A stretch of 64,000 nucleotides of DNA from Micromonospora sp. NBC_01813. GTDB taxonomy: Bacteria; Actinomycetota; Actinomycetes; Mycobacteriales; Micromonosporaceae. Positions 1 through 64,000 of the stretch are shown here, one piece after another; the first letter of the stretch is position 1; the number at the start of each line of letters is the position of its first letter. The position numbers and the translations under genes were made by a program. Where the stretch lies: NCBI RefSeq assembly GCF_035917335.1, contig NZ_CP109067.1, positions 5,827,001 through 5,891,000 of the forward strand, in the 5' to 3' direction. The notes below the pieces were generated by a model that worked only from the letters and a program-made list of their open reading frames with translations, was not told where the DNA came from and made no database searches.

Positions 1-2808
1 GAGCATCTCGCCCTCGAAGAGCACTGGCAGCACCACGTGGTCACGGGGCGGGACGCCCAGCAGCCCGGAGCGCAGGGTGAGGGCGCCGGTGGTGCCGGTG
101 CCGACCCGGATGGTCCGTCGGGAGACGGCGGCCTGGCCGACGAGCCCTTCACCGGGGCCGAAGATGACGATGTGGTCGCGGGCCACATAGCCGTACGCGG
201 CGGTGAGCCCGAGCCGCATCACGCCCTCGTCGACGTCGGCGAGGAAGAACGCGCCGAGTTGGGCGTCGACCAGCGGCGTCACCTCGTTCATGATCATGCG
301 GCAGACCTCGCCGAGGTCCCGCTGACCCTGCAGCAGGCCGCCGATGCGGGCCAGGTTCGAGTCGAGCCAGCCCTGCTCGGCGTTCTTCTTCGTCGTCTCC
401 CGCAGGGTGACGATCATCTGGTTGATGTTGTCCTTCAGCTCGGCGACCTCGCCCTGCGCCTGCACGGTGATGTGCTGGGTCATGTCGCCCCGGGTCACCG
501 AGGTCGACACCTGGGCGATCGCCCGCAACTGGGTGGTCAGCGTCGACGCCAACTGGTTCACGTTCTCGGTCAGGTCCCGCCACGTACCCGAGACGCCCTT
601 GACCTGCGCCTGACCACCGAGCTTGCCCTCGGTGCCCACCTCGCGGGCGACCCGGGTGACCTCGTCGGCGAACGACGACAGCTGGTCCACCATCGTGTTG
701 ACCGTCGACTTGAGTTCGAGGATCTCGCCCTGTGCGTCGACGGTGATCTTCTGCGACAGGTCGCCCTTGGCGACGGCGGTGGTGACCGAGGCGATGTTTC
801 GGACCTGGCTGGTCAGGTTGGAGGCCATCGAGTTGACGTTGTCGGTGAGGTCGCGCCAGGTGCCGGAGACGCCCTTGACCTGTGCCTGGCCGCCGAGTTT
901 TCCTTCGGTGCCGACTTCGCGGGCGACCCGGGTGACTTCGTCGGCGAACGACGACAGCTGGTCCACCATCGTGTTCACCGTGTCCTTCAGCTCCAGGATC
1001 TCGCCCTGTGCGTCGACGGTGATCTTCTGCGACAGGTCGCCCTTGGCGACGGCGGTGGAGACCTGGGCGATGTTACGGACCTGGGCGGTCAGGTTCGACG
1101 CCATCGAGTTGACGTTGTCGGTCAGGTCCCGCCACGTCCCGGCCACTCCGCGTACCTGGGCCTGGCCGCCGAGTTTTCCTTCGGTGCCGACTTCGCGGGC
1201 GACTCGGGTCACTTCGTCGGCGAACGACGACAGTTGGTCGACCATGGTGTTGACGGTGGATTTGAGTTCGAGGATCTCGCCTCGGGCGTCGACGGTGATC
1301 TTCTGCGAGAGGTCGCCCTTGGCGACGGCGGTGGTGACCGAGGCGATGTTTCGCACCTGGCTGGTCAGGTTGGAGGCCATCGAGTTGACGTTGTCGGTGA
1401 GGTCGCGCCAGGTGCCGGAGACGCCCTTGACCTGGGCCTGGCCGCCGAGTTTTCCTTCGGTGCCGACTTCGCGGGCGACCCGGGTGACTTCGTCGGCGAA
1501 CAGCGACAGTTGGTCGACCATGGTGTTGACGGTGGATTTGAGTTCGAGGATCTCGCCTCGGGCGTCGACGGTGATCTTCTGCGACAGGTCGCCCTTCGCC
1601 ACCGCCGTGGAGACCTGCGAGATGTTACGGACCTGGCTGGTGAGGTTGCCGGCCAGCTGGTTGACGTTCTCGGTGAGGTCGCGCCAGGTGCCGGAAAGAC
1701 CCCGCACCTGGGCCTGGCCGCCGAGCTTGCCCTCGATGCCGACCTCGCGGGCGACCCGGGTGACCTCGTCGGCGAACCACGACAGCTGATCCACCATCGT
1801 GTTGACGGTCGACTTCAGCTCCAGGATCTCACCCTGGGCGGCCACGGTGATCTTCTGCGACAGGTCGCCCTTGGCGACGGCGGTGGAGACCTGGGCGATG
1901 TTACGGACCTGGGCGGTCAGGTTCGACGCCATCGAGTTGACGCTGTCGGTGAGGTCCTTCCAGGTGCCGGCCACGTTCGGCACCTGGGCCTGACCGCCGA
2001 GCTTTCCTTCCGTGCCGACCTCGCGGGCGACCCGGGTGACCTGCTCGGCGAAGAGCCGCAGCGTGTCGGTCAGCATGTTGATCGTGTCGGCCAGCTCGGC
2101 CACCTCGCCCTTGGCCGACACGGTGATCTTCTGGGACAGGTCACCGCGGGACATCGCGGTCGCCACCTGCGAAATTGACCGCACCTGATGGGTGAGGTTC
2201 GACGCCATCGAGTTGACGTTGTCGGTGAGGTCCTTCCACGTACCGGAGACGCCCTTGACCCGGGCCTGGCCGCCGAGTTTGCCCTCGGTGCCGACCTCGC
2301 GGGCGACCCGGGTGACCTCGTCGGCGAACGACGACAGCTGGCCCACCATCGTGTTGACCGTCCGGCCGATCCGCAGGAACTCGCCGCGCAGCGGCTGCCC
2401 GTCGATCTCCAACTCCATGTGCTGGGACAGGTCACCCTCGGCGACCGCCCGGATGACCCGGGCGATCTCCGTCGTCGGCCGCCCCAGGTCGTCGATCAGC
2501 GCGTTGATCGCCTGGTGGTTGTCGGCCCAGGCACCACCGAACCCCTCCTCGTCGAGACGCTCGGTGAGCCGGCCGTCGCGTCCCACGATCCGGCTGATCC
2601 GGCGCAGGTCGAGGTGCTGGCGCTCCTGCAGCGAGACGACCTCGTTGAAGGCGTCCGCCACCTCACCGGCCACGCCGATCCGGCGGGGCAACCTCACCTT
2701 GAGATCTCCCTGGCCGACCCGGCGCAACGCCTCGGCCAACTCGGCGAGTAGCGCGGTCTCGTCCGTGGCAGGTCGACGGTCGGTGGAAAGCTCGTTGGCG
2801 CGGGTCAT
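1..2808 (-). CDS. HAMP-array sensor histidine kinase, partial (C-terminus beyond left edge)
   Basis: The reading frame stays open from an ATG at 2808 to the window edge, giving 936 codons with no stop, so the C-terminus is missing. No membrane segment is visible. After about 170 residues of divergent HAMP-like sequence come seven almost identical modules of 92 residues (anchor motif [12 protein letters not shown], roughly residues 173-810), then the start of a GAF domain from about residue 815. This layout is known from very large cytoplasmic HAMP-repeat hybrid kinases of actinomycetes and the group III fungal type. The kinase and receiver parts are expected further left but cannot be seen. 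The gene is divergent from the PP2C phosphatase at 2921. Confidence 0.85.
176..2300 (-). repeat. Tandem 276-bp HAMP-module repeats inside the kinase gene
   Basis: The same coding block recurs at exactly 276-bp spacing, with anchors near 634, 910, 1186, 1462, 1738, 2014 and 2290, encoding seven 92-residue HAMP modules. Long stretches are near-identical at DNA level, including synonymous positions, so recent unequal crossing over or gene conversion is likely. Outer limits are approximate because the flanking modules diverge. Confidence 0.85.
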
Positions 2809-2920
2809 CGGCTCCTCGCTCAGCTCAGGGAGTGGGCTCGCCTCATCATCACTCGACTACCGTGGCACATGCGAGGTGCACGACAGTAACGATGGGCCAG
2901 GCGATCGGAGGAACTGGCAG
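2809..2920. promoter_or_regulatory. Divergent intergenic region (kinase / PP2C phosphatase)
   Basis: This 112-bp stretch separates the two divergent start codons and must hold promoters for both genes. A clear Shine-Dalgarno sequence (GGAGGA, 2907-2912) serves the GTG at 2921. No operator was recognised. Confidence 0.5.
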
Positions 2921-5038
2921 GTGTCAGCAAGGGCCGAGCGTCCCACCGCCAGTACTGTAAGTGAACATGTCCGGCGGGTACGCCTGCCGGCCGACCGGCG
3001 GACACCGGCCACCGCGCGCGCGGTGGTGCGGTCCGTGCTGTCCGACGCTTCGCTGGACGAACTGCTCAACGAGGCGCTCCTGCTGACCACCGAGCTGTCC
3101 ACCAACGCCGTCGTGCACGCCGGCACCGAGTTGGTCATCGAGGTGGTGGCCGACGAGGTCGGGCTGACCGTGACGGTCACCGACTTCGCCGCCGGACCGA
3201 TCGAGAAGGTCGCCGCACTGCCCCGCAACGAACGGCAGGACATCTCGCAGGTGTCCGAACGCGGACGCGGCCTGCTGCTCGTCGACCACTTCGCCAGCCG
3301 GTGGGGCACCACGCACCAGCCGAGCGGCAAAGGGGTCTGGTTCCGGCTCGACCGGCGCGGGACCCCGTCGGCGACCGACACGATGCCGCCCTGGCACGGC
3401 GGCATCACCGCCGCGCCGCCGCCGGACCGCGAACACCAGCCGGCGGTGCCCAGCGCCGCGACCCTCGCCTCACTGCTGCAGACCGGCCCGGAGCCGCACG
3501 CGGACGACCCGCTCGCCGACCTTGCCGCCAACCTGCTCGCCCGGGTCGCCGACCTGGTCGGCGCGGCCGGGGGCACGATCCGGTTGAACCGTGGCGACGG
3601 CCACGGCACCCAGATTCTCGCCCGCTACGGTCGGTCACCGCGCTCCGGTGAGATGCTGCGGGTGCCGCTGACCGTGCAGCGGCCGTACTCCGGGGAGCTG
3701 GAGCTCGACGCCGCGCCGTCGGACTACGCCGGCCCGCTGGCCGCCCTCGTCGCCGAACGGCTCTCCCTGCACCTGGAGAACGACCGGCTGCGCCGGGCCG
3801 ACCTGCGGCGGCAGACCTGGCTGACCTTCCTCGCCGAGGCGAGCGAACTGCTCGCCCAGTCGCTCGACGTGGACCTGACGATGGCGCTCATCCCGCAGCT
3901 GGTGGTGCCCCGGCTCGGCCAGTGGTGCGCGGTGCACACCGCCGACGAATGGGGGCAGTTGCAGTTGGCGGCGGCCAGCCACGCCGACGAGACGGTGCTG
4001 CCGGCGCTGCACGCGGCGCTGCGTGAGTCGGGTCCCGACTCGGTGATCGCCCGGCTGCGCGAGGCGTCACGCAGCGGATCGCAGGTGCCGCTCGGCACGC
4101 CGATGGAGGGGTTCGCCGTACCGCTGGTCGCCCGGGGACAGCGGCTGGGCACCCTCGCCGTCGGCCGCCACCAGCGACACCGGCACGACCCGGACGAGGT
4201 GGCGGTCCTGGAGGACGTGGCCAGGCGCGCCGCGCTGGCTATCGACAACGCCCGCATCCACCAGGAACGCCGGAAGGTGGCGCACACCCTGCAGCAGTCG
4301 TTGCTGCCGCCGGTGCTGCCTGCGATCGGCGGCATCGGCCTGGCCGCCGAGTACGTTCCCAGCGGGGACGCGGTCGAGGTCGGCGGCGACTTCTACGACG
4401 TGGTGCCGCTGCCGGACGGCCGCTGGCTGGTGGTCGTCGGTGACGTCTCCGGCAAGGGCGTGCAGGCGGCCACGGTCACCGGGCTGGTCCGCGACGTCAT
4501 CCGGGTGCTGGTACGCGACGGCAAGGCGCTGCCGGAAGTGCTCGCCCGACTCAACGACACCCTCGTGGAGCGGGGCGGGGGACGCTACTGCACCCTGGCG
4601 ATGGCGGCGGTCAGCGTCTCACCCGACCAGCGCCTCGACCTGCGGCTGCATCTGGCCGGGCACGACCGGCCGTTGCTGATCAGCGGCGACGGTCGGGCGC
4701 GGTTCGTCGGCACCGGCGGGACGGCGCTGGGCCTGCTGGAGGAGATCGCGGCACCGTCGGTGGAGCTCAGCCTGGCACCCGGGGAATCGCTGGTGTTCTA
4801 CACCGACGGGATCACCGAGCGGCGCAACGGCCGGGAGTTGTACGGCACCGAGCGGCTTCGCCGGGCGGCGGCACCGCTGGCCGGTTTCTCCGCCGAGGTG
4901 GTGGCGGCGCGGCTGCGGACCGCGACGTTGGACTTCTCGGTCGAGGCGCCGCGCGACGACATCGCGATCCTGGTGATCCGCAACGAGCCGACGGCCGGTG
5001 TCCGCCCGGTCGATCGGCCGTCTACAGGCCGCCGGTGA
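2921..5038 (+). CDS. Three-domain PP2C/SpoIIE phosphatase with HATPase and GAF domains
   Basis: This 705-residue protein resembles actinomycete partner-switching regulators. Residues about 10-145 form an RsbW-like HATPase (N-box [11 protein letters not shown] near 55-68; GRGLLLV G-box). A GAF-like sensor region follows, and residues about 470-695 form a SpoIIE-type PP2C phosphatase with GGDFYD near 487, GDVSGKG and YTDGITE near 626. The family dephosphorylates STAS anti-anti-sigma factors, while HATPase domains of this type phosphorylate them or bind sigma factors. The open frame extends upstream to 2192, but GTG 2921 is chosen because GGAGGA sits 8 nt before it and the upstream part only shadows the kinase gene. 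The STAS gene at 8834 is a conceivable substrate. Confidence 0.9.
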
Positions 5039-6296
5039 GGCGACCCGGGGCCAGCCGGTGCCGCGGGTCGAACCGCTGCTTCAGCTCGCGTAGCCGGGTC
5101 AGATCCGGCACCTGACCCCAGAGGTCGATGGCCCGACGGACCTCGGCCGGCGCGGTCAGCACCACGCAGGTCCCGCGCCGGGCGGCCAGCACGGTGCGCA
5201 CCGTGGACAGGATCCCGGCGACCCGGTCGGGTGCCGTCGAGCCGGGCAGTGTGGCGTGCACCAGGCCGGTGCCGGCGCAGCCGCGGACCGCGACCGGGGC
5301 ACCGAACGCGTCCCGCAGGGCGTAGATCGCGGCGTACAGGTGGGCGGGCGGCACGTCGAGCCGGATGGCGATGTCCCCGGCGGCGAACGGATAGTGCTGC
5401 CACCAGGTCGGCGGCTGGTCTGCGGCACTGGCGTCACCGCCGAGCAGGGTGACCGCGCCGGCGGCACGGTGCCGGGTCGAGGCCGGGTCGCCCTCGAACA
5501 GCACCGCGAGTGACCCGGTGCGGCCCGGGCGGGCGGCCGCCGAGGAACCCGCCGGCAGATCCAGCTCGATCGCGGCGGGGTGCAGCCCGGTCTCGGTCAG
5601 CTCACTGACCAGGTCGTGCGCCTCCAGCGGGGTGGTCACGCCGCGGCGCACCCATTGGCGGCTGGCCGGGGCCGGCTGGAGCCGGACCGTCGCGGAAACC
5701 AGAACCGCCAAGGCCCCCTGCGAACCGCAGAGCAGCCCGGGCAACTCGTCGCCGTCGTCGGTCTCCGGCACCGCTCGGACCAGCTCGCCGGTGGCGTCGA
5801 CGTAGTCGACCCCGATCACCTGGCGGCATGGCGACCCGTGCTGGTGACTCAACGGCCCGGCCTCGTCGGCGGCGATGATCCCACCCAGGGTGGCGGAGGG
5901 GGACGGCGGATCGAGCGAGATCCGCCAGCCCGTCCGGCCGACCGCCTGTTGCGCGGCTCGCAGCGTGGTGCCCGCGCCGACCCGCGCGGCCGCTGAGCCC
6001 GGCGGGTGGTGCCAGATCCCGGAGAGTCGACCGGTGTCCAGCATTACGTCCACATGAGAGGGTGTGGCACCCCAGTCGAGTTTGCTGCCCGAGCCGCGGG
6101 GGACCACCGCCAGATCGCGGTCGGCGGCCAGCCGTAGGACCTCGGCGACCGCGCCGACGGTGCCCGGCGCCACCACCCAGTCCGGTGCCGTGGTCGCCAC
6201 CGCGTCGTCCGGCCCGGCCCGGCGTACGAACGGGGATCCGCAGATGTCCCCCAGCCGGGCCGCCACGTCGCTCTGGCCGACCACATCGCCCCCCAT
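5022..6296 (-). CDS. FAD-binding oxidoreductase, GlcE-like (PCMH-type FAD domain)
   Basis: This 424-residue protein carries an N-terminal PCMH-type FAD-binding domain (about residues 25-200, with [13 protein letters not shown] and a Ser-Ala-Thr-Leu-Gly-Gly loop). Its C-terminal part matches the glycolate oxidase GlcE subunit in pattern, ending with [12 protein letters not shown] as typical of that family. The natural substrate cannot be told, and no GlcD or GlcF partner is adjacent. The 3' end overlaps the convergent phosphatase gene by 17 bp. ATG 6296 is chosen because upstream in-frame starts run into a LexA-like box (6320-6335), which would lie just upstream of this start. Confidence 0.8.
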
Positions 6297-6319
6297 CGTC
6301 GTGACCACCAATCCGGCAA

Positions 6320-6335
6320 TCGTACACATGTTCGA
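6320..6335. promoter_or_regulatory. Near-consensus LexA (SOS) box
   Basis: The 16-mer TCGTACACATGTTCGA differs at one position from the TCGAAC-N4-GTTCGA pattern of Gram-positive/actinobacterial LexA sites. It has the same ACAT spacer as the perfect box at 13273. It lies 24 bp upstream of the oxidoreductase ATG (6296, minus strand) and 71 bp upstream of the peptidase GTG (6407, plus strand), so it could control either. Confidence 0.5.
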
Positions 6336-6406
6336 ATCGATGTCGAGTGAACTTCCTGCGCGTGCGCTGCAGCCGCCCGGTGCGGCTCGGGCGGTACCGT
6401 GGCCGG

Positions 6407-8497
6407 GTGACGACCCAGACACCCGTACCACCGGCCGCCAAGCGTGTCCCGACCGAACGCACCCACCACGGCGACACGGTCGTCGACGAGTACGCCTGGC
6501 TCGCGGTCAAGGATGACCCGGACACGATCGCCTACCTTCAGGCCGAGAACGCCTACACCGAGGGTGCCACGGCGCACCTCGCCGCGCTGCGCGAGACGCT
6601 GTTCAACGAGACGAAGCGGCGGACACAAGAGACCGATCTGTCGGTGCCGACCCGTAAGGGCGGCTACTGGTACTACACCCGTACGGTCGAGGGCCGGCAG
6701 TACGGCATCCAGTGCCGCCGCCAGGTCCGTCCCGACGAGACCGACCCGCCGGCCACCACCGACGGTACGCCACCGGACGGCGAGGAGATCCTGCTCGACG
6801 GCAACGCCCTCGCCGAGGGGCACGACTTCTTCGCCCTGGGCACCTTCGACGTCAGCGCGGACGGCCGGTGGCTGGCCTACTCCACCGACTTCTCCGGCGA
6901 CGAGCGGTTCACCCTGCGGATCAAGGATCTGGCCACCGGAGAGGTGCTGCCCGACGAGGTGCCGTCGACGTTCTACGGCACCGCCTGGTCGGCCGACGGC
7001 AGCGCGCTGTTCTACCTGACCGTGGACGACGCGTGGCGCCCGTACCGCGTCTGGCGCCACCAGGTCGGCACCGCCGCCGCCGACGACGTGGTCGTCTACC
7101 AGGAGGACGACGAGCGGTTCTGGGTCGGCGTGGAGCTGACCCGCTCCGAGCGGTTCATCCTGATCGACGCGCACAGCAAGACCACCAGCGAGGTGCGCGC
7201 CCTGCCGGCCGCCGACCCGACCGCCGAGCCGGTCGTCATCGCGCCGCGCCGCCAGGGCGTCGACTACTCGGTCGAGCACCACGGGCACCGGTTCCTGATC
7301 CTGCACAACGACGGCGCCGAGGACTTCGCCCTCGCGTACACCTCTGTGGACGCACCCGGCGACTGGGTGCCGATGATCGAGCACACCCCCGGGACCCGGC
7401 TGGAGTCGGTCGACGCCTTCGCCAACCACCTGGTGGTGTCGCTGCGCACCGACGGACTCACCGGGTTGCGGGTCCTGCCCGACGGCGGCACCGACAGCTT
7501 CGACCTGGAGTTCCCGGAGCCGATCTACAGCGTCGGGCTGGACGCCAACCCGGAGTACACGACGAACGTGGTGCGCCTGCGGTACACCTCGCTGGTCACC
7601 CCCGACTCGATCTACGACTACGACCTGGTCACCCGGACGATGGAGCTGCTCAAGCGCAAGCCGGTGCTCGGCGGCTACGACCCGGACGGCTACGAGCAGC
7701 ACCGCGAGTGGGCGGTCGCCGACGACGGCACCCGGGTGCCGATCTCGCTGGTGTGTCGCGCCGGCACCCCCCGCGACGGCTCCGCGCCCTGCGTGATCTA
7801 CGGCTACGGCTCGTACGAGATCAGCATGGACCCGTGGTTCTCGGTGCCCCGGTTGTCGCTGCTGGATCGCGGCGTGGTGTTCGCCGTGGCACACGTGCGC
7901 GGCGGTGGCGAACTGGGCCGCGGCTGGTACGACCAGGGCAAGATGCTGGCCAAGAAGAACTCGTTCACCGACTTCGTGGCCTGCGCGCGGCATCTGGTGA
8001 AGTCGGGCTGGAGCACGGCCGACCGGCTGGTGGCCCGGGGCGGCTCGGCGGGCGGTCTGCTGATGGGTGCGGTGGTGAACCTCGCACCCGAGGCCTTCGG
8101 CGGGATCGTCGCGCAGGTGCCGTTCGTGGATGCGCTGAACACCATCCTCGATCCGTCGCTGCCGTTGACGGTCACCGAGTGGGAGGAGTGGGGCAACCCC
8201 CTTGCCGACCCCGAGGTGTACGCGTACATGCGCTCCTACACGCCGTACGAGAACGTGACCAACGTCGCGTATCCGCCGGTGGTGGCGGTGACCAGCTTGA
8301 ACGACACCCGGGTCTTCTATCACGAGCCGGCCAAGTGGATCGCGAAGCTGCGCGCGGTGGCCCCCGGCGGGTCGTACCTGCTGAAGACGGAGATGGGCGC
8401 GGGACACGGCGGCCCGAGTGGCCGGTATGACGCGTGGCACGAGGAGGCGTTCGTCACCGCCTGGATTCTGGACCGGGTCGGCCTGGCCGATGCGTGA
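6407..8497 (+). CDS. S9A prolyl oligopeptidase family peptidase (oligopeptidase B-like)
   Basis: This 696-residue protein begins like oligopeptidase B/prolyl oligopeptidases (beta-propeller domain about residues 1-440, with HGDTVVDEYAWL near the start). It ends in an alpha/beta hydrolase domain with nucleophile Ser547 in GGSAGG, Asp633 in LNDTRV and His667 in GAGHGG, a complete catalytic triad. Enzymes of this family are cytosolic and cut short peptides after basic residues or proline; no signal peptide is seen. GTG 6407 is chosen because the family N-terminus begins directly after it. The gene is followed by a strong hairpin at 8616-8659, and it shares its upstream region with the divergent oxidoreductase. 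Confidence 0.92.
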   Translation: MTTQTPVPPAAKRVPTERTHHGDTVVDEYAWLAVKDDPDTIAYLQAENAYTEGATAHLAALRETLFNETKRRTQETDLSVPTRKGGYWYYTRTVEGRQYGIQCRRQVRPDETDPPATTDGTPPDGEEILLDGNALAEGHDFFALGTFDVSADGRWLAYSTDFSGDERFTLRIKDLATGEVLPDEVPSTFYGTAWSADGSALFYLTVDDAWRPYRVWRHQVGTAAADDVVVYQEDDERFWVGVELTRSERFILIDAHSKTTSEVRALPAADPTAEPVVIAPRRQGVDYSVEHHGHRFLILHNDGAEDFALAYTSVDAPGDWVPMIEHTPGTRLESVDAFANHLVVSLRTDGLTGLRVLPDGGTDSFDLEFPEPIYSVGLDANPEYTTNVVRLRYTSLVTPDSIYDYDLVTRTMELLKRKPVLGGYDPDGYEQHREWAVADDGTRVPISLVCRAGTPRDGSAPCVIYGYGSYEISMDPWFSVPRLSLLDRGVVFAVAHVRGGGELGRGWYDQGKMLAKKNSFTDFVACARHLVKSGWSTADRLVARGGSAGGLLMGAVVNLAPEAFGGIVAQVPFVDALNTILDPSLPLTVTEWEEWGNPLADPEVYAYMRSYTPYENVTNVAYPPVVAVTSLNDTRVFYHEPAKWIAKLRAVAPGGSYLLKTEMGAGHGGPSGRYDAWHEEAFVTAWILDRVGLADA

Positions 8498-8833
8498 CCG
8501 GGCTGGCGACGGGCGGTGACGCGGATGTCGTCAGTTGCCGCTCCGAAACTGACGTACCTCTAGAATCGGACAAAACCTCGGGAGGAACGCGACAGTGATC
8601 TCCCGAGCGTCGACTCGGCCCGGCCGGCCCGATCCCACCGGATCGGGCCGGCCGGGCCGTCGTCATCGCGCTGGTCAGGCTCGGTGGTCAGCATCGTCGG
8701 GCCGGGCGGGAGGGTGTGCTGCTGCGGCTCACCGTCGTGCCAACGATTATGGTGGCACTGACAACGAACTCCCGGTCCTGCGCGGACGACAGCTAGTGGA
8801 GTACCGTTCGAGCGGAATGGCTGGAGGTCGCGA
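8498..8833. other. Intergenic region with terminator hairpin, otherwise empty
   Basis: This 336-bp gap contains the terminator at 8616-8659 and the promoter region of the STAS gene. An open frame from GTG 8595 has a good ribosome binding site, but its sequence is Arg/Pro/Gly-rich, runs through the hairpin and ends inside the STAS gene, so it is not annotated as a gene. Confidence 0.5.
8616..8659 (+). terminator. Strong hairpin terminator after the S9 peptidase
   Basis: A perfect 20-bp inverted repeat (arms 8616-8635 and 8640-8659) encloses a 4-nt loop (CACC). The stem is almost pure G/C. No U-tract follows, as is usual in actinomycetes. Confidence 0.75.
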
Positions 8834-9190
8834 ATGTCCCTGACGGTGCAGACGGAGCAGCGCGGTGATGTCGTCGTCGTGTCGGTCGGTGGTGAACTGG
8901 ACATGGCCACCGCACCTCAGCTCCAGGATCAGATAACGGATCTGTTGGACAAAGGCCGCAGTCGGCTGGTCTTCGATCTGGCCGAGGTGTCGTTCTGCGA
9001 CTCCACCGGCCTGTCGGTGTTCGTCCGGGCGAAGAACGGCTGCGACGAGGCCGGCGGCGTCGTGCGGCTCGCCGCACCGCAGCGTGGCGTCCTGCGCATC
9101 CTGGAGGTCAGCGGGCTCGTCGAGGTCCTGCAGACTTTCCCCACGGTCGACGAGGCGGTCTCGGCGCCACTGCCGGCCCCCGCCGACTGA
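8834..9190 (+). CDS. STAS-domain anti-anti-sigma factor
   Basis: This 118-residue protein is a single STAS domain (SpoIIAA/RsbV type). It contains the phosphorylation-site motif CDSTGLSVF around residues 56-64 and the expected beta1 start (VVVVSVGGELDMATAP). Such proteins bind and release anti-sigma kinases depending on Ser phosphorylation. GGAGG at about 8822 precedes ATG 8834 at good spacing. Upstream signalling could come from the HATPase-PP2C protein at 2921, but this pairing is inferred. The stop codon is embedded in the terminator hairpin 9183-9213. Confidence 0.93.
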   Translation: MSLTVQTEQRGDVVVVSVGGELDMATAPQLQDQITDLLDKGRSRLVFDLAEVSFCDSTGLSVFVRAKNGCDEAGGVVRLAAPQRGVLRILEVSGLVEVLQTFPTVDEAVSAPLPAPAD

Positions 9191-9213
9191 GTCGGCCCCG
9201 CCGACTCGGTCGG
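9183..9213. terminator. Bidirectional terminator between STAS and MFS genes
   Basis: A 14-bp inverted repeat with one mismatch (arms 9183-9196 and 9200-9213) overlaps the STAS stop codon and lies just before the 3' end of the convergent MFS gene at 9220. A second short GGGCG/CGCCC repeat follows. Confidence 0.6.
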
Positions 9214-9219
9214 GCGCGG

Positions 9220-10572
9220 TCACGCCCGATCCGGCTGACCCGCCTCGTCCTCGATCCACCGTGGACGGGAGATCGCCCAGCCGGTGCCGGTCTGCACCAG
9301 TAGCGCCACGAAGAGCAGGCCGATCGGCAGCGCCCAGCCGCCGGTCCGCGTGTACAGCAGGCCGATCGAGAGCGGCCCCAGCGCGGCGATCAGGTACCCG
9401 ACGCTCTGCGCGAACGCCGACAGCGACACGACGCCGGCGTTCGTCCGCGCCCGTAGTCCGATCATGGCCAGGGCCATCGGGAAGGTCCCCTGCCCCAGCG
9501 CGAGCAGCACCATCCAGACCAGTGCGCCCTCGTACGGCAGCCACAGCAGGCCGGCGTAGCTCAATGCCGACGCCAGCGCGGTGCCCAGCACGAGTGGCCG
9601 CAAACTGGTCAGGCGGGTGGCGAGTGTCGGCATCACCAGCGCGATCGGCACACTGACCGCGGTCACCCCGGCCAGTAGCAGCCCGGCCGACCCGGGGCTG
9701 AAGCCGGAGTCCCGGAACAGCTGCGCCAACCAGCCCATCTGCGCGTACGCCGCGAACGACTGCGCTCCGAAGAACCCCGCCATCAGCCACCCCAGCCGGG
9801 TCCGCCCCGCCCGGATCGCGGTGCGGGCAGCCGGCTCGTGGGTAGCCGGCTCGTGGGCCGCACTCGACCGCTGCCGGGCGCGCCAGGCGATCGGCAGCCA
9901 GATCACGGCGGCAGCGGCGGCGACCAGGGCCCAGAAGCCGAGCCCGACCCGCCAGGTTCCGGCGGCGTGCGCGATCGGAACGGCCGCGCCGGCCGCCACC
10001 GCCGCGCCGATCGTCAGCGACATCATGTACGCGCCGGTGACCAGACCGACACGGTGCGGAAAGTACTGCCGGACGAGCGTCGGCAGCAGGACGTTCGCCA
10101 CGGCGATCCCGGCCAACGCCAGTGCGCTGGTGAGGACGAACAACCAGCCCGTTCCCGTTGTCACCCGGAGCAACTGGCCGATGGCCAGCGCGCCCATCGA
10201 GGCGACCAGCAGGCGCGGGGGCGAAACTCGGCGTACCAGCCATGGGGTGGTGGCGCCGACCGCCGCGAAGGCGAGGGCCGGCAGGGTGGTCACCACGCCG
10301 GCCTGCAGCCCGGACAGCGGCAGCCCGGTACGCACCTCGTTGAGCAGTGGACCGAGGCTGGTGATCGCGACCCGCAGGTTCAGCGCGACGAGCAGCATCG
10401 CGGCCAGTACCAGGGCACCGCCCTGCACCGCCGGCGGCAGCGCGGCGACGGGCCTACGGACCACCGGAGCGGGGGCCACTGGAGGGTGGACTACTGGAGC
10501 GTGGGCCACCGGGACCGCCGGTGCGGTTCGGCGCGGGGTACCCCGGCCGGCGAGGGCGGTTGGCGGCGTCAT
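9220..10572 (-). CDS. MFS transporter, CynX/NimT (cyanate permease-like) family
   Basis: This 450-residue membrane protein has a Pro/Ala/Val-rich cytoplasmic head of about 55 residues, then about 12 hydrophobic segments starting with GGALVLAAMLLVALNLRVAITSLGPLL, the signature opening of CynX/NimT-type major facilitators. Family members move small anions or efflux drugs such as nitroimidazoles; the substrate here is unknown. ATG 10572 is used, with ATG 10581 three codons upstream as an alternative. The gene is divergent from a FadR-type GntR regulator at 10623, and a palindrome at 10586-10602 between them suggests regulation by that protein. Confidence 0.88.
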   Translation of the reverse strand: MTPPTALAGRGTPRRTAPAVPVAHAPVVHPPVAPAPVVRRPVAALPPAVQGGALVLAAMLLVALNLRVAITSLGPLLNEVRTGLPLSGLQAGVVTTLPALAFAAVGATTPWLVRRVSPPRLLVASMGALAIGQLLRVTTGTGWLFVLTSALALAGIAVANVLLPTLVRQYFPHRVGLVTGAYMMSLTIGAAVAAGAAVPIAHAAGTWRVGLGFWALVAAAAAVIWLPIAWRARQRSSAAHEPATHEPAARTAIRAGRTRLGWLMAGFFGAQSFAAYAQMGWLAQLFRDSGFSPGSAGLLLAGVTAVSVPIALVMPTLATRLTSLRPLVLGTALASALSYAGLLWLPYEGALVWMVLLALGQGTFPMALAMIGLRARTNAGVVSLSAFAQSVGYLIAALGPLSIGLLYTRTGGWALPIGLLFVALLVQTGTGWAISRPRWIEDEAGQPDRA

Positions 10573-10585
10573 GCCTCTCATCCTA

Positions 10586-10602
10586 AAATCATGGGATGAT
10601 TT
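10586..10602. promoter_or_regulatory. Candidate GntR operator
   Basis: The perfect inverted repeat AAATCAT-GGG-ATGATTT sits in the 50-bp gap between the divergent MFS and GntR genes. Its size, and a position that would cover the MFS start region, fit an autoregulatory FadR-subfamily operator. The link to this regulator is inferred from position only. Confidence 0.55.
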
Positions 10603-10622
10603 ATGGTCGGGTGATGTAACGG

Positions 10623-11318
10623 ATGACACCCTCGGTGAATTCCTCGGTCGAGACCAGCTCCCCGGGGCGGCGTCCGCCCCGGCAGACCCTGGTCCGCCAG
10701 GTGATCGAGTCGCTGCGCGAGCAGATCGCCGTCGGCGACTGGCCGCTCGGCTCGCGGATCCCGACCGAGCCACGGCTGGCCGAGGCGCTCGGAGTCGGGC
10801 GCAACACGGTCCGCGAGGCGGTGCGGGCGCTGGTGCACGCCGGTGTTCTCGAATGCCGACAAGGGTCCGGGACGTACGTCGTCTCCACCGACGAACTCGC
10901 CAGCGCGGTGGCCCGCCGGTGCGCGACCGCCGAGTGGCGGGAGACCGTGGAGGTCCGTCGAGCCTTCGAGGTCGAGGCGGCCCGGCTCGCCGCCTCCCGG
11001 CGTACCCCGGACGATTTGCGATTGCTCGACCAGGCGTTGGCCGACCGGGAGGCAGCCTGGCGTACCGGCGACCTGACCCAGTTCGTCGAGGCGGACGTGG
11101 CCCTGCACCAGGCGATCCTGGCGGCGGCGCACAACGACATGCTCGCGGAGCTCTACGCCTCGATCGGCGCGGCGATGCGGGCCACCGTCGCCGAAGCGGT
11201 CGGCCCCCAGATGCACCCCGACCAGCATGTCGACCATGCCCGGCTGGTGACGGCGATCCGGGACGGCGACCCGGACCGGGCCGCCCGGGAGGCGGCTGCC
11301 TACCTGACCACCGACTGA
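10623..11318 (+). CDS. GntR/FadR-family transcriptional regulator with FCD domain
   Basis: This 231-residue protein has an N-terminal winged helix (IPTEPRLAEALGVGRNTVREAVRAL, about residues 45-70, with QGSGTYV wing). A C-terminal all-helical FCD domain follows, with the spaced Asp/His residues (FVEADVALHQAI and a late HVDHARL) that bind a metal and effector in this family. These regulators usually repress neighbouring transport or catabolic genes until a small acid binds. The divergent MFS transporter is the obvious target. It is followed by a perfect hairpin at 11337-11368. Confidence 0.92.
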   Translation: MTPSVNSSVETSSPGRRPPRQTLVRQVIESLREQIAVGDWPLGSRIPTEPRLAEALGVGRNTVREAVRALVHAGVLECRQGSGTYVVSTDELASAVARRCATAEWRETVEVRRAFEVEAARLAASRRTPDDLRLLDQALADREAAWRTGDLTQFVEADVALHQAILAAAHNDMLAELYASIGAAMRATVAEAVGPQMHPDQHVDHARLVTAIRDGDPDRAAREAAAYLTTD

Positions 11319-11336
11319 GACCGATCAAGGCGTCGA

Positions 11337-11368
11337 GGGCCGGACCCCGGTGGTACGGGGTCCGGCCC
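11337..11368. terminator. Hairpin terminator between convergent genes
   Basis: A perfect 12-bp stem (arms 11337-11348 and 11357-11368) with an 8-nt loop lies 18 bp after the GntR stop and before the 3' end of the convergent secreted-protein gene at 11404. Confidence 0.75.
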
Positions 11369-11403
11369 TCACACTGTCGGTTGTCTCGGTGTGTGCTTGC
11401 GGG

Positions 11404-12051
11404 TCAGCTGTTCCAGTGCTGGCCGACGAGCTCGGCGGCCTGGGTCTCCCACTGCGCGTAATGGAACGGGAACGCGGACACCTGAACGGTCTGGGCGGCG
11501 TCGGTCAACGGCATGTCCTGCCAGCCGTCGACACCCTTGAGTCCGTCGAGGAACGCGGTGGTGGAGTACTCGACGTCGGTGATCTGCTCGACCGAGCCCC
11601 AGCCGGACGACGGCCGCTGCTGGAACAGGCCCTGCGAGTCGTGGTCGTTACGGTCACCCAGGTGGCCGAGGTTCTCCAGCTTCGACTCCTGCAGGGCGGT
11701 GCCGATCGCGACGACGGCGGCCCGCTCGTCCATGCCGGCCTTCTTCGTGGCCGCGATGATGCCCTTGACGTTGTCGGTCTGCTCGGCGCTCAGATCGATC
11801 CGGGACTGCTCACCCTGCACGCCGTGCGGGATCAGCTTGCCGCTGTCGACACCGCTCTCCGGGCTGGCGGCGGGGCTGGTGGTCGCGGCGGCAGTCGCGG
11901 TGGCGGTGGCCGTCGCGGCCTGGACGCCGGGGGTGTGCTGGGCGGCCAGGGCGGGGGCGGCGATCGCACCGCCGGCCAGGGCCAGCCCGGCGACGCCGAG
12001 AGCGGTGTTCCGCAGCTTGGTACGCATGGTGCCGGTGATGATCGTGGTCAT
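11404..12051 (-). CDS. Secreted lysozyme-fold (transglycosylase-like) protein
   Basis: This 215-residue protein starts with a cleavable signal peptide (MRTKLRNTALGVAGLALAGG, cut likely after APALA). An Ala/Thr-rich linker follows, then a lysozyme-like domain typical of actinomycete secreted proteins: GTALQESKLENL with the presumptive catalytic Glu, then HDSQGLFQQRPSSGWG. Such domains cleave or bind peptidoglycan outside the membrane; activity of this one is not shown. ATG 12051 is preferred over the longer open frame because the signal peptide directly follows it. A second Met lies eight codons in. Confidence 0.85.
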   Translation of the reverse strand: MTTIITGTMRTKLRNTALGVAGLALAGGAIAAPALAAQHTPGVQAATATATATAAATTSPAASPESGVDSGKLIPHGVQGEQSRIDLSAEQTDNVKGIIAATKKAGMDERAAVVAIGTALQESKLENLGHLGDRNDHDSQGLFQQRPSSGWGSVEQITDVEYSTTAFLDGLKGVDGWQDMPLTDAAQTVQVSAFPFHYAQWETQAAELVGQHWNS

Positions 12052-12435
12052 AGGGGGTCCACCTTCCGTTTCCGGGGGGATACACACCCGCGATGGGCGG
12101 GGTGTGCGGTAACGGGTTCTCCGGGTGGTGCGGTGTCGCCGTGGTCGTGGTGCCGTCGCCGTGGTGCGGCGCGGGCCGCTACTGGGCGGCGGACCCTGTA
12201 CAACCACGCCACCCCGTCGACGATTCCCGGCGGCGACCGGCCGGCCGACGGCCCGCATCCCGGGCGCTCAAGATCCCGACGATCTTGCACTTATCGACGG
12301 ACAAACCCGACAAATGCCCTCGATAATCGCAAGATCGTCGCGATCTTGGTGGGGCGGGAGTGGGGGTGGGGCGGGGGTGGGGCGGGTCCGGGTAGGTTGT
12401 CGCCTGCACATCCCCCTCTGGTGCCGGGAGTTTCC
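12052..12435. other. Intergenic region with paired palindromes
   Basis: This 384-bp region lies between divergent genes (secreted lysozyme-fold protein and mscL). It contains the promoter areas of both and two related palindromes at 12269-12287 and 12330-12348. No coding sequence with a credible start was seen. Confidence 0.5.
12269..12348. repeat. Two CAAGATC-N5-GATCTTG palindromes, also forming a larger inverted repeat
   Basis: Two 19-bp palindromes share the arms CAAGATC and GATCTTG around different 5-bp spacers (12269-12287 and 12330-12348), 61 bp apart centre to centre. The inner flanks 12281-12297 and 12320-12336 are themselves inverted copies, 15 of 17 bases matching. The layout could be a dimeric operator pair, a cruciform or a dispersed repeat. 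It lies 88 bp upstream of mscL. Confidence 0.6.
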
Positions 12436-12909
12436 ATGTTCAAGGGCTTCAAGGACTTCATCCTGCGAGGCAATGTCATCGACCTCGCGGTCGGTATCGT
12501 CATCGGCGCCGCGTTCACGGCGGTGGTGACCCAGTTGACCAAGTCGTTCCTGGAGCCGCTGATCAGGGTGTTCTCGGTGCTGCTGACCGGCGGTGACGGC
12601 GTCGGCGCCAAGGGGTGGGAGCCGGTCGAGGGAGTCGTCTTCGACTGGCCGGCCTTCATCAACGCGGCGATCACGTTCATCCTGACCGCCGCCGTGCTGT
12701 ACTTCCTGGTCGTGCTGCCGATGAACCGGCTCGCCGAGCGCCGCCGGCGCGGCGAGGAGCCGCCGCCCGCCGCGCCCAGCGAGGAGATCAAGCTGCTGAC
12801 CGAGATCCGTGACGCGCTGGTGGCCGGTGGCCGGGTCGCTCCCGGACAGCAGCGCGGTGCGGTCGACGACGGGCCGGGCCGGGGCGCCCCGGGGCAGCGG
12901 CCCTACTGA
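12436..12909 (+). CDS. mscL: Large-conductance mechanosensitive channel MscL
   Basis: This 157-residue membrane protein opens with the hallmark FKDFILRGNVIDLAVGIVIG and has a second transmembrane helix (FINAAITFILTAAVLYFLVV, about residues 77-96). A charged bundle RLAERRRRGEE and the short helix EEIKLLTEIRDAL follow. The protein forms a homopentameric pore that releases solutes under hypo-osmotic shock. The C-terminal Gly/Pro/Arg tail is longer than in E. coli, as usual in actinobacteria. ATG 12436 is chosen because the family N-terminus begins there. Confidence 0.95.
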   Translation: MFKGFKDFILRGNVIDLAVGIVIGAAFTAVVTQLTKSFLEPLIRVFSVLLTGGDGVGAKGWEPVEGVVFDWPAFINAAITFILTAAVLYFLVVLPMNRLAERRRRGEEPPPAAPSEEIKLLTEIRDALVAGGRVAPGQQRGAVDDGPGRGAPGQRPY

Positions 12910-13020
12910 TCAGCGGGGACTCCTCGGCGTACTCGTGTCGATGCTCTTCGTGGTTGCTTGGTTACTCCCAGCTGTCGGAATTCGGCGGCGGTTACGGGTC
13001 GACTGAGTGACACTGAACAC

Positions 13021-13197
13021 ATGCAGCAGCTAGCCGGGACCACCGCCAAGGACTACGTGACCCCCACCCGACCTCTTGCCGAGGTTGGCCACCCGACGGC
13101 CCCGCCATCGGGTGGTGGGGCGGTGGCGACGCTCATCCGCGACCGGTGTGACGACCCGACCTGTGGCAACTGCTACCAGCGACCGGAGACCGACTGA
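13021..13197 (+). CDS. Small hypothetical protein with Cys cluster
   Basis: A 58-residue open frame begins at ATG 13021 and ends in RDRCDDPTCGNC, a three-cysteine cluster that could bind zinc. No family is recognised. No clear ribosome binding site precedes the ATG; the frame also stays open upstream to 12958. Support is the compact, non-repetitive amino-acid composition and position between mscL and the SOS-box gene. Confidence 0.45.
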   Translation: MQQLAGTTAKDYVTPTRPLAEVGHPTAPPSGGGAVATLIRDRCDDPTCGNCYQRPETD

Positions 13198-13272
13198 CGG
13201 GCTGCGGCTCGTCGTCCGGTCGACCGCCCGGTGCGTCTGATCGGGTGAGCTCGGGCCCGTCGTGGTACCCAT

Positions 13273-13288
13273 TCGAACACATGTTCGA
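13273..13288 (+). promoter_or_regulatory. Consensus LexA (SOS) box
   Basis: TCGAACACATGTTCGA matches the actinobacterial/Gram-positive SOS box TCGAAC-N4-GTTCGA perfectly in both half sites. It lies 13 bp before the GTG at 13302, where LexA would block transcription of the small-gene pair 13302-13972. The similar site at 6320 shares the ACAT spacer. Confidence 0.72.
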
Positions 13289-13301
13289 TAGAGTCCGCCG
13301 G

Positions 13302-13601
13302 GTGGAGCAACGAAAGCACTGGTGGAACGGCAGTTGGGGGCGGCTGGCCCGGCGGGACGTCTTCCTGCGGACAGACGCGGACCGGTGGTACGTGGAGGCG
13401 CGGACCGGAGGTGCCGAAGGGGCATCGCGGTTCACCGAGTACGCCACCGAGGAGACGGCATACGACGCCGTACGGCATCTGCTGGCCGGCCCCGGCGGGT
13501 GGCGCGAGGTGTCCGCCGGGCGCTCGACGGCCGACGACGCCCGGGAACTGCCCGACCAGGTGGTTTCTCCCCCAGCAAGGCGGGGAACCGGACACCCATG
13601 A
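13302..13601 (+). CDS. Small hypothetical protein, putatively SOS-regulated
   Basis: A 99-residue protein, rich in Trp and Arg at its start (RKHWWNGSWGRLARRDVFL) and then mixed alpha/beta-like (RWYVEARTGG). It is not assigned to a named family. GTG 13302 is chosen because it lies just downstream of a perfect LexA box; an earlier in-frame ATG would lie inside the box. The gene overlaps the next by ATGA, so the two are translationally coupled. A DNA-damage role is suggested only by the box. Confidence 0.65.
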   Translation: MEQRKHWWNGSWGRLARRDVFLRTDADRWYVEARTGGAEGASRFTEYATEETAYDAVRHLLAGPGGWREVSAGRSTADDARELPDQVVSPPARRGTGHP

Positions 13602-13972
13602 ACTCCGTCGACGCATCGGTGACACCGGACCCGACCGGGCGGATCGCCCCCGGCATGCCCGTGATCGACACCCACGGCGAGCAGGTCGGCACCATCGCCC
13701 TGGTACGGCCGGCCGACCAGAACGCGGTGGCGGTCGAGGGTGCCGTCGACCCCGGCGACGCCATCGGTGACGAGCTGCCCCACCCCGAGACGGGTGACGA
13801 GCCGGCGGCCGCTCCCGACGTGGCGGCGCGGTTGCTGCGTACCGGATTCATCAAGGTCTCCGCGACGGAGCCGGACGGCGCCGGGTACGTCGGTGCCGAC
13901 CAGATCGCGGCGGTCGAAGCCGGTGTGGTCCGCCTTGCCATCGCCCGATCAGAGGTCACCCCGCCGGCCTGA
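13598..13972 (+). CDS. PRC-barrel-like small protein
   Basis: This 124-residue protein begins with RIAPGMPVIDTHGEQVGTIA, the pattern of PRC-barrel/DUF2171-type domains that carry a short beta-barrel. Its C-terminal half (LLRTGFIKVSA...YVGADQIAAVEAGVVRLAI) repeats the same theme, describing a barrel strand set. Such domains act in ribosome maturation, photosystem H subunits or unknown protein interactions. The start ATG overlaps the stop of the upstream gene, so it is probably expressed from the same LexA-box promoter. Confidence 0.65.
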   Translation: MNSVDASVTPDPTGRIAPGMPVIDTHGEQVGTIALVRPADQNAVAVEGAVDPGDAIGDELPHPETGDEPAAAPDVAARLLRTGFIKVSATEPDGAGYVGADQIAAVEAGVVRLAIARSEVTPPA

Positions 13973-14068
13973 CCGGCGGTATGGTCACTGACCGGACCGG
14001 CAGTTGGCGGACGTGGATCGGGTGGCGGCCCGGCTGGTTCGCGCGGTGATCCGACGGTTGGGGGCGAC

Positions 14069-14782
14069 GTGGCACGCGGTGGAGTCTTCTGCATCGAGGG
14101 TCAGTGGCACCGTGACCTCAACGAACGTGGATCGGTGCTGCCGACCCTGGAGCTGCTCGAACGACTCGGCCGGATCCGGTTCATCCACCGCGACGCGGCC
14201 ACCCCGGACGAGTTGGCCTACTTTCTCGACCGCTGGCTGCTGCGCCAGTACGCCGACTACCGGGTCGGCTTCTTCGCGATGCACGGCGAGCCGACCCGAC
14301 TCTGCCTGACCGAACGGCACCACGTCGACCTCGACGACGTTGCCGACCAGATGGCCGGCCGGTGTGCCGGCAAGCGGCTCTACTTCGGCAGTTGCTCGGT
14401 GCTGCGAGCCTCCGACGTACGGATGCGGGAGTTCCTCGCCACCACCGGGGCGTCGCTGATCTGCGGCTACACCCGCGAGGTCGACTGGGTGGAGTCGGCC
14501 GCGTTCGAGACGGTGCTGCTCGACGTGCTCGCCAACGGGGTCTACAACAACGCCGCCGAGCTGCGGATGGGCTCGGCGCACTGGGCACCGCTGGCTGCGT
14601 ACCTGGGCTTCCGGATCGTCTACGCCAACGGCCGCACCTGGCGTCCGGCTGCCCGACAACGCGCGTCGGCTGCCCGGCAGCCGACACCGGCCGACCTTAA
14701 GCAGGCACCGGCCGGCAGCCCGCAGGTGCCGGCGCAGGGCGGCAGGTCCAGGAGCAGGGCGAGGAGCCGGCCCTCGGGGTGA
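14069..14782 (+). CDS. Conserved hypothetical protein with caspase-like (clan CD) His/Cys pattern
   Basis: This 237-residue protein has a hydrophobic strand ending in His-Gly (RVGFFAMHGEPT, His72). A second strand ends in Gly-Ser-Cys-Ser (GKRLYFGSCSVL, Cys109), then another hydrophobic strand with TGASLICGYT. The order and spacing of a post-strand His and a post-strand Cys are those of caspase/CHAT-type clan CD peptidases. It may match an uncharacterised actinobacterial family (I recall DUF6642 but cannot verify). The tail is basic and Ala/Pro/Arg-rich. GTG 14069 follows a GGGGG stretch that may act as ribosome binding site. Peptidase function is inference. Confidence 0.6.
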   Translation: MARGGVFCIEGQWHRDLNERGSVLPTLELLERLGRIRFIHRDAATPDELAYFLDRWLLRQYADYRVGFFAMHGEPTRLCLTERHHVDLDDVADQMAGRCAGKRLYFGSCSVLRASDVRMREFLATTGASLICGYTREVDWVESAAFETVLLDVLANGVYNNAAELRMGSAHWAPLAAYLGFRIVYANGRTWRPAARQRASAARQPTPADLKQAPAGSPQVPAQGGRSRSRARSRPSG

Positions 14783-14858
14783 GCGTGACCGCCCGCCCGG
14801 ATCTCCCATCCTTCCCCCGTGTTACTGCCCCGGAACGCGAGCCGAATCGGGTTCAGGC

Positions 14859-15056
14859 TCACGCCCCGGCGGTCGGGGCTGGCGCAATGCCCCGTGCCCC
14901 CGCGAGCTGGAACCGCGAGTCCTGGTCCGGGTCAACTTCGCCGGGGACCCGCTTCGGCAGCGGTGGCCTTCCCGGGGTCGGCCCGGCAGCCGGCGTGCAG
15001 ATCGATTTGTAGCGAGCGAGGCGGGGTTCTCCGCCGATTCCGTCGTTTCGTGGCAC
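14859..15056 (-). CDS. Small Pro/Arg-rich hypothetical protein
   Basis: A 65-residue frame starts at GTG 15056 with a full GAGGAGG ribosome binding site 4 nt upstream (15061-15067 on the plus strand), the main reason to call it. It begins PRNDGIGGEPRLARYKSIC and ends with an Ala/Pro stretch. No family was recognised. It is divergent from the XRE regulator at 15189 and convergent with the caspase-like gene. It fills most of the otherwise empty 14783-15188 gap. Confidence 0.45.
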   Translation of the reverse strand: MPRNDGIGGEPRLARYKSICTPAAGPTPGRPPLPKRVPGEVDPDQDSRFQLAGARGIAPAPTAGA

Positions 15057-15188
15057 TGATCCTCCTCAATTGAAGAGTTGCCGGGGTGTACGGTGTCGCG
15101 TTGCTGACTTCCACCCTGGCCGGTAGCGGTCCGATGGTGAGGATGAGGGGGACAGAGTTTCACCCCCACGAATTTGTGAGGTGCCAAG
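15057..15188. promoter_or_regulatory. Divergent promoter region before the XRE gene
   Basis: This 132-bp intergenic stretch separates the small minus-strand gene and the XRE regulator. It holds ribosome binding sites at both edges (GAGGAGG for minus, GAGGTG for plus). No clear operator was recognised. Confidence 0.4.
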
Positions 15189-16013
15189 TTGGGTGATCCG
15201 AACGAATTTCGACACGTGCTGAGGCAGACGCGAATGCGACTGGGGATGTCTCAGGATGCCCTCGGCGCGGAGGTCCACATCAGCGGTTCCCAGATCGGTA
15301 ACTACGAGGCGGGGCGGGCGATCCCGCCGGACGATGTCCTGTCCGGCTTGGTCGCCGTGCTCAAGGCTGGGTCGGAGTTGCAGGAGCTTGCCGAGCGGGC
15401 ACGCGGCGAAGCGGTCGCGCCGTGGTTGCGGTCGTGGGCGGAGAACGAGCGCCGCGCGGCCATCCTCCGCTCCTGTTACGCGAACCTGATCCCCGGGCTG
15501 CTGCAGACCGAGACGTACGCCCGGTCGGTGATCGCCGCCGGGCCGCACACCGAGGTCCAGGTCGAAGAGATGACCCGGGAACGGATGGCCCGGCAGGCGG
15601 CGACCCTGGGTCGCGAGGATCCGGTGCTGTTGCACGCGCTCATCGGCGAGGCGGCGCTGCGGATCGGTGACCCGGTGATCATGAAAGAGCAGCTGGAACA
15701 CCTGGTCGGGGTGGGGTTTCTGCCCAACGTCATCGTCCGGGTGGTGCCGTTCTCGGCGGGGCCGCATCCTGGGCTGACCGGTGCGTTCGACATCGCCACC
15801 CTGCTCGACGGGGCGACCGTCGCCTATCGGGACAGCGTCGATGCGGGGGAAGTCGTCACCGGGCTTGCGGCCGTACGATACGTGCAGCGAGCATGGGAGT
15901 TGGTGTCTGCCCGGGCGCTGCCGGGTGACCTGTCCCGTGACCTGATGATGAGGGTGGTCGATGAGCATGAACACCGAATTGAACTGGCGAAAGAGCACCC
16001 GGAGCGGCACTAA
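15189..16013 (+). CDS. XRE-family regulator with DUF5753 domain
   Basis: This 274-residue protein has an N-terminal helix-turn-helix (LRQTRMRLGMSQDALGAEVHISGSQIGNYEAG, about residues 8-40). A DUF5753 ligand-binding-like region follows (RSCYANLIPGLLQTETYAR to YRDSVDAGEVV). It is the Scr1/BldB-associated regulator type that in actinomycetes is almost always paired with a small DUF397 protein, as here. The start is TTG 15189 with GAGGTG at good spacing. The 3' end overlaps the first DUF397 gene by 53 bp in another frame. Confidence 0.9.
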   Translation: MGDPNEFRHVLRQTRMRLGMSQDALGAEVHISGSQIGNYEAGRAIPPDDVLSGLVAVLKAGSELQELAERARGEAVAPWLRSWAENERRAAILRSCYANLIPGLLQTETYARSVIAAGPHTEVQVEEMTRERMARQAATLGREDPVLLHALIGEAALRIGDPVIMKEQLEHLVGVGFLPNVIVRVVPFSAGPHPGLTGAFDIATLLDGATVAYRDSVDAGEVVTGLAAVRYVQRAWELVSARALPGDLSRDLMMRVVDEHEHRIELAKEHPERH

Positions 16014-16164
16014 CGGCGGCACCTGCGTGGAGGTGGCGGACAACGAGTCGGGTCGGGTGTATGTCCGGGACACGAAGGATCGGGACGGCGGCACGTTGGC
16101 CTTCTCGTCGGCGGCTTGGCGTGGGTTCGTCGATCTGGCCAAGCAGGCCGGCTCCGCGAGCTGA
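15961..16164 (+). CDS. DUF397 protein, copy 1
   Basis: A 67-residue DUF397 domain (NWRKSTRSGTNGGTCVEVAD, then GRVYVRDTKDRDGGTLAFSSAAWRGFV). DUF397 proteins pair with XRE-DUF5753 regulators, apparently acting as antitoxin-like or co-regulatory partners. The start lies inside the XRE gene's 3' end (different frame), implying translational coupling. It is nearly identical to copy 2 at 16241. Confidence 0.9.
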   Translation: MSMNTELNWRKSTRSGTNGGTCVEVADNESGRVYVRDTKDRDGGTLAFSSAAWRGFVDLAKQAGSAS

Positions 16165-16293
16165 CCCACCTCTCTACGAAAAGCCCTTCAGCGCGAAGCT
16201 GAGCGGGAGCAGGGTCGTGACCTTGTCTTGAAGGTGGTCGATGAGCATGAGCACCGAGCTGAACTGGCGAAAGAGCACCCGGAGCGGCACTAA
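16165..16293 (+). pseudogene. Relict C-terminus of a second XRE-DUF5753 regulator
   Basis: In the frame ending at TAA 16291-16293, the DNA upstream of DUF397 copy 2 still reads AEREQGRDLVLKVVDEHEH then RAELAKEHPERH. This aligns with the end of the intact XRE protein (DLMMRVVDEHEH then RIELAKEHPERH). There is no start codon or upstream domain, so this is the remains of a duplicated XRE-DUF397 unit that lost its regulator. Confidence 0.6.
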
Positions 16294-16441
16294 CGGCGGC
16301 GACTGTGTCGAGGTGGCGGACAACGAGTCGGGTCGGGTGTATGTCCGGGACACGAAGGATCGGGACGGCGGCACGTTGGCCTTCGCGCCGGCGGCCTGGC
16401 GTGGGTTCGTCGACCTGGCCAAGCGGGCCGGCTCCGCCTGA
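16241..16441 (+). CDS. DUF397 protein, copy 2
   Basis: A 66-residue DUF397 protein differing from copy 1 at only a few positions (for example GGDCVEV instead of GGTCVEV, and FAPAAWRGFVDLAKRAG). The start ATG overlaps the relict XRE C-terminus just as in copy 1. It is followed by a terminator at 16491-16524. It may share the intact XRE partner upstream. Confidence 0.88.
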   Translation: MSMSTELNWRKSTRSGTNGGDCVEVADNESGRVYVRDTKDRDGGTLAFAPAAWRGFVDLAKRAGSA

Positions 16442-16490
16442 TCCGGAAAAGATCGGCGGAACTGACGCCTACCCCGACGAGACAGCCAAC

Positions 16491-16524
16491 GAGCGCCGAC
16501 CCCGCCTCAGCAGGGTCGGCGCTC
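16491..16524 (+). terminator. Terminator of the XRE-DUF397 operon
   Basis: A perfect 12-bp inverted repeat (arms 16491-16502 and 16513-16524) with a 10-nt loop lies 49 bp after the second DUF397 stop. The IS630 element begins 13 bp further on. Confidence 0.7.
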
Positions 16525-16535
16525 TGCGCTTGCCT

Positions 16536-17629
16536 CTAGTGTCCCGTGTCTGAAGTCTTTTCGCGGTTTGCTTTGGTGAGGATCTGGTCGGCGGTTTTGG
16601 TCCAGGCGAAGGGTTTGCATCGCTGGTTGTAGCCGTCGATGAACGCACGGATCGCGGCGGTCAGGTCGGGCACGGAGGTGAAGGTGCCGCGGCGGATGGC
16701 CTGGCGGGTGATGATCCCGAAGAAGATCTCCACCATGTTCAGCCAGGAACAGCTGGTGGGGGTGAAGTGCATGGTGATGCGGGGGTGGCGGGCCAGCCAG
16801 GCTTTGACGTTCGGGTGGTTGTGGGTGGCGTAGTTGTCGACCACGACGTGCAGTTGCACTCGGGGGTGGGCCTTGGCGACCTGCTTGAGGAAGGCCAGGA
16901 ACTCCACGTTGGAGTGCCGGTCGAAGCAGGCGTCGGCGCTGACGCGTCCGGTGGCCACCTCCAGGGCGGCGAACAGGGTGGTGGTGCCGTTGCGGACGTA
17001 GTCGTGGGTCCGGCGCTCCGCCAGTCCGGGGCGGAGCGGCAGGATCGGCGCGGTCCGGTCGAGCGCCTGGACCTGGGACTTCTCGTCGACCGAGACCACC
17101 ACCGCGCCGGCCGGCGGGTTCAGGTACAGGCCGACCACGTCCCGGATCCTGGCTTCCAGTTGAGGATCGGTGGAGAACTTGAACGTCTCCGACCGGTGCG
17201 GCTGCAGGCCCCATTTGCGCCAGACACGTGAAACGGTGGCGAAGCTGACCGGGGTTCCTCCCGGCGCATCTGGTCGGCCAGCAGCCGCGCCGACCAGTGC
17301 GTCACTCCGAGGTCCGCTGGCGGCCGCCCGTCGTCGGAGACGGTACGCACCACGATGGCGACTTCGTCGACCACCGACGGTCGGCCCGAGCGCCCCAGGT
17401 CGGCCAACGCGTCGATGCCGCCGGCGTCGTAGCGGTTACGCCACGCCAGGACCGTCGGGGTCGACACCCCGACCTGACGGCCGATCGCCGCGTTCGGCAT
17501 ACCTTCAGCGGCCAGTAGAACAATCCTCGCCCGCTGCGCCAGACCCGCCGCTGCCTGTGATGACCGGGTCAGTGCGCGTAGACGAGACCCATCCCCCGGG
17601 CGAAGCGCCAAAGGCGCGGCAACAGACAT
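16536..17629 (-). pseudogene. IS630 transposase, frameshifted
   Basis: The N-terminal part (17629 to about 17258) has a helix-turn-helix (GVSTPTVLAWRNRYDAGGI). The C-terminal part in another frame carries the DDE catalytic core: VSVDEKSQ, HVVVDNYATH and SWLNMVEIFFG. The frames join near 17255-17262: a -1 shift after ADQMRRE restores GTPVSFATVSRVWRKWG. Some IS630 members use programmed frameshifting, but no classical A-rich slippery heptamer is visible, so a one-base deletion is equally likely. If programmed, the transposase would be about 360 residues and active. Confidence 0.8.
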
Positions 17630-17681
17630 GCCTCATTGTCCCGCACCTAAACCACAAAACCACTTACGACACGCGACACTA
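16537..17681 (-). mobile_element. IS630-family insertion sequence (about 1.14 kb)
   Basis: Terminal inverted repeats (16536-16556 and 17662-17682) match over about 18 of 21 bases, and both ends abut a TA dinucleotide (16537-16538 and 17680-17681), the target duplicated by IS630/mariner-type elements. The single transposase gene reads on the minus strand and is interrupted by a frameshift. The left end is 13 bp past the XRE-DUF397 terminator; the right end abuts a gene remnant. Confidence 0.85.
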
Positions 17682-17683
17682 GA

Positions 17684-18080
17684 GATCACCTCTCCGACAG
17701 GCTGGCGCGATTCTTGGACGGCCGACAGTACGGCCGGGCACCCGACATCACCTTGTGTCGAGATCGCCGACGACGGCGCGTACACCGGATTGCCCGCCGT
17801 GGCGTTGCTCGACGCCTACACCCGGATCAGCGATGCACCCGCTCGCGCCCGGCTCGGGGTGCTGGCCACCATGCCCAGTGTCACGGTGCTGCCGCTGGAC
17901 GCCAGTGAGGCGTCCGACACCGCCACGATCGCCACAATCGTCAAGGGCGACCTCGGCCGCGCCCACGCGGTCTGGGCCGCTCTCGATCACAGCGCCTACT
18001 ACCTCACCGCCGAGCCACACCTGACCCCGTCGGTGGTTCCCGCCGATCAGGTCCACTTCATCCCGGCCGACGACATCTAA
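17684..18080 (+). pseudogene. Remnant of a small hypothetical protein next to the IS
   Basis: The frame reads CVEIADDGAYTGLPAVALLDAY...VTVLPLDASEASDTATIATIVKGDL...HSAYYLTAEPHLTPSVVPADQVHFIPADDI and ends at 18080. The hydrophobic pattern is that of a compact alpha/beta protein, reminiscent of PIN-like proteins but without confirmed catalytic residues. No start codon lies at its own N-terminus: the open frame begins inside the IS end. This suggests the 5' part was lost when IS630 inserted. Family not recognised. Confidence 0.45.
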
Positions 18081-18121
18081 CTGGCCATCACCGCGAGTAC
18101 GTAGCGCGGGAGGTAACTGCG

Positions 18122-18180
18122 TCGAGGTGAGGATTACGCACGTTATTCATGCGTTTTAACGTGCGTAATCCTCACCTCGA
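18122..18180. repeat. Perfect 24-bp inverted repeat (hairpin)
   Basis: Arms 18122-18145 and 18157-18180 are perfect inverted copies of 24 bp around an 11-nt loop. The stem is less GC-rich than the other terminators here and includes TTACGCACGTTA. It lies between the gene remnant and the convergent RecD2-like helicase, so it could be a bidirectional terminator or a mobile-element relict. Confidence 0.75.
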
Positions 18181-18345
18181 TGTAGGCGGAGTATGCAGTA
18201 ATCGGACGACAGTGCCGATGAGGCTGGCGCGTTCGTAGCGGGCTGAGATATGCGGCCTGCTTGACACCAAGATCCTCATCCTGCGCGGGCGGGCGCGTAT
18301 GTGACCCGACCCAGACCCGACCCCCTACACAATGCTCCTCGAAGG

Positions 18346-20661
18346 TCAGTCGTCGGGTGCGAGTCGGTGGGTGAGTGCGGTGTGTCGGCGGCCGGCACCG
18401 GCGGTGCGGACCGCGATCGCGATCGCCTTGCGGGAGCCGACCAGGACCACGAGCTTCTTCGCTCGGGTCACTGCCGTGTAGAGCAGGTTGCGCTGCAGCA
18501 GCGTGTACGAACTCATGGTGACCGGGATGACCACCGCCGGGTACTCGCTGCCCTGCGAGCGGTGCACCGTGATGGCGTACGCGTGTTGCAGCTCGTCGAG
18601 TTCGTCGAACTCGTAGTCGATGTCCTCGTCCTCGTCGGTGCGTACCGTCAGTTTGCGGTCCTCGGTGCTGACCGCGGTGACCACGCCGATGGTGCCGTTG
18701 AAGACCCCGGCGGTGCCCTTGTCGTAGTTGTTGCGGATCTGGATGACCTTGTCGTTGATCCGGAACACCCGGGCGCCGTGCCGCCGCTCCGGCCGGTCGT
18801 CGCGGGGCGGGGCGAGCGCCTCCTGCAGGGCGACGTTGAGGTTGCCGGCCCCGGACGGCCCCCGGTGCATCGGCGAGAGCACCTGGATGTCGCGGGCCGG
18901 GACCCGGAACTTGCGCGGGATCCGGCGGGCGACGATGTCCACCACCAGGTCGGCGACCGCTTCCGGTTCGTCGGCGGCGAACAGGAAGAAGTCGGCCATC
19001 CCGTCGGTACGGGGCTGTTCGCCGGAGTTGATCCGGTGCGCGTTGACCACCACCCCGGACTCCTGGGCCTGCCGGAAGATCCGGGTCAACCGCACCTGCG
19101 GTACGGCCGGTGCGGCGAGTACGTCGCGCAGCACCTCGCCGGCACCCACCGACGGCAGTTGGTCGACGTCGCCGACCAGCAGCAGATGGGTGCCGGGTGC
19201 CACCGCCTTGACCAGCTTGTTGGCCAGGATCAGGTCGAGCATCGAGGCCTCGTCGACGACGATCAGGTCGGCGTCGATCGGGTTGTCCCGGTCGTACGTC
19301 GGGTCGCCGCCGGGGCGCAGTTGCAGCAGCCGGTGCACGGTGGCGGCCGGATGGCCGGTGAGCTCGGTCATCCGCTTCGCGGCCCGGCCGGTCGGTGCCG
19401 CGAGGACGATCTTGGTGCCCTTGGCCGCCGCCAGCGTGATGATCGACTTTACGGTGAACGACTTTCCGCAGCCCGGCCCGCCGGTGAGCACGGCGACCTT
19501 CGAGGTCAACGCCAGCCGTACCGCCTGCTCCTGCTCGGGGGCGAGGTCGGCGCCGGTGCCGGTGCGAAGCCAGGCCAACGCCCGGCCCCAGTCGACGTCG
19601 GCGAATGCCGACAGCCGGTCGGCCCGGTGCCGCAGCAGCCGCAGCAGACTGCCGGCCAGCGAGCATTCGGCGCGGTGGAACGGCACCAGGTAGACCGCCG
19701 GAATGGTGCCGCCGTCGCTGGTCGGGTTCGGCACCGCCTCGCGTACCACGCCTTCCTCGGCGACCAGCGCGGTCAGTGCGTCGCGGACCAGCTCGATGCC
19801 GACGCCGAGGATGGTGGCCGCGTCGGTGGCCAGGTTGGGTTCCGGCAGGTAGCAGTGGCCGTTGTCGGCGGCCTCGGAGAGGGTGTACTGGATGCCGGCC
19901 TTGATCCGTTCCGGGCTGTCGTGCGGGATGCCGACCGCCTGGGCGATGGTGTCGGCGGTCTTGAACCCGATGCCCCAGACGTCGGCGGCCAGCCGGTACG
20001 GCTCGTTGCGCACGATCGAGATCGACGCGTCACCGTACTTCTTGTAGATCCGTACGGCGAGTGAGGTGGTGACGCCGACGCCCTGCAGGAAGATCATTAC
20101 TTCCTTGATCGCCTGCTGTTCGATCCAGGCCTTGGCGATCAGCGACGTCCGTTTCGGCCCCAGACCGGGCACCTCGATCAACCTGGCCGACTCCTCCTCG
20201 ATGACCCGCAGCGTGTCGGCGCCGAAGTGGGCGACGATCCGGCCGGCCATCTTCGGGCCGATGCCCTTGATCAGACCGGAACCGAGGTACCGCTCGATGC
20301 CCTGAATGGTGGCCGGCAGCACGGTCGTGTACGAGTGGACCTCGAACTGTCGGCCGTACTTCGGGTGCGAGCCCCAGCGGCCGACCAGCCGGATGCTCTC
20401 CCCGGGCTGTACGCCGAGCAGCGAGCCGACCACGGTCAGCAGGTCGGTGCCGGAGCGGTCGGTGGCGACCCGGGCGATCGTGTAGCCGGTCTCCTCGTTG
20501 GCGTAGGTGATCCGTTCCAGGACTGCTTCCAGCACCGCCCCGCCGCCGGGCCGGGCCGCCGCCCCGGGTGACTGGCCGCCGACCGGGCCGGTCGCAGCTC
20601 CGGGTGCCTGGCCGGGGGTGGCGGTCGGGGCAGTCGCGGGTGGTCCGGTGGTCGCGGTCAC
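18346..20661 (-). CDS. RecD2-like ATP-dependent DNA helicase
   Basis: This 771-residue SF1B helicase has an N-terminal OB/helix-hairpin-helix region with GIGPKMAGRIV near residue 135 and VPGLGPKR. Walker A GGPGCGKS lies near 394-401, Walker B VVDEASML near 469, GDVDQLPSVGAG follows, and a C-terminal 2B domain has AITVHRSQGSEYP near 700. It fits RecD2 rather than RecBCD RecD, since it is long, carries HhH motifs and has no recB/recC beside it. RecD2 unwinds DNA 5'-3' and aids repair and genome stability. GTG 20661 is preferred because upstream codons overlap the divergent VOC gene's leader; the first 40 residues are a Pro/Ala/Gly-rich tail. Confidence 0.92.
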   Translation of the reverse strand: MTATTGPPATAPTATPGQAPGAATGPVGGQSPGAAARPGGGAVLEAVLERITYANEETGYTIARVATDRSGTDLLTVVGSLLGVQPGESIRLVGRWGSHPKYGRQFEVHSYTTVLPATIQGIERYLGSGLIKGIGPKMAGRIVAHFGADTLRVIEEESARLIEVPGLGPKRTSLIAKAWIEQQAIKEVMIFLQGVGVTTSLAVRIYKKYGDASISIVRNEPYRLAADVWGIGFKTADTIAQAVGIPHDSPERIKAGIQYTLSEAADNGHCYLPEPNLATDAATILGVGIELVRDALTALVAEEGVVREAVPNPTSDGGTIPAVYLVPFHRAECSLAGSLLRLLRHRADRLSAFADVDWGRALAWLRTGTGADLAPEQEQAVRLALTSKVAVLTGGPGCGKSFTVKSIITLAAAKGTKIVLAAPTGRAAKRMTELTGHPAATVHRLLQLRPGGDPTYDRDNPIDADLIVVDEASMLDLILANKLVKAVAPGTHLLLVGDVDQLPSVGAGEVLRDVLAAPAVPQVRLTRIFRQAQESGVVVNAHRINSGEQPRTDGMADFFLFAADEPEAVADLVVDIVARRIPRKFRVPARDIQVLSPMHRGPSGAGNLNVALQEALAPPRDDRPERRHGARVFRINDKVIQIRNNYDKGTAGVFNGTIGVVTAVSTEDRKLTVRTDEDEDIDYEFDELDELQHAYAITVHRSQGSEYPAVVIPVTMSSYTLLQRNLLYTAVTRAKKLVVLVGSRKAIAIAVRTAGAGRRHTALTHRLAPDD

Positions 20662-20713
20662 CGGACGATTATCCGACGCCCGCGATGTCGTACCCGGAGG
20701 TGACCATCGGTGG

Positions 20714-21514
20714 ATGCATGACGAAGCGAAGATCGGCACCCTGTCTGAGATCGTCATCGATGCCGCCGACTTCACGGGGCTGGCCGACTTCTATGCCCGT
20801 ATCGCCGGGTTCCGCACCGTCCTGGTGGAGCACGACTGGGTCAGCATGGCCACCCCGCAGGGCTGGCGGGTCGCCATCCAGTCGGCCCCCGACCACCTGC
20901 CGCCGCGTTGGCCCGATTCGGCCTGTCCGCAGCAGCTGCACCTCGACCTGTCGGCCCCGGATCTTTCCGCCGCGGTGGCGGCCGCCGAGCGGGCCGGCGC
21001 GACCCGGCTGCCTGGCGGCGGGGAGAGTCACGTGGTGCTCGCCGATCCGGCCGGGCACCCGTTCTGCCTGGTCGAGCGCCGTGATCCGCAGACGGGCCAT
21101 GGTGACGCGCCGGCGGATCACGGTGACCCGCCCGGCGATCAGGCGGGTGTCACGGAGGCGGGCATCACCCTGGCGGGCGTCTGCCTGGACGCTGCGGACG
21201 GCGCGGCGCTGGCTGCGTTCTACGCACCGTTGCTCGGCATGGAGCTGACCTGGTCCGGGCCGCAGGGGGCGATGCTCGCGGCCGCTGGGCAGCCGAAGGT
21301 GACGTTCCAGACGATCGCCGACCACGTGCCGCCGCGTTGGCCCGATCCGGCCTATCCGCAGCAGCTGCACCTGGACATCCAGGTCGCCGACCTTGCCACC
21401 GGCGAGCGACAGGTGCTGGAGCTGGGTGCCACCCGGCGGCCGGACCCGGAGGTCGGGTCCGACTTCTGGGTCTTCGCCGATCCGGCCGGGCATCCGTTCT
21501 GTCTGGTGCGCTGA
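20714..21514 (+). CDS. Double VOC (glyoxalase/bleomycin-resistance fold) protein
   Basis: This 266-residue protein is two tandem VOC domains. The first half (EIVIDAADFTGLADFYARIAGF...HVVLADPAGHPFCLVE) and second half (GVCLDAADGAALAAFYAPLLGM...WVFADPAGHPFCLVR) repeat the same strand order, and each has the PPRWPD(S/P)A(C/Y)PQQLHLD motif. The linker is His/Gly/Asp-rich. Such proteins bind metals or hydrophobic ligands; some are dioxygenases or sequester antibiotics. The specific role is unknown. ATG 20714 follows GGAGG (20696-20700). Confidence 0.88.
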   Translation: MHDEAKIGTLSEIVIDAADFTGLADFYARIAGFRTVLVEHDWVSMATPQGWRVAIQSAPDHLPPRWPDSACPQQLHLDLSAPDLSAAVAAAERAGATRLPGGGESHVVLADPAGHPFCLVERRDPQTGHGDAPADHGDPPGDQAGVTEAGITLAGVCLDAADGAALAAFYAPLLGMELTWSGPQGAMLAAAGQPKVTFQTIADHVPPRWPDPAYPQQLHLDIQVADLATGERQVLELGATRRPDPEVGSDFWVFADPAGHPFCLVR

Positions 21515-21618
21515 CCTGTCCGAGGTTGCCGGTAGGTGGCAGACTGCCGGATCGACGGCCATCGGGCGTCGCCGCCCGAGCCACCCACTCACCCTTTCGC
21601 AGAAGAGGCCCGCGAGCC

Positions 21619-22197
21619 ATGGACCAGCAGTACCTGCAAGCACAGCGGCAGTTGCACATCCGGCAACGTATCCGGCTGATGGTCAACCAGTACGAGGTTT
21701 GCGCGGTCGGGCCGGACGGCTCGGTCGGGCAGCTGCTCGCCTTCGCCCAGCAGAAGCGGATGGCGTTCCGGGAGCAGGTGACGATCTACGCCGATGACCA
21801 GCGGCAGCAACCGCTGCTCGGGTTCAAGGCCCGGCAGGTCATCGACCTCGGTGCCACCTACGACATCACGGACGCCGCCGGTGCGCCGATCGGGCTGTTC
21901 CGCAAGGACTTCGCCCGGTCCCTGCTGCGTTCGACGTGGCACGTGGAGCAGCCGGGCCTCGGCACGGCCACTGGCTCGGAACGCAACCAGGTGGTGGCCA
22001 TTCTGCGCCGCTTCATCGACATGCTCTCCTGGCTGCCGTACCACTTCGACTTCACCATCGGCGACCAGCCGGCCTTCTCCGTGGTGCGCAAGTGGGGACT
22101 GCGGGACAGCTACCTGGTCGAGATCCACAATCCGCAGCTGGACCGGCGTCTGGTGATCGCCATGGCCGTCGCCCTCGACGCCCTGCAGTCCCGCTGA
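21619..22197 (+). CDS. LURP-one-related / scramblase-like protein
   Basis: This 192-residue protein shows the LOR-fold pattern: LRQRIRLMVNQYEVCAVGPDG-type opening, LLAFAQQKRMAFREQVTIYADD, then GFKARQVIDLGATYDITDAAGAPIGLFRKD and SYLVEIHNPQLDRRLVIAMAVALDAL near the end. LOR/Tubby-like proteins bind membranes or lipids; bacterial members are uncharacterised. It is soluble except for one hydrophobic stretch. ATG 21619 is chosen where family homology pattern begins. A strong hairpin follows at 22323-22359. Confidence 0.8.
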   Translation: MDQQYLQAQRQLHIRQRIRLMVNQYEVCAVGPDGSVGQLLAFAQQKRMAFREQVTIYADDQRQQPLLGFKARQVIDLGATYDITDAAGAPIGLFRKDFARSLLRSTWHVEQPGLGTATGSERNQVVAILRRFIDMLSWLPYHFDFTIGDQPAFSVVRKWGLRDSYLVEIHNPQLDRRLVIAMAVALDALQSR

Positions 22198-22322
22198 CCT
22201 GCGAACCGGCACGTACGGTGACGAACCGGCTCGAATTCTGATCGGTCTGCCCTGGACAAGGATCGGTCTGGCCGGTGAACAGTCGGCTGTGCCAGCGTGC
22301 ATGCTGCCGTATCCGTGTCGAC

Positions 22323-22359
22323 AGCCAGACGGCGCCGCCACCTGCGGCGCCGTCTGGCT
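22323..22359 (+). terminator. Perfect 16-bp hairpin just upstream of the SGNH hydrolase
   Basis: Arms 22323-22338 and 22344-22359 pair perfectly around a 5-nt loop. The hairpin ends 8 bp before the AAGGAGAA ribosome binding site of the next gene. It looks like the terminator of the LOR gene, but its position inside the likely leader of the SGNH gene would also allow attenuation. Confidence 0.65.
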
Positions 22360-22379
22360 TGTCCAACCAAGGAGAAGTC

Positions 22380-23498
22380 TTGTCTTTGCCTGCTGTCCGT
22401 CCGTTGACCGCGATCGTCGCGGCGACTGTCGCGTTGGGCCTGGGGATGGCCGCCACCACCGGTGCCGCGTACGCGGCACCCACGCCGTCCGCCCCGGTGA
22501 CCGTCGACTACGTCGCCCTCGGTGACTCGTACGCTGCCGGCTTCGGTGCGGGCACCAGCGGCGGTGCCTGTCGAGTGACGGACAACGGATACCCGCAGCT
22601 CTGGGAGCGGACCAAAGCCGACGCGGTGTCGCTCACCCTGGAGGCGTGTAGCGGTGCGCGCACCGGACAGGTGATCGCCGGGCAGCTCGCTGCCCTCGAT
22701 GCCGGCACCGACCTGGTCACCATCACCACCGGCGGCAACGACCTGGACGTGTTCACCCGGTTTCAGATCTGCATGGACCCGAGACAGTCCGCGGAGTGCG
22801 CCGCGCTGCGGGAGACGATCGCCGCTGAGCTGACGACCACCATCCCAGCTACGGTCGTCGCCCTGCTGACCCAGGTGCGGGCCAAGGCGCCGAACGCCAA
22901 GGTGGTGGTGACCGGCTACCCGCTGCCGTTCGCCGACGTCGAGCAGTGCCAGTCCTTTCCGGCTCCGGTCGCCGTGCGGCAACTCGCCAACGAGGTGATG
23001 GGCGGGCTCAACACCGCGCTGGCAGCCACCGCCTCCGCTAGCGGTGTGCCGTATGTCGACGTGGCCGGCGCGTTCGTTGGTCACGAGGTGTGCACGGCGC
23101 AACCGTGGATCGTCGGGGCCGAGGGGCTCAGCACCGGGACGGTCTTCCACCCCAACCTGCTCGGCCAGACCGAGGGATATTTGCCGGCTCTGACCGCCGC
23201 GATCGGCACGGTCGACCAGATGCAGGAATGGATCGCCGAGCGTGACGCCGCTCCGTCGCCGGCACCGTCCGCAGAGCCGACTGTGTCCGCAGAGCCGACT
23301 GTGTCTGCCACACCGTCGGCCGGCGGATCGCCGGACGTCAGCCCCACCGCTGTTGCCGGTGGTGCCGGCGGCGGTGACCTGCCGTTGACTGGCGCCAACG
23401 TCGGAGTCCTGGTGGCAGCCGGGATCGTGTTGTCCGCGGCGGGCACGGCGGCGGTGTTGCTGGCCCGGCGTAAGCGGGTCCGGCTCGTCGCCGAGTAG
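22380..23498 (+). CDS. Secreted SGNH/GDSL hydrolase with LPxTG-like cell-wall anchor
   Basis: This 372-residue protein has a signal peptide (LTAIVAATVALGLGMAATTGAAYA). An SGNH hydrolase domain follows with block I GDSYAAG, block III GGND and a late block V-type His region (TVFHPNLLGQTEGY). A Ser/Ala/Pro/Thr-rich linker leads to a C-terminal LPLTG motif, hydrophobic helix and RRKR tail. That end is a sortase sorting signal (LPxTG pattern), so the enzyme is probably anchored to peptidoglycan and hydrolyses esters outside the cell. The start is TTG 22380, 5 nt after AAGGAGAA. Confidence 0.88.
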   Translation: MSLPAVRPLTAIVAATVALGLGMAATTGAAYAAPTPSAPVTVDYVALGDSYAAGFGAGTSGGACRVTDNGYPQLWERTKADAVSLTLEACSGARTGQVIAGQLAALDAGTDLVTITTGGNDLDVFTRFQICMDPRQSAECAALRETIAAELTTTIPATVVALLTQVRAKAPNAKVVVTGYPLPFADVEQCQSFPAPVAVRQLANEVMGGLNTALAATASASGVPYVDVAGAFVGHEVCTAQPWIVGAEGLSTGTVFHPNLLGQTEGYLPALTAAIGTVDQMQEWIAERDAAPSPAPSAEPTVSAEPTVSATPSAGGSPDVSPTAVAGGAGGGDLPLTGANVGVLVAAGIVLSAAGTAAVLLARRKRVRLVAE

Positions 23499-23511
23499 CC
23501 ACCAGCGCAGT

Positions 23512-23546
23512 TGCCCCGGTCCGGCCGGACCAGCCGGGCCGGGGCA
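23512..23546 (+). terminator. Terminator after the SGNH hydrolase
   Basis: A 14-bp GC-rich stem (arms 23512-23525 and 23533-23546) with one G-U-type mismatch and a 7-nt loop lies 13 bp past the stop codon. Confidence 0.6.
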
Positions 23547-23582
23547 GCTGGAGATGAGTGGAACTCACTAAGATATCGATTT

Positions 23583-25619
23583 GTGACGGCCGGATGTGGC
23601 GAAGCCACCACCAGTCTGGGCCAGCGGCTGAGGCAGACCCGGGAGCACCACTTCGTGGGTCGGGCGGCTGAGCTGGCCCTGCTACGGCAGGCCCTGGCCC
23701 ACGCCCCCGAGCCGTTCAGTGTGCTCTACCTGCACGGACCCGGCGGGATCGGCAAGTCGACGCTGCTGCGCCACTTCGGCGACGAGGCGGCGTCGGCCGG
23801 TCGGCGGGTGGTGCACGTCGACGGTCGGCTGGTGAGCCCCTCGCCGGCCCGGTTCGAGAACGCCGCCGCCGCCGCCCTGACCGACGAGTCGGCGGTGCTG
23901 CTGGTCGACTCCTTCGAGTACTGCCAGGGGCTGGAGGACTGGCTGCGGAACAGGTTCCTGCCCCGGCTGCCGGAGTCCGTGCCGGTGATCCTGGCCGGGC
24001 GCGGAGTCCCCGGTCCGCAGTGGCGCGCCGATCCGGCCTGGCGGGACCTGCTCAAGGTCGTCCCGCTGCGGAACCTGTCACCGGACCACGCGGTGGCGCT
24101 GCTCAGCCGCCGTGGCGTACCGCCGGAACTGCACGAATCGGTGCTGTCGTTCGCCGGCGGCCATCCGCTGGCGCTACGGCTCGCCGCCGAGGTCGCGGTC
24201 ACCCATGACGTGGCCGCCACCGCCTCCTGGCGGCCGAGTCTGAACGTGGTGGAGACGCTGCTCACCCAGCTGATCGGGGAAACCCCGTCGGCGCAGCACC
24301 GGCACGCGCTGGAGATCTGCGCGCACGCCCGGACGACCACCGAAGGGCTGCTGCGGGCGGCGCTCGACTGCGATCCGGGGCCGATCTTCGCCTGGCTCCG
24401 GGAGTTGCCGTTCATCGAGTCCGACGCCCGAGGTCTCTACCCGCACGACGTCGTGCGCGACGCCCTCGACGACGACCTGCGCTGGCGTGACCCGCAGGGC
24501 TACGAGAAGATGCACCGGCGGCTGCACAGCTACCTGCTGGAGCAGGCACTGGCCGCTACCGGGCCGGCCGTGCTCCCCGCCGTGGGCGCGATGATGTATC
24601 TGCAACGGCACGCCCAGGTGGTCCGCCGGTACTTCACCTTCGGCGGTGAGGGGAAGGTCTACGAAGACCCGTACCGTCCGGAGGACCGGTCGGCGGTGCT
24701 GAAGCTGGCGGTCGAGGCGGAAGGAGCGGACTCGGCCGCGATCGTCGACTTCTGGCTGAGCCGCCAACCCGACGGCTGCTACGTCTACCGCAGCTCGGAC
24801 ACCGACGAGGTGGTGGCCTTCCTGACCTGGCTGCGGCTGACCGACCCGGACCCGGCCGAGTTGGATGTCGATCCGGTCGTCGCCGCGGCCTGGCGTCACT
24901 GCCGTTCGGCCGCGCCGCTGCGCGGCGGCGAGCACATCGGGCTGGCCAGGTTCATGGTGCACCCGCCGGCGTACCAGCGGCCGTCGGCGGTCAACGACCT
25001 GATGCAGATGCGGATGCTCGCGCACTTCCTGCACGACAAGGGTCTGGCGACGCATTACCTGGTGCTGCAGGACGTCGAGTTCTGGGCGCAGCATCTGGCC
25101 TACTTCGACGATCACCCGGCCGGCACGCCACCGCAGATCGGTGGTCGCCCGTACCACGTGTTCTTCCATGACTGGCGGGTCACCCCGGTCATGCAGTGGC
25201 TGGCCCACAATCAACAACAACTGTTGTACGGACTGCAGCCGCGGCCGCCGCTGGCCGGCGCGGACCTGCTGGTGCTGTCCCGACCGGAGTTCGACGCCGC
25301 GGTCCGCTCCGCGATGCGCGCCTGGCGTCGTCCGGACGAGTTGGCGGCCAATCCGCTCACCCGTAGCCGGCTGGTGGCCGACCACGGTGGAGGCGACCGG
25401 GTCGCGGCGCTGCGCGACGTCCTCGGGTCGGCGATCGACAAACTACGCGACGATTCCCGGCTGCACCGGGTGCTGGTCACCACCTTCGTGCACGGCACTC
25501 CCACCCAGGAGGCGGCGGCGGACCGGCTGGGCCTGCCGTTCAGCACCTACCGGCGGCACCTGACCCGGGGGATGGACCGGCTCGGCGACGCCCTATGGGA
25601 GCGGGAACTGCACGGCTGA
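23583..25619 (+). CDS. P-loop NTPase regulator-like protein, paralog A
   Basis: This 678-residue protein has an N-terminal NTPase domain with P-loop LHGPGGIGKSTLL near residue 55-67 and Walker-B-like VLLVDSFEYCQGLEDWL. A winged/helical middle (FAGGHPLALRLAAEVAV), an undefined alpha/beta region and a C-terminal helix-turn-helix (TPTQEAAADRLGLPFSTYRRHL) follow. This is a STAND/AAA-like sensor-regulator layout; the trigger is unknown. GTG 23583 is chosen because it gives the same length as its convergent paralog. It lacks a clear ribosome binding site and may be leaderless: TAAGAT lies a few bases upstream. Codon and motif similarity to the 25630-27666 gene is extensive. Confidence 0.8.
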   Translation: MTAGCGEATTSLGQRLRQTREHHFVGRAAELALLRQALAHAPEPFSVLYLHGPGGIGKSTLLRHFGDEAASAGRRVVHVDGRLVSPSPARFENAAAAALTDESAVLLVDSFEYCQGLEDWLRNRFLPRLPESVPVILAGRGVPGPQWRADPAWRDLLKVVPLRNLSPDHAVALLSRRGVPPELHESVLSFAGGHPLALRLAAEVAVTHDVAATASWRPSLNVVETLLTQLIGETPSAQHRHALEICAHARTTTEGLLRAALDCDPGPIFAWLRELPFIESDARGLYPHDVVRDALDDDLRWRDPQGYEKMHRRLHSYLLEQALAATGPAVLPAVGAMMYLQRHAQVVRRYFTFGGEGKVYEDPYRPEDRSAVLKLAVEAEGADSAAIVDFWLSRQPDGCYVYRSSDTDEVVAFLTWLRLTDPDPAELDVDPVVAAAWRHCRSAAPLRGGEHIGLARFMVHPPAYQRPSAVNDLMQMRMLAHFLHDKGLATHYLVLQDVEFWAQHLAYFDDHPAGTPPQIGGRPYHVFFHDWRVTPVMQWLAHNQQQLLYGLQPRPPLAGADLLVLSRPEFDAAVRSAMRAWRRPDELAANPLTRSRLVADHGGGDRVAALRDVLGSAIDKLRDDSRLHRVLVTTFVHGTPTQEAAADRLGLPFSTYRRHLTRGMDRLGDALWERELHG

Positions 25620-25629
25620 ACCGGCGCAG

Positions 25630-27666
25630 CTACACCTCCCGCAGCCACAACAACTCGCACATCCGGTCGACCGCGCCGCGTAGGTGCCGCTTGTAGGTGG
25701 TGGCGGCCAGCCCGAGCCGGGCGGCCGCCGCATCCTGGGTGGTCGTCCCGGACAGGTAGGTGGCGACCAGCACCCGGTGCAGCTTCGCGTCGCGCGGATC
25801 GGTGCTCATCGACCGTGCGACCTCGACCAGCACCGCCCGCAGCGCCTCGGCCGGGTCGACCAGGGACCCGTGGGCGACGTCGGCCACCAACTTGCTCCTG
25901 ACGAGCGGGTTGCCACGCAACTCCACCGGATGGCCCAGATGCCGTAGCGCGGAGCGGACCGCCGCGTCGAACGCCGGCCGGGGCAGGACCGTCCGGGCCG
26001 ACGCCGGCCGGACTGTGCCACCGGGGCGGGTCGAGGTGGTCGTTTCCGTGCTGGCCGGCCCGGTCAGCGGCCAGGCGGTGACCCGGTCCGCCCACATGTC
26101 CAGTGGGACCGCCCGCCAGTCGTGCGCGTACAGGTCGTACGGCCGGCCGTCGACCGTCGGGCGGGGCCGGATCGGCAGGTGGTCGATGAACTCGGCGACC
26201 CCGACCGCGTCGTCGGCCAGGGTCAGGAACGACCAGGCCAGCCGCTGCGAGCGGATCCACCACTGCAGGGTACGGACGTGCATCAGGTCACGGACGGCGC
26301 CGCGCAGATGCTCCGGCAACGGATAGCTGAACCGGGTTAGCAGGATGTGCTCGCCGGACCGGGGCGGAGCGGACGCGGCGTGCGCCCACACCGCGGCGAC
26401 GACCGGGTCGGCCGCGATCTCGTCCGGGTCGGCAGCGGTGAGGCGCAGCGTCACCTGGAAACCGGCGATGATGCCGTCGCGGGAGTGCCGGTACACGTCG
26501 AACGCCGCCGGCTGGCGGTGCAGCCAGAAGTCGACCAGGCCGTCGTCGTCGCCGGCTTCCCGGACGATCCGCAGCAGCGTGTCACGGTCGGCGGGCAGCA
26601 CCTCGTCCGGGAACACCGAGCCGCCGCCGTGGCGCAGCGCGAACGGTGCCATGATCGGGCTGTCCTGCAGGATGTGGTAGACCGAGCGGACCGCAGGTAG
26701 CACCGCGTCACCGCTGGCGGCGCGGGCCCGCTGCAGCAGGTGCGCCGCCACTCGGGCGTGCATCACCTGGTAGCCGTGCGGGTCCCGCCACCGTAGATCC
26801 GTGTCGAGCACGCTGCGCACCACGTCGTGCGGCACCACACCGTCCTGATCGCTTTCGACGAACGGCAGCCGGCGCAGCCAGGCGAACAGGTCGGCGGCGG
26901 GCTCGCCGACCACCGCGCGCAGCAGACCCTCGGTGGTGGTCAAGGCGTGCGAGCAGGTTTCCAGGGCGAGTCGGTGCTGTGCCGACGGCACGTCGCCGAC
27001 GAGTTGGTGCAGCAGCGTGGCGACGACGTCCGGGGTCGGCGCCCAGGCGGTGGCCGCGTCGTGGTCGCCGACCGCGACCGCCGCCGACAGGTTGAGGGCG
27101 AGCGGGTGGCCGCCGGCGAACCGCAGCACGGCGTCCCACAACTCGGGTGCGACGCCGCGCCGGTCGAGCAGTTCGGTCGCGGCGTCGCGCGGCAGACCAC
27201 CCAGCGCGGCCACCCGCAGCACCCCGGACCAGCCGAGGTCGGCGTCCCACTCGCGGTCTGGTGCGTGCTGGCTGGCGATCACCACCACCACGCCCTCCGG
27301 GACGCGGGGAAGGAACCGGTCGCGCAGCCAACTCTCCAGGCCCTGGCAGCGTTCGAAGGTGTCCACCAGCAGCACCGCCGGGGCGCCGTTGAGGGCCGCG
27401 TACGCCGCCGCCGTGAAGCCGGCCGGTGACGGATCGATGCCGGTGCAGTCGACCTGGACCACGATCCGTCCGGTGTCGCGGGCCAGCACCGCGAAGCGAC
27501 GCAGCAGCATGGACTTGCCGATGCCGCCCGGCCCGTACAGGTACCAGACCGGGTGGCTGCCGGGCGCGCCGGCGAGCGCGGCCTGGAAGGCGGCAAGTTC
27601 GGCGGTACGGCCGACGAACGCCTCGTCGCGGGCCACACCCAGCCTGTCTGCCAGTCGAGCAGCCAC
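25630..27666 (-). CDS. P-loop NTPase regulator-like protein, paralog B
   Basis: This 678-residue protein is a full-length paralog of the convergent neighbour, sharing the P-loop (YGPGGIGKSMLLRRF), LLVDTFERCQGLESWLRDRFLPR, the FAGGHPLAL motif, and a C-terminal helix-turn-helix (TTTQDAAAARLGLAATTYKRHL). It starts at GTG 27666 with a GGGGGG ribosome binding site. Only 10 bp separate the two stop codons. The STAND-like architecture suggests a signal-gated regulator. A Thr/Pro-rich insertion near residue 545-565 distinguishes it from paralog A. Confidence 0.8.
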   Translation of the reverse strand: MAARLADRLGVARDEAFVGRTAELAAFQAALAGAPGSHPVWYLYGPGGIGKSMLLRRFAVLARDTGRIVVQVDCTGIDPSPAGFTAAAYAALNGAPAVLLVDTFERCQGLESWLRDRFLPRVPEGVVVVIASQHAPDREWDADLGWSGVLRVAALGGLPRDAATELLDRRGVAPELWDAVLRFAGGHPLALNLSAAVAVGDHDAATAWAPTPDVVATLLHQLVGDVPSAQHRLALETCSHALTTTEGLLRAVVGEPAADLFAWLRRLPFVESDQDGVVPHDVVRSVLDTDLRWRDPHGYQVMHARVAAHLLQRARAASGDAVLPAVRSVYHILQDSPIMAPFALRHGGGSVFPDEVLPADRDTLLRIVREAGDDDGLVDFWLHRQPAAFDVYRHSRDGIIAGFQVTLRLTAADPDEIAADPVVAAVWAHAASAPPRSGEHILLTRFSYPLPEHLRGAVRDLMHVRTLQWWIRSQRLAWSFLTLADDAVGVAEFIDHLPIRPRPTVDGRPYDLYAHDWRAVPLDMWADRVTAWPLTGPASTETTTSTRPGGTVRPASARTVLPRPAFDAAVRSALRHLGHPVELRGNPLVRSKLVADVAHGSLVDPAEALRAVLVEVARSMSTDPRDAKLHRVLVATYLSGTTTQDAAAARLGLAATTYKRHLRGAVDRMCELLWLREV

Positions 27667-27698
27667 CGCACCCCCCAGTGAACCGGCCTGAGGGGATA

Positions 27699-29900
27699 CT
27701 ACTGTGGGTCACTGCCGACGGCGAAGGCCTCCCTGGATGGGGCGCTAAGCGGTAGTATTTCCTCGCTGGACGGTGGCGGATCGTCGCGCTGCGTGCCCGG
27801 ACGCCACCAGTTCGCCCGGCCGAGCAGCGCCATCGTGGCCGGCACCAGCAGCCCTCGGATGATCGTCGCGTCCACTGTGATCGCCACCGCCATGCCGAGG
27901 CCGAACATCTTCACCACCGGGTTCGGGTTGACCACGAAACTGGCGAAGACGCACACCATGATCAACGCGGCGGAGGTGATCACCCGGCCGGTCGCGGCCA
28001 GCCCGGTCCGCACCGACAGCAGGTTGTCACCGGTGCGCTGCCAACTTTCGCCGACCGCCGTCAACAGGAAAACCTCGTAGTCCATCGAGAGGCCGAACAG
28101 CAGCGCGAACAGCATCATCGGCACGTACGACTCGACCGCGATCGGGCCGTCCAGCCCGGTCAGTTCGACACCCCAGCCCCAGACGAAGACGGCGACCAGC
28201 GCGCCGTACGCGGCCCCGACCGAGAGCAGGTTCATCACCGCGGCCTTCACCGCCAGCACCGGTGCCCGGAACGCGAACAGCAGCAACAACGCCGAGACCA
28301 CGACCACCACCCCGATGACCCAGGGCATCCGGTCGCCGACCCGTTCGCCGAGATCGGACTTGATCGCCGGGGCGCCGGTGACGTGCAACTGCCCGCCGTC
28401 CGGCGCGATGTCGCGCAGCGCGTCGATCGTGCCCACCGTGGCCGGATCACTCGCTGCGGTAGTGGGCTGTACGCGTACCGTGGCGACCTGGCCGTCGGCC
28501 GAGACGACGGGCGGCCCTGCGGCGGCGACCCCGGCGGTGGCCGCGACCTGCTGGCGCAGCGTCAGCAGCCGTGGATCGTCGGCACCGGTGACCGGGCTGT
28601 CCCAGCCGACGACGACGCTGAGCATGGCGTTGACGCCGGGCCCGAAGCCCTCGGCCATCAGGTCGTGACCGACGCGGCTGGAGCTGCCGGGCGGATCGTC
28701 GCCGGCGTCGAGCTGCCCGAGTTGCAGGGCGGTCGTGGGCGCGGCGAGCAGCAGGAGCAGCAGCGCGCTGCCGATCGCGTACCAGGCGGGGCGGCGGGTG
28801 ACCCGGGCGGCGAGCCGTCCCCAGAAGGCACCGCTGTCGCCGTTGTCGCGTCCCCGGCGTAGTCCGGGGACCCGCAGGGCGTTGATCCGCTGGCCGAGCA
28901 CGGTCAGCGACGCCGGTAGCAGCGTGGTGGCGGCGGCGACCGCGACCAGCACCACCAGCGCCGCCGTCCAGCCCAGCGTGGTCAGGATCGGCACCTGGGC
29001 GACGGCCAGTCCGGCCAGCGCGACCATCACGGTGCCGCCGGCGAACAGCACCGCACTGCCGGACGAGGCGACCGTGGCGACGATCGCCGGCTCGACCGCC
29101 ATGCCGCCGTCGAGGAGCGCCCGGTAGCGGGTGACCAGGAACAACGCGTAGTCGATGCCGACGCCGAGGCCGATCATCGTGGCCAGGGTGGTAGCCACGC
29201 CGGGCAGGTCGGTCAGGTGGCCGGCCAGCCCGATGCCGCCGACCCCGACGACCAGCGTCAGCACCCCGGTCACCAGCGGCAACCCGGCGGCGACCAGGCC
29301 ACCGAAGACGAGCACCAGGACGATCACCGCGACGCCCAGGCCGAGCAGTTCGCTGGTGTGGGTGTTGGTGCCCTGGCGGGCGAGCGGGCCGCCGGGCACC
29401 GTCTGGATGTCGGCGTCGCGGGCCGGCGCGGCGGCGGCGACGATGTCGTCGGACATCTGCGGGGTCACCGAGCGGGGACCGACATCCAGCCGTACGGTCG
29501 CGTAGCCGATCCGTCCGTCGGCGCTGATCGTGCCGGCCTCGACGCTGGGCGGGGTCACCGACACCACGTGCGCCACGTCGGTGACCTCGGTGAGCGCGGC
29601 GGCGATCGCGGCGGCGTTGGTCGGGTCGTCGAGCCGGCCGACACCAGCTTCGAAGATCAACTGCCCGGTGGCGTCGTCGCTGCCCGGGAAGTGCGCGTCG
29701 GCCAGGTCCCGGCCGAGTTGCCCGTCGCTGCCGGGCAGCGCGACGTCCTCCTCGGTCGGCCGGCCGAAGCCGACGATCAGCGCGGCCACGGTGATGGTGA
29801 GCAGCACCCAGGCGCTGATCACCCACCAGGGCCGGCGGACCACGGCCGCGCCGATCGCGCCCATCATCCGGTGGACCGCACCGGTCTCCACAGTGTTCAC
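27699..29900 (-). CDS. MMPL/RND-family transporter
   Basis: This 733-residue protein has the two-fold RND/MMPL layout: helix near the N-terminus, large extracytoplasmic loop, five-helix bundle with GLGVGIDYALFLVTRYR, then a second loop and bundle with GLSMDYEVFLLTAVGE. In actinobacteria MMPL proteins export lipids or siderophores; cargo here is unknown. It starts at GTG 29900, preceded by GGGAG. The upstream DUF2993 gene ends 13 bp before it, so the two likely form one operon and the DUF2993 protein may hand lipid to the transporter. Confidence 0.92.
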   Translation of the reverse strand: MNTVETGAVHRMMGAIGAAVVRRPWWVISAWVLLTITVAALIVGFGRPTEEDVALPGSDGQLGRDLADAHFPGSDDATGQLIFEAGVGRLDDPTNAAAIAAALTEVTDVAHVVSVTPPSVEAGTISADGRIGYATVRLDVGPRSVTPQMSDDIVAAAAPARDADIQTVPGGPLARQGTNTHTSELLGLGVAVIVLVLVFGGLVAAGLPLVTGVLTLVVGVGGIGLAGHLTDLPGVATTLATMIGLGVGIDYALFLVTRYRALLDGGMAVEPAIVATVASSGSAVLFAGGTVMVALAGLAVAQVPILTTLGWTAALVVLVAVAAATTLLPASLTVLGQRINALRVPGLRRGRDNGDSGAFWGRLAARVTRRPAWYAIGSALLLLLLAAPTTALQLGQLDAGDDPPGSSSRVGHDLMAEGFGPGVNAMLSVVVGWDSPVTGADDPRLLTLRQQVAATAGVAAAGPPVVSADGQVATVRVQPTTAASDPATVGTIDALRDIAPDGGQLHVTGAPAIKSDLGERVGDRMPWVIGVVVVVSALLLLFAFRAPVLAVKAAVMNLLSVGAAYGALVAVFVWGWGVELTGLDGPIAVESYVPMMLFALLFGLSMDYEVFLLTAVGESWQRTGDNLLSVRTGLAATGRVITSAALIMVCVFASFVVNPNPVVKMFGLGMAVAITVDATIIRGLLVPATMALLGRANWWRPGTQRDDPPPSSEEILPLSAPSREAFAVGSDPQ

Positions 29901-29913
29901 TACTGCTCCCTGC

Positions 29914-30774
29914 CTATCTGCATGATGTGGTGTCGAAGCGCGGTGTCGAGCCGGCGGGCCCGATGCCCCCGCCGCCGACGGTGATCGACTCTCCGGTGAC
30001 CTCCAGCCGCAGCCCGTCGGCGGTCACCGTCAGATCGTGGTAGGACAAACCGGTCGGCAGTTCGGGGAGCTCCCGCTCCAGCTGGCGGTCACCGAGGACC
30101 CCGGCCAACCGGTCGGCGGAGCGGCGCATCCCGAACACTTCGACCTCGACCGGCTCGATGCGCAGCGTCCGACCGTCGAGCACGGGTACGGCGTACAGGG
30201 TGATCGGCAGCGCCTGGCCGAACATGTCCGCGGTCAGTTCGACCACCAGTTGGCCGGCGTCGCTGCCCCGGATCCGTAGGTCGGCCCCGGCCAGCGGGCT
30301 GTCGCCGGTGCCGCCATCCCCGGTCCCGCCGAGCCGGTCGCCGGCCAGCTCGGCGAGTTGCGTGACGTCGACGGTCACCGCGGCGTGCAGCCGGCCGATC
30401 CGGGCACTGAGCGAGCCGTCGCTGCCGGCCGCACCGGCACCGCCGCCGCGGAGCAGGTTGCCGTCGATCTCGACGTCGTGGATCTCGGCGGCCAGCTCGG
30501 TGATGGGCAGCTCGCCCCGGCCCAGTTGGCCGGTGCGGACGGTGAGACCGGTGAACCGCCCGGTCGACACCTGGCTGATGAACGGGAACCCGTGCACGGT
30601 GACCTGCGGCGGGGCGGGCAGCCCGGTGGCGCAGGCGATGGCGTCGGCGAGTCGGCCGGCGACCACCCGGGCGGCGATCCGGTCGGCGGTGACCAGCGTG
30701 CCGGCGACGAGCCCGACCACCGCCACCGCGACCAGCAGCCACGCCCGTCGGCCCCGAGGTCTCCAGATACGCAT
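29914..30774 (-). CDS. DUF2993 (LmeA-like) lipid-binding membrane protein
   Basis: This 286-residue protein has one N-terminal membrane anchor (LLVAVAVVGLVAGTLVTADRI), then the extracytoplasmic DUF2993 domain. That domain has the typical VTVHGFPFISQVSTGRFTGLTV motif and ends with a second repeat (LPTGLSYHDLTVTADGLRLEV). LmeA of mycobacteria is a phospholipid-binding periplasmic protein needed for mannan elongation and MmpL3 stability, so pairing with an MMPL transporter makes sense. The family assignment is from pattern; the lipid is unknown. Confidence 0.85.
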   Translation of the reverse strand: MRIWRPRGRRAWLLVAVAVVGLVAGTLVTADRIAARVVAGRLADAIACATGLPAPPQVTVHGFPFISQVSTGRFTGLTVRTGQLGRGELPITELAAEIHDVEIDGNLLRGGGAGAAGSDGSLSARIGRLHAAVTVDVTQLAELAGDRLGGTGDGGTGDSPLAGADLRIRGSDAGQLVVELTADMFGQALPITLYAVPVLDGRTLRIEPVEVEVFGMRRSADRLAGVLGDRQLERELPELPTGLSYHDLTVTADGLRLEVTGESITVGGGGIGPAGSTPRFDTTSCR

Positions 30775-30829
30775 GCGGAGATTGCACCGGGCCCGGTTGC
30801 AAGCCCGACGGGAGTTGGATGAAAGTTCG

Positions 30830-31294
30830 TTAAGACCGCTGGAGGGTCCTCGTCAAGAAGGCGCTGTTCGGGTCGTCCCGGTACGCGCCGAACGGGGCGC
30901 ACGGGACGAAGCCGGCTTTCGCGTACAGCGATCGGGCGGGAGCGAAGAACTCCATGCTGCCGGTCTCCAACGAGATCCGCGCGATGCCACGTGAGCGGGC
31001 GTCCCGGAGCAGGTGGTCCAGGATTCGGCTGGCGATTCCCCGCCCGCGCAGGTGCGGCGCGGTACGCATGCTCTTGAGCTCTTCGTGGCCCGGCTCCACC
31101 GCCGCGAGGGCGCCGGTGCCGACGATCTCGCCCGCGTCGAGCGCGACCCAGAGGCGGACGCCCGGCTTGCGCAGCCCGTCCAGATCGAGCGCGTGCCGGC
31201 TCTCGGCGGGAGCGGTGGGCGCGATGTCGTCCAGGTGGGCCTGCAGGAAGGCGTGCAGGCCCGGGTCGGTGAAGTCGGCGGGTTCGATACTCAC
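30830..31294 (-). CDS. GNAT-family N-acetyltransferase
   Basis: This 154-residue protein is a single GNAT domain with the acetyl-CoA pyrophosphate loop HLRGRGIASRILDHLL, the preceding strand EELKSMRTAP and the C-terminal FYxK-like SLYAKAGFVPC. Substrate unknown. GTG 31294 overlaps the stop of the upstream AraC gene by 4 bp (GTGA), indicating translational coupling and one operon. Longer open frame upstream is a shadow of the AraC gene. Confidence 0.9.
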   Translation of the reverse strand: MSIEPADFTDPGLHAFLQAHLDDIAPTAPAESRHALDLDGLRKPGVRLWVALDAGEIVGTGALAAVEPGHEELKSMRTAPHLRGRGIASRILDHLLRDARSRGIARISLETGSMEFFAPARSLYAKAGFVPCAPFGAYRDDPNSAFLTRTLQRS

Positions 31295-32169
31295 TGGTGG
31301 AGTGGCCACATGCTGTCCTGACTGGGTGGTACGCCGAACTGGCGGCGGTACTCGCGGCTGAACTGGGACGGACTGTCGTAGCCGACGTGCCGGCTGACGC
31401 TGGTGACGTCCTTGGTCCGGGTGGCGAGCAGGAGCCGGGCCTCCTGCAGCCGGATCTGTTTCTGAAACTGGATCGGGCTCATCGCGGTGACCGCCTGGAA
31501 GTTGCGGTGGAAGGCGGAGACGCTCATGCCGGACAGCTGCGCCAGATTCTCCACCTTGAAGGACCTGGCGTAGTGGTCGCGGATCCACCGGACGGCGCGC
31601 GCGACGTGGCTGAGGCTGCTGTCGGCGAGACCGAGTTGGCGGACGATGGCACCCTGCTCGCCGGTGATGACCCGCCAGAGGATCTCCCGCTTGATCAGCG
31701 GCGCCAGCACCGCCAAGTCGCGTGGCCGGTCGAGCAGGTGCAGCAGCCGGAGCACCGCGTCGATCAACTCGTCGGGGGCGTCGCTGACGGCCAGGCCGGA
31801 CCGGGTGCCGGCGCCGATGGGCGGCAGGTCGCCGGGGGCGGCCTGCAGCAGGAGCTCGGCGATGGTGTTCGGCCGCAGGATGATGCCGAAGCCGAGGGCC
31901 GGCACATCGGGGCTCGGATCGACGAAGTGGCCGGTGACCGGCAGGTCCACCGACGCGATCAGGTACTGCCCGGCGTGGTACTCGTACACGCGGTCGCCCA
32001 GCGCAAGCCGCTTGCCGCCCTGCGCGATGAGCGCCAGCACGGTGCCGGACATGGACGACGACGGTGGAGCCGGCTGCTCGATCTTGGAGATCAGCACGTC
32101 CTCGATCGGGGTGCTCTGGTCGGGTCGGGCGTGCCGGGCGAGCGCGGCGCGGAGTTCCTCAAGGCCCAT
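31291..32169 (-). CDS. AraC-family regulator with cupin-like N-terminal domain
   Basis: This 292-residue regulator has an AraC_N-type cupin half (GKRLALGDRVYEYHAGQYLIASVDLPVTGHF) and a C-terminal double helix-turn-helix (NLAQLSGMSVSAFHRNFQAV and TSVSRHVGYDSPSQFSREYRRQFG). Proteins of this subgroup typically sense an oxidised or aldehyde-like compound and turn on neighbouring dehydrogenase/reductase genes. The divergent operon (monooxygenase, alpha/beta hydrolase, SDR, 32327-34424) is the natural target. It is coupled to the GNAT gene downstream. Confidence 0.9.
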   Translation of the reverse strand: MGLEELRAALARHARPDQSTPIEDVLISKIEQPAPPSSSMSGTVLALIAQGGKRLALGDRVYEYHAGQYLIASVDLPVTGHFVDPSPDVPALGFGIILRPNTIAELLLQAAPGDLPPIGAGTRSGLAVSDAPDELIDAVLRLLHLLDRPRDLAVLAPLIKREILWRVITGEQGAIVRQLGLADSSLSHVARAVRWIRDHYARSFKVENLAQLSGMSVSAFHRNFQAVTAMSPIQFQKQIRLQEARLLLATRTKDVTSVSRHVGYDSPSQFSREYRRQFGVPPSQDSMWPLHQ

Positions 32170-32326
32170 ACGGCGATTGAAGCATCAAACGATCCTTTCG
32201 ACAAGAAGAGGATCAGGCAAGAGCCTGCCAGCTTCGTTCTAACGTTTCTGCTGCTCATGGTGATTGTATTGGTCCTGTCGATGACGCGGGAGCGCACCGC
32301 CGCTCCGCAATCGGGAAGGTCTCACC
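32170..32326. promoter_or_regulatory. Divergent promoter region, AraC / monooxygenase operon
   Basis: This 157-bp spacer is noticeably more A/T-rich than its surroundings, as expected for promoters. It should contain the AraC-type binding sites controlling both directions. A GGAAGGT ribosome binding site precedes the ATG at 32327. No clear direct repeat was pinned down. Confidence 0.45.
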
Positions 32327-32632
32327 ATGATCGTCGGGCACGGCTTCCACGCCACCATGACCGCACAACCCGGCAAGGGCGACGAGATCGTCGAGCTGCT
32401 GCTGCGCGCCCCGTCGCTGCCCAACGAGGACTGCGTCGTCTTCCTCGTCGGCCGCTCCGCCAGCAACCCCGACACCATCCACGTCACCGAGGGCTGGACC
32501 AGCCAGCAGGCGCACAGCGAGTTCTTCGCCACCGAGCCCGCGCAGGCACTGGTCGCCCAGCTCCAGGCGCTGCTGACCGGTGAATCGCAGTACACCGACC
32601 AGGTGCCGGTCGGCGGCAAAGCGGCCTTCTGA
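32327..32632 (+). CDS. Antibiotic biosynthesis monooxygenase (ABM) domain protein
   Basis: This 101-residue ferredoxin-like fold protein has the ABM pattern: MTAQPGKGDEIVELLL, then a strand series with HVTEGWTSQQAHSEFFATEPAQALVAQL. Family members are small cofactor-less monooxygenases or quinol-type oxygenases. It heads an operon with an esterase and an SDR, so it may act on the same small molecule. The AraC regulator upstream is the likely controller. Confidence 0.88.
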   Translation: MIVGHGFHATMTAQPGKGDEIVELLLRAPSLPNEDCVVFLVGRSASNPDTIHVTEGWTSQQAHSEFFATEPAQALVAQLQALLTGESQYTDQVPVGGKAAF

Positions 32633-32664
32633 AACCCGCCATCCCCACACATCGAGGACCAGCC

Positions 32665-33666
32665 ATGACCCTGCCCCGCCCCGAGCTCGACCCCGACCTG
32701 AGCGCCCTGATCGCCGACCTGCCGCTGATGCCCCAACTCGACGCCGAGACGCTCGCCCAGATCCGGCCGTTCTCGTCGATGCCGATCGAACCGCTGCTCG
32801 ACGGCCGCGCCATCGACCGGCGCGAGGTCACCATCGACGGCCCGGACGGCGCGCGGATCCCGCTGTCGATCCTGCGCCCCACCCAGGCCGAACAGAGCGG
32901 CCCGGCACCGTGCGTCTACTGGATCCACGGTGGCGGAATGGTGATGGGGGACCGCTACTCCCAGATCGACATCCCGCTGCAGTGGCTGGACCGGTTCGGC
33001 GCAGTGGTGATCTCGGTGGACTACCGGCTGGCGCCGGAGGTCAACGGCACTACCCTGGTCGACGACTGCTACGCCGGCCTGCTCTGGGCCGCCGACAACG
33101 CCGCTGAGCTGGGCATCGATCCGGCCAGGATCGTCGTCGCCGGTGCCAGCGCCGGCGGTGGCCTGGCCGCAGGGGTCACCCTGATGGCCCGCGACCGCCA
33201 GACACCGGTGCCGGTCGCCCAGGTGCTGATCGGCCCGATGCTCGACCACCGCAACGACACCGTCTCCAGCCGGCAGTACGCCGGCGTACCCGCTGTCTGG
33301 ACCCGCGAGATGAACGAGTTCGGCTGGCGATCGGTGCTCGCGGCGAGCAGCGGCGAGCCGGCCGGCCAGCAGGTGTCCCCGTACGTCTCACCCGCGCTGG
33401 CCGACGACCTCTCCGGCCTGCCCCGCACCTACCTCGACGCCGGCTCGGCCGAGGTCTTCCGCGACGAGACCGTCGACTACGCCACCCGGATCTGGGCGGC
33501 CGGCGGCCACGCCGAGCTGCACGTCTGGGCCGGCGGCTTTCACGGATTCGACGCGCTGTTCCCGCAGGCACCGCTGGCGGCCGCCGCCCGCAGCGCGCGC
33601 AGCGACTGGCTCTCCCGGGTCCTCGACATGGTCCCGGCTCACTCGAACGGACGGAAAGAACAATGA
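32665..33666 (+). CDS. Alpha/beta hydrolase, hormone-sensitive-lipase family
   Basis: This 333-residue hydrolase has the HSL-type oxyanion motif YWIHGGGMVMGD and nucleophile Ser162 in GASAGG. A late FRDETVDYATRIWAAGG stretch and HGFDALF supply the expected Asp and His. Such enzymes cut short-chain esters in the cytosol. It sits between the ABM and SDR genes, the SDR start overlapping its stop (ATGA). Start ATG 32665 follows a GAGGA-type binding site. Confidence 0.92.
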   Translation: MTLPRPELDPDLSALIADLPLMPQLDAETLAQIRPFSSMPIEPLLDGRAIDRREVTIDGPDGARIPLSILRPTQAEQSGPAPCVYWIHGGGMVMGDRYSQIDIPLQWLDRFGAVVISVDYRLAPEVNGTTLVDDCYAGLLWAADNAAELGIDPARIVVAGASAGGGLAAGVTLMARDRQTPVPVAQVLIGPMLDHRNDTVSSRQYAGVPAVWTREMNEFGWRSVLAASSGEPAGQQVSPYVSPALADDLSGLPRTYLDAGSAEVFRDETVDYATRIWAAGGHAELHVWAGGFHGFDALFPQAPLAAAARSARSDWLSRVLDMVPAHSNGRKEQ

Positions 33667-34424
33667 CGCGAGTAGCAATCGTCACCGGTGCCAGCTCCGG
33701 GATCGGGCAGAGCGCCGCCATCCAGCTCGCCCAGCGGGGCGCGGGGGTGATCCTCACCTACCACGGCAACGAGTCCGGGGCCCGCGACACCGTCGCCACC
33801 ATCGAGAAGGACGGCGGTGTGGCCGTCGCGCTCAAGTTGGACGTCGGTCGCTCGGCGACCTTCCCGGCCTTCCGCGACCAGGTGGTCGCGGCGCTGCGCG
33901 ACAACTGGCAGCGGGACACCTTCGACCATCTGGTCAACAACGCCGGCTTCGGCCAGTCGGCGGCGTTCGAGGAGACCACCGAGGAGATGTTCGACGGGCT
34001 GATGCAGGCCCTGCTCAAAGGCCCGTACTTCCTGACCCAGACGCTGTTGCCGCTGCTGGTCGATGGCGGCGGCATCGTCAACGTGGCCAGCAACTCGGCC
34101 ACCTTCGCCGGCATGGAGAGCGGCTACTCGGCGTACGGGACGATGAAGGGCGGTCTGATCGTCCTGTCCCGCTACCTGGCCAAGGAGCTCAGTGGACGCG
34201 GCATCCGGGTCAACTCGATCTCGCCTGGTGCGACCCGGACCCGGATCGGCGGCAACGCCTTCGAGCTGTACCCGGAGGTGATTCCGGAGATCGCGGCCAG
34301 GGTCGCCCTGGGCCGGCTCGGCGAGCCGGACGACATCGGCATGGTCATCGCGACCCTGCTCGGTGAGGAGGGTCGCTGGATCACCGCCCAGGACATCGAG
34401 GTCTCCGGCGGCTACAACCTGTAG
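33663..34424 (+). CDS. Short-chain dehydrogenase/reductase (SDR)
   Basis: This 253-residue classical SDR has the NAD(P)-binding TGASSGIG near residues 8-15, NNAGFG, NVASNSATFAG with the catalytic Ser, and the YGTMK (YxxxK) motif, plus SPGATRTRIGG. It reduces or oxidises a carbonyl/alcohol; the substrate is unknown. Its ATG overlaps the hydrolase stop, so the three genes are one operon. A strong hairpin terminator follows at 34458-34499. Confidence 0.93.
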   Translation: MTRVAIVTGASSGIGQSAAIQLAQRGAGVILTYHGNESGARDTVATIEKDGGVAVALKLDVGRSATFPAFRDQVVAALRDNWQRDTFDHLVNNAGFGQSAAFEETTEEMFDGLMQALLKGPYFLTQTLLPLLVDGGGIVNVASNSATFAGMESGYSAYGTMKGGLIVLSRYLAKELSGRGIRVNSISPGATRTRIGGNAFELYPEVIPEIAARVALGRLGEPDDIGMVIATLLGEEGRWITAQDIEVSGGYNL

Positions 34425-34457
34425 ACCATCTTCGGCCGGAGCTGATGTCTCTTCGAG

Positions 34458-34499
34458 CGTGATCCCGTTGGGGGATTTTGATCCCCCAACGGGATCACG
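34458..34499. terminator. Perfect 18-bp hairpin terminator
   Basis: Arms 34458-34475 and 34482-34499 pair perfectly around a TTTTGA loop, 33 bp after the SDR stop. The T-rich loop and position mark it as the operon terminator. Confidence 0.85.
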
Positions 34500-34510
34500 T
34501 CAGCAGGGTC

Positions 34511-35788
34511 GTGGGCCGATCTATCGTGACTTCCTTCAGGTCTTCACAGCCGACTCTGGAGGCTCCGCTGTACGTCAACGAGGCGTTCCGTGGGTACTAC
34601 AACAAGCTTGGTCGGGCGCGGCTGCGTGGCGTGGTCCGCAACCCCGCCATTCCCGCTGACCTGTTGCGACAGCTTGTCGACACACACTTCGAGGAGATCC
34701 GCGTCTACCTGTCGCTCCGGCAGGACTGGACCGACGAGCAGTTCGGAGCGTTGGCCGCTCATCCCGACTGTGCGGTGCGTGAGCTCCTGGCCCAGGCGCC
34801 CAACCTCACGCCAGAGTTGCGGGCCAGGCTGGTGGAGGATCCAGAGCCCAAGGTGCTGCGTGCGCTCGCGGTAGGGCCGGAGTGGCTCTTCTCCTGGCCG
34901 TGGGAGCCGCCGCCGTCGGTGCTGCCGGCCTGGGCGTACGAGCGACTGCTCGAACGGCGCCCGAACCTGAAACCGTTCCTGATCGACTGCCCGTGGCTGC
35001 CGCCGGACCTCCAGAGTCGGCTGACGGCGGACGTCCAGAGTCAGTTGTCGTCGGCCGGGTCGACGTCACCTCGGGTCGACGACGCTGGCGACCCCCAACT
35101 GCCCGCCGACCTCGTCGCCCGGCTGGCGGAGGATCCGTCGCCTGCGGTCCGGCTGACCGTGTCGATGCGCCCAGAGCTCAGCGAGGAGCAACGCGCAGCG
35201 ATCAACTATTACGTCGGACCTGACGACCGGATCCGGCCCGCGCGTTGGGCGATCGACACCCGCGACCCGCAGGTGCAGCGCCGCTGTGCCTTCTCGGCGC
35301 ACATCGGGCTCCGCCGCAGCGTCGCCTGCAACCAGCACCTGACGCCCGAACTGGTCGCGGTGCTTGCCGACGACGACGACTTTGCCGTCCGGCTCCTGCT
35401 GTGCGAACACCAACCGGACCTGGCCTCCGAGACAGTGCTGCGAACCTATCTGGAGGCCACGACGATCAACCGGGGCAAGCTGCTGAGCCACCCCAGCTTG
35501 CGGCGCGTCGGACTGGCCCGACTGGCGGACTCGCCGGACCCGCAGGCCCGAGCCTTGGCGGTCCTCGACCCCGAGGCAGCGCCGCAGCTGATCGACCAGC
35601 TGAGCAACGACCCGCACCCGATGGTGCGCGGGTGGATGGCCAGTGACCCACGTTTGTCAGCCGGTCGGCTGCTTGAGCTGTTCGAGGATCCTGCCACGAC
35701 GGAAGCGGCGGCAGCCAACCCGTGCTTACCAGCGCCGGTCATGCACGCTGTCCTCGCCGAGGCGACCGGAGGCCTTGAAGCCCAGTAA
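34511..35788 (+). CDS. HEAT/LRV-like repeat protein
   Basis: This roughly 425-residue protein is built from short helical repeats with the recurring form (hhh)-DP-(hhh)-VR-(hh)-L: for example LVEDPEPKVLRALAV, LAEDPSPAVRLTVSM, LADSPDPQARALAVL, LSNDPHPMVRGWMAS. This resembles leucine-rich-variant/HEAT-like repeats that act as protein scaffolds. Binding partner unknown. The start is uncertain: GTG 34511 is taken because an AGGG lies upstream; GTG 34526 is possible; an earlier frame runs into the terminator hairpin. Confidence 0.75.
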   Translation: MGRSIVTSFRSSQPTLEAPLYVNEAFRGYYNKLGRARLRGVVRNPAIPADLLRQLVDTHFEEIRVYLSLRQDWTDEQFGALAAHPDCAVRELLAQAPNLTPELRARLVEDPEPKVLRALAVGPEWLFSWPWEPPPSVLPAWAYERLLERRPNLKPFLIDCPWLPPDLQSRLTADVQSQLSSAGSTSPRVDDAGDPQLPADLVARLAEDPSPAVRLTVSMRPELSEEQRAAINYYVGPDDRIRPARWAIDTRDPQVQRRCAFSAHIGLRRSVACNQHLTPELVAVLADDDDFAVRLLLCEHQPDLASETVLRTYLEATTINRGKLLSHPSLRRVGLARLADSPDPQARALAVLDPEAAPQLIDQLSNDPHPMVRGWMASDPRLSAGRLLELFEDPATTEAAAANPCLPAPVMHAVLAEATGGLEAQ

Positions 35789-35831
35789 CGGGGGAGCGGG
35801 TTCGGATCCGGTCGACGCTCCCGGCAAGCGA

Positions 35832-37331
35832 CTATCGCGGCTGCTCCGGGGCGGCGGGTACGGTGAACCAGACGGTGGTGCCGGCGCCCGCGGCGGTGTC
35901 GACGCCGACCTCGCCGCCGAGTGCGCGGACCGTGCCGGCCACGATCGCCAACCCGAGCCCACTGCCCGCCGCGTCGTCGGCGCCGGCAACCGGACCGCCG
36001 GGCCCGGCCCGGTAGAAGCGGTCGAAGATCCGCTCGGCGGCCTCCGGTGCCAGGCCGGGGCCGGTGTCCGACACCGCCACCCGGACCAGGTCGACGCCAG
36101 CGCGCACCGACCCCTCCGTACGCACCGACACCTCGGCGCTCGCCTCGATCGGCGTGTGCGCCCGTACGTTGGCCAGCAGGTTCGCCAGTACCTGACGCAG
36201 CGCGTCGGTGTCGCCGGAGACCTGCAGATGTGGCGGCGAGTCCAGCGCGATCACCCGGTGCGGCTCGACGGCGAGTGCGTCGGCGACCGCGTCGCGGGCC
36301 AGCACCGCGATGTCGACCGGCTCGCTGCGCAGCTGCGGCTCGGCGTCCAGCCTGGCCAGGAAGAGCAGGTCGACGACCATCTTCGACATCCGGGTCGCCT
36401 CGTCGTCGAGTCGGCGCAGCACGTCGGGTCGGCGGCGTTCGTCGACCATGCCGGCACGCAGCAGTTGGGTGTAGCCGCGGATCGCGGTCAGCGGGGTGCG
36501 CAGTTCGTGTGAGGCGTCGGCGACGAAGGACCGCATCCGCTCCTCGGACCGCTCCCGGGCGGCCAACGCGGTGTGGATCCGGTCCAGCATGCCGTTGACC
36601 GCGAGGGTGAGCCGGCCCGCTTCGGTACGGCGTACCCGGCGGGGGTCGTCGGCGACCGGCACGCGGCGGTCGAGCTGCCCGCCGGCGATGGCGTCGGCGG
36701 TCCGCGCGATGTCGTCCAACGGCCGCAGCCGGGCCACGATCAACATCCGGGCCAGAAACGCCAGCAGTACGGCGACCGCAGCCGAGACCAGCGCCTCGAT
36801 GCCGAGCAGCCGGGCCACGGTCTCCCGGACCGGTGCCAGCGGCAACGCCAGCAGGACGGTGGCCGGACTGGCGTCGATCGTCACCACCCGGTAGGTGCCT
36901 TCCGTCGTGGTGACGGTGGTCAGTGGCGACCGACCGCCGGGCGGCGGCGCCGGGGCGGTGTCGAGCAGCGGGGCGGCCGGCACCGGTGTGGTGGAGACGA
37001 GCCGGGTCAGCTCGCCGTCACCGGTGCGGATCTCGACCAGGAACTCGGTGGGGCCGATCACCGCGCGTACCGCCTGGTCGCGGTCACCGAGGGGGTCCCG
37101 CTCGCCGAGGCGGGCGATCTGGCGGCTGCCGCCGCCGACCAGCGCGGCGGCGGCCGAAAGCTGGTCGTCGGTGCGGTCCATCAGCTGCTGGCGCAGCGCG
37201 ACCGCGCTGACCAGACCGGTGACCAGCAACGCGACGCAGGTGAGGGCGACGGTGGCGGCGATCAGCGATCGGCGCAGCGACCAGCGCGGGGCATGGGAGG
37301 TGCGGTGCGGGTCGTGGGCGGGCGCGGTCAA
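35832..37331 (-). CDS. Two-component sensor histidine kinase
   Basis: This 499-residue kinase has a first transmembrane helix (about residues 20-45), an extracytoplasmic loop of about 130 residues, and a second helix (VSAAVAVLLAFLARMLIVA, about 185-203). A HAMP linker (LRPLDDIARTADAIAGG), the HisKA box SHELRTPLTAIRGYTQ with His near 275 and a HATPase (NLLANVRAHTP, DTGPGLAPE) follow. It lies 4 bp after the response regulator gene, so they form a cognate pair. The signal is unknown. Confidence 0.95.
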   Translation of the reverse strand: MTAPAHDPHRTSHAPRWSLRRSLIAATVALTCVALLVTGLVSAVALRQQLMDRTDDQLSAAAALVGGGSRQIARLGERDPLGDRDQAVRAVIGPTEFLVEIRTGDGELTRLVSTTPVPAAPLLDTAPAPPPGGRSPLTTVTTTEGTYRVVTIDASPATVLLALPLAPVRETVARLLGIEALVSAAVAVLLAFLARMLIVARLRPLDDIARTADAIAGGQLDRRVPVADDPRRVRRTEAGRLTLAVNGMLDRIHTALAARERSEERMRSFVADASHELRTPLTAIRGYTQLLRAGMVDERRRPDVLRRLDDEATRMSKMVVDLLFLARLDAEPQLRSEPVDIAVLARDAVADALAVEPHRVIALDSPPHLQVSGDTDALRQVLANLLANVRAHTPIEASAEVSVRTEGSVRAGVDLVRVAVSDTGPGLAPEAAERIFDRFYRAGPGGPVAGADDAAGSGLGLAIVAGTVRALGGEVGVDTAAGAGTTVWFTVPAAPEQPR

Positions 37332-37335
37332 TTTC

Positions 37336-38040
37336 TCACCCCCGGGCGGTACGCAGTGCGTACCCGAAGCCGCGGTGGGTGACGATCAGTGGCTCGCCGA
37401 GCGGGTCGAGCTTGCGCCGCAGGTAGCCGATGTAGGTGTCGACCACGTTCGACTCGCCGCCGAAGTCGTAGCTCCACACCGCCTCCAGGATCTGGGTGCG
37501 CGACAGTACCCGGCCGGCGTTGAGCATCAGGTATCGCAGCAGTTTGAACTCGGTCGGCGACAGTCGCAGCGGGGTGCCGGCCCGTTGCACCAGCAGGGTC
37601 TCCTCGTCCAGTTCCAGGTCGGCGTAGCGCAGCACCGCCCCGGTGTCGTTGTCGGGTCGACCGGCGGCACCGACCCGGCGGAGCACCGCCCGGACCCGGG
37701 CCAGCAGCTCCTCGACGGCGAACGGCTTGGTCAGGTAGTCGTCGCCGCCGAGGGTGAGCCCGGAGACGAGGTCGCGGCGGGCGTCGCGGGCGGTCAGGAA
37801 GACGATGCCGAACCGGTGCCCGTCGGCGCGCAGTCGCCGGCACAGGTCGAATCCGTCGCCGTCGGGCAGCATCACGTCGAGGATGACCAGGTCCGGCTTT
37901 GCCGCTTCGGCCAACTGCCGGGCCTGCGCGACGGTGCCGGCGGAGTCGACGGTGAAACCGTGGAAGGTGAGCACGGTGACCAGCATGTCGACGATGTTCG
38001 GCTGGTCGTCGACGACCAGGATCCGCTCCGAGCTGCCCAT
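37336..38040 (-). CDS. OmpR-family response regulator
   Basis: This 234-residue regulator has a receiver domain (ILVVDDQPN acidic pocket, phospho-acceptor Asp55 in VILDVMLPDGDGF, Lys in LTKPFAVEELLARV). A C-terminal winged helix of OmpR/PhoB type follows (LSPTEFKLLRYLMLNAGRVLSR, then VDTYIGYLRRKLD). It is co-transcribed with the histidine kinase downstream. Confidence 0.95.
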   Translation of the reverse strand: MGSSERILVVDDQPNIVDMLVTVLTFHGFTVDSAGTVAQARQLAEAAKPDLVILDVMLPDGDGFDLCRRLRADGHRFGIVFLTARDARRDLVSGLTLGGDDYLTKPFAVEELLARVRAVLRRVGAAGRPDNDTGAVLRYADLELDEETLLVQRAGTPLRLSPTEFKLLRYLMLNAGRVLSRTQILEAVWSYDFGGESNVVDTYIGYLRRKLDPLGEPLIVTHRGFGYALRTARG

Positions 38041-38111
38041 GTCTGCCGATCAGACCACGCGAACATGGGAGTCGGATGAGAATCAGCTCGGTTCGCCCGA
38101 CCCTGTGTCGG

Positions 38112-38448
38112 TCACAGGCAGCACCAGCAGTAGAGGTGGTCGCCGGCGTCGCGGGCCCGCCGGGCGAGACCGGCGATCGCCTCGATGACCGGGACCAGCT
38201 GATCGGCGGGTAGCGGACCGTTGCGAGCGAACTCCTCGATCTGCCCCCACCGCGCCGACAACACCGAGACCTGACCGCCGCCGATGGTGGCGAGGGGAGT
38301 CCCGGGCGTCGTCGTCGACGCCCAACAGCCACGGGCCGTCCTCCTCAGGGCCCCAGAGCAGTTGGCTTTTCACCAAGCCGAGCTGCCAAGGAACGCCTCG
38401 GGCGAAGCCGACGAGGTTGCCGAGCGCGACGTCGCCCATGCCGCCCAT
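38112..38448 (-). pseudogene. Frameshifted small hypothetical gene
   Basis: From ATG 38448 one frame reads MGGMGDVALGNLVGFARGV to LLGVDDDARD. A different frame continues with TPLATIGGGQVSVLSARWG, EEFARNGPLPADQLVPVIEA and a stop at 38112. The joined product would be about 112 residues. The span (337 bp) is not a multiple of three, and both halves look coded. So a one-base indel (true mutation or sequencing error) near 38295 breaks a small protein of unknown function. Confidence 0.5.
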
Positions 38449-38532
38449 CGAAGCAACCGGGTGCGACAAACCCGCATTGCCGGCCGCACGGTCGTGGCAA
38501 CCGATCGCGGTACGCGGCGCGTCGACACCGGT

Positions 38533-39867
38533 ATGCGTTCGATGTCGATGATCGTGCGGCGCTGGCGGTTGGTGGCCGCGTCCGCCGCGGTTCTGCTGCT
38601 GCTCGGCGGTGCCGTGCTGGTGGCGGGCACCGCGCCGGCGGCGGGTGCCGTCGAGGCGCTGCCGGACCGGGTGGTCACCCCGCCGCTGGGCACGCTGCGG
38701 ATCACCGACCCGTTCCCGATCGGCGCGGCGGCGGTCGCGGTCAGCGGGTTCGGTGGCAACGACCCCGACAGCATCGCCGTGGTCGACGCCGAGACGGGTC
38801 GCTACCGGGCGCACCGGGTCGGCCCGAGCGCGCCGGTCGGTGAGGTGGTGCTGCTCTCCCCGGACGGCACCCGGCTGGCCCACCAGGGCAACAACGCCTT
38901 GGGGCAGAGCTTTGTCGAGGTCGTCGACCTCGGTGACCGGTCGGTGGACCGGGTCGGGCCGGGTGACACCGACAGCGTCTGGACCCGGCCGCTGGCCTGG
39001 TCACCGGATGGCAGCCAGCTGGTGCTGGCGGACGCGGTGCCGCAGACGCCGGAGCGGTCGGCGTACTCGAAGGTCGTCAGTTTGGTCGACGTGGCCAGCG
39101 GGTCGGTGCGCACGCTGGCCACCGCCGACGACGCCACCCCGCTCGTCACCGGGTACGCGGTCGCCTTCACCGCCGACGGCCGGCGCCTGGCGTTGCAGCT
39201 CGGCACCGAGCTGACCATCGTGGATCTGGCGACGGATGAGCGGCGGACTCTCACTCTGCCGGCCAATCGGACCTTGGCCGGCAAGGGTGCCTGGCAGCCG
39301 GACGGGCGCACGTTGACGCTGGCCGAGCGCGACGGTGACGACTGGCGGCTGGTCAGCGTCGACCCGGCCACCGGCTCCGAGGCACCCGGCCCGCCGTTGC
39401 CCACCGTCGAGGAGGTGCTGGCGGTGCGGCTGCTGGGCTGGCAGCCGGACGGCGCCGCCCTGGTGGTCGCCTACCAGCCGAGGCCAAAGGGCATGGGTTC
39501 CGGTTGGTCGCTGGACCAGCGGATCCACTACGGACACGTCGGCGGCGTACAGCTGGTGTCGTTGCTGCCCGGAGCCGGCAGCCCGACGGTACGGGTGACG
39601 ATGGCCGACGGTATCCGGGCGGTCGACGTGGCCGACCGGGCGGTCGCCAGCGGGGTGATCCGGCCGGCGGGGGAGCCGTCGCGCTGGCCCGGGCCCCGGG
39701 TCTGGCTGTGGTTGGTGGTCGGGGTGGTGGCCAGCCTGTTGCTGGCGGCTGTCGGCTGGCCGAGACGCACGCTGCGTCGGCGGCCGGACACGGAACAACA
39801 TGTCACGCAGCTTCCTGCGGCTGTTGGCCGAGGCCAGGTCCCCGCAGACTTTGGGTATGGCCGATGA
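38533..39867 (+). CDS. Membrane-anchored TolB-like beta-propeller protein
   Basis: This 444-residue protein has an N-terminal signal/anchor (RRWRLVAASAAVLLLLGGAVLV), several WD40/TolB-like blades (AWSPDGSQLVLAD, AFTADGRRLALQLG, WQPDGRTLTLAERDG, GWQPDGAALVVAY) and a C-terminal transmembrane helix (VWLWLVVGVVASLLLAAVGW) with an Arg-rich tail. The propeller should face outside. Function unknown. ATG 38533 is taken; ATG 38542 is an alternative. Confidence 0.82.
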   Translation: MRSMSMIVRRWRLVAASAAVLLLLGGAVLVAGTAPAAGAVEALPDRVVTPPLGTLRITDPFPIGAAAVAVSGFGGNDPDSIAVVDAETGRYRAHRVGPSAPVGEVVLLSPDGTRLAHQGNNALGQSFVEVVDLGDRSVDRVGPGDTDSVWTRPLAWSPDGSQLVLADAVPQTPERSAYSKVVSLVDVASGSVRTLATADDATPLVTGYAVAFTADGRRLALQLGTELTIVDLATDERRTLTLPANRTLAGKGAWQPDGRTLTLAERDGDDWRLVSVDPATGSEAPGPPLPTVEEVLAVRLLGWQPDGAALVVAYQPRPKGMGSGWSLDQRIHYGHVGGVQLVSLLPGAGSPTVRVTMADGIRAVDVADRAVASGVIRPAGEPSRWPGPRVWLWLVVGVVASLLLAAVGWPRRTLRRRPDTEQHVTQLPAAVGRGQVPADFGYGR

Positions 39868-39949
39868 ACCGACCGGCACACCGATCGACACCGAAAGGGG
39901 GAGTGAGATGCGGATCCTCTACGGCGGAAACTCCACAGCCTGGGACTGA
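39857..39949 (+). CDS. Very short ORF with strong internal ribosome binding site
   Basis: A 30-codon frame starts at ATG 39857 (overlapping the propeller gene's end). Inside it, ATG 39908 is preceded by AAGGGGGAG at ideal spacing and would make a 13-residue peptide, MRILYGGNSTAWD, stopping at 39949. No gene on the same strand follows for about 1.2 kb, so the strong ribosome binding site has no other obvious client. It borders the RiPP cluster. Coding status is unproven. Confidence 0.35.
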   Translation: MADEPTGTPIDTERGSEMRILYGGNSTAWD

Positions 39950-39965
39950 CCCCGGCCGGCCGTCC

Positions 39966-41006
39966 TCACCCCGCTTCGGTGAGGTCGTCCAGTAGTCCGC
40001 GCTGCCGCGCGAGCACTCCGGCCTGAAACCGGCTCTCGGCACCCAGGTCGTGCATGATCTCGGCGATGTGCCGTCGGCAGGTGCGCACCGAGATGCTCAA
40101 CTTGCGCGCGATGTACTCGTCTTTGCGACCGGCGGCCAGCAGATGCAGCAGGGCCCGTTTGAGGTCGTCGCCGGCCACTCCGTAGCCACCGTTCGGCGTG
40201 GCCTCGTCATCGAAGGGCAGCGCCGAGGCCCAGATCTGCTCCAGCGAGCGGTAGAGGTAGTCGACCACGGAAGGCTCCCGCAGCACGACCGCACCGCTGG
40301 CGAGCATGTTCGGAATGACCGCGGTCTCGCGGTCGAAGATGATTATCCGGTCGATGACCTCTTCTCGGGTGCGCACCTCGCAGCCGGCATCGACGAGCTC
40401 TTTGAGGAAATGGCGCATCCGCGGATGGACCCGCACCGGATGTTGGTGGACTGTTCTTATTCGAATCCCGCGTTGCAGCATCTCGAGGTCCTTCGGCAGG
40501 GACTCCTCGATGGCGCGGTCCGACAGCACTCCCGGGTGTGCGCTGAAGACCTCGACGGAGCATCGTCGGGCTATCCCGGCGAGGGTGACGCGTACCCGGT
40601 CGACCTCGTCGACGATGTCGATGGCCTCCCGCTGGTTCCGGGCGTGGCGGGTGTTGAAGTAGATGGGGTTGAAGGCCGACAGGGTCGCCTCGAGGGTCTC
40701 CATGCGACGCTGGCGCTGGCGTACCTCGAACTCCAGGGGGGCGATGAGTTCCGCGACGGCCGACTCCGGACTGCTCGGCACCAGCACGTCGGGCTCTTCG
40801 GGTGCGTGCCGTAGCAGCCGCAGGTTCAGCAACGAGGCCAGGGCTTCGGCGAGCTCCTCGGCGGACTGTCCAAGGGCGGCTGTCGCGTCCGCCAACGCTT
40901 CGCGGGACACCTGTCCCCGGCGCAGAATCCATTGGTAGAGATTGGCCGCTTCGGCAGTGATTGTGCCCTCTGGTCGGTTGCCCTGTTGGTGGTCCTGCGC
41001 ACTCAC
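39966..41006 (-). CDS. LuxR-type helix-turn-helix regulator (TrmB-like N-terminus), cluster-associated
   Basis: This 346-residue regulator begins with a TrmB/MarR-like winged helix (NLYQWILRRGQVSREALADATAALG, about 22-46). A coiled linker (EVRQRQRRMETLEATL) and a phospholipase-D-like effector region (IDRIIIFDRETAVIPN) come next. It ends in a LuxR-type helix-turn-helix (RKDEYIARKLSISVRTCRRHIAEIM). Proteins of this type are frequent pathway regulators next to thiopeptide, lanthipeptide and other RiPP clusters in actinomycetes. It is divergent from the M20 gene and the cluster core, and likely controls that shared 234-bp region. Confidence 0.85.
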   Translation of the reverse strand: MSAQDHQQGNRPEGTITAEAANLYQWILRRGQVSREALADATAALGQSAEELAEALASLLNLRLLRHAPEEPDVLVPSSPESAVAELIAPLEFEVRQRQRRMETLEATLSAFNPIYFNTRHARNQREAIDIVDEVDRVRVTLAGIARRCSVEVFSAHPGVLSDRAIEESLPKDLEMLQRGIRIRTVHQHPVRVHPRMRHFLKELVDAGCEVRTREEVIDRIIIFDRETAVIPNMLASGAVVLREPSVVDYLYRSLEQIWASALPFDDEATPNGGYGVAGDDLKRALLHLLAAGRKDEYIARKLSISVRTCRRHIAEIMHDLGAESRFQAGVLARQRGLLDDLTEAG

Positions 41007-41240
41007 CGGGTCACCTCATCACCCTGACTGACAGCTCAGCGCAACGAAATGCCCGAAAAGCACCAGTCGCCATGCGGTGACACAGGACCCGACCGACCGA
41101 TGTGTTTCCACGCACCCCCGATGCCCTGACTCACGTAGGGAGATCTTAGCCGTACGGGAAGGGCTGCGGTTGCGTTCCATCGGCGGCTTCTGGGGAAATG
41201 GCCAGCCAATTCGAGTTTAGTGCATAAAAAGGACTTCTGG
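41007..41240. promoter_or_regulatory. Divergent control region at the cluster's left end
   Basis: This 234-bp stretch separates the LuxR-type regulator from the M20 hydrolase and must contain promoters for both directions. AAAAAGGA (41226-41233) is the ribosome binding site of the plus-strand gene. No operator was clearly recognised. Confidence 0.45.
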
Positions 41241-42503
41241 ATGAAATCAGTCCCTGAGATCGCGTCCGACGTGCGCACGGTCCTGCGGGAGGCGGCCGCC
41301 TTCTATATCGATATACATGCCCATCCTGAGCTATCGGGCGCCGAAGCGCGCACAGCGGACAAGCTCGCCGGGCGACTGCGCCGCGACGGATTCCAGGTGT
41401 CCTCGAAGGTCGGCGGCCACGGCGTCGTCGGAGTCCTGCGCAACGGCCCCGGCCCGACCGTCCTGCTCCGCGCCGAACTCGACGCGCTGCCGGTCGAGGA
41501 GGAGACCGGCCTGCCGTACGCGAGCCGTCAGGTGGCGACCAGCGCCGGCGGGCGGACGGTGCCGGTGATGCATGCCTGCGGGCATGACCTGCACCTCGCC
41601 TGCCTGGCCGGGGCCGCCGCCCAACTGGCTGCCGACCGCGAGCAGTGGAGCGGGACCCTCGCCGTCGTCGGGCAACCGGCGGAGGAGACCCTGGAGGGGG
41701 CGCACGCCATGCTGGCGGCGGGCCTGTACGACCGGACCGGACGACCCGACGTCGTCCTCGCCCAGCACACCGCCCCCTTCCCGGCGGGCATGCTGGCGTA
41801 CGCCGCCGGACCGGTGCTGGCCGGCAGTGTGTCCCTTGAGGTCACGATCCTCGGCCGGGGCGGCCACGCGGCGACCCCGCACCTCACCGTCGACCCGGTG
41901 GTCATCGCCGCGGCCGTCGTGCTCCGCCTGCAGACGGTCGTGTCCCGAGAGGTCGACCCGGCCGAACAGGTGGTGCTCACCGTCGGCTCGCTGCGGGCCG
42001 GCGAGACCGGCAACGTCATCCCCGGTGAAGCCGTCATCGGTCTGACGGTGCGCGCGTACGCCACCGCCACCCTGGACCGCGTCGTCGCCGCGGTCACCCG
42101 CATCGTCCGAGCCGAGTGCGCTGCGTCCGGCGCGGATCGTGACCCGCGAATCCGGGTGGTCTCCTCCTCGCCGGTGAACCTGCCGACGGCCGAGGCGACC
42201 GCCGTGGTGCGCGCGGCGCACGAGACCCACTTCGGCGCCGCGCGGATCGCCTCCTGGCCCCCCGCCATGGCCACCGAGGACTTCCCGCTCTTCGGTGACG
42301 CGGGCATCGACGTACACGGCCAGCCCGGCATATCGACGGTCTACTGGCTGCTGGGCGTGGCAAGCCCTCGTCAGTGGTCGACGGCCGCGACGGTCCCGGT
42401 GCCCGCCAACCACTCTTCCGCATTCGCCCCGCATGTGGCACTGGCCCTGCCGACCGGCATCTCGGCGATGACGCTCGCCGCGCTCGCCCACCTGCAGCGG
42501 TGA
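41241..42503 (+). CDS. M20-family amidohydrolase/peptidase, cluster-associated
   Basis: This 420-residue enzyme resembles M20D amidohydrolases (hippurate hydrolase/IAA-amino-acid hydrolase group): HAHPELSGAE, the metal-binding MHACGHDLHLA, PAEETLEGA, GRGGHAATPH and AMATEDFPLF. The family hydrolyses N-acyl or small peptide bonds with a two-metal centre. Within this cluster it could trim leader fragments or remove a blocking group, but it might also be a neighbour with separate duty. ATG 41241 is chosen because AAAAAGGA lies 7 nt before it. Confidence 0.85.
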   Translation: MKSVPEIASDVRTVLREAAAFYIDIHAHPELSGAEARTADKLAGRLRRDGFQVSSKVGGHGVVGVLRNGPGPTVLLRAELDALPVEEETGLPYASRQVATSAGGRTVPVMHACGHDLHLACLAGAAAQLAADREQWSGTLAVVGQPAEETLEGAHAMLAAGLYDRTGRPDVVLAQHTAPFPAGMLAYAAGPVLAGSVSLEVTILGRGGHAATPHLTVDPVVIAAAVVLRLQTVVSREVDPAEQVVLTVGSLRAGETGNVIPGEAVIGLTVRAYATATLDRVVAAVTRIVRAECAASGADRDPRIRVVSSSPVNLPTAEATAVVRAAHETHFGAARIASWPPAMATEDFPLFGDAGIDVHGQPGISTVYWLLGVASPRQWSTAATVPVPANHSSAFAPHVALALPTGISAMTLAALAHLQR

Positions 42504-42679
42504 CCGCGGATGAAAGCTGCCATGCAGCTTCTTGCCGCCGGGTCACTTCTTGACCCTACCAATGGGCATTGACAGACTTTACGACAAGCGCCATCGAGCG
42601 AAGTGCTAATCCCCAAAAGGGGAGCACGATCGAAATCAACCCGCATGAGTCGTCGTCACATAATGGGGGGAGAAACGGT
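42504..42679. promoter_or_regulatory. Intergenic region before the SARP gene
   Basis: This 176-bp gap is moderately A/T-rich and includes the GGGGGGAG ribosome binding site (42665-42672) of the regulator. A promoter for the regulatory gene is expected here. Nothing else was recognised. Confidence 0.4.
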
Positions 42680-44479
42680 GTGTCTCTGTTGAGCTCGACC
42701 CATTCCCGTCGCATGAGTTTTCAGATCCTCGGCACCCTCAACCTGACCAACGGGCGCGATGTCGCGGTGCTCCCGCCGGCCAAGCCGACCATCCTGCTGG
42801 CCGCCCTGCTGCTGCACCCCAACACGGTGGTGTCGGTCGACTCGCTCCTTGGCGCGATCTGGGGCGAGCAGCAGCCGGCATCGGCCAAGGCCGCGCTGCA
42901 GACCTGCGTGCTTCGCCTGCGGCGGCTCTTCGCCAAGCACGGCATCGCCGGCAACGCGATCGAATCCGTCCCGGGCGGCTACCGCGTCGTCGCGGACGCC
43001 GAGACCCTCGACCTGCTGCGGTTCCGCCGGCTGATCCGCCGGGCCGGGCAGGAAACGGATCCCGAGTCCGAGCTGCACAGCCTGACCGAGGGCCTGGGGC
43101 TGTGGCGCGGCGCGCTGCTGGCCAACGTGCCGTCCGACGTGCTGTGCCGCGACGAGGTGCCCCGGCTCACCGAGGAGTGGTTGCGGGCCAGCGAACGGGT
43201 GCACGACCTCAAGTTGCTGCTCGGCCGTTGCCGGGAGGTGCTGCCCGACCTGTGGCGGACCGCCCGCTCGTACCCGGGGCACGAGCGATTCGCGGAGCAG
43301 CTCATCGAGGCGCTGTACCGCACCGGCCGGCAGACCGAGGCGCTGATCGAGTACCGCAACGTCAAGCAGTACCTCCTGGCCGAGCTGGGCCTGGACCCAG
43401 GCCCGTCGCTGCAACGACTGGAGGTCGCGATCCTGCGCGGTGACGAGCTGACGCCCGGCGGCGCGGCCGGCGACGGCCCGGTCGTCACCGGTCACGCGGC
43501 CCGCACGGCGGGGACACCGCCGCTGACGGCGTCCCCGCCGATGGCGACGAGCGACTTCACCGGCCGGGCGGCGGATGTCACCCTGCTGACCAGGTGGCTC
43601 GGCGACGACCGGCCCGGCCCCCGCACGATCGTGCTGACCGGCGCGCCGGGCATCGGCAAGACGGCGCTGGCGCTGCACGTCGCCGACCAACTCCGGGCCA
43701 GGTTCGCCGCAGGCCGCGCCACGCTGCGGATGCGCCGACCCGACGGTACGCCGCGAACACCGGCGGAGCTGACCGCCGAGCTGGTGCGGCTGCGGGTCGC
43801 CGGGGCGCAGGACCCGGCGCTGCTGATTCTCGACGACGTGCTCGACGCCGAGCAGATCCGCGGCCTCCTGCCGGTCGAGGCCGGCCGCCGCGTGCTCATC
43901 ACCAGCCGGATGAGCCTCACCGGGCTGGTGGCGACGCACGGCGGCCGGGTTCACCGGCTGGACCCGTTCACCGACGACGAGGCCGTCGAGCTCCTCACGG
44001 TCCTGCTGGGACCGGACCGGGCGGCGACCGAACCCGACGCGGTACGCCAACTGGCGGCACTGTGCGGCAACTTCCCACTGGCGCTGCGGATCATGGCGGC
44101 CCAGTTGCAGGTGCGCCCACGGACCCGGATCGCCGACTGCGTCACGTGGCTGCGGGGCGACCGGTTCGCCCGGATGTCCCTCATCGACGACCCACGGATG
44201 TCGATCACCGGGACCTTCGGGGCCTGGCTCGACGAACTCGATCCCCGGCTCAGCGACGCGCTGGTACGGATCGCCCGTTGCGCGTACCAGGAGTCGATGA
44301 GCCTCGCCGACCTTGCCGGCGTCCTCGACCGGCCCGTTCCCGCCGCCGGCCAGATCCTCGAACTGCTGGCCGACGCCGGTGCCCTCGAAGGCGGTTCCGG
44401 CACCTACACGATGCACGAACTGGTCCGGGCCTTCGCCGTCGACGGCTACGGCGAACGGAGCACCGCGCTAGCGGTGTGA
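42680..44479 (+). CDS. SARP-type (BTAD) transcriptional activator with NB-ARC domain
   Basis: This 599-residue protein has an N-terminal OmpR-like winged helix (SFQILGTLNLTNG..., about residues 14-100). A BTAD region (RFAEQLIEALYRTGRQTEALIEYRNVKQYLLAELGLDPGPSLQRLE) follows, with an NB-ARC-type NTPase: P-loop GAPGIGKTALAL near 320 and ALLILDDVLD. Large SARPs of the AfsR type activate antibiotic clusters, making this the probable pathway activator. GTG 42680 is preferred because GGGGGGAG lies 7 nt before it; a longer frame from 42569 is possible. Confidence 0.9.
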   Translation: MSLLSSTHSRRMSFQILGTLNLTNGRDVAVLPPAKPTILLAALLLHPNTVVSVDSLLGAIWGEQQPASAKAALQTCVLRLRRLFAKHGIAGNAIESVPGGYRVVADAETLDLLRFRRLIRRAGQETDPESELHSLTEGLGLWRGALLANVPSDVLCRDEVPRLTEEWLRASERVHDLKLLLGRCREVLPDLWRTARSYPGHERFAEQLIEALYRTGRQTEALIEYRNVKQYLLAELGLDPGPSLQRLEVAILRGDELTPGGAAGDGPVVTGHAARTAGTPPLTASPPMATSDFTGRAADVTLLTRWLGDDRPGPRTIVLTGAPGIGKTALALHVADQLRARFAAGRATLRMRRPDGTPRTPAELTAELVRLRVAGAQDPALLILDDVLDAEQIRGLLPVEAGRRVLITSRMSLTGLVATHGGRVHRLDPFTDDEAVELLTVLLGPDRAATEPDAVRQLAALCGNFPLALRIMAAQLQVRPRTRIADCVTWLRGDRFARMSLIDDPRMSITGTFGAWLDELDPRLSDALVRIARCAYQESMSLADLAGVLDRPVPAAGQILELLADAGALEGGSGTYTMHELVRAFAVDGYGERSTALAV

Positions 44480-44543
44480 CCGCCGGTCCATCTCTTCCCC
44501 GACCCGACACGTCGCCACCGACAAGAAACAGAGGTGCTTCGCC

Positions 44544-46724
44544 ATGGCCGCAGCGACCTTCGACGACATCGCCCAGACCCGGCCCCGGGTTCGCCGGGAC
44601 GTCCTCTACACCCAGACGCCGGACGGCGTGCTGTTCCACAACTCCCTCGGCGGCTTCCACCTCAACGGCCGCAGCGCGTACCGGCTGGCCACCCTGATCG
44701 TGCCCTACCTCAACGGCGACCACCGGGTCGCGGACCTCGGCGCCGCCCTCGGCGCCGAGCAGCGGACCATGGTCGCCGACCTGGTCGGCACGCTGTACGA
44801 GTGTGGCTTCGCCCGCGACGAACCGCCGGCCACCCCGACCACCGACGACGCGGCGTCGGCGGTCACCGCACGGTTCGCGCCGCAGATCGCGTACGTCGAC
44901 CACTACGTCGGCGGCGCGGCCGACCGGTTCACGACCTTCCGCGACGCCCGGGTGGCGGTCCTCGGCGACGACCTGGTGGCGCGCTGGTGCGTCCTGAGCC
45001 TGGTGCGCAACGGCTCGGCGGGCATCGGCATCGCGCCGGGCCTGGACCACCCCGACAACCAGTTCGCCGAGGTACGGGCCGAGGCGCGGGCACTGACCGA
45101 CGAGGGCTGCCCGGTCGACATCGAGGTCGTCGCGGCCACCGGCACCCGTTACACCTGGGAGCAGCTCGCGGCGTACGACGTGGTCGTCGTAACCGGCGGG
45201 TCCGCCGCCGCCCGGCAGACGCTGGACCTGCTGAGCGAACGGGTGCCGGCCGGGCGGCAGTTGCTGACCGCGTGGACCTTCGGCCGGCGCGCCGTGATCG
45301 GGCCGCACATGACGGCCGGCAGCACCGGCTGCTGGCTCTGCGCCGCGCTGCGGCTGGCCGCCAACGGTGACCCGGCGGCCGCCGCCGACCTGTGGCAGGG
45401 CATGTCCCTTCCCACGGCCCGCCCGGGTGCCGCCGTCGGTCGGCCGCTCGCCGCGATGATCGGGAACCTGCTCGGGTACGAGGTGTTCCGGGCGCTGACC
45501 GGCGTCCTGCCGGCGGAGACCAGCGGCAACGTGATCATCCAGGACCTCGAGTCGCTCGACGTGGTCACCGAGCCGTTGCTGCCGCACCCGGCGTGCGAGT
45601 TCTGCTCCGGCGACACGGTGCTCGACGAGCCGGTCACCACGGACCTCGCCATCCCGGACACCCGGGTCGTCGAGGCACAGGTCGAGGCATCGGAGCTGCT
45701 GGCCGAACTGACCGGCCGGGCGGTGCTGATCCAGCCCAACGTCGGCGTCTTCGCCGAGTTCACCGACGAGCAGTGGACCCAGACCCCGCTGAAGGTGAGC
45801 ACCCTGCGGTTCTCGCCCGGCCCCGGGCGTACCCGGGAGGTGGCGACCTTCGACCTGCACACCCTGGCCGGCGCCCGGCTCGCCGCCCTGCGTACGGCCG
45901 CAGTCAGCTACGTCGACCACGGTGTCCCGCTGCCGGCGGCGCCGGCCGCACCGACCCGGTCGGTGTCGGTCGCGCAGATCGTCACCTGCAGCGGCACGGT
46001 GCCCGCGACCGGGCCGGTGGTGACGGCGACGTCGCTGCTGACGAAGGAGGAGTTCGCCGTGCCGGCCGCCGCGGTCCGGCCGTTCGGCGAACACAACGCC
46101 GACCGGCCGGTCATCGCCACGTCGGCCGGTGCCGGGGCGGGGACGTCGCCCGCCGAGGCCGCCGCGCGCGGCCTGCTGTCGGCGCTGGCGTACACCCGGA
46201 TCATCGACGCGGTCCGGGGTCGCGCCGAGGTGGCGCCGGTACGGCTGGCCGACGCCGACCACCCGGAGATCGTCTTCCTGCGCCGGTCGGCGGCGAACGC
46301 CGGGGTGGAGGTCACCGTGCTGGACCTGCGCGGCGGCCGGTTCGGCACGTCGCCGGTGGCGATCGCCTACGCGACCGACCCACGGACCGGCGGCGTCGTC
46401 TGGTCGGCCGGCAGCGAGCTCACCTGGAACGCCGCCGTGGTGGCCGCCGTGCGGGACCTGCTCGGCCGGGTGCAGTTGGGCCGGGAACGCGGCGCCGACG
46501 TGGACCTCGGCGACGAACTCGTCGCCGACTTCGACCCGGCCGTGCTCGCGGTGACCGACGCCCCGGCCGAGGCACCGGACGTGACCTGGGACGACGTGCT
46601 CGACGGGGTCCGTGCCGCGGGCGGTGACGTGCTGCTGATCCGGACCACCCCGGCCGACCTGCTCGCCGGCGGTATCCACACGGCCCGGATCGTGCTGACG
46701 GGCGGTTCGCCCGATGCCGCTTGA
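44544..46724 (+). CDS. ThiF-like cyclodehydratase partner (leader-binding C-protein)
   Basis: This 726-residue protein starts with a PqqD/RRE-like module (LYTQTPDGVLFHNSLGGFHLNGRSAYRLATLIVPYL-type opening) expected to bind the precursor leader. An E1/ThiF-like domain follows, with two zinc-ribbon pairs (Cys263/Cys266 in GCWLC, Cys351/Cys354 in ACEFC). The C-terminal third resembles a degenerate YcaO scaffold (AGAGAGTSPAEAAARGLLSAL). This is the ocin-ThiF/TOMM C-protein layout that presents the peptide to a YcaO. The 3' end overlaps YcaO-1 by 11 bp, so the pair is co-translated. ATG 44544 follows a GAGGTG-type site. Confidence 0.88.
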   Translation: MAAATFDDIAQTRPRVRRDVLYTQTPDGVLFHNSLGGFHLNGRSAYRLATLIVPYLNGDHRVADLGAALGAEQRTMVADLVGTLYECGFARDEPPATPTTDDAASAVTARFAPQIAYVDHYVGGAADRFTTFRDARVAVLGDDLVARWCVLSLVRNGSAGIGIAPGLDHPDNQFAEVRAEARALTDEGCPVDIEVVAATGTRYTWEQLAAYDVVVVTGGSAAARQTLDLLSERVPAGRQLLTAWTFGRRAVIGPHMTAGSTGCWLCAALRLAANGDPAAAADLWQGMSLPTARPGAAVGRPLAAMIGNLLGYEVFRALTGVLPAETSGNVIIQDLESLDVVTEPLLPHPACEFCSGDTVLDEPVTTDLAIPDTRVVEAQVEASELLAELTGRAVLIQPNVGVFAEFTDEQWTQTPLKVSTLRFSPGPGRTREVATFDLHTLAGARLAALRTAAVSYVDHGVPLPAAPAAPTRSVSVAQIVTCSGTVPATGPVVTATSLLTKEEFAVPAAAVRPFGEHNADRPVIATSAGAGAGTSPAEAAARGLLSALAYTRIIDAVRGRAEVAPVRLADADHPEIVFLRRSAANAGVEVTVLDLRGGRFGTSPVAIAYATDPRTGGVVWSAGSELTWNAAVVAAVRDLLGRVQLGRERGADVDLGDELVADFDPAVLAVTDAPAEAPDVTWDDVLDGVRAAGGDVLLIRTTPADLLAGGIHTARIVLTGGSPDAA

Positions 46725-48666
46725 TCTCGTCGACTCCCCGGAGCACTGGGCGCGGGACTGCGTCGAGTTCGAGCAGCGGTTGCGGTGGCGACTCGGCGCG
46801 GACGTGCCGGTCACCGTCGTGCCGCTGGGCGTACGGGACGAACTGGCCGTGTCGGACGGCCCGGCGGCGGCGTCGGTGACCGTGCACCTGTACGGCCAGC
46901 ACGCCCTGGTCGGGCCGTTCCCGGGCCGCGCCGCCTACCCGGCCTGCCCCCGGTGTCTTGCCCGGCGGTGGCAGGCGGTCCGGCAGCGGTCCCTGCGCGA
47001 CGCGTTGGAACTGGGCGGCCCGACCCGGCAGGCCGGGCCGTCACCGTTCCGGTCCGGCTTCGGCAGCGACGCCGTCGCGGCGCTCGTCGCCGCGCATCTC
47101 GACGGCGCGCATCTCGACCGCGCGCATCTCGACGGCGCGCATCTCGACCGCTCGGCCGGCCCGGCGACGGCCAGCGACGGGTACGCCTCGATGTACCTGG
47201 TCGACCTCGGCACACTGGCCGTGCACCGCTTCCCGGTGGTGCCCGACGCCGAGTGCCCGTCCTGCGGCCGCGGCGTCGCGGACACCCCGCAGGGGGCGCG
47301 GCCAGCGACCGGGCCCACCCGCAAGTCGGCGCCCGACTCGTTCCGGCTGCGGCCGGTCGACGACTACCCCTTCCCGGTGGCGGCGTTCGTGAACCCGGTG
47401 TGCGGGCCGGTCGGCCCGATGGTCGGCTACGACCCGCTGTCGCCGTCCACCTCGGCGGTCAGTGGCAGCTTCCTGCTGCGTTCGGGCAGCTACCTGCGGG
47501 AGACGTACTGGGGTGGGCACGCCGACAGCTATGCCCGCAGCGCCCGGATCGGCGTCCTGGAAGGACTCGAACGGATCGCCGGCATGCGCGCCAAGGCCAA
47601 ACGGACCGTGGTGTCGGCGTCGTTGCACGAACTCGGCGACGCGGCGATCGACCCACGGGTCTGCGGTCTCTACTCGGACGCCTTCTACGCGGCGAACCCA
47701 TGGGTGACCCCGTTCGCGCCGGACCGGCCGATCCCGTGGGTCTGGGGTCACTCGCTGCGCGACGACCGGCCGGTGCTGGTGCCGGAGATCCTGGCCTACT
47801 ACCACGCGCCGGGGCTGGAGAACCGGTTCGTGCAGGAGAGCTCGAACGGCTGCGCGTCGGGCGGCAGCGCCGAGGAGGCGACCTACCACGGCCTGATGGA
47901 GGTCGTCGAGCGCGACGCGTTCCTGCTCTCCTGGTACGGCAAGGTCACCCTGCCGGAGATCGACCCGGGTACGAGTGCCCGCGCCGACACCCGGTGGATG
48001 GTCGACCGACTGGAGATGTGCGGATACCGGGCGCGGTTCTTCGACGCCCGGATCACCTTCGACGTCCCGGTCGTCGTCGGGGTGGCGACCCGCATCGGCG
48101 GCGGCAAGGGTGCCATCTGCTTCGGGGCCGGCGCGAGCCTCGACCCGGAGGCGGCGATGGCGGCAGCCCTCTGCGAGATCGCCACCGACTCGGTCAACCT
48201 GCGCAGCCGGACCGAGCGGGACGAGCAGCGGTACCGCTCGATGGTCGCCGACTTCGCCAACGTCGAGGCGCTGCACGACCATCCACTCGTCTACGGCCTG
48301 CCGGAGATGGCCGAGCACGGCGCGTTCTTCGTGGCCCCTCGGGAATCCCGGGCGATGACCGAGGTCTACCCGGCCGCCGGCCACGCGGACCTGCTCGCCG
48401 ACGACCTCGCCGTGGACCTGCGGCGCTGCGTGGCCGACGTCGCCGCGCAGGGTTTCGACGTGGTGGTGGTCGACCAGACGCTGCCCGAGCAGCGGGATCT
48501 GGGCCTGCACACGGTGAACGTCCTGGTGCCGGGGCTGCTGCCGATCGACTTCGGCTGGACCCGGCAGCGGGCACCGCGGATGCCGCGGATGCGGGCCGCC
48601 CTGGCCGCCGCCGGCCTGCGGCCCCCCGACGCGGACCTGCACCTCGTCCCGCATCCGTTTCCGTGA
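46714..48666 (+). CDS. YcaO-domain azoline-forming cyclodehydratase 1
   Basis: This 650-residue YcaO protein should use ATP to turn Cys, Ser or Thr side chains of the precursor into azolines. An N-terminal zinc-ribbon region has Cys78/Cys81 (CPRC) and Cys181/Cys184 (CPSC). The YcaO core shows ARIGVLEGLERIAG, SSNGCASGGSAEEATYHGL, VVERDAFLLSWYGK and AGASLDPEAAMAAALCEI, and it ends in the typical PHPFP tail. Between the Cys pairs lies a tandem AHLDG/AHLDR repeat (47092-47151). It works with the ThiF-like partner upstream. Azoline (not thioamide) activity is supported by the proline-rich C-terminus and the lack of any TfuA partner. Confidence 0.92.
   Translation: MPLDLVDSPEHWARDCVEFEQRLRWRLGADVPVTVVPLGVRDELAVSDGPAAASVTVHLYGQHALVGPFPGRAAYPACPRCLARRWQAVRQRSLRDALELGGPTRQAGPSPFRSGFGSDAVAALVAAHLDGAHLDRAHLDGAHLDRSAGPATASDGYASMYLVDLGTLAVHRFPVVPDAECPSCGRGVADTPQGARPATGPTRKSAPDSFRLRPVDDYPFPVAAFVNPVCGPVGPMVGYDPLSPSTSAVSGSFLLRSGSYLRETYWGGHADSYARSARIGVLEGLERIAGMRAKAKRTVVSASLHELGDAAIDPRVCGLYSDAFYAANPWVTPFAPDRPIPWVWGHSLRDDRPVLVPEILAYYHAPGLENRFVQESSNGCASGGSAEEATYHGLMEVVERDAFLLSWYGKVTLPEIDPGTSARADTRWMVDRLEMCGYRARFFDARITFDVPVVVGVATRIGGGKGAICFGAGASLDPEAAMAAALCEIATDSVNLRSRTERDEQRYRSMVADFANVEALHDHPLVYGLPEMAEHGAFFVAPRESRAMTEVYPAAGHADLLADDLAVDLRRCVADVAAQGFDVVVVDQTLPEQRDLGLHTVNVLVPGLLPIDFGWTRQRAPRMPRMRAALAAAGLRPPDADLHLVPHPFP
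47092..47151 (+). repeat. Four 15-bp tandem repeats within YcaO-1
   Basis: Four 15-bp units (GCGCATCTCGAC followed by GGC or CGC alternately) run from 47092 to 47151 and encode AHLDG-AHLDR twice. They sit in the linker between the two zinc pairs, where length change is probably tolerated. The second YcaO lacks them. Confidence 0.9.
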
Positions 48667-48702
48667 GTGCGTGAGGCACCACCCGAGCAGAAAAGGACCG
48701 AC

Positions 48703-50292
48703 ATGGGTTACGCATACGACTACGCGACCGCCATCATGCACCGCGGTCGGGTCATGATGGAGCCGATCGACTTCGTCCCGAACTGGCCCGACCAGCCACG
48801 CAAGGGCAAGTACTTTCCCGGCGTCGAGACCTTTCCGCTGTCCGACGGCAGCCCACCCGGCGACGCCACCGTCCAGGACGGACTGAAAGGGCTGGCCGGC
48901 GCGGGACAAGCTGCCGCGCTCCCGTTCGACCTGCCGTTTCTCGCCTCGATGCTGCAGGATTCGTACGGGCTGGTCGGCCGCCGCCTCGGCGTCCAGGCCA
49001 ACACCGACCTGCGTGCGTTGCCGACGTACGCGACGGCGAACTGGAACCGGGGCACCGCGTCCGGCGGCGGCCTCTACCCGGTCGGCGTCTACTGGATCTG
49101 CGGGCCGAGCGGCCCGATGCCGCCGGGCGTCTACTACTACTCGACGAAGCACCACGCGATGCAGCGCCTGCTGACCGGCGACGTGACGTCGGTCGTCCGG
49201 GCGGCGCTCGGCGACCGCGCGGGCCAGGACACCGACCAGTTCCTCGTGCTCGGCGTCAAGTACTGGCAGAACGCGTTCAAGTACAACAGCTTCTCGTTCC
49301 ACGCGGTCACGATGGACGTCGGCACGATCGTGCAGACCTGGCGGCTGTGGGCCGGCGCCCGTGGCCGGGTGGTGGAGCCGGAGCTCTGGTTCGACGAGCC
49401 ACGGATCGCCGACCTGCTCGGCGTGCCCAACGACCAGGAAGGCATCTTCGCCGTCGTCCCACTCGCCTGGGACTCGGCGCGCGGGTCCGGCGGCGTACCG
49501 GCGCGGGTGTCGGTCCGACACCGCGACCAGGAACGGTCGCGGACCGTGCTGACCTTCGACACGATGACGAAGATCCACGCCGGGACGGTCGAGGGGGCGA
49601 GGACCGCCCCCGCCGCCGGGCAGCTGGCGGACGCCGCCGCCCACCCGCCGCAGCCAGGCCGCGCGCGGGTCGAGCTGCCGCCCCCACTCACCCTCGATGC
49701 TCCGGTACGCGCCGCGCTGCGCCGCCGACGCAGCAGCTTCGGCCGGTTCGCGGCGAAGGTGCCGCTGACCGCCGACCAGCTCGGCACGGCGTTGGCGGCC
49801 AGCGCCCGGGCACCCTTCTCCGACGCGGCGAGCGGCGCCGGAGCGGTCCGGCTGACGAAGCTCTACGCCTTCGTCAACCACGTCGACGGCGTGCCACCGG
49901 GCGCGTACGAGTACGACCCGGCCGGGCACGCCCTGTACCTGGTCAAGGCGGGTCCGCCCGGACTGTTCCTGCAGCGCAACTACTTCCTGGCCAACTACAA
50001 CCTGGAGCAGGCGGGCGTCGTGATCGTGCCGACCGTCCGGACGACCGCAGTGCTCGACGCCGTCGGTGACCGGGGCTACCGCCTGGTCAACGCCACGATC
50101 GGCGCTGTCTCGCAGAACTTCTACACCGCCGCGGCGGCCCTGGACGTTGGTGCCGGCGTGGCCCTGGGCTTCGACAACATCTCGTTCATCGAGGAGCTCG
50201 ACCTCGCCGCCACCGGCGAGGCCCCGCTGCTGATCATGCTGCTCGGCCACGAGCGGGCCCGGCCCGCGGACTTCCGCTATGACATCGCCTGA
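48703..50292 (+). CDS. SagB-type FMN azoline dehydrogenase, two-lobed
   Basis: This 529-residue protein contains two nitroreductase-like halves. The first has PTYATANWNRGTASGGGLYPV, VYYYSTKHHAMQRL and FSFHAVTMDVGTIVQTWRL. The second has RRRRSSFGRFAAKVPLTADQL, FVNHVDGVPPGAYEYD and NATIGAVSQNFYTAAAALDVGAGVALGF. Such SagB/McbC-type enzymes use FMN to oxidise azolines to azoles. ATG 48703 follows AAAAGGA; the gap to YcaO-1 is 36 bp. One lobe may be catalytic and the other structural, though this cannot be decided by eye. Confidence 0.88.
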   Translation: MGYAYDYATAIMHRGRVMMEPIDFVPNWPDQPRKGKYFPGVETFPLSDGSPPGDATVQDGLKGLAGAGQAAALPFDLPFLASMLQDSYGLVGRRLGVQANTDLRALPTYATANWNRGTASGGGLYPVGVYWICGPSGPMPPGVYYYSTKHHAMQRLLTGDVTSVVRAALGDRAGQDTDQFLVLGVKYWQNAFKYNSFSFHAVTMDVGTIVQTWRLWAGARGRVVEPELWFDEPRIADLLGVPNDQEGIFAVVPLAWDSARGSGGVPARVSVRHRDQERSRTVLTFDTMTKIHAGTVEGARTAPAAGQLADAAAHPPQPGRARVELPPPLTLDAPVRAALRRRRSSFGRFAAKVPLTADQLGTALAASARAPFSDAASGAGAVRLTKLYAFVNHVDGVPPGAYEYDPAGHALYLVKAGPPGLFLQRNYFLANYNLEQAGVVIVPTVRTTAVLDAVGDRGYRLVNATIGAVSQNFYTAAAALDVGAGVALGFDNISFIEELDLAATGEAPLLIMLLGHERARPADFRYDIA

Positions 50293-50317
50293 TCAATCGA
50301 CTCGAACGGAGTCCGTC

Positions 50318-53179
50318 ATGACCCTGACCACCGAGTCCGATCTCCGATCGGCGGCTGCTCGCACCGAGGCCGATCTCCGACCACCGGCCACCCACTGGAC
50401 CCTGCAGTCCCGGCTGATGGCCCGGGTCGCCGGCCTGCCGCTGGCCACCGTCTGCGCCCTTCGCTGCCCGGACAGCTACCGCTGGGCCGAGGAGATGCTG
50501 CACGAGGAGCAGCAGTTGGCCGAGACGGCGAGCCCGCTCAGCGACCTGCTCTACGGCCTGATCAACGACAACGCCGACGACCTCGTCCGCCGGCAACTGC
50601 TGGGGCTGCGCCGACAGGTGTTCAACAACCGGCTGCCGCAGGACGCGGCAGCCGCCGTCACCCTGGTGGCCGGGCTGGACGCCACCACCGCCGAACGACT
50701 CACCGGCTGGCTGGCGGCCCGCCGCCGGCTCGACGAACTGCGCGCCGCCGGCGGCCGGATCGTCGGCGCGGAGGTGGCCGGCACGACGGCCCGGCTACGC
50801 CGGCTGGCCACCGAGGACCGGCTGCGCCGAGGGGTGCTGCTCGCCTCGCCGTCGCTGGATGCGCAGCTCGACGGGTTCATCGAGGGCGGCGCGGCCCGGC
50901 CCGGCAAGAAGGAACGCCGGATCATCCGCTCGGTGCTGTCCTATCTGTACCGTACGGCGTGCAAGCCGAGCCCGTTCAGCACGTTCACCTCGGTCGGGGT
51001 GGGTCGGCTCGACGACACCGACACCGCTGCCGGCGACACCGCCGCCGACGATGCCGGGCACACCGTGACCGTGGCGGACGACTGGTCCAGCCATCCGTTG
51101 CTGAACGTCGTGGTGCTGGGCCGACTCGCCGAGCTCGTCCTGGCGGACCCGCAGCGCCGCGCCGACCTGCCGGTGCAGGCCGCCACGGGCTGGCGCAACG
51201 ACGACGACCGGGTACGGTTCGTCCGCCGCTGGGTCACCGCCGGCGACGACGCCGCCGCGGTGACCTTCGACGCGGCCTCCGACCGGCTCTACTTCCTGCA
51301 GCGTACGGGCGTTCTCGAACGCATGCTGCGGATGATGGAGCGCACCCCGGGCATCCGGTTCGGGGAGCTCACCGGGTGGCTCGGGGCAGCCGAGCGGGCG
51401 ACCGCCGACGAGTGCGACCGCTACCTCGCCGCGCTCCTGCAGCTCGGCATGCTGCAGTTCCCGGGCCTGCAGACCGATGTCCACAGCCGGGACCCGCTGC
51501 GCGGCTTCCAGCAGGCACTGCGGGCGATCGAACGCCCGTGGGCGGACCGGCTGGCCGACGGGCTGGTCGAGCCGATCTCGGCGGTCGACCGGTACGCGTT
51601 CGCCGGCCACGCCGAACGCCGGCAGCTGCTCGGCCGGCTGCGCGCCAGCCTGCACGAGCTGCAGACCAGCCTCGGCGACGAGGCCGCGACGCTGCCCCGG
51701 ACCCTGCTCTACGAGGACGTCCGGGCCGGCACCGAGGAGCTGGTGCTCGACCGGCAGGCGTGGTCCGGACTGCTCGCGGACTCGCTGCGGTCGGTGGAAC
51801 GGGTCCTGCCGGCCTTCGACCTGACCCTGCCGCAGCGCGTCACCTTCGCCGGGTACTTCCTGGCCCGCTACGGACGCGGCCAACGCTGCGACGACCTGCT
51901 GAAGCTGGTGCACGACTTCCACGAGGACTTCTACGACCAGTACATGTCGTTCAGCGGGCGGACGAAGGCGTTCGAGGACGGCGAGTACGTGCCGGAGGCG
52001 AACTGGCTGCGGCTGCCCGGCATCACCGCCCTCGACGACGCCCGCCGCGAGCTGGTCGCCCGGATGCGGGCCGTCTGGGCCGGCGCGGCGGACGCGGGGG
52101 AGGTCCACCTCGACGAGGAGACCGTCGACGCCGTCGCCGCGCACCTGGCCCCGGTGGCCGCCCGGTTCGGCCCGCAGAGCCACTTCGTCCAACTCGCGGA
52201 CCGGCCAGGGGATCCGGTGGCGGTCCTCAACCAGTCGTACGGCGGGCTGTTCTTCCCGTTCAGCCGCTTCACGCACTGCTTCGACGCGCCGGCGGACGAG
52301 TTGGAGCCGGACGGGCTGGCGCAGCGGCTGCTGCGCCAGGCGGGCGAGATCGAACCCGACGGGGCGGTCCTCGCGGAGATCACCGGTGGCGCGGTGGTCA
52401 CCAACCTCAACCTGCACGGGCGGCTGACCCGCTACCAGATCGTCTGTCCGGGCGAGACCAGCTCGGTGCCGGCGGAGAACCAGCTGCACCTCGACGACCT
52501 CTACCTGGAGCACGACGTGGCGCAGGATCGGCTGGTGCTGCGGTCGCACCGGCTGGGCCGCGAGGTCATCCCGGTCTACCTCGGCTACCTGGTGCCGCTG
52601 GCCCTGCCGGAGATCCCCCGGACCCTGTTGCTGCTGTCGCCGTCGTCGCTGGCCCCGGTCAACCTCTGGGGCGGGGTGCCGGAAGGGGAGCCGCGCGACG
52701 GGGTGCGGTACCGGCCACGGGTGCGCCACCGCAACCTGGTGTTGAGCCGCCGGGCCTGGACCGTCGGCGGTGAGGACCTGCCCCGGCTGTCGCCGCAGCT
52801 CACCGACGAGGACTGGTTCCTGGCGTGGCAGCGCTGGCGGCGGGTGCACGGCCTGCCGGTCCGTACGTTCGCCACGGTCACCGAGACGTCAGCGGACGGC
52901 CGATCGCGCAGCGGCAAACCGCAGTACGTGGACTTCGCCAGTTACCTGTCCCTGTACGCCCTCGACGGACTGCTGCAGAGCCCGGGGGCGCGGGTGGTGT
53001 TCCGCGAGATGCTGCCCGACGAGGACGAGCTGCACGTGCGGTCGAGCCGTGGCGAGCACGTCGCCGAGCTGGCCGTGGAGACGCTCCGCTCCCCGTCGAC
53101 CTCTTCCCCTGCGATCCCGACCTCTCCTTCCGCGATCCCGACCTCTCCCTTCGCCATGCGACAGGAAGCGCAGCCATGA
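50318..53179 (+). CDS. LanB-like N-terminal (glutamylation) lantibiotic dehydratase
   Basis: This 953-residue protein is the large glutamylation module of a split class I-type dehydratase: RSVLSYLYRTACKPSPFSTFTSVG near the N-terminus, and later FSRFTHCFDAP, SYGGLFFPFSRF and PRVRHRNLVLSRRAW. In thiopeptide and goadsporin pathways it activates Ser/Thr by tRNA-dependent glutamylation before elimination by a separate protein. Start ATG 50318 has GGAG upstream; an alternative ATG 50279 overlaps the SagB gene. Its C-terminal tail (SPSTSSPAIPTSPSAIPTSP) is low-complexity with a 21-bp repeat. Confidence 0.9.
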   Translation: MTLTTESDLRSAAARTEADLRPPATHWTLQSRLMARVAGLPLATVCALRCPDSYRWAEEMLHEEQQLAETASPLSDLLYGLINDNADDLVRRQLLGLRRQVFNNRLPQDAAAAVTLVAGLDATTAERLTGWLAARRRLDELRAAGGRIVGAEVAGTTARLRRLATEDRLRRGVLLASPSLDAQLDGFIEGGAARPGKKERRIIRSVLSYLYRTACKPSPFSTFTSVGVGRLDDTDTAAGDTAADDAGHTVTVADDWSSHPLLNVVVLGRLAELVLADPQRRADLPVQAATGWRNDDDRVRFVRRWVTAGDDAAAVTFDAASDRLYFLQRTGVLERMLRMMERTPGIRFGELTGWLGAAERATADECDRYLAALLQLGMLQFPGLQTDVHSRDPLRGFQQALRAIERPWADRLADGLVEPISAVDRYAFAGHAERRQLLGRLRASLHELQTSLGDEAATLPRTLLYEDVRAGTEELVLDRQAWSGLLADSLRSVERVLPAFDLTLPQRVTFAGYFLARYGRGQRCDDLLKLVHDFHEDFYDQYMSFSGRTKAFEDGEYVPEANWLRLPGITALDDARRELVARMRAVWAGAADAGEVHLDEETVDAVAAHLAPVAARFGPQSHFVQLADRPGDPVAVLNQSYGGLFFPFSRFTHCFDAPADELEPDGLAQRLLRQAGEIEPDGAVLAEITGGAVVTNLNLHGRLTRYQIVCPGETSSVPAENQLHLDDLYLEHDVAQDRLVLRSHRLGREVIPVYLGYLVPLALPEIPRTLLLLSPSSLAPVNLWGGVPEGEPRDGVRYRPRVRHRNLVLSRRAWTVGGEDLPRLSPQLTDEDWFLAWQRWRRVHGLPVRTFATVTETSADGRSRSGKPQYVDFASYLSLYALDGLLQSPGARVVFREMLPDEDELHVRSSRGEHVAELAVETLRSPSTSSPAIPTSPSAIPTSPFAMRQEAQP
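53111..53152 (+). repeat. Two 21-bp tandem repeats at the LanB C-terminus
   Basis: Two 21-bp units (53111-53131, 53132-53152) encode AIPTSPS and AIPTSPF just before the stop. The tail is low-complexity and probably disordered; its length may vary between strains. Confidence 0.75.
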
Positions 53180-54240
53180 CCCGTACCCTGATCGAGCCGG
53201 CACCGGCGGCGGACCTGGCCGCCGGCGACTGGCAGGCCATCCACATCTACTACGCGGCCAACCCGCAGCCGCTGCTCGTGCAGTGCGTGCAGCCGCTGAT
53301 CGCCGGGCTACGGGCCGACGGGCTGCTCGCGGGCCACTTCTTCATCAACTACTGGCTGGAGGGTCCGCACGTCCGGCTGCGGCTCAAGCCGGCGACGGTC
53401 GCTGCCACCGCCGAGGTGAAACGGCGGGCGGAGGCGGCCATCACCGAGTACCTGCGGGTCCGGCCGGCGCTGTATCACGTGGACGCCGGGTTCCTGGAGG
53501 ACTTCTACAACTCCCTGTTCGACATGGAGTTCTCCGCCGACGAGAAGTCCGACTACCTGCGTGGCGACGGCCGGATGAACCTGCGCGAGAACAACACCTA
53601 CAGCTACGAGCCGTACGAGCCGGAGTACGGCAAGTACGGCGGCGAGGCCGGGATCGAGCTGGCCGAGTGGCACTTCGCGCACTCGAGCGAGATGGTCGTC
53701 GACGCCATCCGCCGCAAGAACCTGCACCTGCGTACCGTGCTGCTCGGCACGTCGGCGCAGCTGATGATGGTGATGTCGGCCTGTTTCCTGCCGGCCACCG
53801 ACGACCTGGTCGACTACCTGGACCGCTACCACAAGTTCTGGCGCAGCGCGTTCCCGGACACCAACTACGCCGGCGACGCGGAATACCAGAAGCAGTACGC
53901 CGCGACCGGTGCCGACATCGGCCGGCGGTTCGCCGAGATCCGGCACTCGTTGCGGAGCACCGGCGGCCAGGACCTGCCGGGGCTGCTGCGCGGCTGGGCC
54001 GCGCACTGCCTGGAGTTGCGCGACCGGGCGGCCGGGTTGGCCGAACGCGGTCAGCTGGTGTTCCGCTCCTGGGACGGCCAGCGGGACGAGATCCCGACGG
54101 ATCCGCAGGTGGCGCTGCCGGTGCTGCTGTCGCCGTACATGCACATGACCAACAACCGGCTGCACGTCACCATCACCGACGAGGCGTACCTGGCGTACAT
54201 GCTGGGCCGGGCGCTGCGCGAACACGGCGAGGAGTCATGA
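53176..54240 (+). CDS. LanB C-terminal-type protein (elimination or related domain)
   Basis: This 354-residue protein opens with WQAIHIYYAANPQPLLVQCV, continues through FFINYWLEGPHVRLRLKP and ends in LLSPYMHMTNNRLHVTITDEA. That is the SpaB_C/thiopeptide-type bacteriocin pattern. In split systems this domain either eliminates glutamate to leave dehydroalanine or dehydrobutyrine, or, in a diverged form, makes the thiopeptide pyridine ring. As the only such protein visible here, elimination is the simplest role. Its ATG overlaps the upstream stop by 4 bp and its stop overlaps the next start. Confidence 0.88.
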   Translation: MTRTLIEPAPAADLAAGDWQAIHIYYAANPQPLLVQCVQPLIAGLRADGLLAGHFFINYWLEGPHVRLRLKPATVAATAEVKRRAEAAITEYLRVRPALYHVDAGFLEDFYNSLFDMEFSADEKSDYLRGDGRMNLRENNTYSYEPYEPEYGKYGGEAGIELAEWHFAHSSEMVVDAIRRKNLHLRTVLLGTSAQLMMVMSACFLPATDDLVDYLDRYHKFWRSAFPDTNYAGDAEYQKQYAATGADIGRRFAEIRHSLRSTGGQDLPGLLRGWAAHCLELRDRAAGLAERGQLVFRSWDGQRDEIPTDPQVALPVLLSPYMHMTNNRLHVTITDEAYLAYMLGRALREHGEES

Positions 54241-55520
54241 CCACCGCCGTCACCGCTGCCGATTCTGTGGCCGCCGTCGTCGTCGGGCCGGCGCGGCGGG
54301 CCGACCTGCAGATCAGCGGGCGATACCTGAGCGATGACACTCCGGTGCACCTCGTCCGGGATCCCGTCACCGACAGGTCCTTCGAGATCGGGGTGAAGGA
54401 ACACTTCGTACTCACCCGGCTCGACGGGACGACGTCACGCGAGGAGATCGCCGTCGCGTACGGCCGCAGGTTCGGTCGGATGCTCGGCCCGGCGGCCTGG
54501 CAGCAGCTGCTCGGGCTGCTGGCCGCCCGGGGTCTGCTCGAAGGGGGCCCGGCCCCGGCGGCCGAGCCACCGGCGGCGGGCCGGCGCAAACTCTTCGGCG
54601 GCTCGATCCGGCTGTTCAGTGACGCCGCGGCCACCACGGGCCGGCTGCACCGGTTCTTCGGGTTCATGTTCCATGGCTGGTTCCTCGTGCCGGCGTTCGT
54701 GGCGATCGGGCTGATGCTGGCCGGCGTGGTGTGGCAGTGGCCGGCCCTGGCCGCCGACACCGCCACGGTGTACGCCAACCCGGTCGCGCTGGCGGCGGTC
54801 GCCACCGCGCTGTGGGTCACCATGGGCCTGCACGAACTCGGGCATGGCGTCGTGGCCCACCGCTTCGGCGGTACGGTCGGCGAGATCGGGATCCGCTGGC
54901 AGTTGCCGATGGTCGTCACGTACTGCCGGGTCGACGACTACCTGTTCCTGCGGACCCGCCGCCAGCAGGTGGCGACCGCGTCGGCCGGCATCGTGGTGAA
55001 CCTGCTGTTGCTGCTGCCGGTGCTGCCGCTCTGGCTGTTGCTGCCGGAGCGGGAGCCGACCCGGGCGCTGCTCGGTGCGTTGATGCTGCTGGGGCTGGCC
55101 CAGGCCGCGTTGTTCCTGCTGCCGCTGCCGCCGTTGGACGGCTACAAGATGCTCGCCTACTCGCTGGGCATGCTGCGCTACGCGGACGGCAGCCGGCGCT
55201 TCGCCGGCCGGGCGTTGGCCGCGTTGTTCGGTCGCGGTCCGGGCCTGGCGGGATACCCCCGGTCGGCCAGGATCGCCTATTCCGGCTACGCGTTGGGGGC
55301 GGCCGCCCTGATCGTGGGCATCGTGACGGTCGTCGCCGTGATCGCGCACCGTGTTGCCAGCGCCCACTTCGGGCCGGTCGCCGGGGCGGTCTCGGCCGGA
55401 CTGGCCGTACTGATCGGGGTGGCTTTCCTGCTGCCCCGCAAGCCGTTCGCGTCGCCCGGTAAGCCCGACGCGTCGCCCCGCAAGCCGGCCGGCGGCCGGA
55501 GAGGAGAGGTCCAACCATGA
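54237..55520 (+). CDS. M50-like membrane metalloprotease with PqqD/RRE-like N-terminus
   Basis: This 427-residue protein begins with a PqqD-like module (VHLVRDPVTDRSFEIGVKEH, LTRLDGTTSREEIAVAYGRRFG). Several transmembrane helices follow with an HELGH zinc motif (His199-His203) and an LDG motif with Asp301 (PLPPLDGYKM). This is the layout of peptide zinc metalloproteases associated with RiPP clusters. It could remove the leader and/or couple it to export. The ATG overlaps the upstream stop (ATGA). A longer frame from 52770 exists but only shadows the LanB gene. Confidence 0.85.
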   Translation: MTTAVTAADSVAAVVVGPARRADLQISGRYLSDDTPVHLVRDPVTDRSFEIGVKEHFVLTRLDGTTSREEIAVAYGRRFGRMLGPAAWQQLLGLLAARGLLEGGPAPAAEPPAAGRRKLFGGSIRLFSDAAATTGRLHRFFGFMFHGWFLVPAFVAIGLMLAGVVWQWPALAADTATVYANPVALAAVATALWVTMGLHELGHGVVAHRFGGTVGEIGIRWQLPMVVTYCRVDDYLFLRTRRQQVATASAGIVVNLLLLLPVLPLWLLLPEREPTRALLGALMLLGLAQAALFLLPLPPLDGYKMLAYSLGMLRYADGSRRFAGRALAALFGRGPGLAGYPRSARIAYSGYALGAAALIVGIVTVVAVIAHRVASAHFGPVAGAVSAGLAVLIGVAFLLPRKPFASPGKPDASPRKPAGGRRGEVQP

Positions 55521-56506
55521 CCGTCACGCATGACATCGGAGCTTCGACGTCGAGCAGCGAACACACCGTCGCGGCGGCGGGGGGCGAGTCGGCCGCCGAA
55601 CCGGCTGTCGAGTCGGCCGTCGTGCTGGCCGGCGTCCGCAAGCGGTACGGCGACGTGCAGGCCGTCGACGGCATCTCGCTCACCATCCGGCGCGGCGAGT
55701 TCTTCGGCATCCTCGGCCCCAACGGCGCCGGCAAGACGACCCTGATCGAGATCGTGGAGGGCCTGCGTCAGGCGGACGCCGGCACGATCCAGGTGCTCGG
55801 GATGTCCCCGTGGCCCCGCAACGTGGCACTGCTGCCCCGTCTCGGGTTGCAGACGCAGAAGAGCGCGTTCTTCGCCCGGTTGACGGCCCGCGAGCACCTT
55901 GAGACGGTCGCCGCCCTGTACGGACTGCCGGCCACGGCGGCCGGCCCCGCGTTGGAACTGGTCGGGCTGACCGGGCAGGCGGACAAGCGGGTCGGGGAGC
56001 TCTCCGGCGGTCAGCGGCAGCGGCTCGCCATCGCCGGCGCGCTCATCCACGAGCCGGAGCTCGTCTTCCTCGACGAACCCACTGCGGCACTCGACACGCA
56101 GGCCCGCCGCGACCTGTGGCAGGTGCTGCGCAGCCTGAAGGCGCAGGGCCGAACGATCATCTACACCACCCACCATCTCGACGAGGCCGAGGCGCTCTGT
56201 GACCGCGTGGCCATCGTGGTCGCCGGCTCCGTCATCGCGCTCGACACCCCGCACCGGCTCGTCGGCGCGGCGCGGGTGCCCACCCGGGTCATGGTGCCGG
56301 TCGGCCGGATCTCCATTGCACAGGCCGAGGCCCTTCCCGGCGTCGGCCGGGTCACCGTCGAAGGAGGCTCCGTGGTGCTGGAGACCACGACGGCCGGTGC
56401 CACCCTGGCCGCCGTCGGCGAGCTCATCGGACTCGACGAGGTGCAGACCCGGACCGCCACCCTCGAGGACGTCTACCTGGAACTCACTGGATCGGAGACG
56501 CACTGA
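55517..56506 (+). CDS. ABC exporter ATP-binding protein
   Basis: This 329-residue ABC ATPase has Walker A GPNGAGKTT (residues 67-75), signature LSGGQRQRLAIAGAL, Walker B LVFLDEPTAALD and switch His in YTTHHLDEAE, typical of the DrrA/ABC-2 export type. It pairs with the permease whose start overlaps its stop. The cluster location makes it the likely exporter and self-protection pump for the mature peptide. An Ala/Ser-rich N-terminal 35 residues precede the domain. Confidence 0.93.
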   Translation: MTVTHDIGASTSSSEHTVAAAGGESAAEPAVESAVVLAGVRKRYGDVQAVDGISLTIRRGEFFGILGPNGAGKTTLIEIVEGLRQADAGTIQVLGMSPWPRNVALLPRLGLQTQKSAFFARLTAREHLETVAALYGLPATAAGPALELVGLTGQADKRVGELSGGQRQRLAIAGALIHEPELVFLDEPTAALDTQARRDLWQVLRSLKAQGRTIIYTTHHLDEAEALCDRVAIVVAGSVIALDTPHRLVGAARVPTRVMVPVGRISIAQAEALPGVGRVTVEGGSVVLETTTAGATLAAVGELIGLDEVQTRTATLEDVYLELTGSETH

Positions 56507-57261
56507 TGAGTGCATTCGCCGCGTTGAGCACGGCCAACTACAAGGCATCGGTACGCGACAAGACCACTGTGTTCTTCACGTTCGCCTTCCCGTTGATCTT
56601 CCTGGTGGTCTTCGGTCTGATCTTCCGCGACCAGGAGGTGGCCGGCTCCGGGCGCAGCTACATCGACTACATCGCGCCCGGCGTGCTCTCCTGGGGCGTC
56701 GGCAACGCCGCCCTGTTCGGCATCGCGTTCACCCTCATGCAGTGGCGCAACGACGACATCCTGCGGCTGATCCGGATGTCGCCCACCCCGCTGACCACGG
56801 TGCTCGGCTCTCGGTACACCGGCGCGCTGGTGATCGGCCTGGTGCAGGCGGTGCTGTTCGTCGGCGTAGCCCTGCTGCCGGTGTTCGGCCTCACTCTCGC
56901 CGCCAGCTGGCCGCTCGCCCTACCCGTACTGCTGCTCGGTGTCACGGCGTTCCTGTCCATGGGCGTCGTCGTCGGGTCGTACGCCAACACCCCGGAGGCC
57001 GTCGCCGCCATCGCCAACTCGATCATGGTGCCGATGGCGTTCCTGTCGGGTTCCTTCCTGCCGATCGACCTGATGCCGTCGTGGCTGCAGAACATCTCCC
57101 GGGCCCTGCCGCTGCGCTACATGAACGACGGCATCTCGACCGGGTTGACCGGCAGCGGTGACCTCGCCACCATCGGCCTGGCCGGCGCCGCCCTGGCCGG
57201 GTTCACCGTCGTCTTCGGCCTCGTCGCGGTGAAGACCTTCCGCTGGAGCAACGACTCGTGA
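56506..57261 (+). CDS. ABC-2 type exporter permease
   Basis: This 251-residue ABC-2 permease has about six transmembrane helices (FFTFAFPLIFLVVFGLIF, VLGSRYTGALVIGLVQAVLFVG, LLLGVTAFLSMGVVVGSYANT, SIMVPMAFLSGSFLPIDLMP) and ends FRWSNDS. It forms the transmembrane half of the exporter with the ATPase just upstream (start overlaps by one base). The following YcaO-2 start overlaps its stop (GTGA), so all are one transcript. Confidence 0.93.
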   Translation: MSAFAALSTANYKASVRDKTTVFFTFAFPLIFLVVFGLIFRDQEVAGSGRSYIDYIAPGVLSWGVGNAALFGIAFTLMQWRNDDILRLIRMSPTPLTTVLGSRYTGALVIGLVQAVLFVGVALLPVFGLTLAASWPLALPVLLLGVTAFLSMGVVVGSYANTPEAVAAIANSIMVPMAFLSGSFLPIDLMPSWLQNISRALPLRYMNDGISTGLTGSGDLATIGLAGAALAGFTVVFGLVAVKTFRWSNDS

Positions 57262-59237
57262 GCACGACGACGACGGCGCGGGCCGACACCGGCCGGGTCC
57301 CGCTGGAGTTCGGCCGGGCGGCCCTGCAGGCGGCGCTCACCGACCGGTTCCGGCGCGACGTCGGGAACGCTGCGCACACCGCCGGCCCGGTGGTGGCGAC
57401 CGTCGGCGCGGTCGACGTGTTCGGTGTGCCCGCCCTGCGACTCGCGTCGGTACGCGCAGCGGCGGACGTGCACCTCACCGCCCAGGCCGTACTCATCGGC
57501 CCGTGGGGTGGCGACCCGGACGCCGAAGCCTGCGGCCAGTGCCTCGCGATGCGCTGGCAGCGGTTGCGGCACAGATCCGAACGGGAGGCCCTCGAACACG
57601 GCGGGACCGCCATCGCGGCCGGCGTCTGGCCGGTCGTCCCGGACTACGTCGTGGACGCCGTCTGGTCGGTGTACCAGGCGGCCGTCCTGCGCCGGTCGGG
57701 GGCCGTCGGCCGGCGGGTCGCCGGCGGCTGGCACGCGACGGCGGACCTCAGCCTGCCGCAGGTCACCCGGATCGACCTGGAGACACTGCACGTACTGACG
57801 TTTCCGCTGCTCACCGATCCGCTCTGCGCCAACTGCGGGCCGATCGAAGCGGCCACCCCGCAACTGGCCACCCTCGACCTGGTGTCGCGACCCAAACCGG
57901 ATCCGGACCGCTACCGGCTCACCTCGACGACGGCGTACCCGCTGGCGACCGGGGCGATGGCCAACCCGGTCTGCGGCACCCTGGGCGCCGGCACCTGGCT
58001 CGACGTCACCTCGCCCACCACCTCCCCGGTCACCGGCAGCGTCTTCATCCGTGGGTACGCCGGACTCGTCAAGTTCAGCTGGAGCGGGCAGGCCAACTCG
58101 TTCCGGACCAGCAAGGACCTGGCGTTGCTGGAAGGGCTCGAACGGTACGCCGGCACCCATCAGCGGCGCCGGACCGAGCCGGTCGTCGCCGCGTACACCG
58201 ATCTCGGTGACACCGCGCTCGACCCGCGCAGCTGCGGGGAGTACTCGGCGCAGACCTACCGGACCGATCCGATGGTCGAGCCGTTCGCCCCGGACCGGCC
58301 GATCCCGTGGGTGTGGGGGTACTCCCTGCGCGACGACCGACCCGTGTTGGTCCCGGCCCGCCTCACCTACTACGCCTCCGGGCAGGCCGCCGACAACTTC
58401 GTCTACGAATCCTCCAACGGCTGCGCGATCGGCAGCTGCCTGGAGGAGGCGATCCTCTTCGGCCTGCTCGAACTCATCGAGCGCGACGCGTTCCTGCTCG
58501 CCTGGTACGGCAACGCCGAGCTCACCGAGATCGACCTGGACTCGTGCCGCAGCCCAGCGGTCCGGGCCATGGTGGACCGGGCCGCGTTCCGTGGCTACGA
58601 CGTCCACGCCTTCGACACCCGCGTCGACCTGGCCGTGCCGGTCGTTACCGGCCTGGCAGTCCGCCGCGACGGCGGCGCGGGCACGCTGTCCTTCGCGGCC
58701 GGTGCCAGCCTCGATCCGGAGACGGCGGTCGAAGGCGCGTTGTCGGAGGTGCTCACCTACATTCCGCACCTGTCCCGGCAGGTCGACGAGCGCCGCGACG
58801 AGCTCGAAGCCATGGCGGACGACTACACCCGCTGCGCCAACCTGGGCGACCACCCTCAACTGTTCGGTCTGCCCCGGATGGCCGAGCATGCCCGCTCCTA
58901 CCTGGAGCCGGCCGGTCGCTGCCAGATCCAGGACATTCGCCGCCCGGGCGACCCGGACTCCCGCGACCTCCTGCTCGACCTGCGTACCTGCCAGGGCGAA
59001 CTGGAACGGGCCGGCTTCGACGTGATCGTGGTCGACCAGACGACTGCGGAACAGCGCCGGATGGGTCTGCGCACGGTGTCCACGATCGTGCCCGGCCTGC
59101 TGCCGATCGACTTCGGCTGGACCAGGCAGCGGGCCCTGCGGATGCCGCGGCTGCGCTGGGCGGCGCGGCGGGCCGGTCGGCGTACCAGCGACCTGACCGA
59201 TGCGGACCTGCGGATGGTGCCGCACCCGTTCCCCTGA
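57258..59237 (+). CDS. YcaO-domain azoline-forming cyclodehydratase 2
   Basis: This 659-residue protein is a second complete YcaO, collinear with YcaO-1 along its length. It keeps the zinc pairs Cys92/Cys95 (CGQC) and Cys190/Cys193 (CANC), DLALLEGLERYAG, SSNGCAIGSCLEEAILFGLLELIERDAFLLAWYGN, AGASLDPETAVEGALSEV and the PHPFP tail. It may act on other residues or ring positions than YcaO-1, or share the ThiF partner. GTG 57258 overlaps the permease stop. A 25-bp hairpin follows. Confidence 0.92.
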   Translation: MSTTTTARADTGRVPLEFGRAALQAALTDRFRRDVGNAAHTAGPVVATVGAVDVFGVPALRLASVRAAADVHLTAQAVLIGPWGGDPDAEACGQCLAMRWQRLRHRSEREALEHGGTAIAAGVWPVVPDYVVDAVWSVYQAAVLRRSGAVGRRVAGGWHATADLSLPQVTRIDLETLHVLTFPLLTDPLCANCGPIEAATPQLATLDLVSRPKPDPDRYRLTSTTAYPLATGAMANPVCGTLGAGTWLDVTSPTTSPVTGSVFIRGYAGLVKFSWSGQANSFRTSKDLALLEGLERYAGTHQRRRTEPVVAAYTDLGDTALDPRSCGEYSAQTYRTDPMVEPFAPDRPIPWVWGYSLRDDRPVLVPARLTYYASGQAADNFVYESSNGCAIGSCLEEAILFGLLELIERDAFLLAWYGNAELTEIDLDSCRSPAVRAMVDRAAFRGYDVHAFDTRVDLAVPVVTGLAVRRDGGAGTLSFAAGASLDPETAVEGALSEVLTYIPHLSRQVDERRDELEAMADDYTRCANLGDHPQLFGLPRMAEHARSYLEPAGRCQIQDIRRPGDPDSRDLLLDLRTCQGELERAGFDVIVVDQTTAEQRRMGLRTVSTIVPGLLPIDFGWTRQRALRMPRLRWAARRAGRRTSDLTDADLRMVPHPFP

Positions 59238-59243
59238 GTCGCC

Positions 59244-59301
59244 CGTACGGCCTGTGGCGCCCCACCGGTTCTTTCTCCGGTGGGGCGCCACAGGCCGTAC
59301 G
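59244..59301. terminator. Perfect 25-bp bidirectional terminator
   Basis: Arms 59244-59268 and 59277-59301 pair perfectly over 25 bp around the loop TTCTTTCT. It lies 6 bp after the YcaO-2 stop and 13 bp before the convergent precursor gene ends, so it serves both transcripts. Confidence 0.9.
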
Positions 59302-59314
59302 CGGATCGGGCGGA

Positions 59315-59512
59315 TCAGGCGGAGCAGGAGGTGGTGCTGGTGGTGCTGGAGCAGGTGCTGGTGGAGCTGGTGCTGCAGGAGGCGGCCACGGCCAGCAGCA
59401 CGCCGTTCGCGTCCGCGTAGTCCGAGATCTCGAAGGTCTCCGACTCGAGTTCGAGGATCTCGTTCGCGAGGTCCGCGAGGTCCGCCAGGCCGGTCTGGTT
59501 GTCGATGTTCAT
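59315..59512 (-). CDS. Azole/dehydro RiPP precursor peptide
   Basis: This 65-residue peptide has an acidic leader of about 44 residues (MNIDNQTGLADLADLANEIL, then a Glu/Asp/Ser-rich stretch, then GVLLAVAA). A 21-residue core follows: 10 Ser, 7 Thr, 3 Cys (core positions 2, 10 and 19) and one final Ala. The core starts Ser-Cys, as many thiopeptide cores do. The leader/core boundary after VAA is inferred. Almost every core residue can be cyclised or dehydrated. ATG 59512 has a GAGGAG site at ideal spacing; upstream in-frame codons are Arg/Gly-rich and ignored. It is the evident substrate of the cluster enzymes. Confidence 0.9.
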   Translation of the reverse strand: MNIDNQTGLADLADLANEILELESETFEISDYADANGVLLAVAASCSTSSTSTCSSTTSTTSCSA

Positions 59513-59647
59513 GGTGACTCCTCTTCGCTGTCCGGGCCGCTGGTCTGCGGTCCGGCCGGTTCTTGCTGACAGGACCATTCCATCGGGTGCCGGTAGCCGA
59601 TCTACCTACGTTCCGCTGTCACATCGCTGGCAGCACAGGTCACCGGT
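59513..59647 (-). promoter_or_regulatory. Upstream region of the precursor gene
   Basis: These 135 bp lie between the 355-residue gene and the precursor on the same strand. They contain the precursor's ribosome binding site (GAGGAG) and room for a separate, stronger promoter, as often seen for RiPP precursor genes. No specific element was proven. Confidence 0.45.
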
Positions 59648-60715
59648 TCAGCCGAGCCAGACCGGTCCCCAGGCCAGGTCGTGGCGGCCGAGCAGCGCGT
59701 CGGCGGCGACCCGTACCCCCAGCACCCGCCGGCCGGTGCGGCCGGCGACGACGGCGTGGACGTCGTGCAGCAGACGCCGGACGTCGTCCGGGGACAGGGC
59801 GCGGATCAGCGAGGCGGTCTCCGGCGGGCTCGGGAAGGCCGCGCGGGCAGCCTCGGGAAGCAGGAGGTCCCGGGTCCGGGCGGCGGTGACGGCGTAGTCG
59901 ATCGCCTCGTCGGTCTGCCGGCCCCAGGCGGCCGCGACGACGGCACTGGACGACCGGCGTACGACGACGGCGAGCCGCAGCGGCCCGCTGAACTGCGGGA
60001 TGTGCCGGGTGACGACGTCGAGGTCGGTGTCGGGCAGGGGATGCCGTTGCGGGTCCCGGCTGTACGCGGTCAGCAGGGTGAGCGCGCCGTCGAGTAGCCA
60101 CGTCCATTCCGTCGCACCCGAGGCGCCGGCGACCACCCGACCGACGGCCGGAACCGCGTTCGAGGACATCGACCGCAGGCTGTTCAGCATCGCGTGCCGC
60201 AGCGCCAGGTCACGTCGGGTTTCCCAGCCCAGCCCACTGTGGGGCAGCGCGGGGTCGGACGTGCGCACCGCGGCTGCGCAGAATGGCATCGAGTCGTGTG
60301 CCGCCAGCGGTTCGGGCGCGAGTAGCCCGGCCCACGGTGCCAGTATCGCCAGGGCGTCACCACCTGGTTCCGGGGCCTCCGCCGGCATCAGTTCGAGATC
60401 CGTCAGGCTTCGGATTCCGGTCCATCGGGTCCGGCCGTCACCGAGCAGCGCGAGGAGCGTCGTGACGCGATGCTCGGGGTCCACGACGGCGGCGATGCTG
60501 GTGTCGGCCCCGTTCACGGACCGGACGGCGTCGCGCACCGCGGCCTCGACCGACCCGGTGGACCACGGTTCGCCGCTCGCCGATCCGGTCGGGATTCGAG
60601 CCTGTCGCCAGAGCGCGGTCCGTTCGGTCAGCAGATCGTGCAGCTGCGGGTTGTCTAATCGCGGTCCGACGACGATCAATCCCGCGATGGGGGTGACCGG
60701 TACGTCCTCAGTCAT
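59648..60715 (-). CDS. Putative solitary degenerate YcaO-like domain protein
   Basis: This 355-residue protein is not a confident match to any named family. Its pattern follows the C-terminal third of the cluster's ThiF-like C-protein: GLGWETRRDLALRHAMLNSL versus AGAGTSPAEAAARGLLSAL, then SAVVAAAWGRQTDEAIDYAV, and RRVLGVRVAADALLGRHDLA versus VLLIRTTPADLLAGGIHTA. That suggests a free-standing, catalytically dead YcaO-like module that could help bind or position the precursor. It is on the precursor's strand, 135 bp upstream. The start ATG 60715 is uncertain; 60730 is possible. Confidence 0.6.
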   Translation of the reverse strand: MTEDVPVTPIAGLIVVGPRLDNPQLHDLLTERTALWRQARIPTGSASGEPWSTGSVEAAVRDAVRSVNGADTSIAAVVDPEHRVTTLLALLGDGRTRWTGIRSLTDLELMPAEAPEPGGDALAILAPWAGLLAPEPLAAHDSMPFCAAAVRTSDPALPHSGLGWETRRDLALRHAMLNSLRSMSSNAVPAVGRVVAGASGATEWTWLLDGALTLLTAYSRDPQRHPLPDTDLDVVTRHIPQFSGPLRLAVVVRRSSSAVVAAAWGRQTDEAIDYAVTAARTRDLLLPEAARAAFPSPPETASLIRALSPDDVRRLLHDVHAVVAGRTGRRVLGVRVAADALLGRHDLAWGPVWLG

Positions 60716-60953
60716 CGGTCCACTGCCTTTCATTGGCCTTTTCCTCACTGGCCTTTGTCTGCGGGCAGATCCCACGACTGCGGGCCGCCGGATTTGGCTC
60801 GGTCGTCCGGCTATTCAATCCGGCATACCTATATTTTGTGGTCAGGGCACTGTCGGCCAATAGACGGAAGAAGCTGCCTGGCACCTTGTTACCGGACGCC
60901 GCCGGGCTGGCCCTACACTCCGGGGGATCGATCTCAAGGACCGGAGGGCTGGC
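60716..60953. promoter_or_regulatory. Divergent region at the cluster's right end
   Basis: This 238-bp intergenic region lies between the degenerate YcaO-like gene and a plus-strand membrane protein. It is locally A/T-richer (around 60810-60870) than its surroundings, as fits promoters in both directions. GGAGGG precedes the plus-strand start at 60954. Confidence 0.4.
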
Positions 60954-61499
60954 GTGACCGCCGAACACGTTCGGGACCTCGCGGCGACCGCCGTGGTGTT
61001 CGGCTTCTTCGCCTCCAGCTGGTTCGGCTGGGCTCAGGAGGCACCGCCGCGCAGGTGGCGGCCCTTCCTGATCGCCGGCTCGGTGACCAGTGTCCTCACC
61101 GTCGTGGCGGCCGGTCTGCTCACCTGGCGGCACTGGCACGACGGGACCGCCTTCGACGAGGACACCAGCCGTGCCTTCGGGATCGTCGTCGGCATCGAGT
61201 TCGGCGCGGCCGCCCTCGGAGCCGTCCTGCTCGCCGTCACGCGTCGGCGCGAGCTGATCCCGGTGTGGATCGCCTTCGTCGTCGGGGTTCATCTCTTCCC
61301 GGTCGCCGAACTCATCGGCTACCCGGTCATCCACGTGGTCGCCGCGCTCGTCACGATCGCCGCGCTGGCCGCCGTACCGGTCGCCCGTTCCCGGGCACTC
61401 CCGGTGAGTGCCGTCGTCGGTGCCGCGACCGGGGCGGTCCTGCTCGCCGCCGCCCTCTACTCGGTCGCGGCGGCGGCGGTCACCGGTTCCGCAACCTGA
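60954..61499 (+). CDS. Small integral membrane protein
   Basis: This 181-residue protein has about six hydrophobic segments (AATAVVFGFFASSWFGWAQ, FLIAGSVTSVLTVVAAGLLTW, GIVVGIEFGAAALGAVLLAV, LIPVWIAFVVGVHLFPVAEL, VIHVVAALVTIAALAAVPVA, VVGAATGAVLLAAALYSVAA). The pattern is of a small actinobacterial membrane family; function unknown. It might be a neighbour or contribute to self-protection, but nothing in the sequence shows this. GTG 60954 follows GGAGGG. Confidence 0.85.
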   Translation: MTAEHVRDLAATAVVFGFFASSWFGWAQEAPPRRWRPFLIAGSVTSVLTVVAAGLLTWRHWHDGTAFDEDTSRAFGIVVGIEFGAAALGAVLLAVTRRRELIPVWIAFVVGVHLFPVAELIGYPVIHVVAALVTIAALAAVPVARSRALPVSAVVGAATGAVLLAAALYSVAAAAVTGSAT

Positions 61500-61581
61500 C
61501 CCAGACGCATTCCCGACAGTGGATCTTACGCGTTGCGGTTGCGCGCTAACGTGACGGGTTCAGGTGCAATGGGGGCGACTC

Positions 61582-62682
61582 ATGGCGTTGCGGGATCTTG
61601 TTCGACGGGTGCTCGCGCGCCAGACCGAGGGCATCGTGGCCCGGCCGGTGCTTACCTTGGACGGTCCCGCCGAGCCTGTGCCGTTCGTGGCTGACGAGGT
61701 CTACCTGGTGATCCGGGTCAGCCAGCTGTGGTTGGCCAACGAGCGGGAGCTGTGGCGCGAATTCCTGCCCTTCGGTGCCGTGGTGACCGAGTTTCTGCAC
61801 GGTGGCAACAGGGTCGCTGTGCCGCACCTGCTCGGGTCGGCCGAGTTGAGCCGGCGACTGCAGGTGACTGGCGAGCGGGACGCGGTGGAGATCTCGAACC
61901 TGCGGGTGGCCGGGCCGGTGCCATACGAGGGCGACGACGTGAGTCTGCTGTTGGCGCTGTTCAGAGCGAAGACGTCGGACAACCTGGAGCGCTCGCTGAG
62001 CCTGATCGAGAACGTGGGGACCGCGATCGGCTTCGCCGGGCTGGTGGGCTCCGCCAAGGTCGCCAGAGCGCTGATCGACGGAATCGAGTCCCTCGTAGAC
62101 TCATCAGCGTTGCAGATGCGCGTCGGTGCGTACCACTCCTGGTCCGCCCCGACCGGGCCCGGCGGCGCGGCCAGCGGCCCGACGGAGCTGACCCCCACCC
62201 ACTTCGTGATCATCCGCCGGCCGGCGGGCGAGCCCACCCCGGCGGAGCTGGCCTCGCTGCGGGTGGTCGGCGGCCGGCTCTGCCGGGTGACTGCCGACGC
62301 CACAACCGTGCCCTACACCGAGCACGACTTCATCCTGGTCCGGGTGGAGGCGACCCGGCACCGCGACGACTACCGTCAGCTGCCCTTCTTCCAGCTCTGG
62401 CAACGGACCCGCCAGCACCTCGCGGACGGTGACCTGGGGGCGGCCCAGGTGCTGTGGCGGCAGACCGCCGGGGCTCTCTGCACCGACGAGCTGATCCGTC
62501 CGCAGCAGGAGGCGCTCTTCGCTGAATACCAGCGCCAGTACGTCGCGCTGGTGGAGCGCGGCTCCGCGCTGCCCGGCACCGTTCGCGGCCCAGGCCACCC
62601 CCGCGACGGCGGGTCCGGCTGGGACGGGACGGCGGAGCTGGAGGACGACCCCGGGACCCTGTTGCGCCGATTGGGGAGATGA
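61582..62682 (+). CDS. Hypothetical protein upstream of TPR gene
   Basis: This 366-residue protein begins with a basic helix (ALRDLVRRVLARQTEG) and a strand-rich N-terminal part (ADEVYLVIRVSQLWLAN, FGAVVTEFLHGGNRVAVPHL). A helical middle with SLIENVGTAIGFAGLVGSAK and a later alpha/beta part (THFVIIRRPAG, HDFILVRVEATRHRDDY) follow. No family is recognised. ATG 61582 follows GGGGGC at fair spacing. The TPR gene starts 4 bp after its stop, so the two are one operon and probably act together. Confidence 0.7.
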   Translation: MALRDLVRRVLARQTEGIVARPVLTLDGPAEPVPFVADEVYLVIRVSQLWLANERELWREFLPFGAVVTEFLHGGNRVAVPHLLGSAELSRRLQVTGERDAVEISNLRVAGPVPYEGDDVSLLLALFRAKTSDNLERSLSLIENVGTAIGFAGLVGSAKVARALIDGIESLVDSSALQMRVGAYHSWSAPTGPGGAASGPTELTPTHFVIIRRPAGEPTPAELASLRVVGGRLCRVTADATTVPYTEHDFILVRVEATRHRDDYRQLPFFQLWQRTRQHLADGDLGAAQVLWRQTAGALCTDELIRPQQEALFAEYQRQYVALVERGSALPGTVRGPGHPRDGGSGWDGTAELEDDPGTLLRRLGR

Positions 62683-62686
62683 CGCC

Positions 62687-64000
62687 ATGCCGCTCTTCCG
62701 CCGCCGCAGATCCGGCTCCGACGGGCCCACTGACAGGGGCAAGTCCGGAGGCGGTGCCGACCAGGGGGACGAGGTCACCGAAGAGGTGTTGCTGGCCGCC
62801 GTCAGGTGGGCGCAGGATCTCGTCAACACCGGTCAGCTGGCCGAGGCGGAGCGCGTGCTGCGCGGCCTGGTCGGCCACGCGCGGGCCCTTTCGCCCAGCC
62901 CGGCCAGCTTCATGGTCTTCCGGCTACTCGGCCAGTGCACGCGGGTCGCAGGCCAGTTCGACGACGCCCGCCGAGCCTATGTGTCGGCCTTCGAGGTCGC
63001 GTCCGCGCTGCCGGACCGGGAGCAGGCATTGGACCTGCGGGTCGCGGCGATCACCGGGATAGCCGCCGTGGAGATCGCCGATGAGCACCTGGAGCAGGCG
63101 GCCGAGCTCTTCGGCATGGCCACCAAACTGGCGGAATTGGTGACCGACAAGACCGGACTGGTTTCGGCCCTCTCCGGGCACGCGGAGGTGCTGCACCGGC
63201 AGGGCATGGCGGGTGCCGAGGAGCTCTACCGGAGGGCGCTCGACCAGCCCGGCGTGGACGGGCCCCGACGCGGCATCCTGCTCGACAACGCCGCCCGGGA
63301 GCTGTTCCGGCAGGGCCGGCGGGACGAGGCGATCGAGTCCGCGGCGGAGGCGGTGCGGTTGCTGGCCGACTCGTCGGCGCGGTACGACGCCTACAAAGCG
63401 ATGATCAACCTGGCGACGCTGCGCCGGGAGGTAGACCGTGACTCGGCCGGCGAGGCGTTCACCGCAGCGCATGACCTGATTCACGACATGCACTCCCGGG
63501 TGGACGTCCAGCACTACACGGCCGGCTTCCGGGCCCGGGTGGAGCGCATCGAGGCGGCTACCCGGGAGCGGACGGACGAAGACCTGCTGGGCCTGGGCCA
63601 CCCGGCCTTCCAGCAGATGATCGCGGGTCTGGCCGACCCACGGATGCGGCGGGATCTCGCGCTCGGCGCGCCCGTCTTCCTCGCCCAGCGGGCGAGCGAG
63701 GAGGGTCAACGGCACCTGCTGGAGCACCGCTACGGCGAGGCGGAGCGGTCGCTGCGTACGGCCGAGGAGTTCTGGACCCATCTCGGTGCCTCGCACATGC
63801 TGCCCGCGGTCTGGTCGGCGCTCGGCCTGCTCTACACGACGGTCGGCCGCTACGACGAGGCGCTGGCGCTGCTGCAGCAGGCCCGGCGGACGGCACACGA
63901 GCTCGGTGACGCCCGCGCCGAGCTGACCGCGTCGACGAACCTCTGCACGCTGCTCTCCCGCCAGCCGACCCTTACCGAACTGGACCAGTTGGAGCTGGTC
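62687..64000 (+). CDS. TPR-repeat protein, partial (runs off right edge)
   Basis: The 438 visible codons begin with a charged tail (PLFRRRRSGSDG) and then a series of helical TPR-like pairs: TGQLAEAERVLRGLVGH, AGQFDDARRAYVSAFEVA, GAEELYRRALDQPG, RYGEAERSLRTAEEFWTH, GRYDEALALLQQARRTAHELG. TPR proteins scaffold complexes; many actinomycete ones end in a CHAT protease domain, which would lie beyond the edge here. The gene follows the 61582 gene by 4 bp. ATG 62687 is used; ATG 62679 is possible in another frame only. Confidence 0.8.
   Translation, partial: MPLFRRRRSGSDGPTDRGKSGGGADQGDEVTEEVLLAAVRWAQDLVNTGQLAEAERVLRGLVGHARALSPSPASFMVFRLLGQCTRVAGQFDDARRAYVSAFEVASALPDREQALDLRVAAITGIAAVEIADEHLEQAAELFGMATKLAELVTDKTGLVSALSGHAEVLHRQGMAGAEELYRRALDQPGVDGPRRGILLDNAARELFRQGRRDEAIESAAEAVRLLADSSARYDAYKAMINLATLRREVDRDSAGEAFTAAHDLIHDMHSRVDVQHYTAGFRARVERIEAATRERTDEDLLGLGHPAFQQMIAGLADPRMRRDLALGAPVFLAQRASEEGQRHLLEHRYGEAERSLRTAEEFWTHLGASHMLPAVWSALGLLYTTVGRYDEALALLQQARRTAHELGDARAELTASTNLCTLLSRQPTLTELDQLELV

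Follow-up and report, generated by a model that had tools for sequence, protein, structure and literature searches.

The analysed window, 64,000 nt of Micromonospora sp. NBC_01813 (NZ_CP109067.1), contains at positions 39966-60715 an intact azole/dehydroamino-acid RiPP cluster which, judged from its sequence, is probably goadsporin-like and would make a linear peptide with azoles and dehydroalanines (Dha). The sequence itself shows the genes with their domains and motifs, that the frames are intact, and that the core is conserved. ORF and family-model analysis, with Pfam and NCBIfam profile scores against curated cut-offs as the basis of the gene identities, found every frame open in the 14 cluster genes and every needed enzyme intact. 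This supports a preliminary description of the locus as an apparently complete azole and dehydroamino-acid RiPP cluster, and all the parts named there are present where it had placed them.

The precursor gene (59315-59512, minus strand) encodes 65 aa and passes TIGR03892 with 41.4 bits (cut-off 25); no other sequence of the genome matches this model at E <= 0.001. The peptide ends in the 21-residue core SCSTSSTSTCSSTTSTTSCSA, in which 20 of 21 residues are Ser, Thr or Cys. With 20 such residues among its last 25 it is the richest of the window's small ORFs with at least two Cys in that stretch (runner-up, 13), in agreement with its earlier assignment as precursor. The leader carries the Lx4F motif LESETF. 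Of 83 precursors, 80 have Lx4F, which has been named as an RRE motif of actinomycete thiopeptides (PMC12710340). A 2-residue indel in the leader separates the Micromonospora precursors from the others. Identity over the last 17 core residues is 93.7% among 73 precursors, while 31.6% of the residue-identical codon pairs in the core differ. Nei-Gojobori pN/pS, at 0.83 for the core and 0.49 for the leader, would taken alone read against selection on the core; these counts were set aside because the Ser codons TCN and AGY lie two steps apart, and residue-versus-codon identity was used in their place. Cys, Thr and Ser replace one another at core positions 2, 4, 10 and 20, as do Thr and Cys at position 14, whereas Ser 8, 11, 15 and 18 are invariant, as expected if the variable positions become azoles and the fixed Ser become Dha. 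As Thr 13 and Thr 17 are likewise invariant, fixedness does not single out Ser. Between the convergent precursor and YcaO-B genes lies a perfect 25-pair hairpin (59244-59301), with the region 59238-59310 folding at -65 kcal/mol (z -10.7). It has no T tract and was missed by the intrinsic-terminator scan, and the promoter/terminator scan found nothing; the hairpin is likely a two-way terminator for both genes.

Azole formation would fall to four genes on the plus strand. The F protein (44544-46724) consists of an N-terminal RRE, an ocin-ThiF/E1-like middle part and a C-terminal degenerate YcaO domain. It passes TIGR03882 (59.5 bits, cut-off 36.9), stays below the cut-off of TIGR03693 (70.7 of 561.9 bits), and its family profile matches the PbtF RRE 8t19 (E 5e-7). 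This gene had been described as a ThiF-like C-protein; it is indeed present but better named F protein, the C domains being part of the YcaO proteins. Both of these, YcaO-A (46714-48666; TIGR03604 302 bits, cut-off 219; TIGR03882 90.8 bits; LynD match 116 bits) and YcaO-B (57258-59237; TIGR03604 345 bits, TIGR03882 81.9 bits), end in PHPFP and are full YcaO proteins as anticipated. LEGxER, SNGCA...EA...ERD and PHPFP, which we take to be the functional YcaO motifs, are kept in the YcaO-A and YcaO-B families (75 sequences each). The F-protein tail (63 sequences) has none of them; it still matches PF02624 with 48.3 bits, yet its ATP-site motifs are lost, and by these motifs the YcaO tail is dead. 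The expected SagB-type FMN azoline dehydrogenase (48667-50292) passes TIGR03605 with 143.4 bits (cut-off 78.4).

The dehydratase is split, as had been proposed, into the glutamylation half LanB-N (50279-53179, plus strand; PF04738 148.6 bits) and the glutamate-elimination half LanB-C (53176-54240, plus strand; PF14028 150.2 bits). LanB-N matches PDB 6ec7 (131.6 bits), which we take to be TbtB, and 9jhq, annotated 'Goadsporin biosynthetic protein' (54.3 bits). The eliminase residues of LanB-C do not vary in an alignment of 79 sequences that includes the window: all 79 keep the equivalents of NisB R784, R786 and H961 and have Lys at the R826 equivalent. A thiopeptide would arise instead if Ser1 and a later Ser (e.g. 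Ser11 after Cys10) were joined into a macrocycle, either by LanB-C or by a pyridine synthase supplied in trans. The precursor model TIGR03892 is named 'thiazolylpeptide' (thiopeptide), the core begins with Ser1-Cys2, and the TbtD pyridine-synthase model NF045556 is the second NCBIfam match of LanB-C (88.8 bits), level with the first (89.4 bits), TbtD being also its best PDB match (35 bits); moreover, a second, TbtD-like gene elsewhere in the native genome (162 of 325 bits) could act in trans. However, LanB-C does not reach the NF045556 cut-off of 325, and in nine cluster-bearing genomes the clusters' own LanB-C proteins score 78-97 bits. The cut-off is passed in only one of the nine, by a separate thiopeptide-like cluster of Streptomyces varsoviensis (430 bits), which served as a control: in its pyridine synthase R786 is replaced by Leu and the His is missing, whereas its putative eliminase has both residues. 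As this control eliminase lacks the R826 motif altogether and LanB-C has Lys there, the residue comparison depends on R786 and H961. In seven of the nine genomes the cluster's own LanB-C is the only NF045556 match at E <= 0.001, leaving no candidate partner in trans, and Ser1 is replaced by Cys in 8 of 73 precursors. From the TbtD model and the control cluster, a thiopeptide was judged less likely and is in our view quite improbable; retention of the eliminase residues together with failure at the pyridine-synthase cut-off favours a linear azole/Dha peptide.

Related loci, taken as the best 80 of 200 relatives ranked by LanB-N similarity, gave precursor homologues in 65 of 80. Of these 80, 60 loci span at least 20 kb, and among them the nine core genes and the precursor are all held by 59, the M20 gene is present in 59, a SARP match in all 60 and a LuxR match above 60 bits in 27; the LuxR copies of two Micromonospora loci (L036/L038) are 85/81% identical. 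When the related loci were screened for additional conserved genes, antisense ORFs dominated the result. The 'unusual make-up' suggested earlier stands insofar as the gene content matches neither goadsporin nor a thiopeptide cluster, but it is not peculiar to this locus (59/60). The two YcaO proteins might differ in chemistry, with azolines made by one and a thioamide, an amidine or another backbone modification by its partner. Two divergent copies are retained across the family, and thioamide- and amidine-forming YcaO enzymes are known (PMC8442711). Against this, both proteins score above the cyclodehydratase cut-off, end in PHPFP and are fused to a C domain, and TfuA is not found among the family matches of the cluster, so that we consider a division of this kind unlikely. 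That the cluster is silent or decayed and serves no function in Micromonospora sp. NBC_01813 is extremely improbable, given the open frames, a GC3 of 0.82-0.95 in the 11 of 14 genes computed on their own frame, a protein identity to M. chokoriensis of 79-92% across the cluster, and core residues conserved over changing codons.

The remaining genes encode putative leader removal, export and control. The RRE fused to an M50 (site-2-type, HExxH) membrane protease (54237-55520, plus strand) passes PF02163 with 34.1 bits (cut-off 27.2). Its RRE gave no Pfam match, but the RRE order beta3-alpha3 is visible in the AlphaFold model (pLDDT 88), and Foldseek retrieved the TbiB1 RRE (5v1v; prob 0.98, TM 0.70 on target, E 0.74) along with SpoIVFB and the M. 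jannaschii site-2 protease, with no match at E <= 0.001. This is consistent with the RRE-bearing M50 protease of the preliminary description, which had also recognised the ABC exporter, comprising a DrrA-like ATPase (55517-56506, plus strand; PF00005 102.5 bits; TIGR01188 229 bits, below the cut-off of 312) and an ABC-2 permease (56506-57261, plus strand; PF01061 92.6 bits), and the two regulators, a SARP with NB-ARC ATPase domain (42569-44479, plus strand; BTAD 117.7 bits, NB-ARC 41.2 bits) and a LuxR-type protein with C-terminal GerE HTH (39966-41006, minus strand; PF00196 30.2 bits, cut-off 23.5). To these we add an M20 amidohydrolase/peptidase (41220-42503, plus strand; TIGR01891 244.5 bits, cut-off 153.75), which belongs to the cluster.

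X355 (59648-60715, minus strand, ATG start at 60715) has no Pfam or NCBIfam match and had been called an extra YcaO-like protein. Two other azole clusters (L137/L138) encode, at the F position flanked by LanB-N and YcaO, proteins of 557 aa whose C-terminal part is matched by the C-terminal half of X355 (E 1.6e-7 and 1.0e-6 per genome); this is the one link to such proteins that holds. There is no direct YcaO match: profile alignment detected no similarity to YcaO-A, YcaO-B or the tail of the window's F protein. BLAST against the window's F protein and the F protein of the genome's second cluster (E 2.6 and 4.6) also gave nothing, nor did a PDB profile search below E 0.38, and the AlphaFold model (pLDDT 42) is too poor for its Foldseek search to be informative. 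Full-length homologues occur in 5 other of 354 Micromonosporaceae genomes and were found only in this family; a distant homologue adjoins LuxR in a genome that has no YcaO (G527).

Comparison with known systems follows their published descriptions. Closest is goadsporin (god) from Streptomyces sp. TP-A0584, with YcaO-made azoles, a dehydrogenase and the Dha-making split LanB GodF/GodG (PMC5303826); 9jhq, matched by LanB-N, is a goadsporin biosynthetic protein. The window cluster departs from goadsporin in having YcaO twice and a distinct F protein whose YcaO tail is dead; an RRE-M50 protease takes the place of the peptidase-bearing ABC transporter, and the core, Ser/Thr/Cys at 20 positions, is 21 residues long instead of 19. 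LanC, TfuA, P450, methyltransferase, GNAT and DUF4135 (LanM) are all absent among the families matched by the 14 genes. As the GNAT acetyltransferase is a goadsporin hallmark, the cluster is goadsporin-like, not goadsporin; the missing LanC cyclase and YcaO-TfuA pair were the tests for a class I lanthipeptide and for a thioamitide or thioamidated RiPP, respectively. Two YcaO proteins in one cluster have precedents. The 35-membered thiopeptide sulfomycin uses the cyclodehydratases SulC and SulD (PMC10634744), and in geninthiocin B, also 35-membered, YcaO is split into GenG1/GenG2 and LanB is split too (PMC6306032), together with a putative pyridine-forming enzyme, a P450 and a C-terminal amide-forming enzyme, none of which is in the window cluster. 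Coryneazolisins of Corynebacterium combine two YcaO, LanB-like dehydratases and almost invariant precursors without a [4+2] enzyme (PMC4603692); compared by description, one of their YcaO proteins is discrete and the other C-fused, and the core contains Ile, whereas both are fused here. Dehydrazoles (carnazolamide) carry azoles and Dha on one peptide, with Ser before azoles dehydrated (PMC10676384), but have a LanM-type DUF4135 dehydratase and an NHLP leader instead of LanB and a short leader. In micrococcin, TclI/TclJ/TclN include an ocin-ThiF-like scaffold that hands the leader to a dehydrogenase and a C-YcaO fusion enzyme (PMC10634744); the single F protein of the window, with its long dead YcaO tail, would serve two cyclodehydratases, and there is no pyridine synthase.

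In the proposed pathway, whose chemistry, order and modification sites we infer, the F-protein RRE would bind the leader via LESETF and present the core to both fused cyclodehydratases, which would close Cys and Thr (and some Ser) to azolines for oxidation to azoles by SagB. LanB-N would then glutamylate chosen Ser from Glu-tRNA and LanB-C eliminate glutamate to give Dha. At the membrane, the RRE-M50 protease presumably removes the leader by a cut near AVAA|SCST, the M20 hydrolase perhaps trims afterwards, and the DrrAB-type exporter would ship the product under the control of SARP and LuxR.

The kind of cluster is known, and very similar loci with a nearly unchanged peptide occur in many Streptomyces, a LanB-C relative (E <= 1e-60) occurring in 68 of 392 Streptomyces genomes, roughly one in six. 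The literature searched, which takes in few subscription journals, names no product for it. A core that varies so little implies that the product acts on a defined target or receptor. As a tentative and rather doubtful idea, the product could be, instead of an antibiotic that diversifies, a signal or developmental factor common to Streptomyces and Micromonosporaceae, with some non-producers keeping only the sensing half (LuxR and an X355-like peptide-binding protein, as in G527). With LanB-C widespread in Streptomyces, the core hardly changing between genera and the product unnamed, this peptide is a clear target for isolation, and the cluster raises the question of how a pair of cyclodehydratases with one F protein, and a single LanB, would divide the near-identical Ser, Thr and Cys residues of such a core between azole and dehydroalanine fates.

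Family scans confirmed an azole/dehydroamino-acid RiPP cluster at 39966-60715, as proposed in the preliminary description. Its fourteen contiguous genes include those for a LuxR regulator, an M20 hydrolase, a SARP, an ocin-ThiF-like F protein, SagB, the split LanB halves LanB-N and LanB-C, an M50 protease, an ABC exporter pair and two TIGR03604 cyclodehydratases, YcaO-A (46714-48666) and YcaO-B (57258-59237), each with a fused TIGR03882 domain. Within the plus-strand run from M20 to YcaO-B, neighbouring genes overlap or lie at most 66 bases apart, and the minus strand carries LuxR, the precursor and the accessory protein X355. A perfect 25-pair hairpin without a T tract lies between convergent genes at 59244-59301. 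TTA codons are linked to bldA control, and the single case in the fourteen genes is codon 20 of X355 (60656-60658). We conclude that the cluster is genuine, intact and conserved; we take LAP/thiopeptide to be the antiSMASH label for such loci.

When a five-sequence LanB-N alignment was scanned against GTDB species genomes, 200 relatives were obtained and the best 80 kept. All nine core genes and the precursor were detected in 59 of the 60 loci of at least 20 kb among these 80, the exception (L055) being without a permease match above 60 bits, a precursor and a separate YcaO-B placement. As YcaO-A and YcaO-B cross-match, their counts in this tally are not independent, but separate placements show both in the other 59 loci. 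Accessory genes in the same 60 loci were a SARP match (60), M20 (59), a LuxR match (27) and X355 (2), with a third X355 locus, L037, shorter than 20 kb. LanB-N identity to the window was 51-59% across Streptomyces loci. In the genus of S. griseofuscus, LanB-C was found at E <= 1e-60 in 68 of 392 genomes, three of them at 37-43% identity (one with an internal stop) and one in two pieces. The window's genome and those close to it make up a set of 61; any match was seen in 14 of them and, apart from the window's genome, two reached 50% identity.

The protein encoded at 44544-46724 had been called a ThiF-like C-protein and is better named an F protein. When 19 homologues were combined into a profile, it matched the PbtF RRE (8t19) at the N-terminus (E 5e-7), TruD and LynD in the middle region and, weakly, two YcaO proteins at the C-terminus (E 0.006 and 0.04). 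YcaO ATP-site motifs are gone from this tail and retained in both full YcaO proteins, which end in PHPFP; for the roles of these motifs we assume those commonly assigned. In a related locus (L023:6632-8826), the F protein lies on two overlapping frames, an RRE-ThiF part and a YcaO-tail part, reflecting either split genes or a frameshift. The N-terminus of the M50 protease is RRE-like, with three strands followed by three helices at residues 25-97 (model from 32 sequences, pLDDT 88), and Foldseek with this model returned SpoIVFB, the M. jannaschii site-2 protease and the RRE TbiB1, all at E > 0.001.

LanB-C might act as an eliminase or as a pyridine synthase. Both Arg of HxRLR, Lys-Tyr-Gly-Gly and His-Met-Thr-Asn-Asn-Arg are invariant in 79 aligned sequences (window included), and alignment to MibB and NisB identified the invariant residues as R784, R786, R826 (Lys here) and H961, which in NisB act in glutamate elimination. 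Besides this cluster, S. varsoviensis carries a thiopeptide-like one at another locus, whose pyridine synthase scores 430 bits to the pyridine-synthase (TbtD) model NF045556 (cut-off 325 bits) and shows HVRVLV, compared to HVRLRV in the putative eliminase of that cluster; the C-terminal His of the latter is replaced by Tyr in the synthase. This putative eliminase is itself without the Lys/Arg-Tyr-Gly-Gly motif. In seven of nine cluster-bearing genomes searched, the only NF045556 match was the cluster's own LanB-C; S. varsoviensis, one of the nine, has a true match, and the window's genome has further matches at 162 and 39 bits. The cluster would thus have one elimination domain and no pyridine synthase. 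The 162-bit match is the TbtD-like gene of a second azole cluster in the window's genome (L125, C1:3140000-3156000), which also contains YcaO, a probable F protein, LanB-N, ABC genes and a LazF-like 586-aa eliminase-SagB fusion, and looks lactazole-like. Two adjacent YcaO genes (C1:1948787-1951302) and one lone YcaO gene (6748050-6749051) were also seen in this genome.

The 65-aa precursor (59315-59512, minus strand) has Ser, Thr or Cys at 20 of its last 25 residues, compared to 13 for the runner-up among small ORFs in the window with at least two Cys in this stretch, and is the sole match to the thiazolylpeptide-type model TIGR03892 at E <= 0.001 across the 7.63-Mb genome. The leader carries LESETF, an Lx4F motif found in 80 of 83 precursors, the remaining three, all from L025, having Ile for Leu. 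According to PMC12710340, Lx4F is the recognition sequence for a group of actinomycete thiopeptide RREs. The 21-residue core was compared across 73 precursors, which come from the window, L024 and 65 of the 80 loci (67 sources in all); the ten precursors of L025 and L027, a more divergent branch, were excluded. The last 17 residues showed 93.7% residue identity and 64.1% codon identity, with differing codons in 31.6% of residue-identical codon pairs; positions 1-4 were more variable (73% identity). The leader, where it could be aligned, shows conservation too: identity of this part and of the core was 0.86 vs 0.90 outside Micromonospora, and 0.78 vs 0.89 between Micromonospora and the rest. 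The core is conserved as a peptide. A pN/pS of 0.83 for the core vs 0.49 for the leader points in the opposite direction, but was set aside because the Ser codons TCN and AGY are two steps apart. Positions 2, 4, 10 and 20 swap Cys/Thr/Ser and position 14 Thr/Cys, Ser 8, 11, 15 and 18 and Thr 13 and 17 are invariant, and Ala is tolerated at Ser 12 and Ser 5. The exchanging positions may correspond to heterocycles, and dehydration may take place at the fixed Ser; Thr 13 and 17, being fixed as well, do not decide the matter. The related clusters of two Micromonosporaceae genomes contain arrays of seven (L027:5137-7016) and three (L025:7014-7789) precursor genes with diverse, Ser/Thr/Cys-rich cores; the window's branch mostly has a single near-invariant core.

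X355 (59648-60715, minus strand), previously described as an extra YcaO-like protein, has 355 residues when counted from the ATG at 60715, which is also the end coordinate in the preliminary description, the longer frame being X375. Among 354 genomes of the family Micromonosporaceae, to which the search was confined, full-length homologues occur in five others, four at 72-82% identity, three of which correspond by identity to X355 of L036-L038, and one at 37% (genome G527). Four more short or weak matches lay within E 0.001. Among these four, two correspond to the C-terminal part of 557-aa proteins that we call F-like from their position between LanB-N and YcaO in two azole clusters of Micromonosporaceae. 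Their E values were 1.6e-7 and 1.0e-6 per genome, and 2e-5 and 3e-6 when 12 sequences were compared; sequence comparison of X355 with the window's own F protein gave no match. The G527 homologue and a neighbouring LuxR gene, whose product is 60% identical to the window's, are convergent (L136:12116-14215); the top precursor-profile match nearby has E 0.038, and YcaO is absent from the genome at E <= 0.001. X355 therefore need not be biosynthetic; a role in sensing or immunity is our guess from this one case, and the G527 genes are possibly an orphan sensing or immunity pair.

The cluster has its enzyme logic in common with goadsporin and, like sulfomycin and the coryneazolisins, two YcaO proteins. 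No description of it was found in the parts covered of PMC10676384, PMC4603692, PMC5303826, PMC6306032, PMC7136475, PMC8442711, PMC10634744, PMC7470986 and PMC12710340, although the thiopeptide group of PMC4603692 may include it without a name. Judged from its genes, the product is most likely a linear azole/dehydroalanine peptide, whose biosynthesis would follow goadsporin-like logic, the cyclodehydratase being present twice and an RRE-M50 protease taking part. What is surprising is the breadth of the cluster's spread together with the near-invariance of its core.
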